The notes under the pieces are model-generated. The model did no database searches. It was given only the letters and a program-made list of their open reading frames with translations, and was not told where the DNA came from. Position numbers and translations under genes: made by a program. This document shows positions 1 through 64,000 of a DNA stretch of 64,000 bases, in pieces; position 1 is the stretch's first letter; each line of letters starts with the position of its first letter. This DNA comes from Brachionus manjavacas (lineage: Eukaryota > Rotifera > Eurotatoria > Ploima > Brachionidae). The DNA lies in NCBI GenBank assembly GCA_019054805.1, contig JAHQIY010000012.1, positions 248,001 through 312,000 on the forward strand, given 5' to 3'.

Positions 1-1126
1 CCTAAGAAGCACGTGGGACGTTCATCATAAACAGCGCCACTCATCCGAGCACTTAAAGGCTGCGAACTCGACAACTATTTAGACTAGCTTGGAACCACAA
101 ACCAAGCGACATTCTCTTTAAGAGAGAATATCTTAACTTTAGCGCTTCCAAAGTTACGGCTATCCAAAGAGGGTCAGCTGTAGAACAAGTTCTCGCTCTG
201 CTAAGATTCTATACTGGGTGATGGTCGAAGCCAGCGGCACCTCATACGACAAGACTAGGACAAAGACCCGTAGATCTATGTACTCGAAATACAGCTCTTC
301 TTCGGACTCGTAGAAGACCACATTGTGTGGCTGCCACCACCCTCCTCTTTTCTCATCCTGGGCTTGGGACCGGCTTACGGCAGAGTTATGACGCAGCTAA
401 TTCTTAGTTTTATCGATCAAAGTAGATCTTAGTTTTATAGTTTTATACATCAAAGAAAAAATTTGTGACATTCTAGTTAGAATGGCTTGTTATTATAGAC
501 CAGAAAATAAATATTTTTATTATTTAAAAAATTTTCATATATTTTAAATAAAATTAAACTAAAAATTTAATTGAGAAAAACCAAAATTAAAAAAAAATAA
601 ACTGCAAATATTTTCTTATTTTTTCATACACAATTTTTTTAATTCTTTACTATTAAAAAAGTTATTCTCCTTTCAAAATCCCCGATGTGAGTATACTGAT
701 CAATTAGCCATCCTACTCAAATAAAAAAACATATTTTAATAAAGTAATAATAAAAAAAATAAAACCTATCAATTAAAATGGTTTTTTTTTGTCAGTACAA
801 AATTATTAAATAGTTCTCAACATAAATATATATGTCAGTCGTTTAGCTTTTTTGTCAGAATAGTCAGTTTTTTATAGTCAGCTATAATAGATTAAATTAG
901 TCACCAGTTTTTTGTTATTTTTGTCATCTTAAAAAAATTAAATTTGTTACCCCCTAAAAATTCAAGTCATTAAGCCAAGTTAAAGTCCGGAGTTGTAAAT
1001 TAATTTTTTTTCAAAAGTCCTATTCAAAGACTTTTATTTATTTATTATTTAAATATAAATTATGTTAATCTTGACGACTCAAAGTTTCGAGATCCCAAAG
1101 TCAATTTTTTCTACAGTTTAACACAG
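1..1126. repeat. Non-coding ~1.1 kb repeat with GC-rich core (copy 1)
   Basis: Near-identical copies occur inverted at about 8825-9950 and direct at about 12943-14059, 20309-21428 and 27666-28786. The first ~400 bp is far richer in GC than the AT-rich surroundings. The rest is AT-rich with homopolymer runs and a cluster of GTCAG motifs at about 790-885. This copy stops eight bases into the MITE that follows it in the other copies (CAGAGTTG at 14060), and a LINE 3' tail replaces the MITE here. I see no convincing reading frame, and its original identity is unknown. Confidence 0.85.
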
Positions 1127-1410
1127 AGTTATTTGAGTTTTTAAATTTTGATATTTTTGTTTTCTGTCCCGAGCTAGGGCTCCTTCAGAATAAGTTAAAA
1201 AAAAAATCAAATCAAAATAAAAAATTAAATTAAAGTTAAAAAAATTAGATAAAAAAAGCAAAATAAAGTAAATAAGCTAAAAAAATGTAAGTTAAGAAGA
1301 CATAGATTGTTACATGTGCCATATGTTTACATAGTTCTGGTTTCAGGCAAAAAGGAGGAAGTAGTAAGGTAGCAATTACTCAATCGAGGTGGGTATTCAA
1401 TTTATTTCGA
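1127..1410 (-). mobile_element. 3' tail of a LINE (non-coding)
   Basis: This matches 11073-11366 almost base for base. There it lies directly downstream (minus strand) of LINE reverse-transcriptase coding sequence, so it is read as the 3' untranslated end of that LINE family. Diverged versions of its terminal motif (CTCGGGACAGAAAACAA on the minus strand) recur at about 39270-39330 (minus) and 50980-51010 (plus). The coding part is missing here; the tail abuts a fold-back and then a gypsy remnant. Confidence 0.7.
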
Positions 1411-2069
1411 TTCGAAACCTTCTTTGTATTTCTCAAAGAAGGTTTCGAATTCCAAAAAAAATTCCTTCCTTGATCTGACAAGAAACTCTCTGGTACACCA
1501 TGTCGACAAACTAGGTCCATAAAGCACTTTGCCGCTTCATTTGCTTCTAATGTTTTTAAGCTGTACAATTCAATCCATTTAGTGAAGTGACAAATAAATA
1601 CCATTATGTATTTTGCACCGTCTTTTGTTACTGGAAGTGGACCCAATATATCGCAAGTAACTAGTTGAAATGGTCTTGAAGTAATGATGGGCTGTAGCGG
1701 TCCTCTTTTCAGGATTCCATTTGTTTTAGCTTCTTGACACTTAATACAATTCCGTACATAATCGTCTATTTCTTTATGCTGTCCCGGCCAATAATATTTT
1801 GATTCGATCTTCCGTAACTGGTCATCACATATTTTCCATATTCTATACAACACGCCATTTATTACTCTTAATCTGTCCCATTGTAACCAATAAGTTCTAA
1901 GGTCGCCACTAAAACTTTCATTCTGCGGTCTATTATCCGATGCGTCTTTCCAACCAAGGACTGTTACGATTTCCTTGTCATGCATCTGAGGATTTATATC
2001 GGTTGTCTGAAAGCCTATCAGATTGGTACCTGGAATGCTTTCAATTATCGTATCTTCCTCGCCATTCAA
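1380..2069 (-). pseudogene. Gypsy integrase, truncated in the catalytic core
   Basis: The 229-residue frame begins in linker sequence after RNase H. It then has an H2C2-type zinc-binding segment (WPGQHKEIDDYVRNCIKC, about residues 93-111) and the start of the integrase core. The first catalytic Asp lies in VTCDILGPLP and the second in LSDQGRNFF. The frame then runs into the fold-back and unrelated sequence, so the third acidic residue and the C-terminal domain are missing. The last ~26 residues are translated junction sequence, not integrase. A stop codon separates it from the RT/RNase H frame upstream. Confidence 0.88.
1410..1450. repeat. Perfect 17-bp hairpin at a transposon junction
   Basis: Positions 1410-1426 and 1434-1450 are perfect reverse complements separated by a 7-nt loop. 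The left arm is LINE sequence, also present uninverted at about 11358-11374; the right arm abuts the gypsy integrase frame. It therefore marks the point where two unrelated elements are joined. Confidence 0.9.
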
Positions 2070-3410
2070 TTATTCGGGTCTTTCTTCTTTATTAGGCCAA
2101 CGCGACAGACCATCCGCGTTCCCGTTCTTTTTCCCAGGTTTGTATTCAATTTCAAATTGATATTCACTTAATTTCATAATCCATCTTGCGATTCTTGGTT
2201 GAGGCTCTTTAATGTTGAACATCCATTTTAAGGGTTGATGGTCAGTGCAAATAATGAATACCTGACCATAAAGATAAATACGAAAATGGTCCACACTACA
2301 CACTATTGCTAGGGCTTCTTTTTCTGTTGTTGAATAATTTCTTTCTGCAGAAGTCAACTGTCTACTCCAATATGCAATCGGTTTCCATTCACCATTTCTT
2401 TTTTGAGAAAGTACACCTGCTATACCAACATCACTTGCGTCCGTTTCCAGCTTGAAAACTTCATCGAAATTCGGAAAAATTAGAAAATTTTTACTTGTTA
2501 TTTTATCTTTAAGAAGATCAAAGGAATTACTACATTTGTGATCAAAATGTTCTTCGAAATTTTTATTATTCTTAAATGAAGCAAACAAAGGTTGGGCTAT
2601 TTTTGCATAGTTTTCAATAAATTTCCGATAAAAACCTGTGATCCCGAGAAAACTCTGAAGTTGTTTGACCGATTTAGGTTTCTTAAAGTTCTTAATTGCT
2701 TTAACCTTGTCTTCACAGGGCAAAAGTCCATTTTGATTTATAACATGTCCCAAATATATTACTTCATCTTTCATAAAGAAGCATTTCTCTTTGTTTAATT
2801 TTAACGTTGCAGCTTTCAATTTCTCAAAGATTATTTTAAGGTGCATGATATGATCGTCCACGGTTTTAGAAAAAACAATTATGTCATCCAGGTATACTAA
2901 GCAAAATTTTCCAATAATATCCTTTAGAACTTTATCAATCATTCTCTGAAAAGTTGCTGGTGCGTTTGTCAATCCAAATGGCATCCTTGTAAAATGGTAA
3001 AGTCCAAAAGGTGTCGTAATAGCCATTTTTTCTTTATCTTTTGGGTCCAATTTTATCTGATAGTATCCACTAGCCATATCCAAAGTACTGAAGCATCTGA
3101 TTCCAAAAAAATTGTCTGTTGTTTCATCTAATCTTGGTATTGGATAGCTGTCTTTCTTTGTTACTTTATTCAGTTGCCTGTAATCAATACATAATCTTAT
3201 TTTGCCGTTTTTCTTTTTTACAGGAACAAGAGGTGCAGCCCAATCCGAATTGCTTGGTTCTATTATATTAGTTTCCACAAGTTCATCTAATTGTTTTTTA
3301 ATTTCTATTTTTAAGTGATGCGGAATTCTCCTGGCTGACTCACGTATCGGTTCACTTCCTTGTGTGTCGATCTGATGCATCGTAAAATTACAACAACCAA
3401 GTTCATTCAT
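2070..3410 (-). pseudogene. Gypsy reverse transcriptase plus RNase H
   Basis: This uninterrupted 446-codon frame carries a Ty3/gypsy RT: DWAAPLVPVKKKNGKIRLC, MPFGLTNAPATFQ and the catalytic LVYLDDIIVFS at about residues 172-182. A thumb region and an RNase H-like domain (LETDASDVGIAGVLSQ, then TDHQPLKW) follow. It ends at a stop after the connection to integrase. Upstream, an in-frame stop immediately before the first Met separates it from the protease part (FLSENEDIF can be read just beyond the stop), so the original pol was one polyprotein. The sequence is well preserved, but the element lacks LTRs, an intact gag and an intact integrase. Confidence 0.92.
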
Positions 3411-3531
3411 TGTTTAGCAAATATATCCTCGTTTTCAGATAAAAATGAATATATTCTCTTTTGTTCTTCTTTAGAAAATTCAACTCGATTTACTGCTTTG
3501 TTTTTTCTGTCTTTTACTACTTCTTCCCCAC

Positions 3532-4059
3532 CTAGAGAATATTAATTTCTTTAAGTTTATCCCTAGTTCCTTGTATCTTTCCAATATAGTCGAGACCAAT
3601 TAAGCATTCATGTTGTAAGTCCACTGCCACATAAACATCAAGTTTCACTTCATTAGTACCAATTCTTAGAGATGCCGTGTAATATCCAATAACATTCAAC
3701 GGTTGACCATTCACAGTCGTAAAGGAACCTTTTGTTTTTTGTAATTCTTTACATCCTAGTTTTCTCCAGATATTTTGACTAATTAACGTCTTCACACTTC
3801 CTGTGTCTAATAAGCATTCTATCTTCTCTCCATTTAAGTACCCGAAAACATATTTCAAGTCGTAATTATTTGACTCTTCATTTATGTTATTTGTATTTGC
3901 AGAAAAATGGTTTCTTTGATCATTTCTGATTGTTGCCATTGGTGTCGATCTATTCAATGAACTAAATTGGCTATCATAACCCAATCGATAATATTGATTG
4001 TTCATATTTCTAATCCCATTAGGACAATTCCTCTTAATATGTCCTTCCTGATTACACAA
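3532..4059 (-). pseudogene. Gypsy nucleocapsid zinc knuckle and aspartic protease
   Basis: The 175-residue frame starts within a CCHC knuckle (CNQEGHIKRNCPNG; the first Cys lies just upstream in another frame). It continues through a retropepsin-like domain with the active-site motif CLLDTGSVKTLIS at about residues 83-95 and a second conserved segment near LIGLDYIG. The knuckle plus DTG protease directly before RT is standard gypsy order. It is separated by frameshifts from gag upstream and from RT downstream. Confidence 0.85.
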
Positions 4060-4071
4060 AAAGCATAATGT

Positions 4072-5118
4072 TCATTCTGATTTTGAAACATTATATTTGA
4101 CTCTAACTTTGGTGTTATTAAGTTTCTGATTTCTCCTTCTGTAATCTGTCTTCTTGTTCCTTGTTCCTAACATATTTCTGCTTCGCTCTCTAATCCCACT
4201 AAATCCAAACGGTAAACCTTCGTGTTCTCTTGCTCTGAGTACCAACATCTCTAAGTTTTCATGATCCAATCGAGCTTATCTTTCAACCATTTCTCTGTCA
4301 CGGACTCCTGCTAGAAATTGACCTCGAAGATAAATATCTAGTTCCCTAAGATTTAAATCTGGAAAAGCTTTTCGTCCTAATTCCTGCAGTACAGCCGCAT
4401 ACTGAACTAAGCTTTCATTTAGCTCCTGGCCTCTTCCAACAAAGGTATGAAGGTAAACATGTGCAGAAGATTCTAGTCTACTAAAAAGAGCTCTAAATTT
4501 GTTTTTAACTTCATCATATGACCGTTCATTTATCAAACTATCGACCAATTTAAACGTTGTATCATCCAAAAAAGATCCTAACACATTTATCTTATCTCTA
4601 TCTCATAAAATTCTGTTTAATTCTAGATAATTATCAAATATTGCTAGCCATATATCCACATTTGTATCCAAATTAAAAACCGATGGGGCTCTTAAGCTAT
4701 GGTTTGCTATTTTAAATTTCTTTTGGCTTATGCCTTTTCCTTTCAAACACTTTGTTGTTTCAGCTTCTTTATTCTCCAACTGGAAAATTTGATGTTTCCA
4801 AATATTGCTAAATGAAATATTTTTCTTGTTGTTGAAAGAAATTGTATTCTTCCATTTTCCAATTTTTTCGCTCATATTTATAATCAAACTTTCGGCTTTA
4901 TATTTTAAAAAATCACGCGTTGAAACATCACTCCCAGATCTTTCCAAAAAATCTCGTGTCTCTTTCTTCTTTTCATTGCTAAATAAGCTAGATTGAAACA
5001 ATGAATTATTCACTGACTTCATTGAAACATCTCGTGCTATATTATTCACCTCGTTACTGTTCAAAATCGACTGAAACAATGAATAACTAGAAGCTTTTTC
5101 TTTTCTTTTATTATTCAA
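4072..5118 (-). pseudogene. Gypsy gag, broken into three frames
   Basis: Three consecutive minus-strand frames (4603-5118, 4276-4584, 4072-4269) together resemble a retrotransposon gag. The middle piece has the helix-rich capsid pattern (SYDEVKNKFRALFSRL, then YLRGQFLAGVRDREMVER) and the last continues toward the zinc knuckle. The first (171 codons, Lys/Ser/Asn rich) reaches the capsid region at VDIWLAIFDNYLELNRIL. At least two frameshifts or stops divide them. The 5' end coincides with the LINE 3' terminus at about 5118, so the 5' LTR and leader are absent. Confidence 0.75.
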
Positions 5119-5384
5119 GGTTAATCAACAGGCTAGTGCCCATGCCTCATGAGACTGATTAACACTTTATTTATTTAATTAATTTTTAATAAAAAAAAAT
5201 ACATATATTAAAAATATTAAAATAAAATTTATAAAATTGAATAGAGTTATTGATTTAATAGTTATTTGAAAAAATTTAACAATAAGCTATTTAAGTTAAA
5301 CCATTCAAATTTAGAAACAAAATCTGTGTAAATTAAATTTATATTATTGAAAATTGATAGCTTAAACGTTGAAAACTTCAACAT

Positions 5385-7121
5385 TTATCTCTTGATCACA
5401 AAGCAATTTATTAATCTTGAATAAAAATGTTCAAATGTTTTTTCTCCACTTTTTGATTTGGCCATTGGTTCAATAAGGTTATTACTGTTCCTTAAAATAT
5501 AATTCAAATTTTTTGAGTCATTTTTCTTTAATTTTTCTTTAAGAATTATCGGAGCATTGAAATAAAGTAGACATTTATAAGAAAAAGATAGCATCCTTTC
5601 AAAAATTCGATGTTGAAATGAATAAAGACCATACTTTTCTAAAGCGTTATTTATTTCATTAAAGCTGTTTGCTTCTAGCTTAAGATTTAAAAGTTTTATG
5701 ATAGAGATATAATAACTTTTAGCTAATTTATTTATTGCTTCTTTTGAAAAATAGCATAAAAGCGTAGAGCAATAGTCAAAATACGGGAGGATAAAATTCT
5801 TAAAAAACTGTATCTTTACTGAAGTAGCAAGATAGAAAATTCTCTTGATAGAAAATAATTTCCTATTAACTTGAATTGATAAATTAGATACAAATTTGGT
5901 AAAATTAAGATTTTGATCAATTATGAAGCCTAATAAGCAGATTTCCTTTACAACTAATATGTCTTCATTACCTACTCTAATCTTATCTGGATATAATTTT
6001 TTCCTATTTTCAAAAATCATGCAAAAAGTTTTTGACCAGTTTATATCAATTCTGTTAAAAATACACCATTCATTTAAATTTTTTGTTGTAACATTTAATT
6101 TTATCAAAGAAGTTTCAAGGTCTTTTTCAGAGATACTTATTGTTGTATCATCTGCAAACATTTTAATACTTAAATTTTTAAATAAAAATGGTAAATCATT
6201 GACAAAAATAAGAAATAGCAGTGGACCCAGGACAGATCCTTGCGGGACACCTAATATTAATTTTACTGGATTAGACTTTTCACAACCAATTCTAACTATC
6301 TGAGATCTATTTTCAAAATAGTTTGAAAGAAGACCCAAAGAAGAATTATCAAAACCATAGTGAAAAAGTTTTAAAAGTAATAAATTTGAATCAATTACAT
6401 CTTATGCTTTCCTAAAGTCAATAAACAAAGAAACAGTTGTTAGTTTATTTTCTTTAGCTTTATTTATTTCACTGATATACTCATGGATTACTGTTTGACA
6501 AGAATGTCCGTTTCTAAAACCATGTTGTCCTTTAAATAAAATCTTATTCGAATTGGCAATTTTCCAGTCTTCCGGTATATTTTTAAAAAATAAACAATTA
6601 TTAAAGAGCTCATATAATAATGGAACAAAGAATTCGTTAAGATTTTGGATAATCTTGGTCTGAATTCCAACAAATCCAGGGGAGCTTGACGAAGGGAGTT
6701 CGTCAACAGCCTTTTTAATTTCATCCAAAGAGAATTCACAAAATGAAAATCCTGGAGTTAAAATATTTTCATTAAATTTTAATTCTCTAAATGTATCAAA
6801 AATGTATTTGGCTGATTCATTTTCACTGGACAAAGAGGAAGATTCAATAGAAGCAAAGCAGCTATAAAACATTTCCACTTGATCAACAGTATTTGAGGCT
6901 TTTTTAACATCCCAACAAAGTTCTTCTGGAAAGCTGTCAAATTCAGCATCTCCTCTCAGTTTTATGGATGTTTTATAAAAATTCCAGAATTTCTTAGAAT
7001 TTTTGAAGTCATTAGACTTTTTAGCCTCAAAATATAATTTTATTTTTTGACGATTTAGTTTTTTATACTCCCTTCTAGCATCCCTATACTGGAAAAGATT
7101 CTGTTCTGTTTTATCCATCAT
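5385..7121 (-). pseudogene. LINE reverse transcriptase, split in two frames
   Basis: The upstream piece (6402-7121) covers the linker and N-terminal RT, including SSSSPGFVGIQTKIIQ, FKNIPEDWK and GQHGFRNGHSC, and ends at SLFIDFRKA. A short disrupted stretch near 6340-6400 loses the frame. The second piece (5385-6338) resumes with [31 protein letters not shown] and the catalytic KMFADDTTIS, and ends in a typical LINE C-terminal region. Together these are the RT palm, thumb and C-terminal parts of one protein. Further coding traces (SPWFDAELRS) lie around 7130-7190. Confidence 0.88.
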
Positions 7122-7594
7122 ATAATTCTGATAGCAATAATCCCTAAAATTTCTAAATGATCTTAATTCAGCATCGAACCAAGGGGATTGCTCATTTTTC
7201 TAACGAATAGATTTTTTTAAAGGACAACATTCTTCTATAGCATTTATAATTGTTTCCTTAACAAAACCCCACTTATTCTCTATACTATCAAGCTTACGGA
7301 GTAAATTAAAATCAAATTTCCTTAAAAATTTCCAACTTTAGCAATATTTCTTTCATTGATTAACCTAAAATGTGAAGTGGTAATATTAGATCTTTCAACG
7401 GAAATAGGAAAAGAGCCCAGTACAAATTTATGATCACTGAAAGGACAACCTACAAATATCCAAAGTTCAAAGGGTTATATATATAATATGTATAATATGA
7501 TCGATATAACTTAGCTTAGCTTTAACTTCCCAAGAGTTGTTCAAGAAACTTATTCGTGAAGGTTCATTAGTTAAGCTTTTTAAGTTATAATCCC

Positions 7595-8296
7595 TTAAAA
7601 CATAACTAAACAATTTTCACGAGATTTATGATCCATATTTAAATCTCCTTTAATCGTGGTTCTATAATTCAAATTATAGGATAATAAAAATTGCTCAAGA
7701 TTTTTAATGAAATCATAATCTGAATACGACGGTGGTTTGTAACAAAAGAGGAAATTAAAATTTTGTTTAACAGAGCTAACTTCAAAAGATATACCTTCAA
7801 AGTCAAGGTGAAAATGACAGTTTGTAATTTTCAGACTCTTTTTAACAAGTACAACAATACCTCCACCATCTCTACATCTATCTCTACGTTTCACAGTATA
7901 ATTAGGAAAGTCTAGAAAGGAAAGAGGAAATGAGTTATCTAATTTTGTTTCATTTAAAGAAATGATATCAAAATACTGAAGCGATACAATATCATTTATC
8001 TCATCTTTCTTAAGAAAAAGAGAATTTATATTTAAATGAAGAATGTTTAAATTGTTCTTAAAATTTAAACAAAATTTCTTTAACTGATCAAAATAATTTG
8101 GATAAGACGGGGCATAAAATTTATTTACAAAAAAATCATCACTAAAGTGAAATACTTGTTTCAGTAAATCACCAGAAAAAATTTCTTTATCATTACCCAG
8201 ATTATTAGCACATATTTTTAAATGTTTCTCAAACCATTTTGGAGAAACATATTTTTTAGAACACTTAGGACAAATTATATTTGGTTTTTCAGACAT
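7595..8296 (-). pseudogene. LINE endonuclease with N-terminal zinc finger
   Basis: The 233-codon frame opens with MSEKPNIICPKCSKKYVSPK, whose CPKC pairs with downstream His and Cys to form a C2HC-like finger. An exonuclease/endonuclease/phosphatase domain follows: NILHLNINSLFLKKDEI, then SLNETKLD (catalytic Glu), then GGGIVVLVKK, then the KGDLNMD motif near the end. The usual C-terminal SDH motif is not reached because the frame stops. The start Met is plausible: an AT-rich non-coding leader precedes it and no homologous coding sequence is seen upstream. Confidence 0.85.
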
Positions 8297-8400
8297 TATT
8301 TAAAAAATAAAAAACAATTACCAAATAAGAATAAAATATGTGAAACTAATTAACATAAAAAATTTAATTTTTAAATTTTGAAAAATGACTCAAGAAAATT

Positions 8401-8770
8401 GAAAATATAAAGATAAATTTAAAAAAAAAATAAAGCTAACCAAGTCCAGCGCAGGCAAAAAGAAGTTGAAATTTTTATTTGATCACTTTAAGGTAGCTTC
8501 TCACACTTTCTGGTCAAAAATATGTGAGCAGAAGGCTAAAGTGAGAACGACGGACTACCAACTTTGTAAATTTGACAAAACTGCGTGCTTCAAATTTTGT
8601 CGAATGGCTTCGACGGCCAACTTTTCAACAAAATTTTTTGTAAAAATTTTTAGATAACTATTTTTTTACTCCACCTTAGAGAGGTTAATTCGCCTTATAT
8701 GATAAAAAATTTTGTTTAATAAAGTTTTTGAATTTTTTAATTTCTTTAATAAAGTATTTAATTTAATTGT
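8401..8770. other. Probable LINE leader and AT-rich filler
   Basis: There is no supported gene. About 8440-8650 is less AT-rich than its flanks and may be the 5' untranslated region of the LINE upstream. A 63-codon plus-strand frame here has no recognisable features and was not accepted. From about 8660 the sequence is simple AT-rich DNA up to the inverted-repeat arm. Confidence 0.4.
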
Positions 8771-10757
8771 AAAAAATCAAAGTCTTGACTTGGACTTGAC
8801 TTGAGACTTGTGACTTTTAAACAACTCTGTGTTAAACTGTAGAAAAAATAGACTTTGGGATCTCGAAACTTTGAGTCGTCAAGATTAACATAATTTATAT
8901 TTAAATAATAAATAAATAAAAGTCTTTGAATAGGACTTTTGAAAAAAAATTAATTTACAACTCCGGACTTTAACTTGGCTTAATGACTTGAATTTTTAGG
9001 GGGTAACAAATTTAATTTTTTTAAGATGACAAAAATAACAAAAAACTGGTGACTAATTTAATCTATTATAGCTGACTATAAAAAACTGACTATTCTGACA
9101 AAAAAGCTAAACGACTGACATATATATTTATGTTGAGAACTATTTAATAATTTTGTACTGACAAAAAAAAACCATTTTAATTGATAGGTTTTATTTTTTT
9201 TTATTATTACTTTATTAAAATATGTTTTTTTATTTGAGTAGGATGGCTAATTGATCAGTATACTCACATCGGGGATTTTGAAAGGAGAATAACTTTTTTA
9301 ATAGTAAAGAATTAAAAAAATTGTGTATGAAAAAATAAGAAAATATTTGCAGTTTATTTTTTTTTAATTTTGGTTTTTCTCAATTAAATTTTTACTTTAA
9401 TTTTATTTAAAATATATGAAAATTTTTTAAATAATAAAAATATTTATTTTCTGGTCTATAATAACAATTCATTCTAACTAGAATGTCACAAATTTTTTCT
9501 TTGATGTATAAAACTATAAAACTAAGATCTACTTTGATCGATAAAACTAAAAATTAGCTGCGCCATAACTCTGCCGTAAGCCGGTCCCAAGCCCAGGATG
9601 AGAAAAGAGGAGGGTGGTGGCAGCCACACAATGTGGTCTTCTACGAGTCCGAAGAAGAGCTGTATTACGAGTACATAGATCTACGGGTCTTTGTCCTAGT
9701 CTTGTCGTATGAGGTGCCGCTGGCTTCGACCATCACCCAGTATAGAATCTTAGCAGAGCGAGAACTTGTTCTACAGCTGACCCTCTTTGGATAGCCGTAA
9801 CTTTGGAAGCGCTAAAGTTAAGATATTCTCTCTTAAAGAGAATGTCGCTTGGTTTGTGGTTCCAAGCTAGTCTAAATAGTTGTCGAGTTCGCAGCCTTTA
9901 AGTGCTCGGATGAGTGGCGCTGTTTATGATGAACGTCCCACGTGCTTCTTGGGGAAGACGCCGTCATAACTATGCCGTATGCCGGTCCCAAGCCCGGATG
10001 AAAAAATAGGAGGGTGACTTATTTTTTAAAGAACAACATGTGATCTAAAATACTTTTCTTAAATCGCAAAATAAATTTTCTCCAAAGACATGTTCTATTA
10101 TGAATTTAAAATAAAGATTCGCGTGTAATATTGGTATTTTATCTAATTTTCTATTAATTTTTTTTTAATCAGAAAAGAAAAAAATAAAAGCGAAAAAAAT
10201 GCAATTGAAAAATATTTTTCTTAAGAATTGATGTTCAATTGTTATCAAGTTTAGTTAAATATTATTTTTAGAAAGAAAAAGTAGCATAGAAAACAGATAT
10301 TTATCAAAAAGATTAGATTTTATTTTATATTTAATAAATTTACTTTTAAAGGTAATTTGATTTAGTAAGTTAAAAAAAAGGATAAAGCAATTTCTGTGAA
10401 AGAAACAAAATTCTCTATGTTTTTTCATTTCTAGTTGTTATAAACGAGTCTCAAAACTGAGTTTTGGTTCTAATAATTTTTTCAAGATCTTTGGGATTTG
10501 AATCCAAACGGACACGTCAAATCTTTCAAATCATTATTTAAACGGCTTTTGTCTAATTCTTTAACCGAATCACATGGAATTAATGAACACAATTTACTCA
10601 GATAGATTTTTTAATCAAATGGAAAAAAAGGGGTTTGGCATGAAGGTTTACATTCTAAATTGATTAAAATGAATCCACCTGATTACTTGACTAACTGGAC
10701 TAGATCTGTTTTAGACTCTAGGAAATTTAAGGTTAATGTGAATGACCACTTGAGCGA
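8771..10757. repeat. Left arm of a ~2 kb inverted repeat
   Basis: This is the reverse complement of 12130-14117 at near identity. It contains the inverted ~1.1 kb GC-core repeat (about 8825-9950) followed by a segment carrying LINE reverse-transcriptase coding sequence. Its outer end lies inside the hAT-type MITE that is complete at 14060-14552. Its inner end (10757) lies inside the LINE RT region, directly after the codons for NVNDHLS. Confidence 0.93.
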
Positions 10758-10920
10758 ATTGAAGCTTAAAAAATGTAAAAAGTGAGAATAAAACCAAGAA
10801 TAAAAGATGATAACTTTTATTCTTGGTTTGATGAGCAGCTCAATTCTGCAAAAAGCTAGAAGTTTTTTTGACGAAGATGGGCTTCAATTACCTTATCAAA
10901 ATAAGATTTTATTAAAAAAA
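10440..10920 (+). pseudogene. LINE fragments, plus strand, rearranged order
   Basis: The plus strand reads RT fragments (FFQDLWDLNPNGHVKSF near 10480-10530, then KLIKMNPPDYLTNWTRSVL near 10660-10720), with stops and frame changes between them. Directly after the inverted-repeat boundary come residues from an earlier part of a LINE protein (IKPRIKDDNFYSWFDEQLNS, about 10785-10845). The order is scrambled relative to an intact LINE, so this is a rearrangement product. A perfect 16-bp hairpin (10791-10806 / 10814-10829, 7-nt loop) sits within it. Confidence 0.7.
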
Positions 10921-11072
10921 ATAAAAAGGGTTATTTTATTATTTATTAAATTTTAATCACTTAAGTTTTTATCATGTGATCATGTTCTTTAAGTTGTCAG
11001 CCTTTACTTTTCTTACTTTATTGGAGATGTTCGTCAACCTATATTGGTCACATTTTGATAAAACATGCAGTA
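10921..11072. other. AT-rich spacer between the inverted-repeat arms
   Basis: No gene or recognisable element is visible. The sequence is AT-rich up to the LINE 3' tail that starts near 11073. Confidence 0.5.
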
Positions 11073-12480
11073 AGTTATTTGAGTTTTTAAATTTTGATAT
11101 TTTTGTTTTCTGTCCCGAGCTAGGGCTCCTTCAGAATAAGTTAAAAAAAAAATCAAATCAAAATAAAAAATTAAATTAAAGTTAAAAAAATTAGATAAAA
11201 AAAGCAAAATAAAGTAAATAAGCTAAAAAAAATGTAAGTTAAGAAGACATAGATTGTTACATGTGCCATATGTTTACATAGTTCTGGTTTCAGGCAAAAA
11301 GGAGGAAGTAGTAAGGTAGCAATTACTCAATCGAGGTGGGTATTCAATTTATTTCGATTCGAAACCTTCTTTATATTTCCCCACCAGTCTTACAACCAAT
11401 GAAATAGAATGACTCAGTCTTGTTCCAACATATCTCTCACTCAACAAAAAAAGCCGATTCGAGACTGTTAGTAATTTAAGTTTATTAAAAGCCTCATGAT
11501 GCACGATGTTGGAGGGAGTATCATATTTTAATTTAAGGATAGATCTAACTGCTGTATTCTGAATTGCTTGTAGTTTTTTGATATTATTTTCTGAAAATGA
11601 ATTCAAGCAAGAAAAAGAAAAGTCTAAAATTGATCCGACTAAAGATTTATTTAAATTTCCTAATTTGTTTAGAGTAAGACCCCATTTTTTGTTTGACAAT
11701 ATCTCAATAATATTTAACAATTTGTCGCAGCGTTCTCTAATTTCGTCTACTAATGTATTACAATTTAATTTAGAATCAAATTTTATACAAAAAAACTTGA
11801 TTTCTCTTTGGCTCATTATTCTGTTTCCATAAATTTTTAAGTTTAGATTATCACTCTCTTTTTTGTACCTAGACAAGACTACTGAACACGACTTTTCAAC
11901 TGATGTCTTGATTTTCCATTTAATAAGCCATTGTTCTAGTTCGTTGGTGTATTTATTAATCTTATTTTCTAGGTTCCCTTTTTTGTTATAAATGAAGAAT
12001 GTAACTAGATCATCTGCGAAAAGCAGAGAGTATTCGTTATTTGTTTTGTTTCTTTTGAGGATGTCTTTAATGTATATACAAAATAAAAAAAACTAAATAC
12101 TATGAAAATACGCAGTTATTTGATATTCGTCGCTCAAGTGGTCATTCACATTAACCTTAAATTTCCTAGAGTCTAAAACAGATCTAGTCCAGTTAGTCAA
12201 GTAATCAGGTGGATTCATTTTAATCAATTTAGAATGTAAACCTTCATGCCAAACCCCTTTTTTCCATTTGATTAAAAAATCTATCTGAGTAAATTGTGTT
12301 CATTAATTCCATGTGATTCGGTTAAAGAATTAGACAAAAGCCGTTTAAATAATGATTTGAAAGATTTGACGTGTCCGTTTGGATTCAAATCCCAAAGATC
12401 TTGAAAAAAATTATTAGAACCAAAACTCAGTTTTGAGACTCGTTTATAACAACTAGAAATGAAAAAACATAGAGAATTTT
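11073..12480 (-). pseudogene. LINE remnant (RT second half, C-terminus and 3' tail)
   Basis: On the minus strand, RT residues LNPNGHVKSFKSL and MNPPDYLTNWTRS (about 12400-12180) are followed by a damaged stretch where the PQGS motif should be. Then come CIYIKDILKRN, the catalytic LFADDLVTFF (about 12025), and the C-terminal region ending VGKYKEGFESK near 11350. The 3' untranslated tail runs to about 11073. The open frame 11349-11876 is only part of this and its apparent start is internal. From 11481 onward this remnant is the beginning of the tandem unit. Confidence 0.82.
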
Positions 12481-14117
12481 GTTTCTTTCACAGAAATTGC
12501 TTTATCCTTTTTTTTAACTTACTAAATCAAATTACCTTTAAAAGTAAATTTATTAAATATAAAATAAAATCTAATCTTTTTGATAAATATCTGTTTTCTA
12601 TGCTACTTTTTCTTTCTAAAAATAATATTTAACTAAACTTGATAACAATTGAACATCAATTCTTAAGAAAAAATATTTTTCAATTGCATTTTTTTCGCTT
12701 TTATTTTTTTTCTTTTCTGATTAAAAAAAAATTAATAGAAAATTAGATAAAATACCAATATTACACGCGAATCTTTATTTTAAATTCATAATAGAACATG
12801 TCTTTGGAGAAAATTTATTTTGCGATTTAAGAAAAGTATTTTAGATCACATGTTGTTCTTTAAAAAAATAAGTCACCCTCCTATTTTTTCATCCGGGCTT
12901 GGGACCGGCATACGGCATAGTTATGACGGCGTCTTCCCCAAGAAGCACGTGGGACGTTCATCATAAACAGCGCCACTCATCCGAGCACTTAAAGGCTGCG
13001 AACTCGACAACTATTTAGACTAGCTTGGAACCACAAACCAAGCGACATTCTCTTTAAGAGAGAATATCTTAACTTTAGCGCTTCCAAAGTTACGGCTATC
13101 CAAAGAGGGTCAGCTGTAGAACAAGTTCTCGCTCTGCTAAGATTCTATACTGGGTGATGGTCGAAGCCAGCGGCACCCTCATACGACAAGACTAGGACAA
13201 AGACCCGTAGATCTATGTACTCGTAATACAGCTCTTCTTCGGACTCGTAGAAGACCACATTGTGTGGCTGCCACCACCCTCCTCTTTTCTCATCCTGGGC
13301 TTGGGACCGGCTTACGGCAGAGTTATGGCGCAGCTAATTTTTAGTTTTATCGATCAAAGTAGATCTTAGTTTTATAGTTTTATACATCAAAGAAAAAATT
13401 TGTGACATTCTAGTTAGAATGAATTGTTATTATAGACCAGAAAATAAATATTTTTATTATTTAAAAAATTTTCATATATTTTAAATAAAATTAAAGTAAA
13501 AATTTAATTGAGAAAAACCAAAATTAAAAAAAAATAAACTGCAAATATTTTCTTATTTTTTCATACACAATTTTTTTAATTCTTTACTATTAAAAAAGTT
13601 ATTCTCCTTTCAAAATCCCCGATGTGAGTATACTGATCAATTAGCCATCCTACTCAAATAAAAAAACATATTTTAATAAAGTAATAATAAAAAAAAATAA
13701 AACCTATCAATTAAAATGGTTTTTTTTTGTCAGTACAAAATTATTAAATAGTTCTCAACATAAATATATATGTCAGTCGTTTAGCTTTTTTGTCAGAATA
13801 GTCAGTTTTTTATAGTCAGCTATAATAGATTAAATTAGTCACCAGTTTTTTGTTATTTTTGTCATCTTAAAAAATTAAATTTGTTACCCCTAAAAATTCA
13901 AGTCATTAAGCCAAGTTAAAGTCCGGAGTTGTAAATTAATTTTTTTTCAAAAGTCCTATTCAAAGACTTTTATTTATTTATTATTTAAATATAAATTATG
14001 TTAATCTTGACGACTCAAAGTTTCGAGATCCCAAAGTCTATTTTTTCTCCAGTTTAACACAGAGTTGTTTAAAAGTCACAAGTCTCAAGTCAAGTCCAAG
14101 TCAAGACTTTGATTTTT
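12130..14117. repeat. Right arm of the ~2 kb inverted repeat
   Basis: This is the reverse complement of 8771-10757, with a spacer of about 1.37 kb between the arms. It lies wholly inside tandem unit A, and the same sequence recurs in direct orientation in units B and C. The GC-core repeat occupies about 12943-14059. Confidence 0.93.
12885..13335. repeat. GC-rich core flanked by ~60-bp direct repeats
   Basis: A ~60-bp block (CACCCTCCT, GGGCTTGGGACCGGC, then ACGGCA, then AGTTATG) occurs near 12873-12930 and again near 13278-13328, at roughly 80% identity by eye. Between them lies ~350 bp of balanced base composition in otherwise very AT-rich DNA. The arrangement recurs in every copy (1-400, 9560-10020 inverted, 20255-20700, 27605-28065). 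I could not identify it. It could be a relic of a two-unit tandem array or a structured non-coding sequence. Confidence 0.7.
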
Positions 14118-14552
14118 TTTTATTATCTTATTTTTATTTTTTTTTCAGCTTAAAAGTCCAAAATTTTGACTGCCAAGCTGAAAGACCGCCTTCCTAAAGG
14201 TTGGCCGGTTTTTTTGCCGCCCGATTAATTCAGACTGTTTATTTTATTGTAAAAAATCTTCCGTGTAATGAACCGGTTCGTTTTGTCCGTATCCAACACT
14301 AGCAAAAATTGGCTTATGAATTGGAACAAAAGTTGGCCTGAAGCAAATCGACCACAAAAATGGTAAAAACATATTGAACCAGTCCAGGTCATAGATTTTG
14401 TCCAGTTAAAGACATAGCAGCACGGTAAAGGCTAAAATGAGCACAAATGCAAAAAAATCTCAAATTCAGTCTTGACGAACCACCAACAAAGAATTTTTAA
14501 TTTTAAAAAAAGTCGGGACTTGGACTTTTTTAAACACTTTTAAACAACTATG
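14060..14552. mobile_element. hAT-type MITE (unit A) with 8-bp TSD
   Basis: The element is bounded by a 17-bp terminal inverted repeat, CAGAGTTGTTTAAAAGT at the left and its complement at the right with one mismatch. It is flanked by identical 8-bp duplications GTTTAACA (14052-14059 and 14553-14560). An 8-bp duplication and CA-starting termini are typical of hAT elements. No transposase is encoded in its ~490 bp. The interior has an irregular CAAGTC array (about 14074-14106) and several AGTCC/GGACT motifs. Confidence 0.88.
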
Positions 14553-14560
14553 GTTTAACA

Positions 14561-15579
14561 TATTAATCAATAAATGTGAAGTTTTTTAACTATTGCAAGA
14601 AAATTCTGAAATATGGAAAATCTATATTCATTAAAAAAACCATTTGTATAAAATTTTATTTAATTTAAACCCTGATCTAACATATTTGAAAAAACAATAT
14701 AAAGTCCGACTTGGACTAAAATATTGCACTTTAAAACAACTCTGATCTTTTATTTTGTTGTTAATGAGTTAGTATAATTAAATTAATAATCTGGTTTTTA
14801 AAAAAATGCTTCATTTTTTTGAAATTTAAAAGCATAAGTGTTCTTATTCATAAGAGTTTTTTTTCCGTCGCTCAAGTGTTCATTCACATTTACCTTAAAT
14901 GTTCTAGAGTCTTAAATGTTCTAGAGTCGTGTTAAAGATCTGTAATCGGTTTTTAATAAACAATGTTTAATATTTTAAAAGCTTTATTTACGATATTGAA
15001 CGTTCTGAAGTTCTAAGAATGGAATTCTTATTTATACCTATATGCTCGTGTAAAGAACACGAGCTTATAATTAAGTCAAGATGCGAGCAATTAACTTTAC
15101 ATTTTAATTTGTTTTAAAATTGAGTTTTAAAAATCATCTTAAAGTCAAAAAAGAATAAGATTTTAAACAATAAAAAAGAAAAAAGGAAAAATTTTACCAA
15201 ATAAGTATTTTTTTAGATGTTTCTAAATCAATTCCTATTAAATTTATTACCTATTTTAAATTCTATTATGTAAAAAAATTCTTTTTTGAAAAATGAAAAT
15301 ATATAAATTTAAATACTCTTTGATTTAGAGAAAAAATGTTCGTTTTAAATTGATAAACAAATTCTTAAAAAAATAGTTTATAAGTTTATTTTCTTTTAAC
15401 TTTTGTTGTACTAAAACAAATAAGTCAAGATGTGAGCTTAATGCTTAATGTATATGTCAATATTTCGAAGCGTCTAACTTTTGAGATGCCTGACAAGTAT
15501 AATTCTTACTTATCTTTGTGCATCAGTTGACAAGCTGATGAATAAGTGATTATTCAGGGTAATAGATCTAACCATTAAA
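14561..15579. other. AT-rich stretch with a 17-bp tandem duplication
   Basis: No gene is visible. About 14870-14940 is a short diverged relic of the LINE RT segment seen near 12130-12170 (GTCGCTCAAGTG, then TCATTCACATT). Inside it CTTAAATGTTCTAGAGT is directly duplicated (14894-14910 and 14911-14927). A small hairpin (GCTCGTGT / ACACGAGC) lies near 15043-15063. The same stretch recurs in units B (about 21925-22940) and C (about 29289-30305). Confidence 0.6.
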
Positions 15580-16440
15580 AAACATTGGGGGCTTCAACTA
15601 ATTGATTTGGCAGTGAGTTCCAAATGTTAGCGGTTCTGTTGAAAAAAGTTATCTCTATTTTGTAGCCTCGAAATTTCTTTGGGAAATTTGAAGCAGTGAC
15701 CTCTTCCTTGGATTTTGGTGACATTATATAATTGCTTTTACAACGAATTCTATTTCATGCATGAACTTGTATAATTGAATTAGATCACCTCTTTTTCTTT
15801 TTTCCAGCAGATTTGGAATGTTCAAAGCCTTTAATCTTCTTTCATACAATTTGTTTCTAATTGAAGAAACAAATTTCGTAGCTCTGCGTTGAATCCTTTC
15901 AACATTCTCACAGTCCGACTTATATAATGATCTTAATAAATTACAATCAAAACGAGCGAATGATTTCCTGATGCGACCCAACATTTGATTTGCTTTGTTT
16001 GTAGCCTCATTCACTTGAATTTTCCATTTAAGAATTGTATTGAATATAACTCGATTTTAGTGTCAGACCATCAAACTCATCCGCTTTCAATTTAGCAATT
16101 AGTCGTATGTGCGGAACAATATCAAATGCTTTCGTAAAATCTAGTAGAATTACATCAACAGGAATACATTTGTCTAGACTCATTGAGATGAAATCTAGAG
16201 TTTCCAGAATATTAGATATCCATGACATTTTCTTAACAAATCCATGCTGTTTTTAGACATAATATTATAGTTCTTTTTATGCTTACCATAATTTTGCAGG
16301 TAAATGAAGTTTAAGACACAAGACGATAATTTCTAGTCGTTAGTTTATCACCTTTTCTAAATAATTGAGATATATTTGCTGATCTGAATTTTATTTGAAG
16401 CTGACTATTAGATAAAGACTTTCTCAAAATTAAAGTTAAA
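15580..16440 (-). pseudogene. Jockey/CR1-like LINE fragment, internally deleted (unit A)
   Basis: Minus-strand frames 16028-16228 and 15724-16014 encode RT residues around DVILLDFTKAFDIVPH, then jump to the C-terminal region (NEATNKANQMLGRIRKSF, VERIQRRATKFVSS, KRKRGDLIQLYKF). Frame remnants of the usual tail (TANIWNSLPNQLVEAPN) follow near 15590-15630. The segment with PQGS and the catalytic FADD is deleted, so the copy is dead. This is a different LINE family from the one at 11-12.5 kb. Confidence 0.85.
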
Positions 16441-16723
16441 GGCTATGGCGAATTCAAGGGGTGGGGAGCTATGGCGGCGCCATACCAATTCAAAGAAAAA
16501 TTTTAATCAAAAAAAAATTTGTTTATTTTCTTGTCAGAGATTTTTTTCTTTGTATGAAAGTCATCATCTTTTTTAGAAAAAAAAATTCTCTTTCATTTGA
16601 TGCGAAAAATTAGTTTAATTCAATTCATGTATAATGATCCAAAAAAACACATGTTTAAATGATCGCTTGCTTTGAATTAATACAAACTCTTTTGAAATCT
16701 TTTAATTTTAATTTTGTGAAAAA

Positions 16724-17738
16724 ATGTTTAAGAATTTTCTTTTAAAAAAACCGACGTCTAATAACCCGCCCAATCATTCAATTAACTCAATTGAAAAGTT
16801 AATTGAACAAAATCAAATTTCAAATGAACAACAAACTACAAAGAAAGGTTTAATCGACTAATCAACCTAATCACCCTTTAATCGACTTTCAAATCGATAA
16901 AGACAACCGCCGATTTTTACCTATAAGCTATAAAAATTTTACATGGCTGGATTATGATGTAACAAAAGACAAGGCTTTTTGTATTTCATGTAGATTATAT
17001 CCTACATCAATGACAAATAAAGCATTTACAGTCGATGGGTTTGCAAAATAGAAAAACTGTGTTTCTTATTTTTTAACTCATCAAAAATCAGCCGAAAACA
17101 TCACTTCTATTGATAGATGGCATAATAAAAAATCGAATAAACAAAAATGCATAGTTTTAGTGAACATACACTTTTCAAAAAATATTCAAGAAAAAAGAGA
17201 AAATTTAAAAAATAATCAAAATCATCAAGTTATTGGCTAAGCAGGGTCTGGCTTTCCGAGCCCATGATGAGTCAGAGGGGTCAAATAACATTGGTAATTT
17301 TAAAGAATTTGTATTCGAGTAAAGACAATTCTTTATTACAGTTCACGTATTACAGAAGTTCGAAACTGTAATGGTACAGTAAACTCGATTTATAATTTAG
17401 TTGAAGGATCTGCAAAACGTCATCATATTTTCAAAGAATTTCAAAATGAAAATGGTAAAAGTAATTTGACAATTAAAAACTATGATACTCGTTGGTCATC
17501 GAGAGACAAAGCATTTAAATCAAAAAGAGATAATTTACCAATTATATTTGAAGCTTTAAAAGTATTTTTTTGTTAAACGTTGAGATTTAAAATTTAAAGT
17601 TCAAAAATTAAGGAGATAGATGAAAATGATCGTAATCAAACCGGTTGTACGGCTAATTCACTTCTAAAATCAATAAGAACATTTGTTTTTGAATGCCCAG
17701 ATACGGTACCCTGTCCAAACATTGGCCAGTTTGTTTAA
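16724..17738 (+). pseudogene. Decayed hAT-family transposase, ZMYM1-like (unit A)
   Basis: The plus strand starts with an in-frame Met leader (MFKNFLLKKPTSNN). After a frameshift it reads a TTF/MYM-type zinc-finger region: NFTWLDYDVTKDKAFCISC, then a premature stop after DGFAK, then CVSYFLTHQKSAENITSIDR. Further frames give LAKQGLAFRAHDESEG and TVNSIYNLVEGSAKRHHIF, then LTIKNYDTRWSSRDKAFKS. This series is typical of the hAT-like transposases related to animal zinc finger MYM-type protein 1. At least four frameshifts or stops make it inactive. A GC-rich palindromic stretch at about 16455-16490 may be the element's 5' terminus; I found no matching 3' terminus. Confidence 0.8.
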
Positions 17739-18360
17739 AGCAAAAAATTTTCAATTTACTCAGGTTCTTTATAAAATTAAAATAAACTATAAAAAATTTA
17801 AAAAATCACTTTTGTTTATTCAGAGATTTTTGAGCAATTTTTAACCCTTTGTTCTGTAGGTAAGCTGTCAAAAATTTTCATCTTCGAACGATTTAATATG
17901 TAATATTTCAAAAATTTTAAAATAAATTTTTAAAAAATCAAGTTTAATTAAAATTTGAATTATAAATAGTTGCTTGAACAATATCTCAAGTAAAGTACAA
18001 TTGATATTAAATAAAAAATTAAATGACATTTAAATTTTAAAATCTTAAAAAAATTATATGCTTAGGTATATCAACAAATTTTTTATTTACAATCTGATTT
18101 AAAGTTTAACATGAAAATATCAGATTTAGTTAATTTCTCTTAGGTTGAAAGTAATTTATCTAGAATCAAAATTAATCTAAAAAAATATGCAAAAAGTTTA
18201 TTTGAAGTTTTAATAAATAGGATTAACTTTTTTATGAATTGAATACTAGTTCATTCTAAAATTAAAATTTGTGTTTTTTTTGTAATATTAAATTTTTTAA
18301 ATGTTTTATAATTGGCTTTTTTTATAAATAGAAGTTAATTTTTTTATTTAAACAAAAATG

Positions 18361-18850
18361 AATTCACGACAGCAATTAGATCAGCCAGAGGTCAGAATAA
18401 AAAGACCTGTCTACAATTATGCCAAGTTTAAAGAAAGATATCAAACAAATTCATTCATAGGATTCAGGATTTTACTCACAATCCGTGATTTGTTTGTCAA
18501 AAAGTTGTTCACCTGGAAAAGATTGTTTGATTCATAATATTCTCAATCGATTTCCTTTTCTAGTCTGGCTAAGAGAATACAACTTAAAGGAAACATTTTT
18601 AGCCGATCTTTTTCGCAGGTTTAACTGTTGGAATCATGCAAATACCCCAGGGTATGGGCTACGCCTTTCTTGCCACTCTTCCTCCCATCTACGGTTTATA
18701 CACTTCATTCTTTCCAGCTCTAATATACTTTTTTCTCGGCACTTCAAAGCAAATATCTATAGGTACTTTTGCTATTCCTTCACTGATGACCGGCTCTATG
18801 ATCATCAGGCTCGAAGATAAATTTGCTCCACCGGAAGGATTTAATAAATC
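18361..18850 (+). pseudogene. Truncated SLC26 exon 1 with two frameshifts (unit A)
   Basis: This matches the first 490 bp of the intact SLC26 coding exon at 33088. It has one extra A in the run at 18499-18503 and one extra T in the run at 18609-18613 compared with units B and C. Each shifts the frame, so the Met frame fails shortly after codon 46. At 18851 it is fused to antisense LINE sequence and the rest of the gene is missing. Because both differences are single bases in homopolymers, they may be read errors, not mutations. Confidence 0.9.
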
Positions 18851-19800
18851 TTTATTAAAAGCTTCATGATGCACGATGTTGGAGGGAGTATCATATTTTA
18901 ATTTAAGGATAGATCTAACTGCTGTATTCTGAATTGCTTGTAGTTTTTTGATATTATTTTCTGAAAATGAATTCAAGCAAGAAAAAGAAAAGTCTAAAAT
19001 TGATCCGACTAAAGATTTATATAGATTTCCTAGTGTGTTCTGATTAAGACCCCATTTTTTGTTTGACAATATCTCAATAATATTTAACAATTTGTCGCAG
19101 CGTTCTTTAATTTCGTCTACTAATGTATTACAATTTAATTTAGAATCAAATTTTATACAAAAAACTTGATTTCTCTTTGGCTCATTATTCTGTTTCCATA
19201 AATTTTTAAGTTTAGATTATCACTCTCTTTTTTGTACCTAGACAAGACTACTGAATACGACTTTTCAACTGAAGTCTTGATTTTCCATTTAATAAGCCAT
19301 TGTTCTAGTTCGTTGGTGTATTTATTAATCTTATTTTCTAGGTTCCCTTTTTTGTTATAAATGAAGAATGTAACTAGATCATCTGCGAAAAGCAGAGAGT
19401 ATTCGTTATTTGTTTTGTTTCTTTTGAGGATGTCTTTAATGTATATACAAAATAAAAAAAAACTAAATACTATGAAAATACGCAGTTATTTGATATTCGT
19501 CGCTCAAGTGGTCATTCACATTAACCTTAAATTTCCTAGAGTCTAAAACAGATCTAGTCCAGTTAGTCAAGTAATCAGGTGGATTCATTTTAATCAATTT
19601 AGAATGTAAACCTTCATGCCAAACCCCTTTTTTTCCATTTGATTAAAAAATCTATCTGAGTAAATTGTGTTCATTAATTCCATGTGATTCGGTTAAAGAA
19701 TTAGACAAAAGCCGTTTAAATAATGATTTGAAAGATTTGACGTGTTCGTTTGGATTCAAATCCCAAAGATCTTGAAAAAAATTATTAGAACCAAAACTCA
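18851..19800 (-). pseudogene. LINE RT second half (unit B start)
   Basis: Same LINE segment as 11481-12430, without the 3' tail, which is lost at the duplication junction. The minus frame 18689-19090 continues artefactually into antisense SLC26 sequence. Its LINE part has QNTLGNLYKSLVGS where unit A has LNKLGNLNKSLVGS. Confidence 0.82.
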
Positions 19801-21428
19801 GTTTTGAGACTCGTTTATAACAACTAGAAATGAAAAAACATAGAGAATTTTGTTTCTTTCACAGAAATTGCTTTATCCTTTTTTTTAACTTACTAAATCA
19901 AATTACCTTTAAAAGTAAATTTATTAAATATAAAATAAAATCTAATCTTTTTGATAAATATCTGTTTTCTATGCTACTTTTTCTTTCTAAAAATAATATT
20001 TAACTAAACTTGATAACAATTGAACATCAATTCTTAAGAAAAAATATTTTTCAATTGCATTTTTTTCGCTTTTATTTTTTTTCTTTTCTGATTAAAAAAA
20101 TTAATAGAAAATTAGATAAAATACCAATATTACACGCGAATCTTTATTTTAAATTCATAATAGAACATGTCTTTGGAGAAAATTTATTTTGCGATTTAAG
20201 AAAAGTATTTTAGATCACATGTTGTTCTTTAAAAAAATAAGTCACCCTCCTATTTTTTCATCCGGGCTTGGGACCGGCATACGGCATAGTTATGACGGCG
20301 TCTTCCCCTAAGAAGCACGTGGGACGTTCATCATAAACAGCGCCACTCATCCGAGCACTTAAAGGCTGCGAACTCGACAACTATTTAGACTAGCTTGGAA
20401 CCACAAACCAAGCGACATTCTCTTTAAGAGAGAATATCTTAACTTTAGCGCTTCCAAAGTTACGGCTATCCAAAGAGGGTCAGCTGTAGAACAAGTTCTC
20501 GCTCTGCTAAGATTCTATACTGGGTGATGGTCGAAGCCAGCGGCACCCTCATACGACAAGACTAGGACAAAGACCCGTAGATCTATGTACTCGTAATACA
20601 GCTCTTCTTCGGACTCGTAGAAGACCACATTGTGTGGCTGCCACCACCCTCCTCTTTTCTCATCCTGGGCTTGGGACCGGCTTACGGCAGAGTTATGGCG
20701 CAGCTAATTCTTAGTTTTATCGATCAAAGTAGATCTTAGTTTTATAGTTTTATACATCAAAGAAAAAATTTGTGACATTCTAGTTAGAATGAATTGTTAT
20801 TATAGACCAGAAAATAAATATTTTTATTATTTAAAAAATTTTCATATATTTTAAATAAAATTAAAGTAAAAATTTAATTGAGAAAAACCAAAATTAAAAA
20901 AATAAACTGCAAATATTTTCTTATTTTTTCATACACAATTTTTTTAATTCTTTACTATTAAAAAAGTTATTCTCCTTTCAAAATCCCCGATGTGAGTATA
21001 CTGATCAATTAGCCATCCTACTCAAATAAAAAAACATATTTTAATAAAGTAATAATAAAAAAAAATAAAACCTATCAATTAAAATGGTTTTTTTTGTCAG
21101 TACAAAATTATTAAATAGTTCTCAACATAAATATATATGTCAGTCGTTTAGCTTTTTTGTCAGAATAGTCAGTTTTTTATAGTCAGCTATAATAGATTAA
21201 ATTAGTCACCAGTTTTTTGTTATTTTTGTCATCTTAAAAAAATTAAATTTGTTACCCCCTAAAAATTCAAGTCATTAAGCCAAGTTAAAGTCCGGAGTTG
21301 TAAATTAATTTTTTTTCAAAAGTCCTATTCAAAGACTTTTATTTATTTATTATTTAAATATAAATTATGTTAATCTTGACGACTCAAAGTTTCGAGATCC
21401 CAAAGTCTATTTTTTCTCCAGTTTAACA

Positions 21429-21916
21429 CAGAGTTGTTTAAAAGTCACAAGTCTCAAGTCAAGTCCAAGTCAAGACTTTGATTTTTTTATTATCTTATTT
21501 TTTTTTCAGCTTAAAAGTCCAAAATTTTGACTGCCAAGCTGAAAGACCGCCTTCCTAAAGGTTGGCCGGTTTTTTTGCCGCCCGATTAATTCAGACTGTT
21601 TATTTTATTGTAAAAAATCTTCCGTGTAATGAACCGGTTTGTTTTGTCCGTATCCAACACTAGCAAAAATTGGCTTATGAATTGGAACAAAAGTTGGCCT
21701 GAAGCAAATCGACCACAAAAATGGTAAAAACATATTGAACCAGTCCAGGTCATAGATTTTGTCCAGTTAAAGACATAGCAGCACGGTAAAGGCTAAAATG
21801 AGCACAAATGCAAAAAAATCTCAAATTCAGTCTTGACGAACCACCAACAAAGAATTTTTAATTTTAAAAAAAAAGTCGGGACTTGGACTTTTTTTAAACA
21901 CTTTTAAACAACTATG
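21429..21916. mobile_element. hAT-type MITE (unit B)
   Basis: This is a copy of the unit A element with the same terminal repeats and the same GTTTAACA duplication at both sides (21421-21428 and 21917-21924). It was duplicated with the unit, not inserted independently. Confidence 0.88.
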
Positions 21917-22941
21917 GTTTAACATATTAATCAATAAATGTGAAGTTTTTTAACTATTGCAAGAAAATTCTGAAATATGGAAAATCTATATTCATTAAAA
22001 AAACCATTTGTATAAAATTTTATTTAATTTAAACCCTGATCTAACATATTTGAAAAAACAATATAAAGTCCGACTTGGACTAAAATATTGCACTTTAAAA
22101 CAACTCTGATCTTTTATTTTGTTGTTAATGAGTTAGTATAATTAAATTAATAATCTGGTTTTTAAAAAAATGCTTCATTTTTTGAAATTTAAAAGCATAA
22201 GTGTTCTTATTCATAAGAGTTTTTTTCCGTCGCTCAAGTGTTCATTCACATTTACCTTAAATGTTCTAGAGTCTTAAATGTTCTAGAGTCGTGTTAAAGA
22301 TCTGTAATCGGTTTTTAATAAACAATGTTTAATATTTTAAAAGCTTTATTTACGATATTGAACGTTCTGAAGTTCTAAGAATGGAATTCTTATTTATACC
22401 TATATGCTCGTGTAAAGAACACGAGCTTATAATTAAGTCAAGATGCGAGCAATTAACTTTACATTTTAATTTGTTTTAAAATTGAGTTTTAAAAATCATC
22501 TTAAAGTCAAAAAAGAATAAGATTTTAAACAATAAAAAAGAAAAAAGGAAAAATTTTACCAAATAAGTATTTTTTTAGATGTTTCTAAATCAATTCCTAT
22601 TAAATTTATTACCTATTTTAAATTCTATTATGTAAAAAAATTCTTTTTTGAAAAATGAAAATATATAAATTTAAATACTCTTTGATTTAGAGAAAAAATG
22701 TTCGTTTTAAATTGATAAACAAATTCTTAAAAAAATAGTTTATAAGTTTATTTTCTTTTAACTTTTGTTGTACTAAAACAAATAAGTCAAGATGTGAGCT
22801 TAATGCTTAATGTATATGTCAATATTTCGAAGCGTCTAACTTTTGAGATGCCTGACAAGTATAATTCTTACTTATCTTTGTGCATCAGTTGACAAGCTGA
22901 TGAATAAGTGATTATTCAGGGTAATAGATCTAACCATTAAA

Positions 22942-23805
22942 AAACATTGGGGGCTTCAACTAATTGATTTGGCAGTGAGTTCCAAATGTTAGCGGTTCTG
23001 TTGAAAAAAAAGTTATCTCTATTTTGTAGCCTCGAAATTTCTTTGGGAAATTTGAAGCAGTGACCTCTTCCTTGGATTTTGGTGACATTATATAATTGCT
23101 TTTACAACGAATTCTATTTCATGCATGAACTTGTATAATTGAATTAGATCACCTCTTTTTCTTTTTTCCAGCAGATTTGGAATGTTCAAAGCCTTTAATC
23201 TTCTTTCATACAATTTGTTTCTAATTGAAGAAACAAATTTCGTAGCTCTGCGTTGAATCCTTTCAACATTCTCACAGTCCGACTTATATAATGATCTTAA
23301 TAAATTACAATCAAAACGAGCGAATGATTTCCTGATGCGACCCAACATTTGATTTGCTTTGTTTGTAGCCTCATTCACTTGAATTTTCCATTTAAGAATT
23401 GTATTGAATATAACTCGATTTTAGTGTCAGACCATCAAACTCATCCGCTTTCAATTTAGCAATTAGTCGTATGTGCGGAACAATATCAAATGCTTTCGTA
23501 AAATCTAGTAGAATTACATCAACAGGAATACATTTGTCTAGACTCATTGAGATGAAATCTAGAGTTTCCAGAATATTAGATATCCATGACATTTTCTTAA
23601 CAAATCCATGCTGTTTTTAGACATAATATTATAGTTCTTTTTATGCTTACCATAATTTTGCAGGTAAATGAAGTTTAAGACACAAGACGATAATTTCTAG
23701 TCGTTAGTTTATCACCTTTTCTAAATAATTGAGATATATTTGCTGATCTGAATTTTATTTGAAGCTGACTATTAGATAAAGACTTTCTCAAAATTAAAGT
23801 TAAAG
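22942..23805 (-). pseudogene. LINE fragment, internally deleted (unit B)
   Basis: Copy of the 15580-16440 fragment. Both main frames (23088-23378 and 23392-23592) translate identically to those of unit A, including the same deletion. Confidence 0.85.
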
Positions 23806-24082
23806 GCTATGGCGAATTCAAGGGGTGGGGAGCTATGGCGGCGCCATACCAATTCAAAGAAAAATTTTAATCAAAAAAAATTTGTTTATTTTCTTGTCAG
23901 AGATTTTTTCTTTGTATGAAAGTCATCATCTTTTTTAGAAAAAATTCTCTTTCATTTGATGCGAAAAATTAGTTTAATTCAATTCATGTATAATGATCCA
24001 AAAAAACACATGTTTAAATGATCGCTTGCTTTGAATTAATACAAACTCTTTTGAAATCTTTTAATTTTAATTTTGTGAAAAA

Positions 24083-25096
24083 ATGTTTAAGAATTTTCTT
24101 TTAAAAAAACCGACGTCTAATAACCCGCCCAATCATTCAATTAACTCAATTGAAAAGTTAATTGAACAAAATCAAATTTCAAATGAACAACAAACTACAA
24201 AGAAAGGTTTAATCGACTAATCAACCTAATCACCCTTTAATCGACTTTCAAATCGATAAAGACAACCGCCGATTTTTACCTATAAGCTATAAAAATTTTA
24301 CATGGCTGGATTATGATGTAACAAAAGACAAGGCTTTTTGTATTTCATGTAGATTATATCCTACATCAATGACAAATAAAGCATTTACAGTCGATGGGTT
24401 TGCAAAATAGAAAAACTGTGTTTCTTATTTTTTAACTCATCAAAAATCAGCCGAAAACATCACTTCTATTGATAGATGGCATAATAAAAAATCGAATAAA
24501 CAAAAATGCATAGTTTTAGTGAACATACACTTTTCAAAAAATATTCAAGAAAAAAGAGAAAATTTAAAAAATAATCAAAATCATCAAGTTATTGGCTAAG
24601 CAGGGTCTGGCTTTCCGAGCCCATGATGAGTCAGAGGGGTCAAATAACATTGGTAATTTTAAAGAATTTGTATTCGAGTAAAGACAATTCTTTATTACAG
24701 TTCACGTATTACAGAAGTTCGAAACTGTAATGGTACAGTAAACTCGATATATAATTTAGTTGAAGGATCTGCAAAACGTCATCATATTTTCAAAGAATTT
24801 CAAAATGAAAATGGTAAAAGTAATTTGACAATTAAAAAACTATGATACTCGTTGGTCATCGAGAGACAAAGCATTTAAATCAAAAAGAGATAATTTACCA
24901 ATTATATTTGAAGCTTTAAAAGTATTTTTTGTTAAACGTTGAGATTTAAAATTTAAAGTTCAAAAATTAAGGAGATAGATGAAAATGATCGTAATCAAAC
25001 CGGTTGTACGGCTAATTCACTTCTAAAATCAATAAGAACATTTGTTTTTGAATGCCCAGATACGGTACCCTGTCCAAACATTGGCCAGTTTGTTTA
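24083..25096 (+). pseudogene. Decayed hAT-family transposase (unit B)
   Basis: Copy of the unit A remnant with the same leader, the same premature stop after DGFAK and the same conserved blocks. It differs in some homopolymer lengths, which move local frames. Confidence 0.8.
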
Positions 25097-25717
25097 AAGC
25101 AAAAATTTTCAATTTACTCAGGTTCTTTATAAAATTAAAATAAACTATAAAAAATTTAAAAAATCACTTTTGTTTATTCAGAGATTTTTGAGCAATTTTT
25201 AACCCTTTGTTCTGTAGGTAAGCTGTCAAAAATTTTCATCTTCGAACGATTTAATATGTAATATTTCAAAAATTTTAAAATAAATTTTTAAAAAATCAAG
25301 TTTAATTAAAATTTGAATTATAAATAGTTGCTTGAACAATATCTCAAGTAAAGTACAATTGATATTAAATAAAAAATTAAATGACATTTAAATTTTAAAA
25401 TCTTAAAAAAATTATATGCTTAGGTATATCAACAAATTTTTTATTTACAATCTGATTTAAAGTTTAACATGAAAATATCAGATTTAGTTAATTTCTCTTA
25501 GGTTGAAAGTAATTTATCTAGAATCAAAATTAATCTAAAAAAATATGCAAAAAGTTTATTTGAAGTTTTAATAAATAGGATTAACTTTTTTATGAATTGA
25601 ATACTAGTTCATTCTAAAATTAAAATTTGTGTTTTTTTTGTAATATTAAATTTTTTAAATGTTTTATAATTGGCTTTTTTTTTATAAATAGAAGTTAATT
25701 TTTTTATTTAAACAAAA

Positions 25718-26227
25718 ATGAATTCACGACAGCAATTAGATCAGCCAGAGGTCAGAATAAAAAGACCTGTCTACAATTATGCCAAGTTTAAAGAAAGATA
25801 TCAAACAAATTCATTCATAGGATTCAGGATTTTACTCACAATCCGTGATTTGTTTGTCAAAAGTTGTTCACCTGGAAAAGATTGTTTGATTCATAATATT
25901 CTCAATCGATTTCCTTTTCTAGTCTGGCTAAGAGAATACAACTTAAAGGAAACATTTTTAGCCGATCTTTTCGCAGGTTTAACTGTTGGAATCATGCAAA
26001 TACCCCAGGGTATGGGCTACGCCTTTCTTGCCACTCTTCCTCCCATCTACGGTTTATACACTTCATTCTTTCCAGCTCTAATATACTTTTTTCTCGGCAC
26101 TTCAAAGCAAATATCTATAGGTACTTTTGCTATTCCTTCACTGATGACCGGCTCTATGATCATCAGGCTCGAAGATAAATTTGCTCCACCGGAAGGATTT
26201 AATAAATCTTTATTAAAAGCTTCATGA
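25718..26227 (+). pseudogene. Truncated SLC26 exon 1, open frame (unit B)
   Basis: The 169-codon frame has the same first 163 residues as the intact transporter (MNSRQQLDQPEV through GFNKS). It then has LLKAS and a stop, encoded by LINE sequence across the junction at 26208/26209. It retains the SLC26 start, upstream sequence and the sulphate-transporter signature (about residues 109-131), but lacks the rest of the membrane domain and STAS. If expressed it would give a short fragment with only the first membrane helices, so function as a transporter is not expected. Confidence 0.9.
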
Positions 26228-27160
26228 TGCACGATGTTGGAGGGAGTATCATATTTTAATTTAAGGATAGATCTAACTGCTGTATTCTGAATTGCTTGTA
26301 GTTTTTTGATATTATTTTCTGAAAATGAATTCAAGCAAGAAAAAGAAAAGTCTAAAATTGATCCGACTAAAGATTTATATAGATTTCCTAGTGTGTTCTG
26401 ATTAAGACCCCATTTTTTGTTTGACAATATCTCAATAATATTTAACAATTTGTCGCAGCGTTCTTTAATTTCGTCTACTAATGTATTACAATTTAATTTA
26501 GAATCAAATTTTATACAAAAAACTTGATTTCTCTTTGGCTCATTATTCTGTTTCCATAAATTTTTAAGTTTAGATTATCACTCTCTTTTTTGTACCTAGA
26601 CAAGACTACTGAATACGACTTTTCAACTGATGTCTTGATTTTCCATTTAATAAGCCATTGTTCTAGTTCGTTGGTGTATTTATTAATCTTATTTTCTAGG
26701 TTCCCTTTTTTGTTATAAATGAAGAATGTAACTAGATCATCTGCGAAAAGCAGAGAGTATTCGTTATTTGTTTTGTTTCTTTTGAGGATGTCTTTAATGT
26801 ATATACAAAATAAAAAAAAACTAAATACTATGAAAATACGCAGTTATTTGATATTCGTCGCTCAAGTGGTCATTCACATTAACCTTAAATTTCCTAGAGT
26901 CTAAAACAGATCTAGTCCAGTTAGTCAAGTAATCAGGTGGATTCATTTTAATCAATTTAGAATGTAAACCTTCATGCCAAACCCCTTTTTTTCCATTTGA
27001 TTAAAAAATCTATCTGAGTAAATTGTGTTCATTAATTCCATGTGATTCGGTTAAAGAATTAGACAAAAGCCGTTTAAATAATGATTTGAAAGATTTGACG
27101 TGTTCGTTTGGATTCAAATCCCAAAGATCTTGAAAAAAATTATTAGAACCAAAACTCAGT
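26209..27160 (-). pseudogene. LINE RT second half (unit C start)
   Basis: Third copy of the same segment; protein reading identical to that of unit B, including the QNTLGNLYKSLVGS variant. The tail is again cut at the junction with SLC26. Confidence 0.82.
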
Positions 27161-28786
27161 TTTGAGACTCGTTTATAACAACTAGAAATGAAAAAACATA
27201 GAGAATTTTGTTTCTTTCACAGAAATTGCTTTATCCTTTTTTTAACTTACTAAATCAAATTACCTTTAAAAGTAAATTTATTAAATATAAAATAAAATCT
27301 AATCTTTTTGATAAATATCTGTTTTCTATGCTACTTTTTCTTTCTAAAAATAATATTTAACTAAACTTGATAACAATTGAACATCAATTCTTAAGAAAAA
27401 ATATTTTTCAATTGCATTTTTTTCGCTTTTATTTTTTTTCTTTTCTGATTAAAAAAAAATTAATAGAAAATTAGATAAAATACCAATATTACACGCGAAT
27501 CTTTATTTTAAATTCATAATAGAACATGTCTTTGGAGAAAATTTATTTTGCGATTTAAGAAAAGTATTTTAGATCACATGTTGTTCTTTAAAAAATAAGT
27601 CACCCTCCTATTTTTTCATCCGGGCTTGGGACCGGCTTACGGCAGAGTTATGACGGCGTCTTCCCTAAGAAGCACGTGGGACGTTCATCATAAACAGCGC
27701 CACTCATCCGAGCACTTAAAGGCTGCGAACTCGACAACTATTTAGACTAGCTTGGAACCAAAAACCAAGCGACATTCTCTTTAAGAGAGAATATCTTAAC
27801 TTTAGCGCTTCCAAAGTTACGGCTATCCAAAGAGGGTCAGCTGTAGAACAAGTTCTCGCTCTGCTAAGATTCTATACTGGGTGATGGTCGAAGCCAGCGG
27901 CACCCTCATACGACAAGACTAGGACAAAGACCCGTAGATCTATGTACTCGTAATACAGCTCTTCTTCGGACTCGTAGAAGACCACATTGTGTGGCTGCCA
28001 CCACCCTCCTCTTTTCTCATCCTGGGCTTGGGACCGGCTTACGGCAGAGTTATGGCGCAGCTAATTCTTAGTTTTATCGATCAAAGTAGATCTTAGTTTT
28101 ATAGTTTTATACATCAAAGAAAAAATTTGTGACATTCTAGTTAGAATGAATTGTTATTATAGACCAGAAAATAAATATTTTTATTATTTAAAAAATTTTC
28201 ATATATTTTAAATAAAATTAAAGTAAAAATTTAATTGAGAAAAACCAAAATTAAAAAAAAATAAACTGCAAATATTTTCTTATTTTTTCATACACAATTT
28301 TTTAATTCTTTACTATTAAAAAAGTTATTCTCCTTTCAAAATCCCCGATGTGAGTATACTGATCAATTAGCCATCCTACTCAAATAAAAAAACATATTTT
28401 AATAAAGTAATAATAAAAAAATAAAACCTATCAATTAAAATGGTTTTTTTTTTGTCAGTACAAAATTATTAAATAGTTCTCAACATAAATATATATGTCA
28501 GTCGTTTAGCTTTTTTGTCAGAATAGTCAGTTTTTTATAGTCAGCTATAATAGATTAAATTAGTCACCAGTTTTTTGTTATTTTTGTCATCTTAAAAAAA
28601 TTAAATTTGTTACCCCCTAAAAATTCAAGTCATTAAGCCAAGTTAAAGTCCGGAGTTGTAAATTAATTTTTTTTCAAAAGTCCTATTCAAAGACTTTTAT
28701 TTATTTATTATTTAAATATAAATTATGTTAATCTTGACGACTCAAAGTTTCGAGATCCCAAAGTCTATTTTTTCTCCAGTTTAACA

Positions 28787-29280
28787 CAGAGTTGTTTAAA
28801 AGTCACAAGTCTCAAGTCAAGTCCAAGTCAAGACTTTGATTTTTTTTTATTATCTTACTTTTATTTTTTTTTCAGCTTAAAAGTCCAAAATTTTGACTGC
28901 CAAGCTGAAAGACCGCCTTCCTAAAGGTTGGCCGGTTTTTTTGCCGCCAGATTAATTCAGACTGTTTATTTTATTGTAAAAAATCTTCCGTGTAATGAAC
29001 CGGTTTGTTTTGTCCGTATCCAACACTAGCAAAAATTGGCTTATGAATTGGAACAAAAGTTGGCCTGAAGCAAATCGACCACAAAAATGGTAAAAACATA
29101 TTGAACCAGTCCAGGTCATAGATTTTGTCCAGTTAAAGACATAGCAGCACGGTAAAGGCTAAAATGAGCACAAATGCAAAAAAATCTCAAATTCAGTCTT
29201 GACGAACCACCAACAAAGAATTTTTAATTTTAAAAAAAAGTCGGGACTTGGACTTTTTTAAACACTTTTAAACAACTATG
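28787..29280. mobile_element. hAT-type MITE (unit C)
   Basis: Third copy, with GTTTAACA at 28779-28786 and 29281-29288. Same interior as the other two apart from homopolymer lengths. Confidence 0.88.
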
Positions 29281-30307
29281 GTTTAACATATTAATCAATA
29301 AATGTGAAGTTTTTTAACTATTGCAAGAAAATTCTGAAATATGGAAAATCTATATTCATTAAAAAAACCATTTGTATAAAATTTTATTTAATTTAAACCC
29401 TGATCTAACATATTTGAAAAAACAATATAAAGTCCGACTTGGACTAAAATATTGCACTTTAAAACAACTCTGATCTTTTATTTTGTTGTTAATGAGTTAG
29501 TATAATTAAATTAATAATCTGGTTTTTAAAAAAATGCTTCATTTTTTTGAAATTTAAAAGCATAAGTGTTCTTATTCATAAGAGTTTTTTTTTTCCGTCG
29601 CTCAAGTGTTCATTCACATTTACCTTAAATGTTCTAGAGTCTTAAATGTTCTAGAGTCGTGTTAAAGATCTGTAATCGGTTTTTAATAAACAATGTTTAA
29701 TATTTTAAAAGCTTTATTTACGATATTGAACGTTCTGAAGTTCTAAGAATGGAATTCTTATTTATACCTATATGCTCGTGTAAAGAACACGAGCTTATAA
29801 TTAAGTCAAGATGCGAGCAATTAACTTACATTTTAATTTGTTTTAAAATTGAGTTTTAAAAATCATCTTAAAGTCAAAAAAGAATAAGATTTTAAACAAT
29901 AAAAAAGAAAAAGGAAAAATTTTACCAAATAAGTATTTTTTTAGATGTTTCTAAATCAATTCCTATTAAATTTATTACCTATTTTAAATTCTATTATGTA
30001 AAAAAAATTCTTTTTTGAAAAATGAAAATATATAAATTTAAATACTCTTTGATTTAGAGAAAAAATGTTCGTTTTAAATTGATAAACAAATTCTTAAAAA
30101 AATAGTTTATAAGTTTATTTTCTTTTAACTTTTGTTGTACTAAAACAAATAAGTCAAGATGTGAGCTTAATGCTTAATGTATATGTCAATATTTCGAAGC
30201 GTCTAACTTTTGAGATGCCTGACAAGTATAATTCTTACTTATCTTTGTGCATCAGTTGACAAGCTGATGAATAAGTGATTATTCAGGGTAATAGATCTAA
30301 CCATTAA

Positions 30308-31170
30308 AAAACATTGGGGGCTTCAACTAATTGATTTGGCAGTGAGTTCCAAATGTTAGCGGTTCTGTTGAAAAAAGTTATCTCTATTTTGTAGCCTCGA
30401 AATTTCTTTGGGAAATTTGAAGCAGTGACCTCTTCCTTGGATTTTGGTGACATTATATAATTGCTTTTACAACGAATTCTATTTCATGCATGAACTTGTA
30501 TAATTGAATTAGATCACCTCTTTTTCTTTTTTCCAGCAGATTTGGAATGTTCAAAGCCTTTAATCTTCTTTCATACAATTTGTTTCTAATTGAAGAAACA
30601 AATTTCGTAGCTCTGCGTTGAATCCTTTCAACATTCTCACAGTCCGACTTATATAATGATCTTAATAAATTACAATCAAAACGAGCGAATGATTTCCTGA
30701 TGCGACCCAACATTTGATTTGCTTTGTTTGTAGCCTCATTCACTTGAATTTTCCATTTAAGAATTGTATTGAATATAACTCGATTTTAGTGTCAGACCAT
30801 CAAACTCATCCGCTTTCAATTTAGCAATTAGTCGTATGTGCGGAACAATATCAAATGCTTTCGTAAAATCTAGTAGAATTACATCAACAGGAATACATTT
30901 GTCTAGACTCATTGAGATGAAATCTAGAGTTTCCAGAATATTAGATATCCATGACATTTTCTTAACAAATCCATGCTGTTTTTAGACATAATATTATAGT
31001 TCTTTTTATGCTTACCATAATTTTGCAGGTAAATGAAGTTTAAGACACAAGACGATAATTTCTAGTCGTTAGTTTATCACCTTTTCTAAATAATTGAGAT
31101 ATATTTGCTGATCTGAATTTTATTTGAAGCTGACTATTAGATAAAGACTTTCTCAAAATTAAAGTTAAAG
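30308..31170 (-). pseudogene. LINE fragment, internally deleted (unit C)
   Basis: Third copy, with frames 30453-30743 and 30757-30957 identical in protein sequence to those of units A and B. Confidence 0.85.
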
Positions 31171-31449
31171 GCTATGGCGAATTCAAGGGGTGGGGAGCTA
31201 TGGCGGCGCCATACCAATTCAAAGAAAAATTTTAATCAAAAAAATTTGTTTATTTTCTTGTCAGAGATTTTTTCTTTGTATGAAAGTCATCATCTTTTTT
31301 AGAAAAAAAAATTCTCTTTCATTTGATGCGAAAAATTAGTTTAATTCAATTCATGTATAATGATCCAAAAAAACACATGTTTAAATGATCGCTTGCTTTG
31401 AATTAATACAAACTCTTTTGAAATCTTTTAATTTTAATTTTGTGAAAAA

Positions 31450-32467
31450 ATGTTTAAGAATTTTCTTTTAAAAAAACCGACGTCTAATAACCCGCCCAAT
31501 CATTCAATTAACTCAATTGAAAAGTTAATTGAACAAAATCAAATTTCAAATGAACAACAAACTACAAAGAAAGGTTTAATCGACTAATCAACCTAATCAC
31601 CCTTTAATCGACTTTCAAATCGATAAAGACAACCGCCGATTTTTACCTATAAGCTATAAAAATTTTACATGGCTGGATTATGATGTAACAAAAGACAAGG
31701 CTTTTTGTATTTCATGTAGATTATATCCTACATCAATGACAAATAAAGCATTTACAGTCGATGGGTTTGCAAAATAGAAAAACTGTGTTTCTTATTTTTT
31801 AACTCATCAAAAATCAGCCGAAAACATCACTTCTATTGATAGATGGCATAATAAAAAATCGAATAAACAAAAATGCATAGTTTTAGTGAACATACACTTT
31901 TCAAAAAATATTCAAGAAAAAAGAGAAAATTTAAAAAAAATAATCAAAATCATCAAGTTATTGGCTAAGCAGGGTCTGGCTTTCCGAGCCCATGATGAGT
32001 CAGAGGGGTCAAATAACATTGGTAATTTTAAAGAATTTGTATTCGAGTAAAGACAATTCTTTATTACAGTTCACGTATTACAGAAGTTCGAAACTGTAAT
32101 GGTACAGTAAACTCGATTTATAATTTAGTTGAAGGATCTGCAAAACGTCATCATATTTTCAAAGAATTTCAAAATGAAAATGGTAAAAGTAATTTGACAA
32201 TTAAAAAACTATGATACTCGTTGGTCATCGAGAGACAAAGCATTTAAATCAAAAAGAGATAATTTACCAATTATATTTGAAGCTTTAAAAGTATTTTTTT
32301 GTTAAACGTTGAGATTTAAAATTTAAAGTTCAAAAATTAAGGAGATAGATGAAAATGATCGTAATCAAACCGGTTGTACGGCTAATTCACTTCTAAAATC
32401 AATAAGAACATTTGTTTTTGAATGCCCAGATACGGTACCCTGTCCAAACATTGGCCAGTTTGTTTAA
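31450..32467 (+). pseudogene. Decayed hAT-family transposase (unit C)
   Basis: Third copy, equally broken. Its position directly upstream of the intact SLC26 gene (about 620 bp before the start codon) shows that the insertion predates the triplication. Confidence 0.8.
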
Positions 32468-32989
32468 AGCAAAAAATTTTCAATTTACTCAGGTTCTTTA
32501 TAAAATTAAAATAAACTATAAAAAATTTAAAAAATCACTTTTGTTTATTCAGAGATTTTTGAGCAATTTTTAACCCTTTGTTCTGTAGGTAAGCTGTCAA
32601 AAATTTTCATCTTCGAACGATTTAATATGTAATATTTCAAAAATTTTAAAATAAATTTTTAAAAAATCAAGTTTAATTAAAATTTGAATTATAAATAGTT
32701 GCTTGAACAATATCTCAAGTAAAGTACAATTGATATTAAATAAAAAATTAAATGACATTTAAATTTTAAAATCTTAAAAAAATTATATGCTTAGGTATAT
32801 CAACAAATTTTTTATTTACAATCTGATTTAAAGTTTAACATGAAAATATCAGATTTAGTTAATTTCTCTTAGGTTGAAAGTAATTTATCTAGAATCAAAA
32901 TTAATCTAAAAAAATATGCAAAAAGTTTATTTGAAGTTTTAATAAATAGGATTAACTTTTTTATGAATTGAATACTAGTTCATTCTAAA

Positions 32990-33087
32990 ATTAAAATTTG
33001 TGTTTTTTTGTAATATTAAATTTTTTAAATGTTTTATAATTGGCTTTTTTTTTATAAATAGAAGTTAATTTTTTTATTTAAACAAAA
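32990..33087 (+). promoter_or_regulatory. Probable SLC26 core upstream region
   Basis: A TATAAATA-like element at about 33053-33060 lies 28 bp before the start codon, with a poly-T run before it. It is retained at the same place in the truncated copies (before 18361 and 25718). The assignment as a promoter is inference; the whole region is AT-rich, so the match is weak evidence. Confidence 0.3.
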
Positions 33088-36000
33088 ATGAATTCACGAC
33101 AGCAATTAGATCAGCCAGAGGTCAGAATAAAAAGACCTGTCTACAATTATGCCAAGTTTAAAGAAAGATATCAAACAAATTCATTCATAGGATTCAGGAT
33201 TTTACTCACAATCCGTGATTTGTTTGTCAAAAGTTGTTCACCTGGAAAAGATTGTTTGATTCATAATATTCTCAATCGATTTCCTTTTCTAGTCTGGCTA
33301 AGAGAATACAACTTAAAGGAAACATTTTTAGCCGATCTTTTCGCAGGTTTAACTGTTGGAATCATGCAAATACCCCAGGGTATGGGCTACGCCTTTCTTG
33401 CCACTCTTCCTCCCATCTACGGTTTATACACTTCATTCTTTCCAGCTCTAATATACTTTTTTCTCGGCACTTCAAAGCAAATATCTATAGGTACTTTTGC
33501 TATTCCTTCACTGATGACCGGCTCTATGATCATCAGGCTCGAAGATAAATTTGCTCCACCGGAAGGATTTAATAAATCATTAGAGAATTTAACTCATGGA
33601 ATGGACACTTCAAATTTTCTGAGTGAAGATAGAGAAGAGGCTAGGGCGCTTATTGCAATATCGTCAGCGTTTTGGATCGGGATTATTCATTTGGTCATGT
33701 TTTGCTTCAATTTGGGTTTCATAACATCGTTTCTAAGCGAGCCGATGATAAATGGATTTCTAACAGGCAATTTAAATAGAAAAAAAAAAGAGACAGATTT
33801 TAGTTTAATTTTTATTTAAAGGAAGTGCAATTCATGTGTTAACTTCACAAGTAAAATCAGTGTTGGGAATTTCGTTGAAAAAGTATTCAGGAGCATTTCA
33901 AATTCCACTTGTAAATTTTCTTTGATTCTTTAAAATATTTAAATTTTTGTCTTAAAATAGATTTGGTATGAGACCATAATGAAAATTCCGCAAGCAAACA
34001 TTGCTACGATAGTTACTTCTGTAATTTGTATTGCTATTATGTTAGTGGTGAAAATGTATATCAATGAAAAATTTGCCAAAAAATTCAAAGGTAAAATAAA
34101 AAAAAGGTGTTAATGAAATTTTTTGTTTTTGTTTTTTTTTTAATTTAAATAATCACGAAATTTTTATGGGCTTGGTCAATTTTGTTACCAATTAATCCTA
34201 ATTTTGTGATTATTTACCCTAATCAAATTTTTAGTTGTTAATTATTTAAACATACAAAAAATTCCTAGCTAAAAAATATTTTTTGCTCAGTAAAATTATA
34301 ATGTAGAAATCAATAGAAATAATGTAGAAATTTTACCAAGAAATTTTCAATTCTGAAATATTTGAATAAATTTTTTAATAAAAGAGATAATTTAGTTCTT
34401 CAAAATACTTAGTGTTAACAGATGTCAGCAAAAACTCTGCATGTTAGTTGCAGAGTTAATTAGAATACTTTTTAATAGGGTGCTAAGTGCAGAGATTGTT
34501 GCAGACTTATTTTATTGCATTTAACTAATTTATCTCTTTAAATAAAAAAGTTATTCAATTTTTTATGAATTCAAACAAATGTCATTGAATAAAAACAAAC
34601 TTAACAACTCCACTTAAGTTGTTTAATTATAAATTTTTTTAAGTTTTAAGACAAATATTTAGTTTTTATTAGTAAGGCTTTTTTTCATTTTTTGTTTATT
34701 GTGTAGATTTTCTTGTCATTTGACTTCGAAATATTAAGTTCATATTCTACATGGGAAAATGCCTGTTTTCGGAATTTTTGATTAAGACACAAAATTTATT
34801 ATTTTTAAAGTTATCTATTAAATTATATCAAATTAGACAAAATTTTAAGAAAAGAAAAAGTTTGAACAAAACTTTTTAAGTTCATTCTCTGTATCTGATT
34901 ACTCTAACTTTAAAAATTTATAATCATTTTATACACATTATTAGACACAGGTTTCGCCTAATTTTTCTTAGGAAAGCGTATTAAGAGTTATTTTATTTTA
35001 TTTCAAAAATTACAAATATTTTTTTTTTAAAAAAAATATAAAAAAATAAAAAAAAATTCACAATTAATAATGAAAATGATTTTGTGAAGTTCGGTGCAAA
35101 ACAACAATAAAAGTACAAAAAAATTAAATATCGGAACAATGAACTACGCTCGATTATATTGAAATTTAATTTCTGCTAAACTCTGCAAATTTAGCAGACC
35201 TTAATATTTGATGCAGCTTTGAAAGTTGCGCTGTGTTGCATTTACAGAACTAAGTTTAAACCTTTAGAAAATTAGTTATTCAATTTTTTTACATTTTTTT
35301 CTGTTCGTTTTTTCATTTTGTGCTGAATTTCACAAAACCTCAAAAACCCAGTTTAAAGGTTAATCAACAGGATAGTGAACCTATCTTAAAGGCTGATTTA
35401 AACTTCATTTATTTAAATTTTATTTAAAATTTTTCATTTAAAGTTGAGCAATTCAAAAAAATCAAATTAATGTTTTGAAAATTATCAGCTTAAATGCTGA
35501 AAGCCTCAACATTGATTTTTTAATGATTTTTTAATCACAAAGCAGTGTAATGTTTTTTTACCATTTTTCGGTTTTGCAATCGGTTCATTTAAATTATTGC
35601 TTTTCATTATCAGTTTTTCTTTTAAATTTAAAGCTGAAATATTATAAAATAAACATTTAAAAGTTAACTAAACTAAATAAAATATTTCCTAAATTAGTAG
35701 TTCCAAATCGATGCGTAAATTGGGACACACAATAATTTCAATAAATAAAAGATTGGAGAAAGGGTGAGATTCTACATTTTAAAAAAGTAAAATAGTATTT
35801 TTAGTCTCTAGCTTGTTTTACAATTACTCGAAATAAACAAAATATCATTCTAAATTAAAAGAGTAATAAACTTTTATTTTTTATTAAATTAAAAAAAATT
35901 GACTTAATTTTTATTTTGTATAAAATAAAAATAATTAAATATTTTTTTAGTTCCAATTCCCATTGAACTTCTGATAGTAAAATTGAATCTTAGAAAAAAA

Positions 36001-39000
36001 AGAGTAAAAAAATTGCTAAAAATTTCTTAAGGTAATATTTGGCACCCTGATTTCGTATGCTGCTAATTTAAATGGAAATTTAAATATTCGAGTAATTGGT
36101 CCAGTCGAAGCAGGGTAAAACAAAATAATTTAATCCCATTAAACAAAATCTTGAGATTTTGATTTTAGCTTTCCCAAGCCTAGAATACCACCTTTGTTTT
36201 TGTTCAAAGATATGATGGTTGATTGTTTCTTGATTGCCATAATTTCTTTTGTGAGCAATTTTTCTCTATGCGATGTTTTTTCCAAAACCCATCGATACAA
36301 AATAAACACAAACCAAGAACTGTTAGCCTATGGGACAAGCAATGTGTTTGGTTCATTTTTTTCCTGTTTTGTCAGTGCTGGTTCTCTGAGTCGATCACTG
36401 GTGCAGAACAATGCTGGTGGTAAGACTCAGATGGCATCCTTATTCTCTTGTTTGATTGTCGCTCTGGTTTTGTTATTCATTGCCCCTCTGCTTAGAGAAT
36501 TACCAAGAGCTTGTCTTGCAGCGATTATTTTGGTTGCCTTAAAAAATATGCTAAAAAAAATTGGTGACTTAGGTTTTTATTGGAAAGTCAGCAAAAATGA
36601 GTTTGTATGAAAAAAAAAATTTTTTAAACATTTTTTTTAAGATTTTTTTTTAAGTATCAATTTCTGATTACATTTTTGGCCACAGTTATTTTGAATGTTG
36701 ACTATGGACTAGCAGTTGGTGTAGTTTACTACATATCAATGCACATCATCAGATCTATAGAACCATACTCGACAAGATTGGGAAATATACCAGGAACAGA
36801 GTTGTACAAAGATATAAAAATATACAAACAGGTAATTATGAGACCATTTTTTAACTTAAGGACTGATTCAGATTTTTTTAGATTCTGTTTACTTTGTCAT
36901 TATTTTTTGAGGAATAAAAAAAAACTAAATGATCATTAAAATTTTTTTGTTCATAAAAAATTTTGTAGAGTTAATTCATTTTTTTCTAAATGATATGAAT
37001 AAATAGAAAGAAAATTAAGTCTTAAATAAAATAAAATAGTTAAGTTTCAAAGGAAACTTATTGGATCGTGTTTAAATAACTAATTTTATTTTATTTTTGT
37101 TCAAATTTTTATACACACTGTTTTAATATGACACGATGCTTTGGCAATTTTAAATTAATATTACGCAAATAGGTTTTACAGATAAAATCTGTTTCTGGAA
37201 CAAAATCAAAAAATTCCAAAATTATGCGAAATTGATCTTTAAAAAAATTTAAATAATTTTAATGAAACATGTAATGTGTATTAAAAATTAGTTAAAAAAT
37301 GAAAAAATATTTTCTCAATCGATTGTTAAAAGCGATTTTAAAATTTAAATTTTTAAAGTGATTTTTTGTTAAGTTTATTTTGATTTTTTTTATTTCGAAA
37401 ATTTTGCAAGGAAGTTCGATCTTCTCTTTTTAGTACTAATTTTGAATTAAATTTTGAATCCTAAATACAAATACTTTTAAAATTAAAATAATCAAATTTA
37501 ACTTAACAAAAAATCAGTTTAAAAATTATAATTTAAAAATCGATTTTTATCAATCTGTTTACAAAATATCTTTTTTCATTTACATTTAATCATTTAATAT
37601 TGAATATTTAAATCATGTTTAGAATTATTTTACAGTCGATCCTCGGTAAAACGAGCAAGTCAGGCGAAAATTCCCTTGCTGGTTGTATCGAAATCGTCTG
37701 TATTAAAAAAGATTGACATAAAATTTTTGGTTTCTATAATTTTTCTTAAAAAAAATAAAGAAATGGTTAACAATATTTATTCAGATAAAAAAATTTTTTT
37801 TTGCTCGTTATCGAAAATTAATTATTAAATTCAAATTTTTTTTTATCTTTCTTTTTATAAAACATGTAAAAAAATTTTTCGAGATCGTTATAATCTCATT
37901 CTATGAATATTTAATCTAAAATTAAACATTTTAAATTTTGAATTGATCATCATCTTTAAAATATCAAAAAACACGTAATTTCTCAATTGTGAATATATTA
38001 AAAATTTCGTAAAAACTACCAAAAACAACCTGTCAAATCAAATATAAATAAATTGTTTTTGAGAAATTTGGGACCAGAGTTGACATAGTTAAGTTGCAAT
38101 CTTCTTCGATTCTTTTTGGTACTCAAAGCTTTGTTAGAAATTTTTCGATGCATGTTTCAAAATAATTATTAAATTTTTTATTTGAATTTTATCAATATTT
38201 CAAAAAAAAATTTAATATCTCTGGAAAAGATAGAATTTGTATTTGCAAAAAGTATGGTTGTGGCTGTGACAAAAATTTGACTTACACATAACCATCATTC
38301 CGCTTTTTAGGGAAGCCTCTAATTTAAGTATAAAAATTAAAAAATAAAACTTTATTATTTTTTTAACAAAATTTAAAAAAAGTTATTAGCAATTTGAGGA
38401 AATTTTTTATAAATATTTAAGTTTTCAATCAAATCAGCAAAGTTTACTATAGGAATTATTCCGACTCCGACTTAAATAATTTTTCTTTAGGCAGAAGAAA
38501 TCGACCAAATAAAAATTGTTCGAGTACAGTCTGAACTACATGCTTCTAATTCAAAACGTTTCTTAAATTTGATCTATCAATTGACAAAAACCAATCCTCA
38601 GGAATACATGGCCATTTACAAGAAAAATGAACAGATAAAAAATAAAAAATTGAAAACAAACACTTCATTGTTGGATAAAGGAAAAAAAACACCCAACGAT
38701 GGAGCCATGAAAAGAACCCACAAAGTCGATGTTCAGATAGAAATGAATGAAAAAGGAATAGTTGAGAATAACGAGACATTGTGTCCATTGCCAAATTTTA
38801 GGTACCTAATAATTGACTGCTCACCGTTTATTTTTATTGACTCAGTGGGCGCAAAAGCAATTAAAAAGGTAACTATTTTTTTATTTATTTTTTTAAAAAA
38901 TTGTGCCAGTTTGGTAATTGATTAATTTTAAAATACGGCTTTAAAAATTCTTTTTATTTTAGAAATTTTTAGAATTTTAAGAAAAATGAATTTTAATATA

Positions 39001-40137
39001 ATTGATTTTTTTCGAAAAAAATATTTTTTTTTAAAAATTGCCTAAAATTAATTGATTTTTATCTCTTTATTTAAAACAAAATTAAATAATTTATTTAGGG
39101 AAAACACTTTTTTTTATTTAGGGAAAAAAATTGCGAATAAAAAAAAGAGAGAACCAAAAAAAAAAGAGAATTTTTATTCAATGGTGACCAAATTAAAGCA
39201 CCAAAGAGCAAAATAAATATTCGTGAAGATAAAATCAAGAAACGAGTATTAGAAAACAATTAATTATTTATATATTTATTTTCTGTACCTAGCTAAGGTT
39301 CCTTCAGAATAAATTATAAAATAATAAAAAAAAAAATAAGTTAAAATAAAATTTAAAGAAAGTTAAAAAGACACATATTGAAACTGGTTGTTGCATGTGA
39401 CACAAGTTTTAATTTAGAATTGTTTATAAGTGGTTTGTCTAATTTATTGATTGATAAAATTTATGCTAGATAAAAAAAATAAAAAATATAAAAAAAACAA
39501 TCTACTTATTCAATATTTAATCAAATTAAATCTCTTTTTTAAATTTATTTCTCTATTTTTATCGAATTTTAGTAATCTCTATTTTACAATAAAAAATTAT
39601 TTTCTCTATTTTTATTAATAAGAAGATTCTCTATTTTTACCTGTAAAAATCATTCTCTATTTTTGAAATTCTCTAGTTTAAAAGTTCACCAATTTTTTTT
39701 GTTCAAGGAGAACTTAAAAATTTAAGAAACAAAAAATTCTCGAATTGGGTTTGAATTAACATCATACTTATGACAACACTAACTTAGTCCGGAAACTTTG
39801 TCTTTACCCGTTATAGGATTAGAATTTTTTGTGAAACTTTTACTTAGTATTTTCGTCTTTTTTAATTTTTATTTTTAGCTGATTTCGGAGTATAAGGAAA
39901 TTGGAATAATTGTTCTTTTGGCAGAATGCAATGGTAATCTTTTTAAAAAATTAAATAAAGTTTTATTAGTCATAAAAATTAATATATTTCAAAGATCCAT
40001 TAATCGATCGACTAAAGCGCATAGAAACTGCGAGCCTTAATCAAAATGGCGACAAAGCTGGATTTTATGATGAGAAAATAATTTATCTGTCAATAAATGA
40101 TGCAGTAATCAGTGCGCTAAATGCGTTGAATAGTTAG
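33088..40137 (+). CDS. SLC26-family anion transporter (ten exons)
   Basis: This is a multi-pass anion exchanger/channel of the SLC26/SulP family, expected in the plasma or an internal membrane. My splice model: 33088-33766, 33822-33910, 33961-34090, 35951-35976, 36032-36114, 36169-36604, 36655-36831, 38491-38868, 39879-39933, 39995-40137. It totals 2196 nt, an unbroken 731 codons plus stop, within the family's usual 700-800 residues. The SulP signature lies at about residues 109-131 (PIYGLYTSFFPAL, ending GTSKQ). The anion-site Ser-Arg corresponds to SAGSLSRSLVQ near residues 407-417. A STAS domain from about 541 contains IKIVRVQSELH and IIDCSPFIFIDSVGAKA. All introns are GT-AG except intron 1, which is GC-AG. 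The first 491 bp of exon 1 are triplicated upstream. Which mammalian paralogue it matches best cannot be told by eye. Confidence 0.93.
34091..35950. other. SLC26 intron 3, mostly unidentified AT-rich sequence
   Basis: This 1.86 kb intron is far larger than most other introns in the gene. Apart from the LINE tail at 35357-35650 I recognise no element and no gene in it. Confidence 0.6.
35357..35650 (-). mobile_element. 5'-truncated LINE 3' end in SLC26 intron 3
   Basis: This is homologous to the 3' terminal ~300 bp of the LINE at 5118-8400, beginning with the same GGTTAATCAACAGG end and including the last coding traces. Only the 3' end is present, as expected for abortive target-primed reverse transcription. 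It has diverged by many substitutions, so it is old. Confidence 0.75.
36832..38490. other. SLC26 intron 7 with a possible pogo-like terminus
   Basis: This is AT-rich intronic sequence with no gene. At 37631 a TA is followed by CAGTCGATCCTCGGTAAAAC, which resembles a Tc1/pogo/Tigger-type inverted-repeat end. I found no matching opposite end, so this is at most a fragment. Confidence 0.35.
39265..39425 (-). mobile_element. 5'-truncated LINE tail in SLC26 intron 8
   Basis: This is a diverged copy of the LINE 3' tail at 11073-11300 (CTGTACCTAGCTAAGGTTCC versus CTGTCCCGAGCTAGGGCTCC, followed by TTCAGAATAA and an A-rich run). It is non-coding and lies in the 1 kb intron between the two STAS-encoding exons. 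Confidence 0.65.
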
Positions 40138-40759
40138 ATTAAAACTTAAAAAATTGAACTAAATTTTTTAGTATCACTTTTTAATACATTTTAAAATAAA
40201 ATTTCAAATAAAAAAATATTAATTTTATTTAAAAAGGGTTTTGAATGAACAAAAACACGTGTTCATCTAACACCGTGTTAATTTCATTTTTAAGCTATAC
40301 CGCTGCCAAAAATTTAATTGCATTATTTTAGAAAATTAGAGAGAGAGGGAGAGGTATTCTTAAAAACAGCACCCGTCAAAAAAGCGAAAAAAAGCACCCT
40401 GTGTAAACTGCATTAAATATTATAAAAAACCTTTTTTTTAATATATTTATTTCTAACAACCTCAATTTTAATAAACATCAATTTTTATATTAAAAAAATA
40501 TTGTCATTATATTAAATTTTCAAGTTTAAAAATAATTTGTACAAAACGCTTTAAAATACCCTGAAACACCCTATCAAGTTTATAAAACACCCTGCAACAC
40601 CCTTTTGATTCTGATAGAGAACAAAAAGTTCTACTTGGCAAATTATTTTACGTGTGAAAACCTGGACGTGTGAAAACCCTTTAAAAACCGCTAAAACAGG
40701 TTTAGACCGGATTTTTCAAAACACCCTGAACATTTCTTTTTTAAAAATGTTGTTTATTA
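40138..40759. other. Intergenic region with repeated CACCCT motifs
   Basis: No gene is seen. Five exact CACCCT motifs plus near variants lie between about 40384 and 40735, mostly preceded by A runs. The start of the next LINE remnant closes the region. Confidence 0.5.
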
Positions 40760-42250
40760 CTCTGGTCTTGTAGATAGTAAAATCGAGCATATATGGTGCA
40801 AGCTATGTGTTGAAAGTTTATCTATTTTAGTCGGCTGCATATACAGACCATCAAACTCAAGTCAGGAAATTTATAAGGAGGTAAATAATGTCATTAACTG
40901 TGCTAAATCCATTGCTGACAAAATAAAGTACACAGGTCTTATTGCCGGAGATTTTAATTATCCGAAAATTGTCAGGGACAATAATTCTGGAATGGTTGAA
41001 GAAAAGGGGAAAAAGCAAGAGGATAATTCATATTTTCACATTTCTTGATACTCGGCAGTCAAACTTTCTTAATCAACATGTAATGGATCCAACAATTGGT
41101 AATAAAGTCTTTGTTCTTGTTTTTACGGAAGAATCCAAGCGTATCTACGTAAATTGGGTAGGACCGTATTTAAGCAAATCAAGCAAGAGCATCTTTCATG
41201 CAGTGCTGCTAGGGATTATTTGCTAAGAACAATAACAAAACTTTCAATCAAGTGAATTTCCTGAATTTGATGAATAATATTCTAGGCTTAAAAAGCTTTA
41301 TAATTCTGGTATTAAAGAATTTGTCCCGGCTAAACGTTATTCTTCCTTATCAAAAATAGCAAATCATAATCCAAAATGGTTTAATCACGACGTCAAGAAT
41401 TAACTTAACGTAAATACAAACTACACTTGATGATGAAGTCACCAACAGCAAGAGAAGCTCTTCAAGAAGAGCACAAATCTACATACAAAAGTTTAAAAAT
41501 ACTCATCAAGTCAACAGGGATCGAATACGAGAAAAAGATCATTCAAGGTGACACACAGAGCATCGATCATGAAACTAGAAGTATACCGTTTCAGAGGGAA
41601 ACTCCTAAATTGGCTTTCAGATTTTTTGACTGATAGGAAGCAAAGAGTTGTGCTTGGTCCTCTACTTTTTATCTTTTTAATAAATGATATGTCTGAAACG
41701 GTTTTCAGCTTGATAAAGCTTTTTGCTGATGACACAAAACTGATAGCAACCATCATCAACCTTGAACATATAGAAAACCTGCAAATGGATATAGATAGAC
41801 TCTTCGAATGGGCAAAAAAATGGCAAATGCGTAATTCTGATAAATGCAGATATATGTTCTTCAAAAATCAAAAAATTCGTTAAATACACTTCCAAATGGG
41901 AAATATACCAATGCAACAAACAACTGGAGAACGTGAACTTGGGATTTACATAACAGATGATTTGAAATGGAACCAACAAGCATCTCAAGCTGCAAACAAA
42001 GCAAACGTTATCCTTAGTCAACTCAAACTGGCTATTAAGAGCTGAACAATCACAACTTTCAGGCAACTTTACGTTACTTTTGTAAGATCTCACTTAAAGT
42101 ATGTTGCAGCTGCTTGGAATCCTTATCTAATATCGTAAATTGAAGATATCCAACGGGAATAACCGTCCTGCAAAAATGATAAATGCGCTAACAAAAAATA
42201 GCTTCAAATCCCAAATAGACATATACATGGACAAAAAAAGGAGGGAAAAA
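40760..42250 (+). pseudogene. Decayed LINE (endonuclease and RT fragments)
   Basis: The plus strand reads endonuclease blocks (LVGCIYRPSNSSQEIY, then GLIAGDFNYPKI near 40945, then NQHVMDPTIGNK and GPYLSKSSKSIFH near 41160-41200). RT blocks follow after deletions: LLNWLSDFLTDRKQRVV fused directly to LGPLLFIFLINDM, omitting the PQGS segment, then LFADDTKLIAT. C-terminal traces (AAWNPYL, then DIQRE) follow near 42110. Numerous frameshifts and stops separate the pieces. It is related to the intact LINE immediately downstream but clearly older. Confidence 0.85.
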
Positions 42251-42583
42251 GGGTGCCCAAAATACGGGTACCAACTAACGGGTGCCCAAAATCATTAAAA
42301 TTCATTTAGAAAAAAAATGGTGAACGGACAATGATATAATAGTTAAATTTTGAGGGTTTACTTCTTTTTTTCTCTAGTTTCTGAAATTGATGTATCATAA
42401 AACTTTCTTTTCAAAATTAGTTCACTCTGGCCTACTAATTGACCCCTACCTGCGACCTAGGTTGTCCTCATAAAAAAACACATAAAAGTTGCGAGTTTAA
42501 TATATCATTTTGTAGAGAATATTTTTATGATTAAAATGAGCTATAAATTGTTTTTTTCCGTCTAGTTTTCGAGAAGATACAAT

Positions 42584-42627
<44 letters not shown>

Positions 42628-42708
42628 AAAAAAGAGGCAAAAACTTATTAAAGTAAAATTCATAATTTATACATTAAATTCAACTAAATATTCTCAAATC
42701 GGTGAATT
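42251..42708. other. Spacer with 35-nt poly-T, probable LINE leader
   Basis: GGGTGCCCAAAAT is repeated directly near 42250 and 42279. A run of 35 T occupies 42586-42620. The last ~90 bp before the ATG at 42709 may be the leader of the intact LINE, but its exact 5' end and any target duplication are not visible. Confidence 0.4.
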
Positions 42709-43518
42709 ATGGACATAGGATTCCTAGAAGGCGACAAACTTCCGAAACTTGGTAGTGGAAATAATTCACAAACTAGTAGGGATCTCATCGCATGGTCATT
42801 GAACATTTCCAACTTAGTCAAAGAACTAGTTAATGAAATCAAATCGCTAAAAGAAAGCAACATGGCTAAAGATGAGAAAATTGCTGCTCTAGAAAGAAGT
42901 CTTAATCAAAACGGCAAAAATAATGGAGCTATGACCTACGCAGATCTCTTCAAATCGTCTAACAAAGAGACCGAAGCAGTAATCATCTCTAAAATCACCA
43001 AAGAATCTAACCAGAAAAGTAAAATTGACAAAAATATAACAATTTCTGGCATAATCGAATGTAACCATGATTCCAAGGAAGACAGAGATAATCACGCTAG
43101 AAATGAGGTTGAAAAAATCTTCACCAAGATTGGAGTGTCAAAGGAGAAGATGGTCAAAGTGTACAGACTACCCAAACGCTCCAACCATGTAGACTTATCG
43201 ACATCACCAAACACACTAACCCCTACCTGGACATCAAAAGTAATTGTGGAAATGACAGATAGTGATTCACAAAAATCGACGCTTATTGCTGCTAAAGTCC
43301 TAAAAGAATATGATGATTATAGAAATATTTATATAAATCAAGACAAGACTTTAAATGAGCGACTAATTGAAAGTAAATTACGCTCCGAACGGAATAAACG
43401 CAACGATGGCCTAAATTCTGTTTCTGGGAGGCATCGATTTCAAGATGATGGTGAGAAGAAGTGGTACTGGGGAATCCGCAACGGTGAACTCAGGAAAATT
43501 GAAATCAAAAACAAATAG
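42709..43518 (+). CDS. LINE ORF1 nucleic-acid-binding protein
   Basis: This 269-residue protein is the first frame of an intact two-frame LINE. Residues ~25-70 are helix- and charge-rich with heptad-like spacing (NISNLVKELVNEIKSLKESN), suggesting a short coiled coil. Residues ~105-230 resemble the RNA-recognition-like and C-terminal domains of LINE ORF1 proteins (KNITISGIIECNHDSKEDRD, KVYRLPKRSN, then IYINQDKTLNERLIESKLRS). The role would be binding LINE RNA and aiding target-primed reverse transcription. It overlaps ORF2 by 74 nt. No zinc knuckle is seen. The Met is the first in the frame after an AT-rich leader. Confidence 0.85.
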   Translation: MDIGFLEGDKLPKLGSGNNSQTSRDLIAWSLNISNLVKELVNEIKSLKESNMAKDEKIAALERSLNQNGKNNGAMTYADLFKSSNKETEAVIISKITKESNQKSKIDKNITISGIIECNHDSKEDRDNHARNEVEKIFTKIGVSKEKMVKVYRLPKRSNHVDLSTSPNTLTPTWTSKVIVEMTDSDSQKSTLIAAKVLKEYDDYRNIYINQDKTLNERLIESKLRSERNKRNDGLNSVSGRHRFQDDGEKKWYWGIRNGELRKIEIKNK

Positions 43519-46500
43519 ACATTCAGCTGTTGGGGGCGGGCAACCTGCTGCACATCAAAATCTACCAAACCAGGAATTAATTCAAATATCCTCCCCTTAC
43601 ACTAACCATACCTGCACATGGCAAGATAAACTTAGTTTCATATTTCTAAATCCCACCTCACTTGTTAATAAATGGGCTGATTTCAATTCTCTAATTATTA
43701 ACCTTAAATTCCCCCACGTAATTGGTGTAGCTGAAACATGGTTCAATGGTTACTCCATCACCGACTTGCCGGGTTACACTAAGTATCTTAGAAACAGGGA
43801 AATTGCCAGGGTAGGAGGTGTCGCTCTGTACATCAGAAACGACATTGCATCTTTTGAAATAAAATTAAATCACAATGATAGCGAGCAAGTTTGGTGTCAA
43901 CTAACCATAAAAAGCTACAAATTACTAATTGGTTGCGTTTATCGCCCTCCACATGCGGATTACATCACTAGCACTAGCATTAACAATGCCATTATTCATG
44001 CCAAAAAATTAGTTGACACAAAAAAACAAAATGGTCTAGTTGTCCTCGGTGACTTCAATTTTTCGGACATTTTATGGTCGAACCTCGGTGGCACTTGCAA
44101 AGGTAAAGGAAGGAACTCAAGCATTGCCTTCCTAGACACTCTATCTGATAACTACCTTTACCAACTTACACTTCTTCCGACTTTTGGTGCAAACACTCTG
44201 GATCTTGTACTCTGCGATGACTCAACTAGAATTTTCCAAGTCAACATAGGACCTCATCTCAGCTGTTCCAGCAAAAACATTATGCATAACACACTAAATT
44301 TCGACTACCACTTAAACACACACCTACCGGCTCCAGAATATGAAGCCAAAAGAATCTACTCAAAAGGTAACTATATGGATATGATCACAGAGCTAAACCT
44401 TACTGACTGGTACACCCTATTCGAAAACTTGACCACCGAAGAAGCCTACGAGGCCTTCCTTCAAAAATACAAAAAACTGGTTGAAAAGCATATCCCAGTT
44501 ATTCACGTCTCTAAATCATTCAGATTTAAAAAGGCTATTCCTAAGTGGTCAAATCCGCAAATCAAGAAGATAACAAAGGAAAAATTTAAGCTTTTTTCCA
44601 AACTTAGGGCGGCGTCTAAGAGTGCAGCTATTATTCTGAGATCCGCCTACAAAAAAAAATTCTATGAAGTTAAAAAATTAGTAGCAGAGACAGTGTTAAG
44701 TTATGAAAAGAAAATCGCTAAACAATGCAAATCCAACCCAAAGCTTCTATACTCGTATATTAATGACCAAAAGAAATGCAAGGACAAGATTAGATATCTT
44801 GTTGACCGGAAAGGAAAACAGCTGATTAATGAAGAAGATATTGCAAACTGTCTTAACGAAGCCTTCTACAACTCTTTCAACACTGTAACTGTAAGTAAAC
44901 AACCACAACTATCATCAAGAACACAAATTATTTTTGACATGAACCCATATGATGTTTTCAGCTGTCACAAAATAGGCAAATTACTCTCTGAACTGGATAC
45001 TCATAAATCAATCGGATCCGATCTGGTTCATCCTAAAGTCCTAAAAGAATGCAGTGTTCCCCTGGGCCCGGTCCTGTCATTTCTTTTCATTAAATCTTTC
45101 GATGAAGGTGTTGTCCCAGCCATATGGAAGAAAGCCAACGTGACGCCAATATTCAAGAAAGGCGTGAAAAGTGATCCCAGCAACTACCGTCCTATTTCCC
45201 TAACCTCTATAATAGGCAAAATCATGGAGAAGCTAATCCGCAATGAAATGATGGCTCACTTGGAAGCAAATAAACTGCTCACAAATGAGCAACATGGCTT
45301 TGTCTTTGGTAAGTCATGCACCACCAATCTTTTGGAAAGTCTAGACTTGATCACTGAAGCCTTAAACCGAGGTTTTCAAGCATTAGTTGTGTTCCTTGAC
45401 TTTGCCAAGGCTTTCGACAGTGTGGTACACGACTTACTGCTGACCAAACTTGAATGCTATGGCTTTTCAGGTAAAATTCTTAATTGGCTCAAAGATTTTC
45501 TAACAAATAGAACGCAAAGAGTAACTGTTGGTAAATCTAGCTCAAAATGGCTAAAGGTCCTTAGTGGTGTGCCTCAAGGATCGGTCCTTGGACCGTTGCT
45601 ATTTATCGTTTTCATAAATGACATGCCTGAATCAGTACGAAATACTTGTAAACTTTTTGCTGACGACAGTAAACTTATCTCCACAATACGTAATTCGCTT
45701 GACCTGAAACTTGCTCAAGAAGATATTGACAATATAGTTAATTGGGCTGACACTTGGCATATGAAGTTTAACCAAAAGAAATGTAAAATTATGCGATTTG
45801 GATCAAAAGGCACCCTTCAAATACCTTTCACCATGAAAATAGATGCTTCACACAGTCATGTATTAGAACAGACGTCTGTGGAAAGAGATTTAGGTATCAT
45901 GATAAATAATAAGCTTAAATGGACTGAGCAGATAGACAAGGCAATCCAGATGGCTAATGGAGTCCTTGCTCAACTCAAAAATGCCTTTAAATTTTGGACA
46001 ACGGACAACTTTAGAAGACTCTTCACTGCGTTTGTAAGACCACATCTTGAATACTGTACAGCAGCCTGGAATCCTTTGCAAAAGAAAGACATTAAAAGGC
46101 TGGAAAAGGTCCAACGTAGAGCTACCAAACTAGTGCCTGGTCTCAGAAATCTCAATTATTTCTCAAGATTAGCAAAAATTGGTATCTCTACGCTTGAAAG
46201 TAGAAGGAAAAGAGGTGATGCAATCCAACTATTCAAAATTGTCAGTAAACAGAGCACTGTTCACCTGCATGCCTTCGCAGATTCAAGCCAAACTCCTAAA
46301 ATCAATCACTCATCGATGAATCTACGTAAAAAACCAAGACTCAGGAAGCAACTTTGCTTGTCAAGACCTAGAGAAAACTTCTTCACGAACAGAGTAGCTT
46401 CGTTATGGAACGAGCTACCGGACACTGTAGTTTCTGCAAAATCAACAAATGCATTCAAAGACAAGTTTGACAAATTCAGATCCCAGCAATTGGCGGCTAA

Positions 46501-46522
46501 TGATACTACTATAGTCGAATAA
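43445..46522 (+). CDS. LINE ORF2 endonuclease-reverse transcriptase, intact
   Basis: This uninterrupted 1025-codon frame is shifted relative to ORF1. The endonuclease covers about residues 60-285: FLNPTSLVNK, AETWF (Glu97) and GDFN at 202-205. The usual final SDH is represented by NIMH, with His281 kept but Asp replaced by Met. The RT covers about 500-760: [52 protein letters not shown] and the catalytic FADD at 738-741. A C-terminal domain with [23 protein letters not shown]-like sequence and SLWNELPDTVVS completes a standard jockey/CR1-like protein. With both frames open, this copy is a candidate for recent or current activity. The start could also be by reinitiation or frameshifting in the ORF1 overlap. 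Confidence 0.93.
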   Translation: MMVRRSGTGESATVNSGKLKSKTNRHSAVGGGQPAAHQNLPNQELIQISSPYTNHTCTWQDKLSFIFLNPTSLVNKWADFNSLIINLKFPHVIGVAETWFNGYSITDLPGYTKYLRNREIARVGGVALYIRNDIASFEIKLNHNDSEQVWCQLTIKSYKLLIGCVYRPPHADYITSTSINNAIIHAKKLVDTKKQNGLVVLGDFNFSDILWSNLGGTCKGKGRNSSIAFLDTLSDNYLYQLTLLPTFGANTLDLVLCDDSTRIFQVNIGPHLSCSSKNIMHNTLNFDYHLNTHLPAPEYEAKRIYSKGNYMDMITELNLTDWYTLFENLTTEEAYEAFLQKYKKLVEKHIPVIHVSKSFRFKKAIPKWSNPQIKKITKEKFKLFSKLRAASKSAAIILRSAYKKKFYEVKKLVAETVLSYEKKIAKQCKSNPKLLYSYINDQKKCKDKIRYLVDRKGKQLINEEDIANCLNEAFYNSFNTVTVSKQPQLSSRTQIIFDMNPYDVFSCHKIGKLLSELDTHKSIGSDLVHPKVLKECSVPLGPVLSFLFIKSFDEGVVPAIWKKANVTPIFKKGVKSDPSNYRPISLTSIIGKIMEKLIRNEMMAHLEANKLLTNEQHGFVFGKSCTTNLLESLDLITEALNRGFQALVVFLDFAKAFDSVVHDLLLTKLECYGFSGKILNWLKDFLTNRTQRVTVGKSSSKWLKVLSGVPQGSVLGPLLFIVFINDMPESVRNTCKLFADDSKLISTIRNSLDLKLAQEDIDNIVNWADTWHMKFNQKKCKIMRFGSKGTLQIPFTMKIDASHSHVLEQTSVERDLGIMINNKLKWTEQIDKAIQMANGVLAQLKNAFKFWTTDNFRRLFTAFVRPHLEYCTAAWNPLQKKDIKRLEKVQRRATKLVPGLRNLNYFSRLAKIGISTLESRRKRGDAIQLFKIVSKQSTVHLHAFADSSQTPKINHSSMNLRKKPRLRKQLCLSRPRENFFTNRVASLWNELPDTVVSAKSTNAFKDKFDKFRSQQLAANDTTIVE

Positions 46523-46725
46523 CCCATTGGTTATTCTTCTTCATCTGATTCTAATATCAGATTGTAGTCTCTCCTTCATATTCAAATAACAACAAAAAAT
46601 GACCATTGTTCTAAAATCTAAAAAACTTACCGTTAGAGTAAAATTATTTTAATGTTGTGTCATTATCAAAGTTAAAAATGCTTAATGTTAATATTGCCAA
46701 TTTAAATAAATGAAAAAGAATTTTT
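46523..46725 (+). other. Presumed 3' untranslated region of the intact LINE
   Basis: Non-coding sequence follows the ORF2 stop, beginning with a GGTTATTCTTC / ATCTGATTC stretch and fading into host-like AT-rich DNA after about 46700 (AAATAAATGAAAAAG). The exact 3' end and any target duplication are not clear by eye. Confidence 0.45.
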
Positions 46726-47382
46726 TTTTGCAATTTTTGGGAAGTTTTTATGGAGATTCACAACTTCGTTTTTTAAAAGAAAAATTAAAGAATTTGAACA
46801 AAGATTGATTCAAATAGTAGTTTAATTTAAAAAAAAAATTGATCAATTTTTATCAATTTGCAGAATTGATTTAAGTCTTTAAAAAATCTTTTCCAGCCAA
46901 AAACAAATGAATAACTTACAAATGGCATAAACTAATGTCCTGCGGGATACTATCAAGCATGAAAAAAATCATAGAAACACAAATAAAAAATCAAAATTGA
47001 TTTAAATTTGAATTAAACGAATGTTTTTTTTAAATTATTAATTTAAAAACTAAAAAAAAATAAAACAAATTTCACACGGTAATTTTTTTATCAACACCTT
47101 TTTCTAAATTTTTAATGCGTATTTTTATTTATTTGCAAAAAAGTTTCTGCCTGGGAAAAACGCTTAATAAGCCAGCATAAAATAAATAATCATTCACTAG
47201 CTTAATTAAAAAAAAAAGAACTTACAAAATTTTGAAAATACTCAAAACAAAAATAAAAACCAACAATACCTTTTTGTGTATCAACTAATAATTTCGAATT
47301 GTTGTTTAGAATTGATAAAATATAAAAAGGAATCAAAAACTTTAGAAAATTCATTCAGAGTAAACACATTAAAAAAAAGAAA
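46726..47382. promoter_or_regulatory. AT-rich upstream region of the six-cysteine repeat gene
   Basis: No coding sequence is seen. It presumably contains the promoter and leader of the gene starting at 47383. TATAAAAAG near 47320 is a TATA-like candidate about 60 bp upstream of the ATG; this is weak evidence in such AT-rich DNA. Confidence 0.3.
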
Positions 47383-50300
47383 ATGTTTAATAAGCCAAAA
47401 AAAATTATCTACCAAGTAAAGATTTTTAATTATTCAATCTTGTAATTAGTTTTATCCTAAAAAATTTTTAGTATGAGATAAAACTTCCAAAAGACATTAA
47501 GAAGCCTTACTCAAGCAAATTTCTCATTAGTCCATTATTTTTGACAGTCGTGGTCAATGTATCATTGCTGGTAGCTTTTGCCGCAGTTGGCTTTTATATT
47601 GGAATAATTGGTAGTTTGAATTATAAAAAACTTTATGGTGATCATTGCAGCCTAGATTCAGAATGTGAAGCTGGCTTTAATCTACGCTGTCAAAATGGAA
47701 ATTGTAATTGCACAACCTCAACTTTTTACAACCAATCTTTAATGCTTTGTGCTTCAAAACAACCCAACGCCATTCCATGTTCAAACGACAATGAATGCTG
47801 TTGTGATCAAAAATGTGCATTTGATCCAACTAAAAAAATAAATGTATGTTCATGCACCACAGATAGATGGTGGAATGCACAAAATTCTTCTTGCCGTAAG
47901 AAAATGTTCTATCTCTTATTAAATGAGTTAAAATTAAGCATTGTTTTTAAAGAGAAAAAGTCTTTTTACAATGAAGCTTGTTCATCGAGTGACCAGTGTG
48001 CTTTAGAAACAAATTTAGTTTGTTTGAGCAACAAATGTGTTTGTTCATATGCTAGCCTGAATTTTTGGAATGGGACATTTTGTGATGCTGTTCAATCATT
48101 CATGGGAAAATGTAGAATTACTGAAGGATGCAATCCATCTCAAGGACTCGTTTGTAATATTACTGAACAGAATACTTACAAATGCATCTGTCCTCTCTAC
48201 AATTACTGGAATTCAGCTCTAAGTTTATGCAAGACACAGCAAACTAAAGATGATCCATGTGGTACTACAAAAGAGTGCATAAGTGATACAGGTTTATACT
48301 GTGACTCAGTTTGTAAATGTCTTGAAAATTACTTTTGGTCAATAGATAAATGCAGTATAATTTTTTTCATTAATTATTTTCGGACTAATTATAGTTCCGA
48401 TTTTTATATTAATTAAGACTTTTGAAACATAAAAAATAGTTAGATTAAGATTTTGACATTAGGTGTCGTTTTGCTCTAAAAATTTTATCTTTGGAGATTT
48501 ATAGATTTTAAAAGTTAATTTAAAATTAAATTATTTAAAATTGTGTTGCAAAAAAAAATATTTGAAGTAGCTTGAATAGTTAAATTTTTATTTAAACTTT
48601 GATTAAAAACAAATTTTTATCAGAGTTTGAATTTTAACATTAAAAAGAATTAAAATTAGTTTGCTTCTTTTGTATTCTAAATATAATAATTCACTCAATA
48701 ATTTAAAATTAATTTGAAATTTTTTAAATTTAATTTAAATAAGTCAAACTTAGAATATAAAAAAAAGTTTTCTTGAAATTGTGTATTTTGAATTATTTTT
48801 ATAAGCAATGAATTTTTTTGTTTTTACATTTTTCATGTTTAGTCAAACTCAAATCAAAATTTAATGAATTAATTTTAATTTTAAAATTGAAATTTTATAA
48901 AATTCTTTTTATTTTTAATTATTAATTAATATTGAATGATTATAAACTTAATAAGTAAGTGATAAAAATGCTTAAATTTTTAGTTAGAAAAATCAACTAT
49001 GGTGAATCTTGTAATGGAATGCTTCAATGCGATAACACAATTAAATTGGATTGTGTTAATTCTTACTGTGCGTGTACAAACAATAGTTTTTGGAATGGAT
49101 CTTTTTGTGGTATCATAAATTGTTAAATAATTTTATTAAAATAGTTTTTTTTAACTGATAAATTACATTTGTGATATTTACAATTTTTTTTTTAAGTTTC
49201 CTTGATATCAAATGGATTTAATTGTGATAACTATTATAAATGTGACTCAAATCTAGGCCTAAGATGTGACGCAACAAATAAAATATGCGTGTAAGTATTA
49301 GATGAATTAAATTTTGGTAATTTCTTCAGCCAGAATTATAAGCGGGTGTGAAATTAAGAAAATTCAGCTATAATGTATAATATTGAATTTACGCTATCTA
49401 GTGTGACAAGATGAAATAAAGCTATAAGAGACTCACAAATTTTGAATTAAAAATTGAGTGAAAAGTTGAATAGCTGACTTCTAAGTTGTATAATACAAAT
49501 TATTGTCCACATCCAGAATGATTATAAAAATCATAAATTTAATAAAAAAATATCAAAAGAAGTGTAAAAAATAGCAAAATAAAAATAATAAATATTGCTA
49601 TTTTGATTCAAATAAAAAAATTCATTTTTTTTATTCAACTGCGTGTTACTATTTAATTCTCTTTATAACAAATTTTATATTTTTTGATATTTTCTAATCT
49701 TTTATCATTAAAATTAATTACAACTGAACTGGTAGTTAGAATACCAACTTGAGCGCATTTTTTAGAGGCCTAGTTTTTGTATACTTATTGAGTCCAATTA
49801 GTCGTTTAATCATAATATTTTGACGAATATTAAATTCTTTTAAACCATTTTCACAAATTAAAATATTATCCAAGTGGTTTAAAATAAAAATTATTCGTAA
49901 TAAAAATAAATTAGTGGAAAAAAACTTAATCTGTGATTGAAAATTTAATTTTTGGTTGTTTTATTAAATAAGTAGTGTAATTTGCTATTTTTATAGTATT
50001 TCTTACTAATTTTTTTGGTTTGATTTTTCTATCGCTCAAGTATTTTTATCTAATTAGAATAGATAATTTTAAATACATTAACTCAAATTTTTATTTAATT
50101 TGGCATTACTTACCAAGTTAGTCCGAAACAGATCGATGATTTTCGATTAATTTGGTTGCTTTGATACATTAGGCACTTAAGACTATAACAGTTAATTTTT
50201 AGTGGCCTGTTACTTTAGCAGTTTGTTTAACGTGCCATAATACGAAATCAGTTATTGAGTGACCCCCCTGACCCTATAATGAATTAGAAACGCACAAAAT

Positions 50301-53300
50301 ACGCCTATGAATTCGATGTCATCCATTTTTAAGATTTAAAATTTTTTCTTTAATTTTTACAATTTATTATGCAAATTATTATGCCTGATTCTTTTCGTTT
50401 AATAAATTCCAGATATTTTTTTTCTCAAAATCAATTAATTTTGCCGTATATATTTTATTTAATCTTTTGCTTAAAAGAACATTTAATCGTCATAAACAAC
50501 TCGTTATTAATTGGTCTATAATTTAAAAGCCTTTTTTGAATCATAGTAATGTTCGCAGTTTTTTACGCTTTCGAAACTCTACCGAAGAGTTAAATTAAAA
50601 AGTTCTATGATTTCTATTAATGAATTTTTAGGTAAGTTTTTTAACACAAAATTTTGAATTTGGTCAGGTCCTGATGCCGCTTCATTTTTCAATTTTTTTA
50701 AAACAATAATTAATCCATTTAAGCAAATTGGATCGTATAAATTATACTGATTACAATTTCTAAAGAATTCAAATTTAGAATTAGTTGTTTGAATTCTTTC
50801 TCAATATCAATTATATCAGAATTAGGATTAAATATTGAAAATAAGAATTATCCGATAAAGAGGCTTCAACTTTAATTTTTTTAGCTTATTTACTCTATTT
50901 TGATTCTTTTTTTTATCTAATTTTATAAGCTTTAATTTTATTTTTATTTTATTTTTTTATTTTATTTTTAATTTATTCTGAAGCAGCTTTAGCTCGGTAC
51001 AGAAAACAAATAAATAAAATAAAAAAAAATAAAGAGGCTTTTAACTCAAATTTAAGGTAAATAAATTTCTGCTTTGTTTTTGAGAGCGAATTTTCTGAAA
51101 ATATCTTTTACATTTCCTACGTTCTTTTATAAGATTTAAAATGTTAGGGGGAAGACTGTTTATATAATTTTTCTGAGATTGGTAAGGAATGCTTTTATAG
51201 GAAGCAGAAATGCTATTTTTTTGTAACTAACAAAAAAAGGATTTCATTTTAATAGCACACTTTATCTTTTAAACTATCCAGTAAAACTTCCATATCAAAC
51301 CAAGAACCAAGAACCACTCCAAAATCTTCTTTTAGCATTTGCTAATAAACATACTTAAGTATTATATATCCAAGCCGCCAATTAAAGTAATTAATAAAAT
51401 ATAAATAATAACTAGGGAATAACTTTAAAGTGTAATGTTAGCTACGAGATAACATTAGCTAACATTAAGCCGCTTACAAATAAATTTTTGTAAATGTCAG
51501 TGAAAAACATTATTTCAACTCAAAGATAATAATTCCTTTCAGAATGAGCATTAAAAATATCGCTGAATAATTCCAACTTTGTTTTCTTATGTAGTAGTAG
51601 TAGTAGTAAGATTTCAGTTCTTCACTAATTCTCGTCTCAATCTCGCTCTCCTATTGCCTCTTGGCGCAGAGATGGAAGTCGGGTCGGAAAATTCAACATG
51701 CTATATTCCTTTTGCAATTTTAAGCTGCTGTATCAAATCGCCCCTCAATAGCCTCGCCTTTAGATTGCTCAAACCCAGCTTTTTGCAATGTTCAACAAAG
51801 TTTAGGTCTCGAAGACGACCAGGAACCTTTGTCGCCCTTCGCATTTCGCGCTCTACCACGTTGATATCCCCGTGTTGGTATGGATTCCAGACTGAAATTG
51901 AAAATTCGAATTAGGGTCTTACATACGTAGTGATTAGCTTCTTCCACACCGTTTGGTTTCTTGTTCTATAGGTCTTCTTTAGAATACCAAGCACCTGACT
52001 TGCTATGCTTGCTGAACTAGTAGCTTGTTCTTGCAAATTTCATGTTTGAGATAAGAATGATACCAAGATCACGTTCTCTCGTTATTACCTCGATAGGATA
52101 AGAAGGGCCATTAATTTCATTTAAGCTGTACATGAAATTACTATTGCGTTTACCACAGTGCATGAATCGGCATTTACTGAAGTTTAGCTTCATCCACTAA
52201 TCATTACACCACTTCTGCACGGCTTCTAGATCTTGTTGAAGCCTTAACCAATTTCAAATTACGAGTTGTTGTCAAGATCTTGCAGTCGTCGGCAAAAATT
52301 TTGCAAGTTTTCAGAAAAGAATCTGGTAAGTCGTTGATAAATGTAATAAATAGGGCAGGTCCGAGAACGCTGCCTTGAGGAACTCCAGATGCTTATAAAT
52401 TTACTTTTTAATTGTTGTTCATATTAAAAATATTGAAAGTACGACGCTTATCATTGATTACTGAAAAGTCTAACTCATTGATTATTCTTTATTTAACCGT
52501 TTTCATTTTCCCCTACGTAGCCCTTTTATTTTGTTCTAGCGTTTAGTTAACCACCTAAAATGAATTTTCTGCATAAATAAAAATAGAAAATTGGATAGAT
52601 AAAGACTAAATATTATTTTAGCGGTCTGTTCCTTTAGCGTTATCTTATCCTACAGTGGTGTTCCGGATTTAGTAATTTACGATAATTTACCTAAAAGATA
52701 GTAAATTAACCGAATTTTTTATTTACTTTTTAGCAGCTTTATTCAATTTGTTAACATAATCTAAAAATTATTCGTCTTAATCTATTTTGGTTCACCTTAA
52801 TTCTATTTTAAACAGAAAAATTGGATGAACCAATAGCTCACAAAATCTGAGAACAATAATTTTTCGGATAATAAGTGATTCACCTAACCGACATTTTAAT
52901 ACTAAATATTAAACCAGATATTAATTAAAGTAATAGGAAATCAAGGAGGTTGGTCAAACATTTAAAAAGCGTTTTAACTATTTAAGATATTTTTTTTAAA
53001 GTAAAATTTAAAAAAAATTTTTTTCAAATTAATTTAAAATTTTAATTAATCATTTTTAATCATTTTTTATCATTTTTTACTATTTTTTACCATTAAATTG
53101 ATAACATTTTACCAAAATTTACGTAAATTAAGGTATTTTTTTTTTCATAATTTTGAATATAAATATTGAAGGATAACAAAAATTATTTTTTTTTTGAAAA
53201 GTGCCAAATTATTTCAATTTTTGGACAATTTTTTTTATAAATTTACGTAAAATGATCGAAATTTACCAAAATTTACGTAAAATCTAAAAAATTTACCTAA

Positions 53301-56300
53301 ATATATTACGTAAAATTCGGTAATTTTCTATTTTTTACGTAAATTATCGTAAATTACTATATCCGGAACACCACTGTATGAAAATTATCATATTATAAGA
53401 TAAATATCATTTTAGATATATTCTTTTGTAATGCTATTTCTAAAGTTCTAAAAAAATTTTTTTAATAAAAAAAGGTGTCCTTCAACGCATTTTTGGTCGG
53501 ATATTCCTAAAAGATGCAGTAAGTATTTTTCACCAATTGTAACAATTTAACTGGGTTGGCTTACTCTATCGAGTTTTATATTTAATTTTGTTAATTCAAC
53601 AATTTTTATCAAACATTTTTTTATTAAATTTTTTTAATTTTCGAATTGAAATTCATTCAAATAATTAAAAAGATTTAAAGAATTTTTAGAATTTTTATCT
53701 ATTTTACATTATTTTGAAGAACCATAAACTCCAGTCAATTACTCGTTAATTAATTTTGATTGAATCTCTTTGTAATTTGAGTTTAGTTTCGGCAATTTCA
53801 TACTAACACACTATCAAAATTTTTAAATTTAAATATCAGACTCGGAATCTTCAATTTTGAATTTTGAATTTATTTTAAAGAGCTTTTCAATTTGACAAAC
53901 TATTGAACCACTTTCGACACAGATCTCTTGCCCAGATATTACTGTTCTGTTTCGTTCTAATAATAAGGAAATTTTTTGATAAAATTAAAATGATACAATC
54001 AAATAAATAAAATCTTGAAAAATTTTATTTTTTTTAATATTTAACTCTATTCATTAAATAATCAATAATTAAAATGATTTCAAAAAAATATTCTTTAGTG
54101 ATGATTTTTAACTTTTTATTCAGATAATCATTTTTTATCAAAAAAAATTAGTATTAAATTTTGTCTGAATTAAATAAAATAAAAATTTAGTTATGCAAAA
54201 AAATAATTAATTAAAGTCAAAAACAATTTTTTGGGTTAAATTCCATTATTTTTAAACTGAAATTTTTTTTTTCTAATTTGTTGAGGGTTGAAAATGGCAA
54301 AATTGTCAAATTAAATAATTAGCGTTTCAAAAGTTGGTTGAAATGCCAATTAAGTATAAAAAGTTGTTTTAACTTAAAGTTGTTTTAGCTAAAGCTAAAG
54401 TTAGCAAAACCCAGAAAATATTTAGAAGAGAAATAATTTTTTTTTTATGTTGTTAATAATTAATTAAAATTGACTAATTACTCAGAACAAAGCTACCGTA
54501 AACCTTTGCCCAGCATACTAAGAATAAACCTGAAATTTAACCGGAATTCTATATGGAATAGTTCCAATCGAAACCATGTTAGTAATTTTTTTGAATTTTT
54601 TGAGAATTCAGTTTAAAATTAAGAAATGTTCTATTAATAAAACTAAACTAATGTTCTAATAAATTTCTGACGTTTATTCCAGAATAAAAAAAAAAAAACT
54701 AAAAAAATGGAGAGTTAAATTCGAATTCGTTTATAAGTCAAAATTAAGGATTCTTCCAATTTTTGAGTTTATTCTATGTGTAAAAAATGAAAAAAATCGG
54801 AACTAAATTTAATAAATATATGTATATAATTGAAATTTTATTTGCTTGGGCTGATAATTTTTCCATTTTCATCTCTAGGAAGTCTCTTACGACCCCTTTT
54901 TTTTACTGCTGTATTTTCTTGAGAATCTGTATTGTTTACAACAGGCTGTGGCCGAGGCCGAGTATTTTGAACTAAAGTCTGGGGTCGGGGCTGAGATTGA
55001 AGTTGGCTATTTAAATCATTTAAAACATAACGCCCTGATAACTGGAATCGTTGAGTCTGAGCTTGAGAAGTTGTTACAGGAGTGACATCATTTAGATTAC
55101 GATTTGACAACATGTTAGGATGTGTAAAAAGATCATGAGAACTAACACATTAGAAGCAAGCTGAATATTTAAGATGTCATTAGATTGTAGTGTAGATGTT
55201 GGCCTAGCTTGTTCTGGTTCAATTTCATCACTTTCTTGGAAATTTAATGCAGATACATTTTCCTCCTCTAAATTTTCATCAAAATTGTCCTCGTCATCGA
55301 AACCCATTATTTTCCTTCCTCTTCAATATTATCAATATAGGTGTTAAAAACAAGATTTTTGGAGACTAATTCTTTCAATGTTTTATGCAAGCTGTTTTGA
55401 CAAGTAATACCACATGACTCAAAAGAATTTTTAATTATATGAGACTCGAAAGCTTCCCATATTTCTGATAACCATTGAATTGATAAAACGTAACCAGGCG
55501 ATCTAGTATTTCCATGGATTGTATAAGTTCTTTGGGCGGTTCTTGACCATTCTGTCTATTTGGCACAGTAAGCTTTTTTGATTTTGGCGAACCATCTTAC
55601 ATCAGCTGGTTGAAGTATGTTGGTCATTCGAGGAGGGATGAATATATACTCAACTCTTAATTTATCCAATGTGGTTCTCACCTTCTCCGTTATATGACAT
55701 CTTGCAGAATCCAAGTATAAAGTACTGTTTTGTTGATCACTCATTATTGTGGCTAAGTATTCACAAATCGTATCTTCATTAAAAATACCACTAGGTTTGT
55801 AAATAACTCGTATATTGTCTGGTAGTTGAAAATTTTCAAATTCTTTAGTTCGAGGCACAAGAAGAAATAATGACATTTTTCCACCATCAGAAGAACCTGT
55901 ATAGATAGCTGAAATGCGTACTAATTCGGCTCCATTTGAATCGATTTTTACTCGCTTACTCCCTTTAGTAGCATAAGTATAACGACTTGGACAATCTAAA
56001 TATATTGCGGTTTCGTCCATTTTAATAGTTTTTTCGTGTTAAAATTACGCTCACGAAATACTTCTGCAGCTTTGTTCAAAAAATCAGCTATAACTTGGTT
56101 ACAGTTTACAGGCAATTCGCGACCAGTTGTTGTTACACGACGAAGTGTTATGTTGTGTCTATTTAACCACCCAAAAAGCCATCCGTCACTAGCTTGAAAT
56201 GCTAAATAACTGCTAATACTGTGTTCATAAATCTGACGATGAATTTCAAGTGCTTTTGATTTTAACGCCAAGCCACTGACACATTTATATTCAGATCTTT

Positions 56301-59300
56301 GTAGGTCAAACCATAATAAAAGACGGTTTTCTATTTCAGGAAACCTGGCCGTTATATTCTGAATAACTCGAATTTTGCTTCTTTTGTAAGTAGTATCAGC
56401 AATCTCGTTTTTCTGCTTCACCCAATTACTAATTATTCTTGGTTGAATGTTGAATACACGACCTGCTTCACTTTGATTATTACCGTTAGTTTGTAGATAT
56501 TCTAATACTTCTTGTTTCGTATCGAGATAGTAAATAGTCCTTTATTTGGTAAGGTTTTTATTTGAAACACCAACTTCTCTTTGAGCAAGCTCAGGTGTAG
56601 TTTCTTCATCACTTAAAATCATTTTCCCCAGAAACAAAATAAAAGTATGCAATATTTTATTCAAGAAAAAGTATCAAACTTAAGATGCTTCAACGCAGTT
56701 TTGAAAATTTTTTTCATTTTTTACACATAGAATAAACTCAAAAATTGGAAGAATCCTTAATTTTGACTTATAAACGAATTCGAATTTAACTCTACATTTT
56801 TTTAGTTTTTTTTTTTTTATTCTGGAATAAACGTCAGAAATTTATTAGAACATTAGTTTAGTTTTATTAATAGAACATTTCTTAATTTTAAACTGAATTC
56901 TCAAAAAATTCAAAAAAATTACTTTAACATGGTTTCGATGGGAACTATTCCATATAGAATTCCGGTTAAATTTCAGGTTTATTCTTAGTATGCTGGGCAA
57001 AGGTTTACGGTATTTAGACAATTTTTATTAACTCGCCGTTTTATGCTTGAAATATTTTAAAATTTAATAAAAAAAGAGAAAACTCTTTATTTAATAAAAT
57101 CAGTGATTTTTATTTCAAAAAATCAAATATTAAAATTAAATAAATTGTACTTTATTTTGTTTTTGAATATCAATTTGATAATTCTCTTAAAATTTTTTTC
57201 CAAAATTTCGACAAAAAAAATATAAAACTGTTTTAAAAATATTTCTTTAAAATTTAATGTTAAAGATGGTTTTTCACGTTAAGCATTTTTTTCACATTTT
57301 TCAATGATACTTTAAGTCCAAATTATTAAAATATTCCAACCGCATGAAACTCAAAATGTCTCTTTTAATAAAATAAAATCATTTGTCTATCTTTTTTAAA
57401 AATTGAATTAATGCGTTAAATTATTTTAAATTTAATAAATTTTTTATATCTTAAAAGAAATTTTTTCGAATTTTTTTAAATGCTCATTTCCAGTGTGGTA
57501 TCAAAATTGCAAATTTTTGATAGCGTGGAAGATTTGAATTGCCGGAACCTTATTTCTTGATTCTAGATTTTAAATGTTAAAACGAAAAAAAAATCAGACA
57601 ACTAATTAAAATTTTTTTAATTTGTTATAAACCTTAAATTATGAAATATAGTTCTCTCCGGACCTGTTAGGATCTAGTGGTTCGCGGTTATAAGGCAAAT
57701 AATAAAAGAAATTAAATAATAACAACTTTATTGATAAATGACCACTTCTAGCCTGAACAAATAATAAAGAAAAAAATGGAGAAAAGAAAACAACAATAGT
57801 TTCAAATTTCTTTCTGATCGCACATGTCTAATATTTTCCACAGTGTTAAATACTATCACTTGCTAAGCGCATGAGATCATAGTATTGCACTGTGAAACTA
57901 TAGACATAAGTTGAATAGAGTCGGTGTTGTAGTTATTGAGAGAACTACAACAAATTAACAAAAACTAATATATATTAAAAATGGATTTCTAAATTTAGAA
58001 AAAATTGTTTTTACTAGTTAAAGTAAGTCAAAGTTAATTTAAGTGTTCATCCTTAATCTATAACCTTAAAATAAATGTTTGTATTTCGTTTCAGAGTTAA
58101 AGGAAGTAAATGGTATTGGATGTACTCATTCAATTCAATGTCAAACTGAAAACGGACTCGACTGTGTAAACAATCTATGCATGTAATTTTTCTAATTAAA
58201 AAAAATAGAATAAGAAGTATTTGTATTTTTTGGCTAGTTGTGCTTATGACCATTTCTGGTCTGGGACAGAGTGCAGTAATTTTTACTGGTAAAGCAACCA
58301 TGAATTTTTATAACAATAACATTTAAAGACCTCAAACGAAGCATTAACTTAATCTGTAATTTTGCATACCAATGTCAAGACTTTAAGGGTCTGACTTGTC
58401 TAGGAACAGCAGCTCTTAAGACATGTCGATGTGTAAATCAGCAATATTGGAATGGAATATTTTGTGGTAATTATATTTTTTCTTTTTTTGGAAAGAATTT
58501 TAATTATTAAAGTTTTTAATTAGTAAATAGATTAAATTACAATGAAAGCTGTAGTTTCGATTCTGAATGTAGTCATCAAATTGGTCTTGCTTGCTATGGG
58601 AAGTGTTTGTAAGTTTATAAATAAAATTTTAGCAAATCGAAGTTCTTGATCTACCTGAAATTTCTCCTACTAACCGGTGAGTCATAATGTTTTGGACAAA
58701 TTTTAAAGTTATAAAAAAATATGAAAAGATAATGGGAGAAGGCTGAAATTTTACAAACTTTTTAACTTATTCCTCTTGCTAATTTTTTTTGGTATAGGTT
58801 TCGACTTGTGTATACTTGAACTTTTCTCTAGCAAAAAACTTACCTGCTATCCTTTAAACTCAGTGTCCAAGATCTAAAAATTTTTTTTGTTGAAAAAATA
58901 AACAGTATAATCAAATTTTAGATAGTTTTAGCTCTCTAACGACCCTTAGATCATATTTTTATCATTTTCGGTTCATAAGGTATGCTCATAAAAAAAGATT
59001 CCGTACTTTATTTTAGAAAATTAAAACTCAACTCTTTTAAAAAAATTTGTTTATGGCAATATTCCCCGATTGATATTTCATTGGCTCTAACCCTTTTATT
59101 AAAGCTTGAAACTGCTATTCTTTTTTTAGATGATTAATCTCAGATTAAAATTAAACTATACTTTTTTTAAATTTTGTTAGTTTAATTCTTATCGGATATT
59201 ACTTAATATTTTAGTTTTTTTTACATAATCTTCTTTATTTTTTATTCTTTTTCAAAAATAAAATAAAAAATTTACAAATTTTTTGAATAAAATTTTAATT

Positions 59301-62300
59301 ATGGCTTAACCCAAAGCATTTAGACAACTTGCTGTTCAGAATGGGCAATCAGTAATATCATAGAAATTCTTGCAGGTGAAGCTTCGCGTAGTTGAACAGT
59401 TTAAAGTAAGGTATGATTTTTTGTCCACCAAACAACAAATTTTTTTCTTTCATTAATTTGTAACTTTCAAATTTGTCCAAAACAATATGACTTACCTGTT
59501 ATAAATAGGAATAATTAATTATTAATTGAATTACTATTTTTTTTTTCTATTAGGATAAGAAACCCGATTATTTCACCAATTAAATCTTTATCTCCTTTTT
59601 AAAAAAAATTAGAAATTGATGACAAAATTAAGAAAGGGCGTATAATTTTTACTTTTTAATTTTTGCAACAAAAAAAACTAAATTTAGAACAAAATTTTTT
59701 ATTTATTACTTTTTTTTAAAAAAATATAACACTATTTAAGTTAGTAGAACAAAAAAATAAAATTAAAAAGTTTCAGACTCTCCACAACTAATGATGCCTA
59801 TTTCCATGATTCCTTGAGTTTCAATCTGATGTCTTGTAAATCAAATGAGTTAATAAGTAAAAAAAAACAAGAAAGATAAAATAAATTTCAAAGCGGAAAT
59901 TTATTGAACATTATGAGATTAATAAATAATTAATTTTTTTTTGGACTGTTTAAGAGTTCCATTTTAATCTATTATGTATAAATAAATTAAAATAGTGATA
60001 AATAATAATAAAAATAATAATAATATAAGTTACAACAAGCTAGCAAGCTAGACTTGCGAAGATGAGAAACAGTAGAATCCCATCTATGGTAACTGTGGTT
60101 TGTACAATGAGTTTAGAGCACTTTCACTTCCAGCTCTGCCTTCATTACATTGAAGATCGATTATTCCTTAGGTCACAATTCCCTCGTATCGATTCTGCCG
60201 AACCTCAGGACTTCATCCATGGTAGGTTTCTCCTTACGTCTGTACTAACCTAGTCAGTTCTTGAATTGGTTGACGGAAATGGATTGTACGATCTCTTGGG
60301 TTAGGACGTTCGATGGCATTGTCACTCTATAAGTGAAAAAGTGCTCTCTCAGTTGGCTGTTGGCTGGGACTGGTCGGACAAAGCTGTGCTGGTTGGAGCT
60401 TCTTTTTGTTCTACCGTTGACTTTGACAGACGGGGCTATATGCCAGTTTACAATATTGTTGCCTGTGTAAAATTTAGTTTCACCAGTCTCTCACTGTAGT
60501 CAAAGTTTTTAAACTGTTTGACCAGTTTGGTAGCTCTTCTTTGGACATTCTCTATAGAGGTGATGTTTTCCTTAGATGTGGTGACCAGGCCACAGCAGCG
60601 TATTTTAGATGTGGGCGGACTAAGATGGTGTAGAGGGTTCTGAAGATGGTCGGTGTCCAGCATTTGAAAGTCTTTCTAAGGATACTTAGTGCACTTGTTG
60701 CTTTTGACATCGCATTCGATATCTGGTTCTCCGATTTCAAGTTGGAGGATAAAATAATGCCAAGGTCACGTTCCACTTCAGTATATTTCAGAACGTGTCT
60801 GTTTGAGGAATCTGTCTTTTCCGTGATGAGTTGTGATCTAGAACAGCTTTTTCTGACTTATTTCCATGACTTTGCATTAATCCGGGTGGAACGTATTCCT
60901 TGGCCCAGTCGACAAGGGCGTCTAGGTCTTTCTGGACAAGCTCAAGGTCAACGCTATTTTTAATCACCCCGATAAGTTTGCTGTATTGTGCAAAAGGCTT
61001 GATAATGTAATTGACAACTGCCGGCATGTCATTTATGAAGATTACGAAGAGGAGAGGTCCGAGGAAGCTCCCCTGAGGGACTCCACTGGTTACAGGTTTC
61101 CATTCCGAGTAGCTGTCACCAATCATAACTCTTTACTTCCTACCGCTTAGATAACTACTTATCCAGTTCCTTCGATCTTGGCAGAAGCCGAGTTGCTTCA
61201 GCTTGAAATGGAGTGACTCGTGACATACTTTAACGAAAGCCTTATGAAAATCTAAAAAGACAACTAAGGTTTGATGGCCATTGTTAAAGGCATCCGTTAT
61301 CGTATCCATTGTCTCCAGGAGATTCGTGATACAAGACTTGTTTTGTACAAAACTTTGTTGATCCTTGTTCGTTATTAATTAGGTGTTCCATCATCAGATC
61401 CCTGACCATTCTTTCCATAATCTTACATGGGAAAGTTGTGAGTGAGATTGAGCGATAGTTTGCTGGATCAGTCTTGTCGCTTTTCTTGAATACTGGGGTG
61501 ATTTTCGCGTTTTTCCAGCACTCTTGTACATTTTGAGCGAGTTCCTGAATATGCTTTTGAGTAATGGATCGAAAGTTTCCGAGCAGCTTTTTAGTACCAA
61601 TGGATGAATGCCATCCGGACCTTCAGATTTTCAGGTATTTAGTTAAGACAGTGCCCTTATTACCTTATTTATTGTGAACAATTATTCAGGTTAGACTGAG
61701 CATTGGAATCTTATGATTTGACTGAGCTCTATACTCTTACTCTTAAATCAAAATTTATTTGACATTAAATACCTAAAAAAAATAAAATGTATTTATTTAG
61801 TTGCTAATTTAGTATTTTAGATTTTTAATTACATATTATTTCTATTTTATAAAAGTCGTTAAAACGCGCTAAAAAAGATTTAATTTACATTTTATTTGGG
61901 TAAAAATCTTAAAACTTTTAAAATTGATATTAGATATTAGAAAATTACCAGAACTTCAATTTGCCTTAACTTCAATTTGCTTAGGTATGTTTTTTTTTTT
62001 TAGATGCATTTCTGAAAGACATTGGAATGGAAATTATTGTGGTTTGTTTTTTAGTATTTTATGTTTTTATTCTAACAAATCTTGAAATTAGGTCTCTTTC
62101 AGACTAACTTTTGTCTGTTGACAATTTAGTAATAAATCTTCCTCTTTGTGCAGTGAAAATGATTTTAAAAACTGCCATAAAAAAGTTTTGAAACTTTTAG
62201 AGAACTTAAATTGAAAAAAGCCTTTTAATGATTTAATGATTTTTCTCTGTTAGAAATTAAAAAAGCTCTTCTTCAAGTTCACCTGGTTTCATTGGAATTC

Positions 62301-63468
62301 ACATAAAAATTATTAACATAGCTATTTTTTTAAGTATAAAGACTATTACAAATTACTGGAATATTGCTTTTGTCAATATGTAATAGATCTTAAAAAAATT
62401 GTAGAACATCAGTTCTTTCTTCAATGGCAAAAAGTTTTAAAAAGCTTTTAGCTAACTTTTAGATCTTATCATTCTTGCCAAATAGTATTGCATGAATAAA
62501 GCACTGTAAAAATGGCTGCCAATACAGAAAAGATTTATATAAATGATAAATAAAAAAAATTCCTTTTCATCTCTTATTGTCCGTTCGGCAATATGTAAAT
62601 AATTTACATTTTTTCATTTAAAATTTTTTGTTTTTTTAATATTTTTTGTGCAATATTTCAGAAAATATAAAAAATGTGAAAATGTAAATTATTTGCATTC
62701 AGCCCTCATTCAGTAAGTACGAGATAAAGGTCTTTAATTGATCACCCAAGTCTATTTTCCCATTTAAAATAAAGGAGTGACATCTGCTTCTTTCCAGCTC
62801 CCTGATAATTTACAAACAAAATAAAATCTTGAACTTGAACTAAAGTACCATTAAAAAGATATTGAACAATTGATCACAAAATATGAATTGAATCTATCAC
62901 CTTTTATTTAGTTTAAAAGAAATTTTATGTTTACAATTCTTAAAATATCTTTACATGTTGAAGTGTTGAAGAAAGAAATAGGAGAAGAATGTAGTGCTGA
63001 TTTCGAATGTAATAACGATAAAGGTTTATTATGCTTATCTGGAAACTGTAGCTGCATGGCCCTAACATATTGGTCAGAATATAATTGTGGTTTGTAAATT
63101 TATATTTCATCTAATAAATAAAAAATGTTTTATAGAATTTAAGCAATCTGTCAATCAATTTTGTAATTATTCAAATCCAGAGTGTCAGGACTATGCTGGT
63201 CTTCAATGCATAAATGAAAATTGCGTGTAAATTAACAAAAAAATTTAAAAAAAAATTCGAAATTTTTTTATTTAAGCTGTTCATTATCACAATATTGGGT
63301 CCAAAATACATGCCGTAAATTTTTCAAAATTCTATAATCTGATTTATTTGCATAGAATTGTTTTAAAGAAAGCTATGTTGGCATCAATCAATTTTGTGAC
63401 AATTCAACATATTATTGCGAATCGGGTCTTACCTGCCAAGGTTCAGCACCGGATAATTACATTTGCCA
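47383..63468 (+). CDS. Type II membrane protein with ≥13 EB-like six-cysteine modules (3' partial)
   Basis: My exons: 47383-47415, 47472-47895, 47953-48354, 48984-49109, 49197-49290, 58095-58182, 58238-58275, 58329-58466, 58524-58608, 62004-62041, 62964-63089, 63136-63226, 63277-63314, 63369-63468, continuing past the window. The protein starts [11 protein letters not shown], with ~30 cytosolic residues, then one hydrophobic helix ([19 protein letters not shown]) and no cleavable signal, suggesting a type II orientation. The extracellular part repeats a ~40-residue module: six Cys ending in CxC, then an aromatic FW/YW-NG-type motif and a last Cys (for example [14 protein letters not shown]). 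This resembles the EB module of invertebrate proteins. Phases match at every join except 49290 to 58095, where a 38-nt second-half exon is expected and was not found. The function is unknown; adhesion or ligand binding would be a guess. Confidence 0.85.
49291..50380. other. First part of an 8.8 kb intron, unidentified AT-rich DNA
   Basis: No gene, transposase or LINE domain is recognised. This is where the missing 38-nt exon might be expected, but no candidate with a flanking acceptor, two cysteines around a Trp and a donor was found by eye. Confidence 0.45.
50500..51340 (-). pseudogene. LINE remnant interrupted by a small insertion
   Basis: The minus strand reads pieces of the LINE linker and RT N-terminus: [10 protein letters not shown] near 51290, [18 protein letters not shown] near 51080-51150, and [19 protein letters not shown] near 50640-50690. 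It resembles the family at 5118-8400. It is split at 50866/51041 by a 5'-truncated LINE tail on the other strand and is heavily decayed. Confidence 0.7.
50855..51040 (+). mobile_element. Short LINE tail insertion with 12-bp TSD
   Basis: ATAAAGAGGCTT occurs at 50855-50866 and again at 51029-51040. Between them is ~160 bp ending in the LINE tail motif TTTAGCTCGGTACAGAAAAC followed by an A-rich run. A truncated insert, an A-rich 3' end and a direct duplication are the marks of target-primed reverse transcription. It lies inside an older minus-strand LINE remnant. Confidence 0.82.
51594..52400 (-). pseudogene. LINE remnant (RT to C-terminus)
   Basis: The minus strand reads [20 protein letters not shown] (about 52395-52330), then [13 protein letters not shown], then after gaps [17 protein letters not shown] (about 51930-51880) and C-terminal pieces. 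Stops and frameshifts are frequent. It ends near a short TAG trinucleotide array at 51594-51609. The plus-strand 111-codon frame here is a shadow of this LINE. Confidence 0.8.
52401..52652. other. Intronic AT-rich stretch
   Basis: No gene or element recognised between the LINE remnant and the MITE. Confidence 0.4.
52653..53376. mobile_element. 724-bp MITE with TA target duplication
   Basis: Ends CAGTGGTGTTCCGGAT (left) and its complement ATCCGGAACACCACTG (right) are flanked by TA on both sides (52651-52652 and 53377-53378). The first 38 bp of the inverted repeats match with one mismatch, and weaker complementarity extends to roughly 75 bp. TA duplication suggests a Tc1/mariner/pogo-type element. 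No transposase is present. The interior is rich in TTACGTAAA-like palindromes. Confidence 0.88.
53379..54493. other. Intronic AT-rich stretch, nothing recognised
   Basis: About 1.1 kb of AT-rich DNA with homopolymer runs. I see no coding or mobile-element signature. Confidence 0.45.
54838..55307 (-). pseudogene. Pogo transposase C-terminal tail
   Basis: Two overlapping minus frames (55092-55307 and 54838-55113) follow the DDE_1 part. The first is acidic ([15 protein letters not shown]). The second is Gln/Pro-rich and ends with a basic [16 protein letters not shown] stretch resembling an AT-hook or nuclear localisation signal. They are probably the C-terminal end of one protein split by a frameshift near 55110. 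The link to the upstream frame (55310-55550) is also broken. Confidence 0.65.
55556..56620 (-). pseudogene. Pogo transposase (helix-turn-helix plus DDE_1), frameshifted
   Basis: The minus strand begins [18 protein letters not shown] near 56620. It meets a stop after KNLTK, then reads an N-terminal helix-turn-helix ([20 protein letters not shown] and ISNWVKQK) and a second CENP-B-like DNA-binding segment ([18 protein letters not shown]). A frameshift near 56030 leads into the catalytic domain: MDETAIYLD (first Asp), LYLDSARCH (second) and [10 protein letters not shown] (third). These are the DDD-type triad positions of pogo/Tigger DDE_1 proteins. With one stop and one frameshift this copy is not functional as read, though either could be a sequencing error. 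Confidence 0.88.
57013..58094. other. Intronic stretch, possible solo LTR-like piece
   Basis: Mostly AT-rich. About 57667-57952 is less AT-rich, begins TGTTAGGATC and ends CTACAACA, the TG...CA form of an LTR. No flanking duplication or primer-binding site supports this, so it is only a possibility. Confidence 0.3.
58609..59990. other. First part of a 3.4 kb intron, nothing recognised
   Basis: AT-rich intronic sequence between the module exons at 58524-58608 and 62004-62041. No gene or element identified before the LINE remnant. Confidence 0.45.
60000..61640 (-). pseudogene. LINE remnant in the repeat-protein intron
   Basis: The minus strand has RT pieces: [20 protein letters not shown] (61600), [14 protein letters not shown] traces near 61450, [14 protein letters not shown] near 61250, then [20 protein letters not shown] (about 61095). 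The catalytic box is mutated to FAQY where FADD is expected. C-terminal pieces [18 protein letters not shown] and [13 protein letters not shown] follow down to about 60480, with traces to 60060. An AAT-rich microsatellite at about 60001-60030 marks the 3' side. Frames break repeatedly, so it is long dead. Plus-strand frames here are shadows. Confidence 0.82.
62042..62963. other. Intron with an imperfect inverted repeat
   Basis: About 62590-62640 and 62660-62705 are imperfectly complementary around ATGTAAATAATTTACATTTT. It could be a decayed MITE or a hairpin. No coding sequence is seen. Confidence 0.35.
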
Positions 63469-64000
63469 GTAAAATTTTACCCTAAATTTTTTTTTGGTTC
63501 TGATTCATTTACGGAAAAAAAAATTTGGTTCCAACCATTTGATAAAATTATTTTCATTCAAAAATCACACATAATATGGATCATTTTCTTCTTATTGTTA
63601 TTATTGTATTGATAATAGAAGAATAAAATAGGTTGTGTTAATTAAGCTCTGGTAAAACTCTTGAACATCATTAGCAGACTTTGGCAGCTGATGCAATTAT
63701 GAATGTTGCACCATATTGAACTTTAAAAAAATAAGGGGTCTCCTCGGTAGTGTTATCAACTGATAACATAAGATTTTATCAAATATTGAGCAACCGATTA
63801 TGTTATCAAGGTGATAACAACTTTTGTAATCAAAAGATTTTGTTATCAATTAAGGTAGCATAATTTTGTATTTGATAAAAAAATGTTTAGACGACATAAT
63901 GTTTAGTTACAATTTAAAAAATAGTTATATCAGTGATGTAAATTTACTAAGCAAATTTATAAAATTAACATTTAAATTAAATATTTTTTTAGAAAACACT
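63469..64000. other. Intron running to the window end, with GTTATCA palindromes
   Basis: GTTATCA/TGATAAC palindromes lie at 63752-63767 and 63802-63818, with another GTTATCA near 63840. A pyrimidine-rich stretch ending TTTTTTTAG at about 63992 could be the acceptor of the next exon. Confidence 0.45.

Follow-up and report, generated by a model that had tools for sequence, protein, structure and literature searches.

Here, we describe a tandem triplication in the rotifer Brachionus manjavacas, in a window of 64,000 bp on a contig referred to as C12 (C9, C11, C18, C24 and C44 are other contigs of the same assembly). Three units of about 7.36 kb each lead from a LINE-like fragment to the first exon of an SLC26 gene, and this local tandem duplication is probably both recent and real. 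Taking all evidence together, we consider it likely on balance that the array was formed by recent, stepwise duplication at the edge of a cluster carrying a retrozyme-like element, in which the conserved RNA RAGATH-11 is bounded by twister motifs. The triplication by itself is ordinary.

Three head-to-tail units and the SLC26 gene

The three units lie, to the base, where a sequence-only reading of the window had placed them (Table 1). Each pair was 99.28-99.38% identical over 7.36-7.37 kb (blastn), and chance origin of the array is excluded because 7.4 kb is shared at more than 99% identity. The word exact, which that reading had applied to the triplication, does not hold: the unit alignment contained 24 columns with a substitution, along with 33 indel events, of which 31 fall in homopolymers of 4 or more; four of the substitution columns (14128-14133) represent a single ambiguous short deletion in unit 2. 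Almost all substitution columns (23/24) fell in the multicopy part of the unit, before position 14300 (binomial P 4e-9). A very recent event, one of two explanations offered earlier, is supported because the right-hand 4.55 kb has one substitution column among the three units. Being head-to-tail, longer than 1 kb and above 90% identity, the array is a segmental tandem duplication, and it resembles recent examples in its multi-kb copies with >99% identity and one founding junction, without essential difference from them. Three is the number of units in the assembly; the animal's own copy number is not readable from sequence.

The two internal junctions had been reported to be identical, and the 26-mer spanning them was found at both and at no third place in the 114,169,980-bp assembly, allowing up to 2 mismatches. 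The earlier suggestion that a single LINE-to-SLC26 interval was multiplied in head-to-tail order agrees with three units sharing the same junction. The breakpoint is in SLC26 exon 1 as described; counted in the ORF at 33088, it lies between the second and third bases of codon 164 rather than at codon ~163. A 9-bp inverted repeat (TTTATTAAA ... TTTAATAAA) with a 2-bp spacer straddles the SLC26-LINE junction; when 20,000 joins were drawn at random from the window sequence, 33 matched or beat it (P 0.00165). Such repeats at the unit ends would speak for the 7.36-kb unit being a mobile element itself, or an excised circle that was re-inserted. However, this is extremely unlikely: the ends fall in a coding exon and a LINE-like repeat which both continue natively past them, the full-length right-hand part was present, among the matches listed, only in the C12 array (others at most ~540 bp), and the junction of a second array, on C9, has an inverted repeat of just 4 bp. 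We also considered a palindrome as a general junction feature and discarded it, as it was not seen again at the C9 junction.

As noted before, only unit 3 continues into the full gene. Judging from its Sulfate_transp domain and its closest relatives, the gene is an SLC26 transporter: exon 1 matched Sulfate_transp (PF00916, 4e-40), its structural relatives included prestin, pendrin and other SLC26 structures, and the 666-aa product (exons joined by eye) was 92% identical to an SLC26A6-like protein of B. plicatilis, the closest relative. That relative also has a STAS domain (PF01740). By our reading, the last bases of the first-exon ORF are intron. A duplication cut inside a coding exon with an intact gene retained downstream is a common outcome.

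The first coding part of the transporter had been described as multiplied; however, the exon copies are not equivalent. The unit 2 ORF comprises 164 SLC26 residues followed by 5 from the LINE-like side, whereas the copy in unit 1 is frameshifted after 48 codons and differs from units 2 and 3 by two one-base homopolymer insertions (18499 and 18609). It is very unlikely that these copies are functional, either as extra promoters feeding SLC26 or through a regulatory truncated product of 169 aa. Although the start in unit 2 is open for all its SLC26 residues, its frame stops 5 codons into the LINE-like side, unit 1 is frameshifted in the assembly (possibly a consensus error) and the Sulfate_transp domain is only partly present.

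Table 1. Coordinates of features in the window (T1 and T2, twister motifs).
Feature	Position	Strand	Remarks
~2-kb repeat, partial copy	1-1134
~2-kb repeat, inverted copy	8771-10757
Inverted element copy left of array	9562..10018	+	T1 9562-9618, RAGATH-11 9827-9946, T2 9963-10018
ORF of LINE-like fragment containing left breakpoint	11349..11876	-
Unit 1	11481..18850	+	7370 bp
LINE 37-mer, variant form, unit 1	11646-11682
~2-kb repeat inside unit 1	12130..14118	+
T2, unit 1	12872..12927	-	type-P1, 51.4 bits, Rfam cut-off 67.2
RAGATH-11, unit 1	12944..13063	-	109.4 bits, cut-off 79.4
T1, unit 1	13273..13329	-	43.8 bits
Truncated SLC26 exon copy, unit 1	18358..18850	+	frameshifted, 59-aa ORF
Internal junction 1, SLC26 exon to LINE-like sequence	18837..18862	+	GGATTTAATAAATC joined to TTTATTAAAAGC
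Unit 2	18851..26208	+	7358 bp
LINE-family 37-mer, units 2 / 3	19016..19052 / 26374-26410	+
~2-kb repeat, units 2 / 3	19500-21487 / 26858-28845
Element, unit 2	20241..20699	-	T2 20241-20296, RAGATH-11 20314-20433, T1 20643-20699
Truncated SLC26 exon copy, unit 2	25718..26227	+	169-aa ORF
Internal junction 2	26195..26220	+	identical to junction 1
Unit 3	26209..33578	+	7370 bp; runs on into rest of SLC26 gene
Element, unit 3	27599..28056	-	T2 27599-27654, RAGATH-11 27671-27790, T1 28000-28056
First-exon ORF of SLC26 gene	33088..33819	+	Pfam Sulfate_transp

A shared LINE patch and the proposed history of the array

The name LINE is based on the repeat family and on our reading of the ORF that contains the left breakpoint, for which a Pfam search gave no match. 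The sequence to the right of this breakpoint occurs at no fewer than 40 scored places on at least 15 contigs, five of those listed being in the C12 cluster. Units 2 and 3 have in common a 24-bp LINE patch that is absent from unit 1. The 37-mer of units 2 and 3 was found at 84 exact genomic places (both included) and at 379 within 3 mismatches, whereas the form in unit 1 was matched exactly at 3 places (C12 only, its own position counted) and at four more with 3 mismatches. At ten sites separating unit 1 from units 2 and 3 (11493-11887), two other C12 copies match unit 1 at 10/10. The patch could be a polishing artefact, as near-identical LINE copies number in the hundreds, and the unit 3-specific changes at 12910 and 12918, which make T2 T1-like, are what mis-mapped reads would give.

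The best fit is a history of one founding join with homologous copying after it, because the LINE patch is present in units 2 and 3 and not in unit 1. At first, codon 164 of SLC26 exon 1 would have been joined, across 7.37 kb, to the LINE-like fragment that lies upstream, without clear microhomology, as in end joining or template switching, giving two units of which unit 2 led into the intact gene. Either ahead of amplification or in its course, common LINE-family sequence may have replaced a short tract close to the junction. A third unit would then have arisen through homologous unequal exchange or copying, which would explain why junction and patch are both common to units 2 and 3.

On the other hand, the animal might have one or two units, with the extras produced by a repeat loop or by stitched haplotypes in the assembly. 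We consider such an artefact fairly doubtful. The region is packed with 98-99% repeats, the homopolymer indels resemble uncorrected consensus errors, and the single substitution column in the right-hand part would suit extra copies made by assembly. However, a false extra unit requires no novel SLC26-LINE junction, yet a sharp junction is present twice; the substitutions between units are non-random, and the patch of units 2 and 3 is missing from unit 1. In addition, a second array of the same anatomy is present on C9, though the same type of error is conceivable there: its copies are 5672 and 5673 bp apart, with 99.65-99.72% identity over the 2.86-3.12 kb compared; a single junction occurs in it two times, and its first unit differs from the others in the left flank.

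RAGATH-11 between two twister motifs

The array forms the right margin of a larger cluster, made up of copies in direct and inverted orientation, which starts ~8 kb left of the window. The cluster, the LINE patch of units 2 and 3 and RAGATH-11 with its paired twisters are points beyond the sequence-only reading. All five RAGATH-11 (RF03148) matches in the window scored 107.2-109.4 bits, the best one at full length (1-116), and in every unit RAGATH-11 is flanked by two type-P1 twister motifs, T2 and T1. RAGATH-11 is located immediately 5' of a twister and within the twister-bounded monomer; here, in an animal, it is the most conserved part of the twister-bounded repeats.

The motifs are similar to the type-P1 twister (RF03160) in their core, TAA...CCGGTCCCAAGYCC...GAGGG, and in mostly standard P1/P2 pairs, and differ from it by a very short P3 and by scores under the cut-off: they reached 31.2-51.4 bits (best E 1.8e-10), and none of the 62 scored genome matches attained the curated 67.2. 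The C12-type T1 also differs by an extra base after the P4 strand. Among 18 distinct twister sequences belonging to few groups, with the core fixed by the search pattern, 127 of 144 P1/P2 pair cells were standard (53/54 for P2 pairs 1-3) and pair changes on both sides were seen, CG to AT being one example. In a fixed register, 11 of the 18 had one or more non-standard pairs in P1 or P2; T2 of unit 3 has one in P2. For RAGATH-11 (15 sequences), none of the 29 pairs was changed on both sides relative to the commonest pair, and one pair varied as UG, UA and CG.

Across the genome, two twister cores flanked RAGATH-11 in 27 of the 30 fetched loci; the exceptions were L026, with one exact core, and L041 and L051, with none on the RAGATH-11 strand. 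A second element family (C24, C18 and C44) is likewise bounded by twisters at either end, with 95-96 nt of RAGATH-11 retained at 98-99% identity, and the stretch from the first twister to RAGATH-11 gave no alignment between the two families. Neither RAGATH-11 nor the P1 twister gave a match in any of the 14 control genomes. With exact patterns, which miss diverged copies, no match was obtained for the RAGATH-11 core in IMG/VR or for a slightly looser form in prokaryote genomes. A much looser pattern retrieved at least 120 IMG/VR stretches, which we took as chance.

It is evenly balanced whether the element is unrelated to the duplications, being instead an old passenger repeat in a genome generally prone to duplication. 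Both C12 breakpoints lie outside it, in the LINE-like fragment and the exon. On the other hand, direct or inverted copies form arrays or clusters on C12, C9, C11, C24 and C18, with array periods of ~556 bp (C18), 641 bp (C24), ~775 bp (C11), 5.67 kb (C9) and 7.36 kb (C12). Among the matches listed, best-scoring ones that make the genome counts of RAGATH-11 and LINE lower bounds, 40 of 47 RAGATH-11 copies had a neighbour copy within 20 kb, compared with 10 of 40 for the LINE tail (33/40 versus 5/34 when C12 was excluded). As a small control, the 40 kb that follow the array on its right had no direct repeat pair longer than 229 bp, the longest pair being an inverted one of 306 bp.

Comparison with retrozymes and significance

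Metazoan non-LTR retrozymes are described as having type I hammerhead ribozymes and monomers of 150-450 bp in dimeric to tandem arrangement (PMC7229834). The elements observed here resemble that account in their short monomers (402 and mostly 309-314 nt), tandem arrays with periods of a few hundred bp (C24, C18 and C11) and GC content below 50% in the monomers measured. They differ in having twisters in place of hammerheads, with two unlike twisters bounding each monomer, in the presence of RAGATH-11, a conserved structured RNA, inside the monomer, and in having the monomers separated by an AT-rich linker (243 nt in C18). Rfam searches listed twister and RAGATH-11 but no hammerhead ribozyme in the stretches covered, namely the window at the gathering score, and 801 bp of it and five loci under permissive settings. 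The twister RNA of PMC12542633 is comparable in its P1 twister and similar size; it comes from transcriptomes and has twisters on opposite strands, whereas the two found here share a strand of genomic DNA.

Transcription of the C12 element and cleavage at its two predicted twisters would release a 402-nt RNA. Judged by anatomy alone, the RAGATH-11/twister element may be the twister counterpart of animal non-LTR retrozymes. A further idea, which we regard as unlikely, is that RAGATH-11 acts as functional core in a mobile RNA element with twister boundaries, whose 402- and ~313-nt RNAs are circularised and copied back, seeding tandem amplification of 0.6-7 kb. As only twisters and RAGATH-11 are kept in both families, RAGATH-11 would therefore serve replication or the return to DNA. 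With such a mobile element, amplification at C12 would also have carried along the start of a transporter gene.

Two related ideas were rejected. An unusually stable circular fold was not found, the monomers being no more stable than 60 mononucleotide shuffles each: -123.0 versus -117.5 +/- 5.9 for C12 (402 nt), -89.6 versus -85.3 +/- 4.6 for C18 (314 nt) and -83.8 versus -86.9 +/- 5.5 for C24 (313 nt). RAGATH-11 was also considered as a Pol III internal promoter, on what we took to be a resemblance to Pol III promoter boxes. TTTT should stop Pol III; it is absent from the C12 monomer, and the idea was dropped because it is present in all three C18 monomers read.

In the open-access literature, we found no paper on RAGATH-11 by name or any described function for it, no paper on a Brachionus ribozyme and, by title, nothing on the C12 locus in studies of Brachionus genomes and duplications. 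The accessible parts of the open-access RAGATH ribozyme literature deal with RAGATH-18 or use RAGATH as a test set.

The triplication alone represents a young duplication that can be checked and in which the order of events can be followed, and little beyond that. The element inside the units matters more, as it offers a consistent setting for RAGATH-11, which is nearly unchanged in two families although their intervening sequences cannot be aligned. Should the twisters cleave, hammerhead retrozymes would have a counterpart in animals that is based on twisters, and the role of RAGATH-11 could be addressed directly through an in vitro comparison of released RNAs that contain or lack it.

Tandem array and its breakpoints in a LINE-like fragment and SLC26

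The sequence-only reading had proposed three exact head-to-tail units sharing one junction in SLC26, and its unit coordinates were borne out exactly (see table); identity between units is 99.28-99.38% in pairwise comparison. The left break lies inside a LINE-like fragment, a repeat whose sequence was found at no fewer than 40 scored places on 15 contigs, five of them in this cluster, and whose ORF had no match in a Pfam search. The right break follows base 2 of SLC26 codon 164. The native flanks at the join are ...TTTAAG/TTTATTAAAAGC on the left and ...AATAAATC/ATTAGAG on the right, and their comparison revealed no clear microhomology. Across the whole assembly (114,169,980 bp in 61 contigs), in which the window occupies C12:248001-312000, the junction 26-mer was present only at the two internal joins with up to two mismatches allowed. 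Direct and inverted copies at 98-99% abound on the left side (about -8.3 to 11.4 kb, window numbering), and the left breakpoint falls within the 1.4-kb spacer of one inverted pair, 36 bp from its axis. No repeat pair longer than 306 bp occurs on the right side (34-74 kb).

Unit 3 runs on into the remainder of the SLC26 gene. The unit 2 ORF comprises 164 SLC26 residues and five from the LINE-like side, and the unit 1 copy is frameshifted after 48 codons (59-aa ORF), possibly owing to consensus errors in two homopolymers; neither copy can give a complete transporter. The closest relative of the SLC26 protein in the window is from B. plicatilis (92%), and a B. calyciflorus protein is at 52%, which places the host within Brachionus and close to B. 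plicatilis. Further SLC26 genes are located on contigs C12, C4 and C7, and the C7 cluster of exon matches suggests an expanded family.

Coordinates of features in the window and on other contigs (C-numbers) of the assembly
Feature	Location	Strand	Remark
Unit 1	window 11481-18850
Unit 2	window 18851-26208
Unit 3	window 26209-33578
LINE-like fragment, ORF	window 11349-11876	-
Inverted pair at left break	window 8771-10757 / 12130-14118		axis 11444.5
Example inverted copy	window -7351 to -2481		reverse complement of 8771-13637
Inverted copy of twister pair	window 9562-10018
SLC26 first intron	window 33767-33821		appears short (~55 bp), GC-AG; read by eye when joining exons
Long LINE ORF	window 43445-46522	+	1025 aa; endonuclease, reverse transcriptase domains
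Gypsy-like pol, in pieces	window 1380-5118	-	reverse transcriptase, RNase H, integrase domains
DDE transposase remnant	window 55556-56421	-
Another SLC26 gene	C12:200704		~80 kb upstream
SLC26 exon matches	C7:879-902 kb, C7:1043 kb		60-62% identical to exon-1 query
RAGATH-11 array	C9:1789481 to at least 1803680		copies at 1792216, 1797888, 1803561
Twister array	C18:2977-41119		near contig start
Stretch read in twister array	C18:19801-21600		1.8 kb
Second-family array	C24:268001-278000		10 kb
Lone twister-P1 match	C20:632454-632530		47.5 bits; LINE-tail match ~1.9 kb off (C20:629958-630580)
Lone twister-P1 match	C1:1293958-1294012		44.4 bits; LINE-tail match ~400 bp off (C1:1292899-1293555)

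Differences between the units

Among the 24 substitution columns, unit 1 stands apart in 14, unit 2 in five and unit 3 in four, and all units differ in one; four columns belong to a single ambiguous short deletion in unit 2. All but one (23/24) fall to the left of 14300, where the unit is built of multicopy repeats, and the right-hand 4.55 kb of the unit holds one. Of 33 indel events, 31 are in homopolymers of at least 4, as expected for an uncorrected long-read consensus.

Seven unit 1 differences are packed into 24 bp (11651-11674), where units 2 and 3 carry common LINE-family sequence: their 37-mer has 84 exact genomic places including their own, and 379 with up to three mismatches. The unit 1 form has three exact places, its own included, all on C12, and four more at three mismatches. 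The patch is short, because at sites flanking it one diverged LINE copy matches neither unit 1 nor unit 2; inside the patch this single compared copy agrees with unit 2 at 4/7 sites. Either conversion or a polishing error could have produced the patch, and in either case its presence in both unit 2 and unit 3 fits a history in which one was copied from the other once the first join had formed. We read the triplication as an ordinary tandem duplication of recent date, with three units as the copy number in the assembly.

RAGATH-11/twister elements and their clustering

Five RAGATH-11 (RF03148) matches were identified in the window by Rfam, at 107.2-109.4 bits. Under permissive settings, same-strand type-P1 twister motifs (RF03160) flank RAGATH-11 on both sides, T2 scoring 51.4 bits (E 2e-10) and T1 43.8 bits (E 3e-8), both below the family cut-off of 67.2, and a pattern scan located this motif pair in units 2 and 3 as well as in an inverted copy. 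Both C12 breakpoints fall outside this element. Genome-wide, RAGATH-11 is present on 6 contigs in no fewer than 47 copies, a lower bound because 47 of 5232 candidates were scored; none of 14 control genomes had a match to the family. Two exact twister cores surround RAGATH-11 on the same strand, 384-403 bp apart, in 27 of the 30 loci cut out, the exceptions being L026 (one core) and L041 and L051 (none). Outside C12, similarity between loci mostly starts ~40-180 bp ahead of T1 and mostly stops just past T2 (~1681-1745 of the locus), though some pairs continue; the C12 copies align with other loci only from about T1 onward. Standard pairs fill 127 of the 144 P1/P2 cells compared across 18 distinct twister sequences, and some of the changes are two-sided, while 11 sequences include one or more non-standard pairs in fixed register; the core is constant by construction, since the search pattern fixes it. 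In 15 RAGATH-11 sequences, no base pair of the structure was changed on both sides from its commonest form. Two lone twister matches, on C20 and C1, had no RAGATH-11 match in the 1 kb read at each.

RAGATH-11 copies are clustered, 40/47 lying no more than 20 kb from another copy versus 10/40 copies of the LINE tail, the repeat sequence of the LINE-like fragment (33/40 versus 5/34 without C12), a rough contrast because both lists hold best-scoring matches only. On C9, three copies spaced 5672 and 5673 bp apart lie in a multi-kb head-to-tail array with a ~5.67 kb period and at least three units. When the stretches leading up to the copies were compared over 2.86 kb (first versus others) and 3.12 kb (second versus third), identity was 99.65-99.72%. 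The second and third have a left boundary sequence in common, which is missing from the first; this array has the same anatomy as that of C12. Five loci on C11 have 2.2 to 2.8 kb in common at >99%. Thus, such elements are arrayed or clustered over a range of scales.

A second family, on C24, C18 and C44, has the order T1, ~140 nt without similarity, RAGATH-11, T2. Its successive predicted cleavage sites are 309-314 nt apart where RAGATH-11 is present, with one spacing of 640 nt on C24, and the linker measures 243 nt on C18, where it is AT-rich, compared with 327-328 nt on C24. When the 402-nt C12 monomer between predicted cleavage sites was compared by blastn, T1 matched over 49 nt at 86% and RAGATH-11 over 95 nt at 98.9% (C18) and 96 nt at 97.9% (C24), and remaining matches were ≤10 nt; T2 lay outside the compared stretch and was recognised by Rfam and pattern. 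The monomers are richer in GC (0.49 on C12, 0.46-0.47 on C18) than the C18 linker (0.30) or the window (0.285). At a permissive Rfam limit (E of 0.01 or less), the C24 array contains 14 RAGATH-11 and 31 twister matches. The C18 array of type-P1 twister matches has a period of ~556 bp, with three RAGATH-11 matches in the stretch read, and is a candidate twister satellite.

Relationship to animal retrozymes

No paper naming RAGATH-11, or joining Brachionus and ribozyme, was found in the open-access literature searched. A review (PMC7761336) mentions, as work in preparation, RTE retrotransposons with truncated twister ribozymes at their 5' ends, so the presence of twisters in retroelements is in itself no novelty. 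On paper, the RAGATH-11/twister element works like the animal non-LTR retrozymes described in PMC7229834, whereas the ribozyme is a twister here and a hammerhead there. Since twister stands in for hammerhead, we do not class the element as a retrozyme member; we propose that it is a twister counterpart of animal non-LTR retrozymes.
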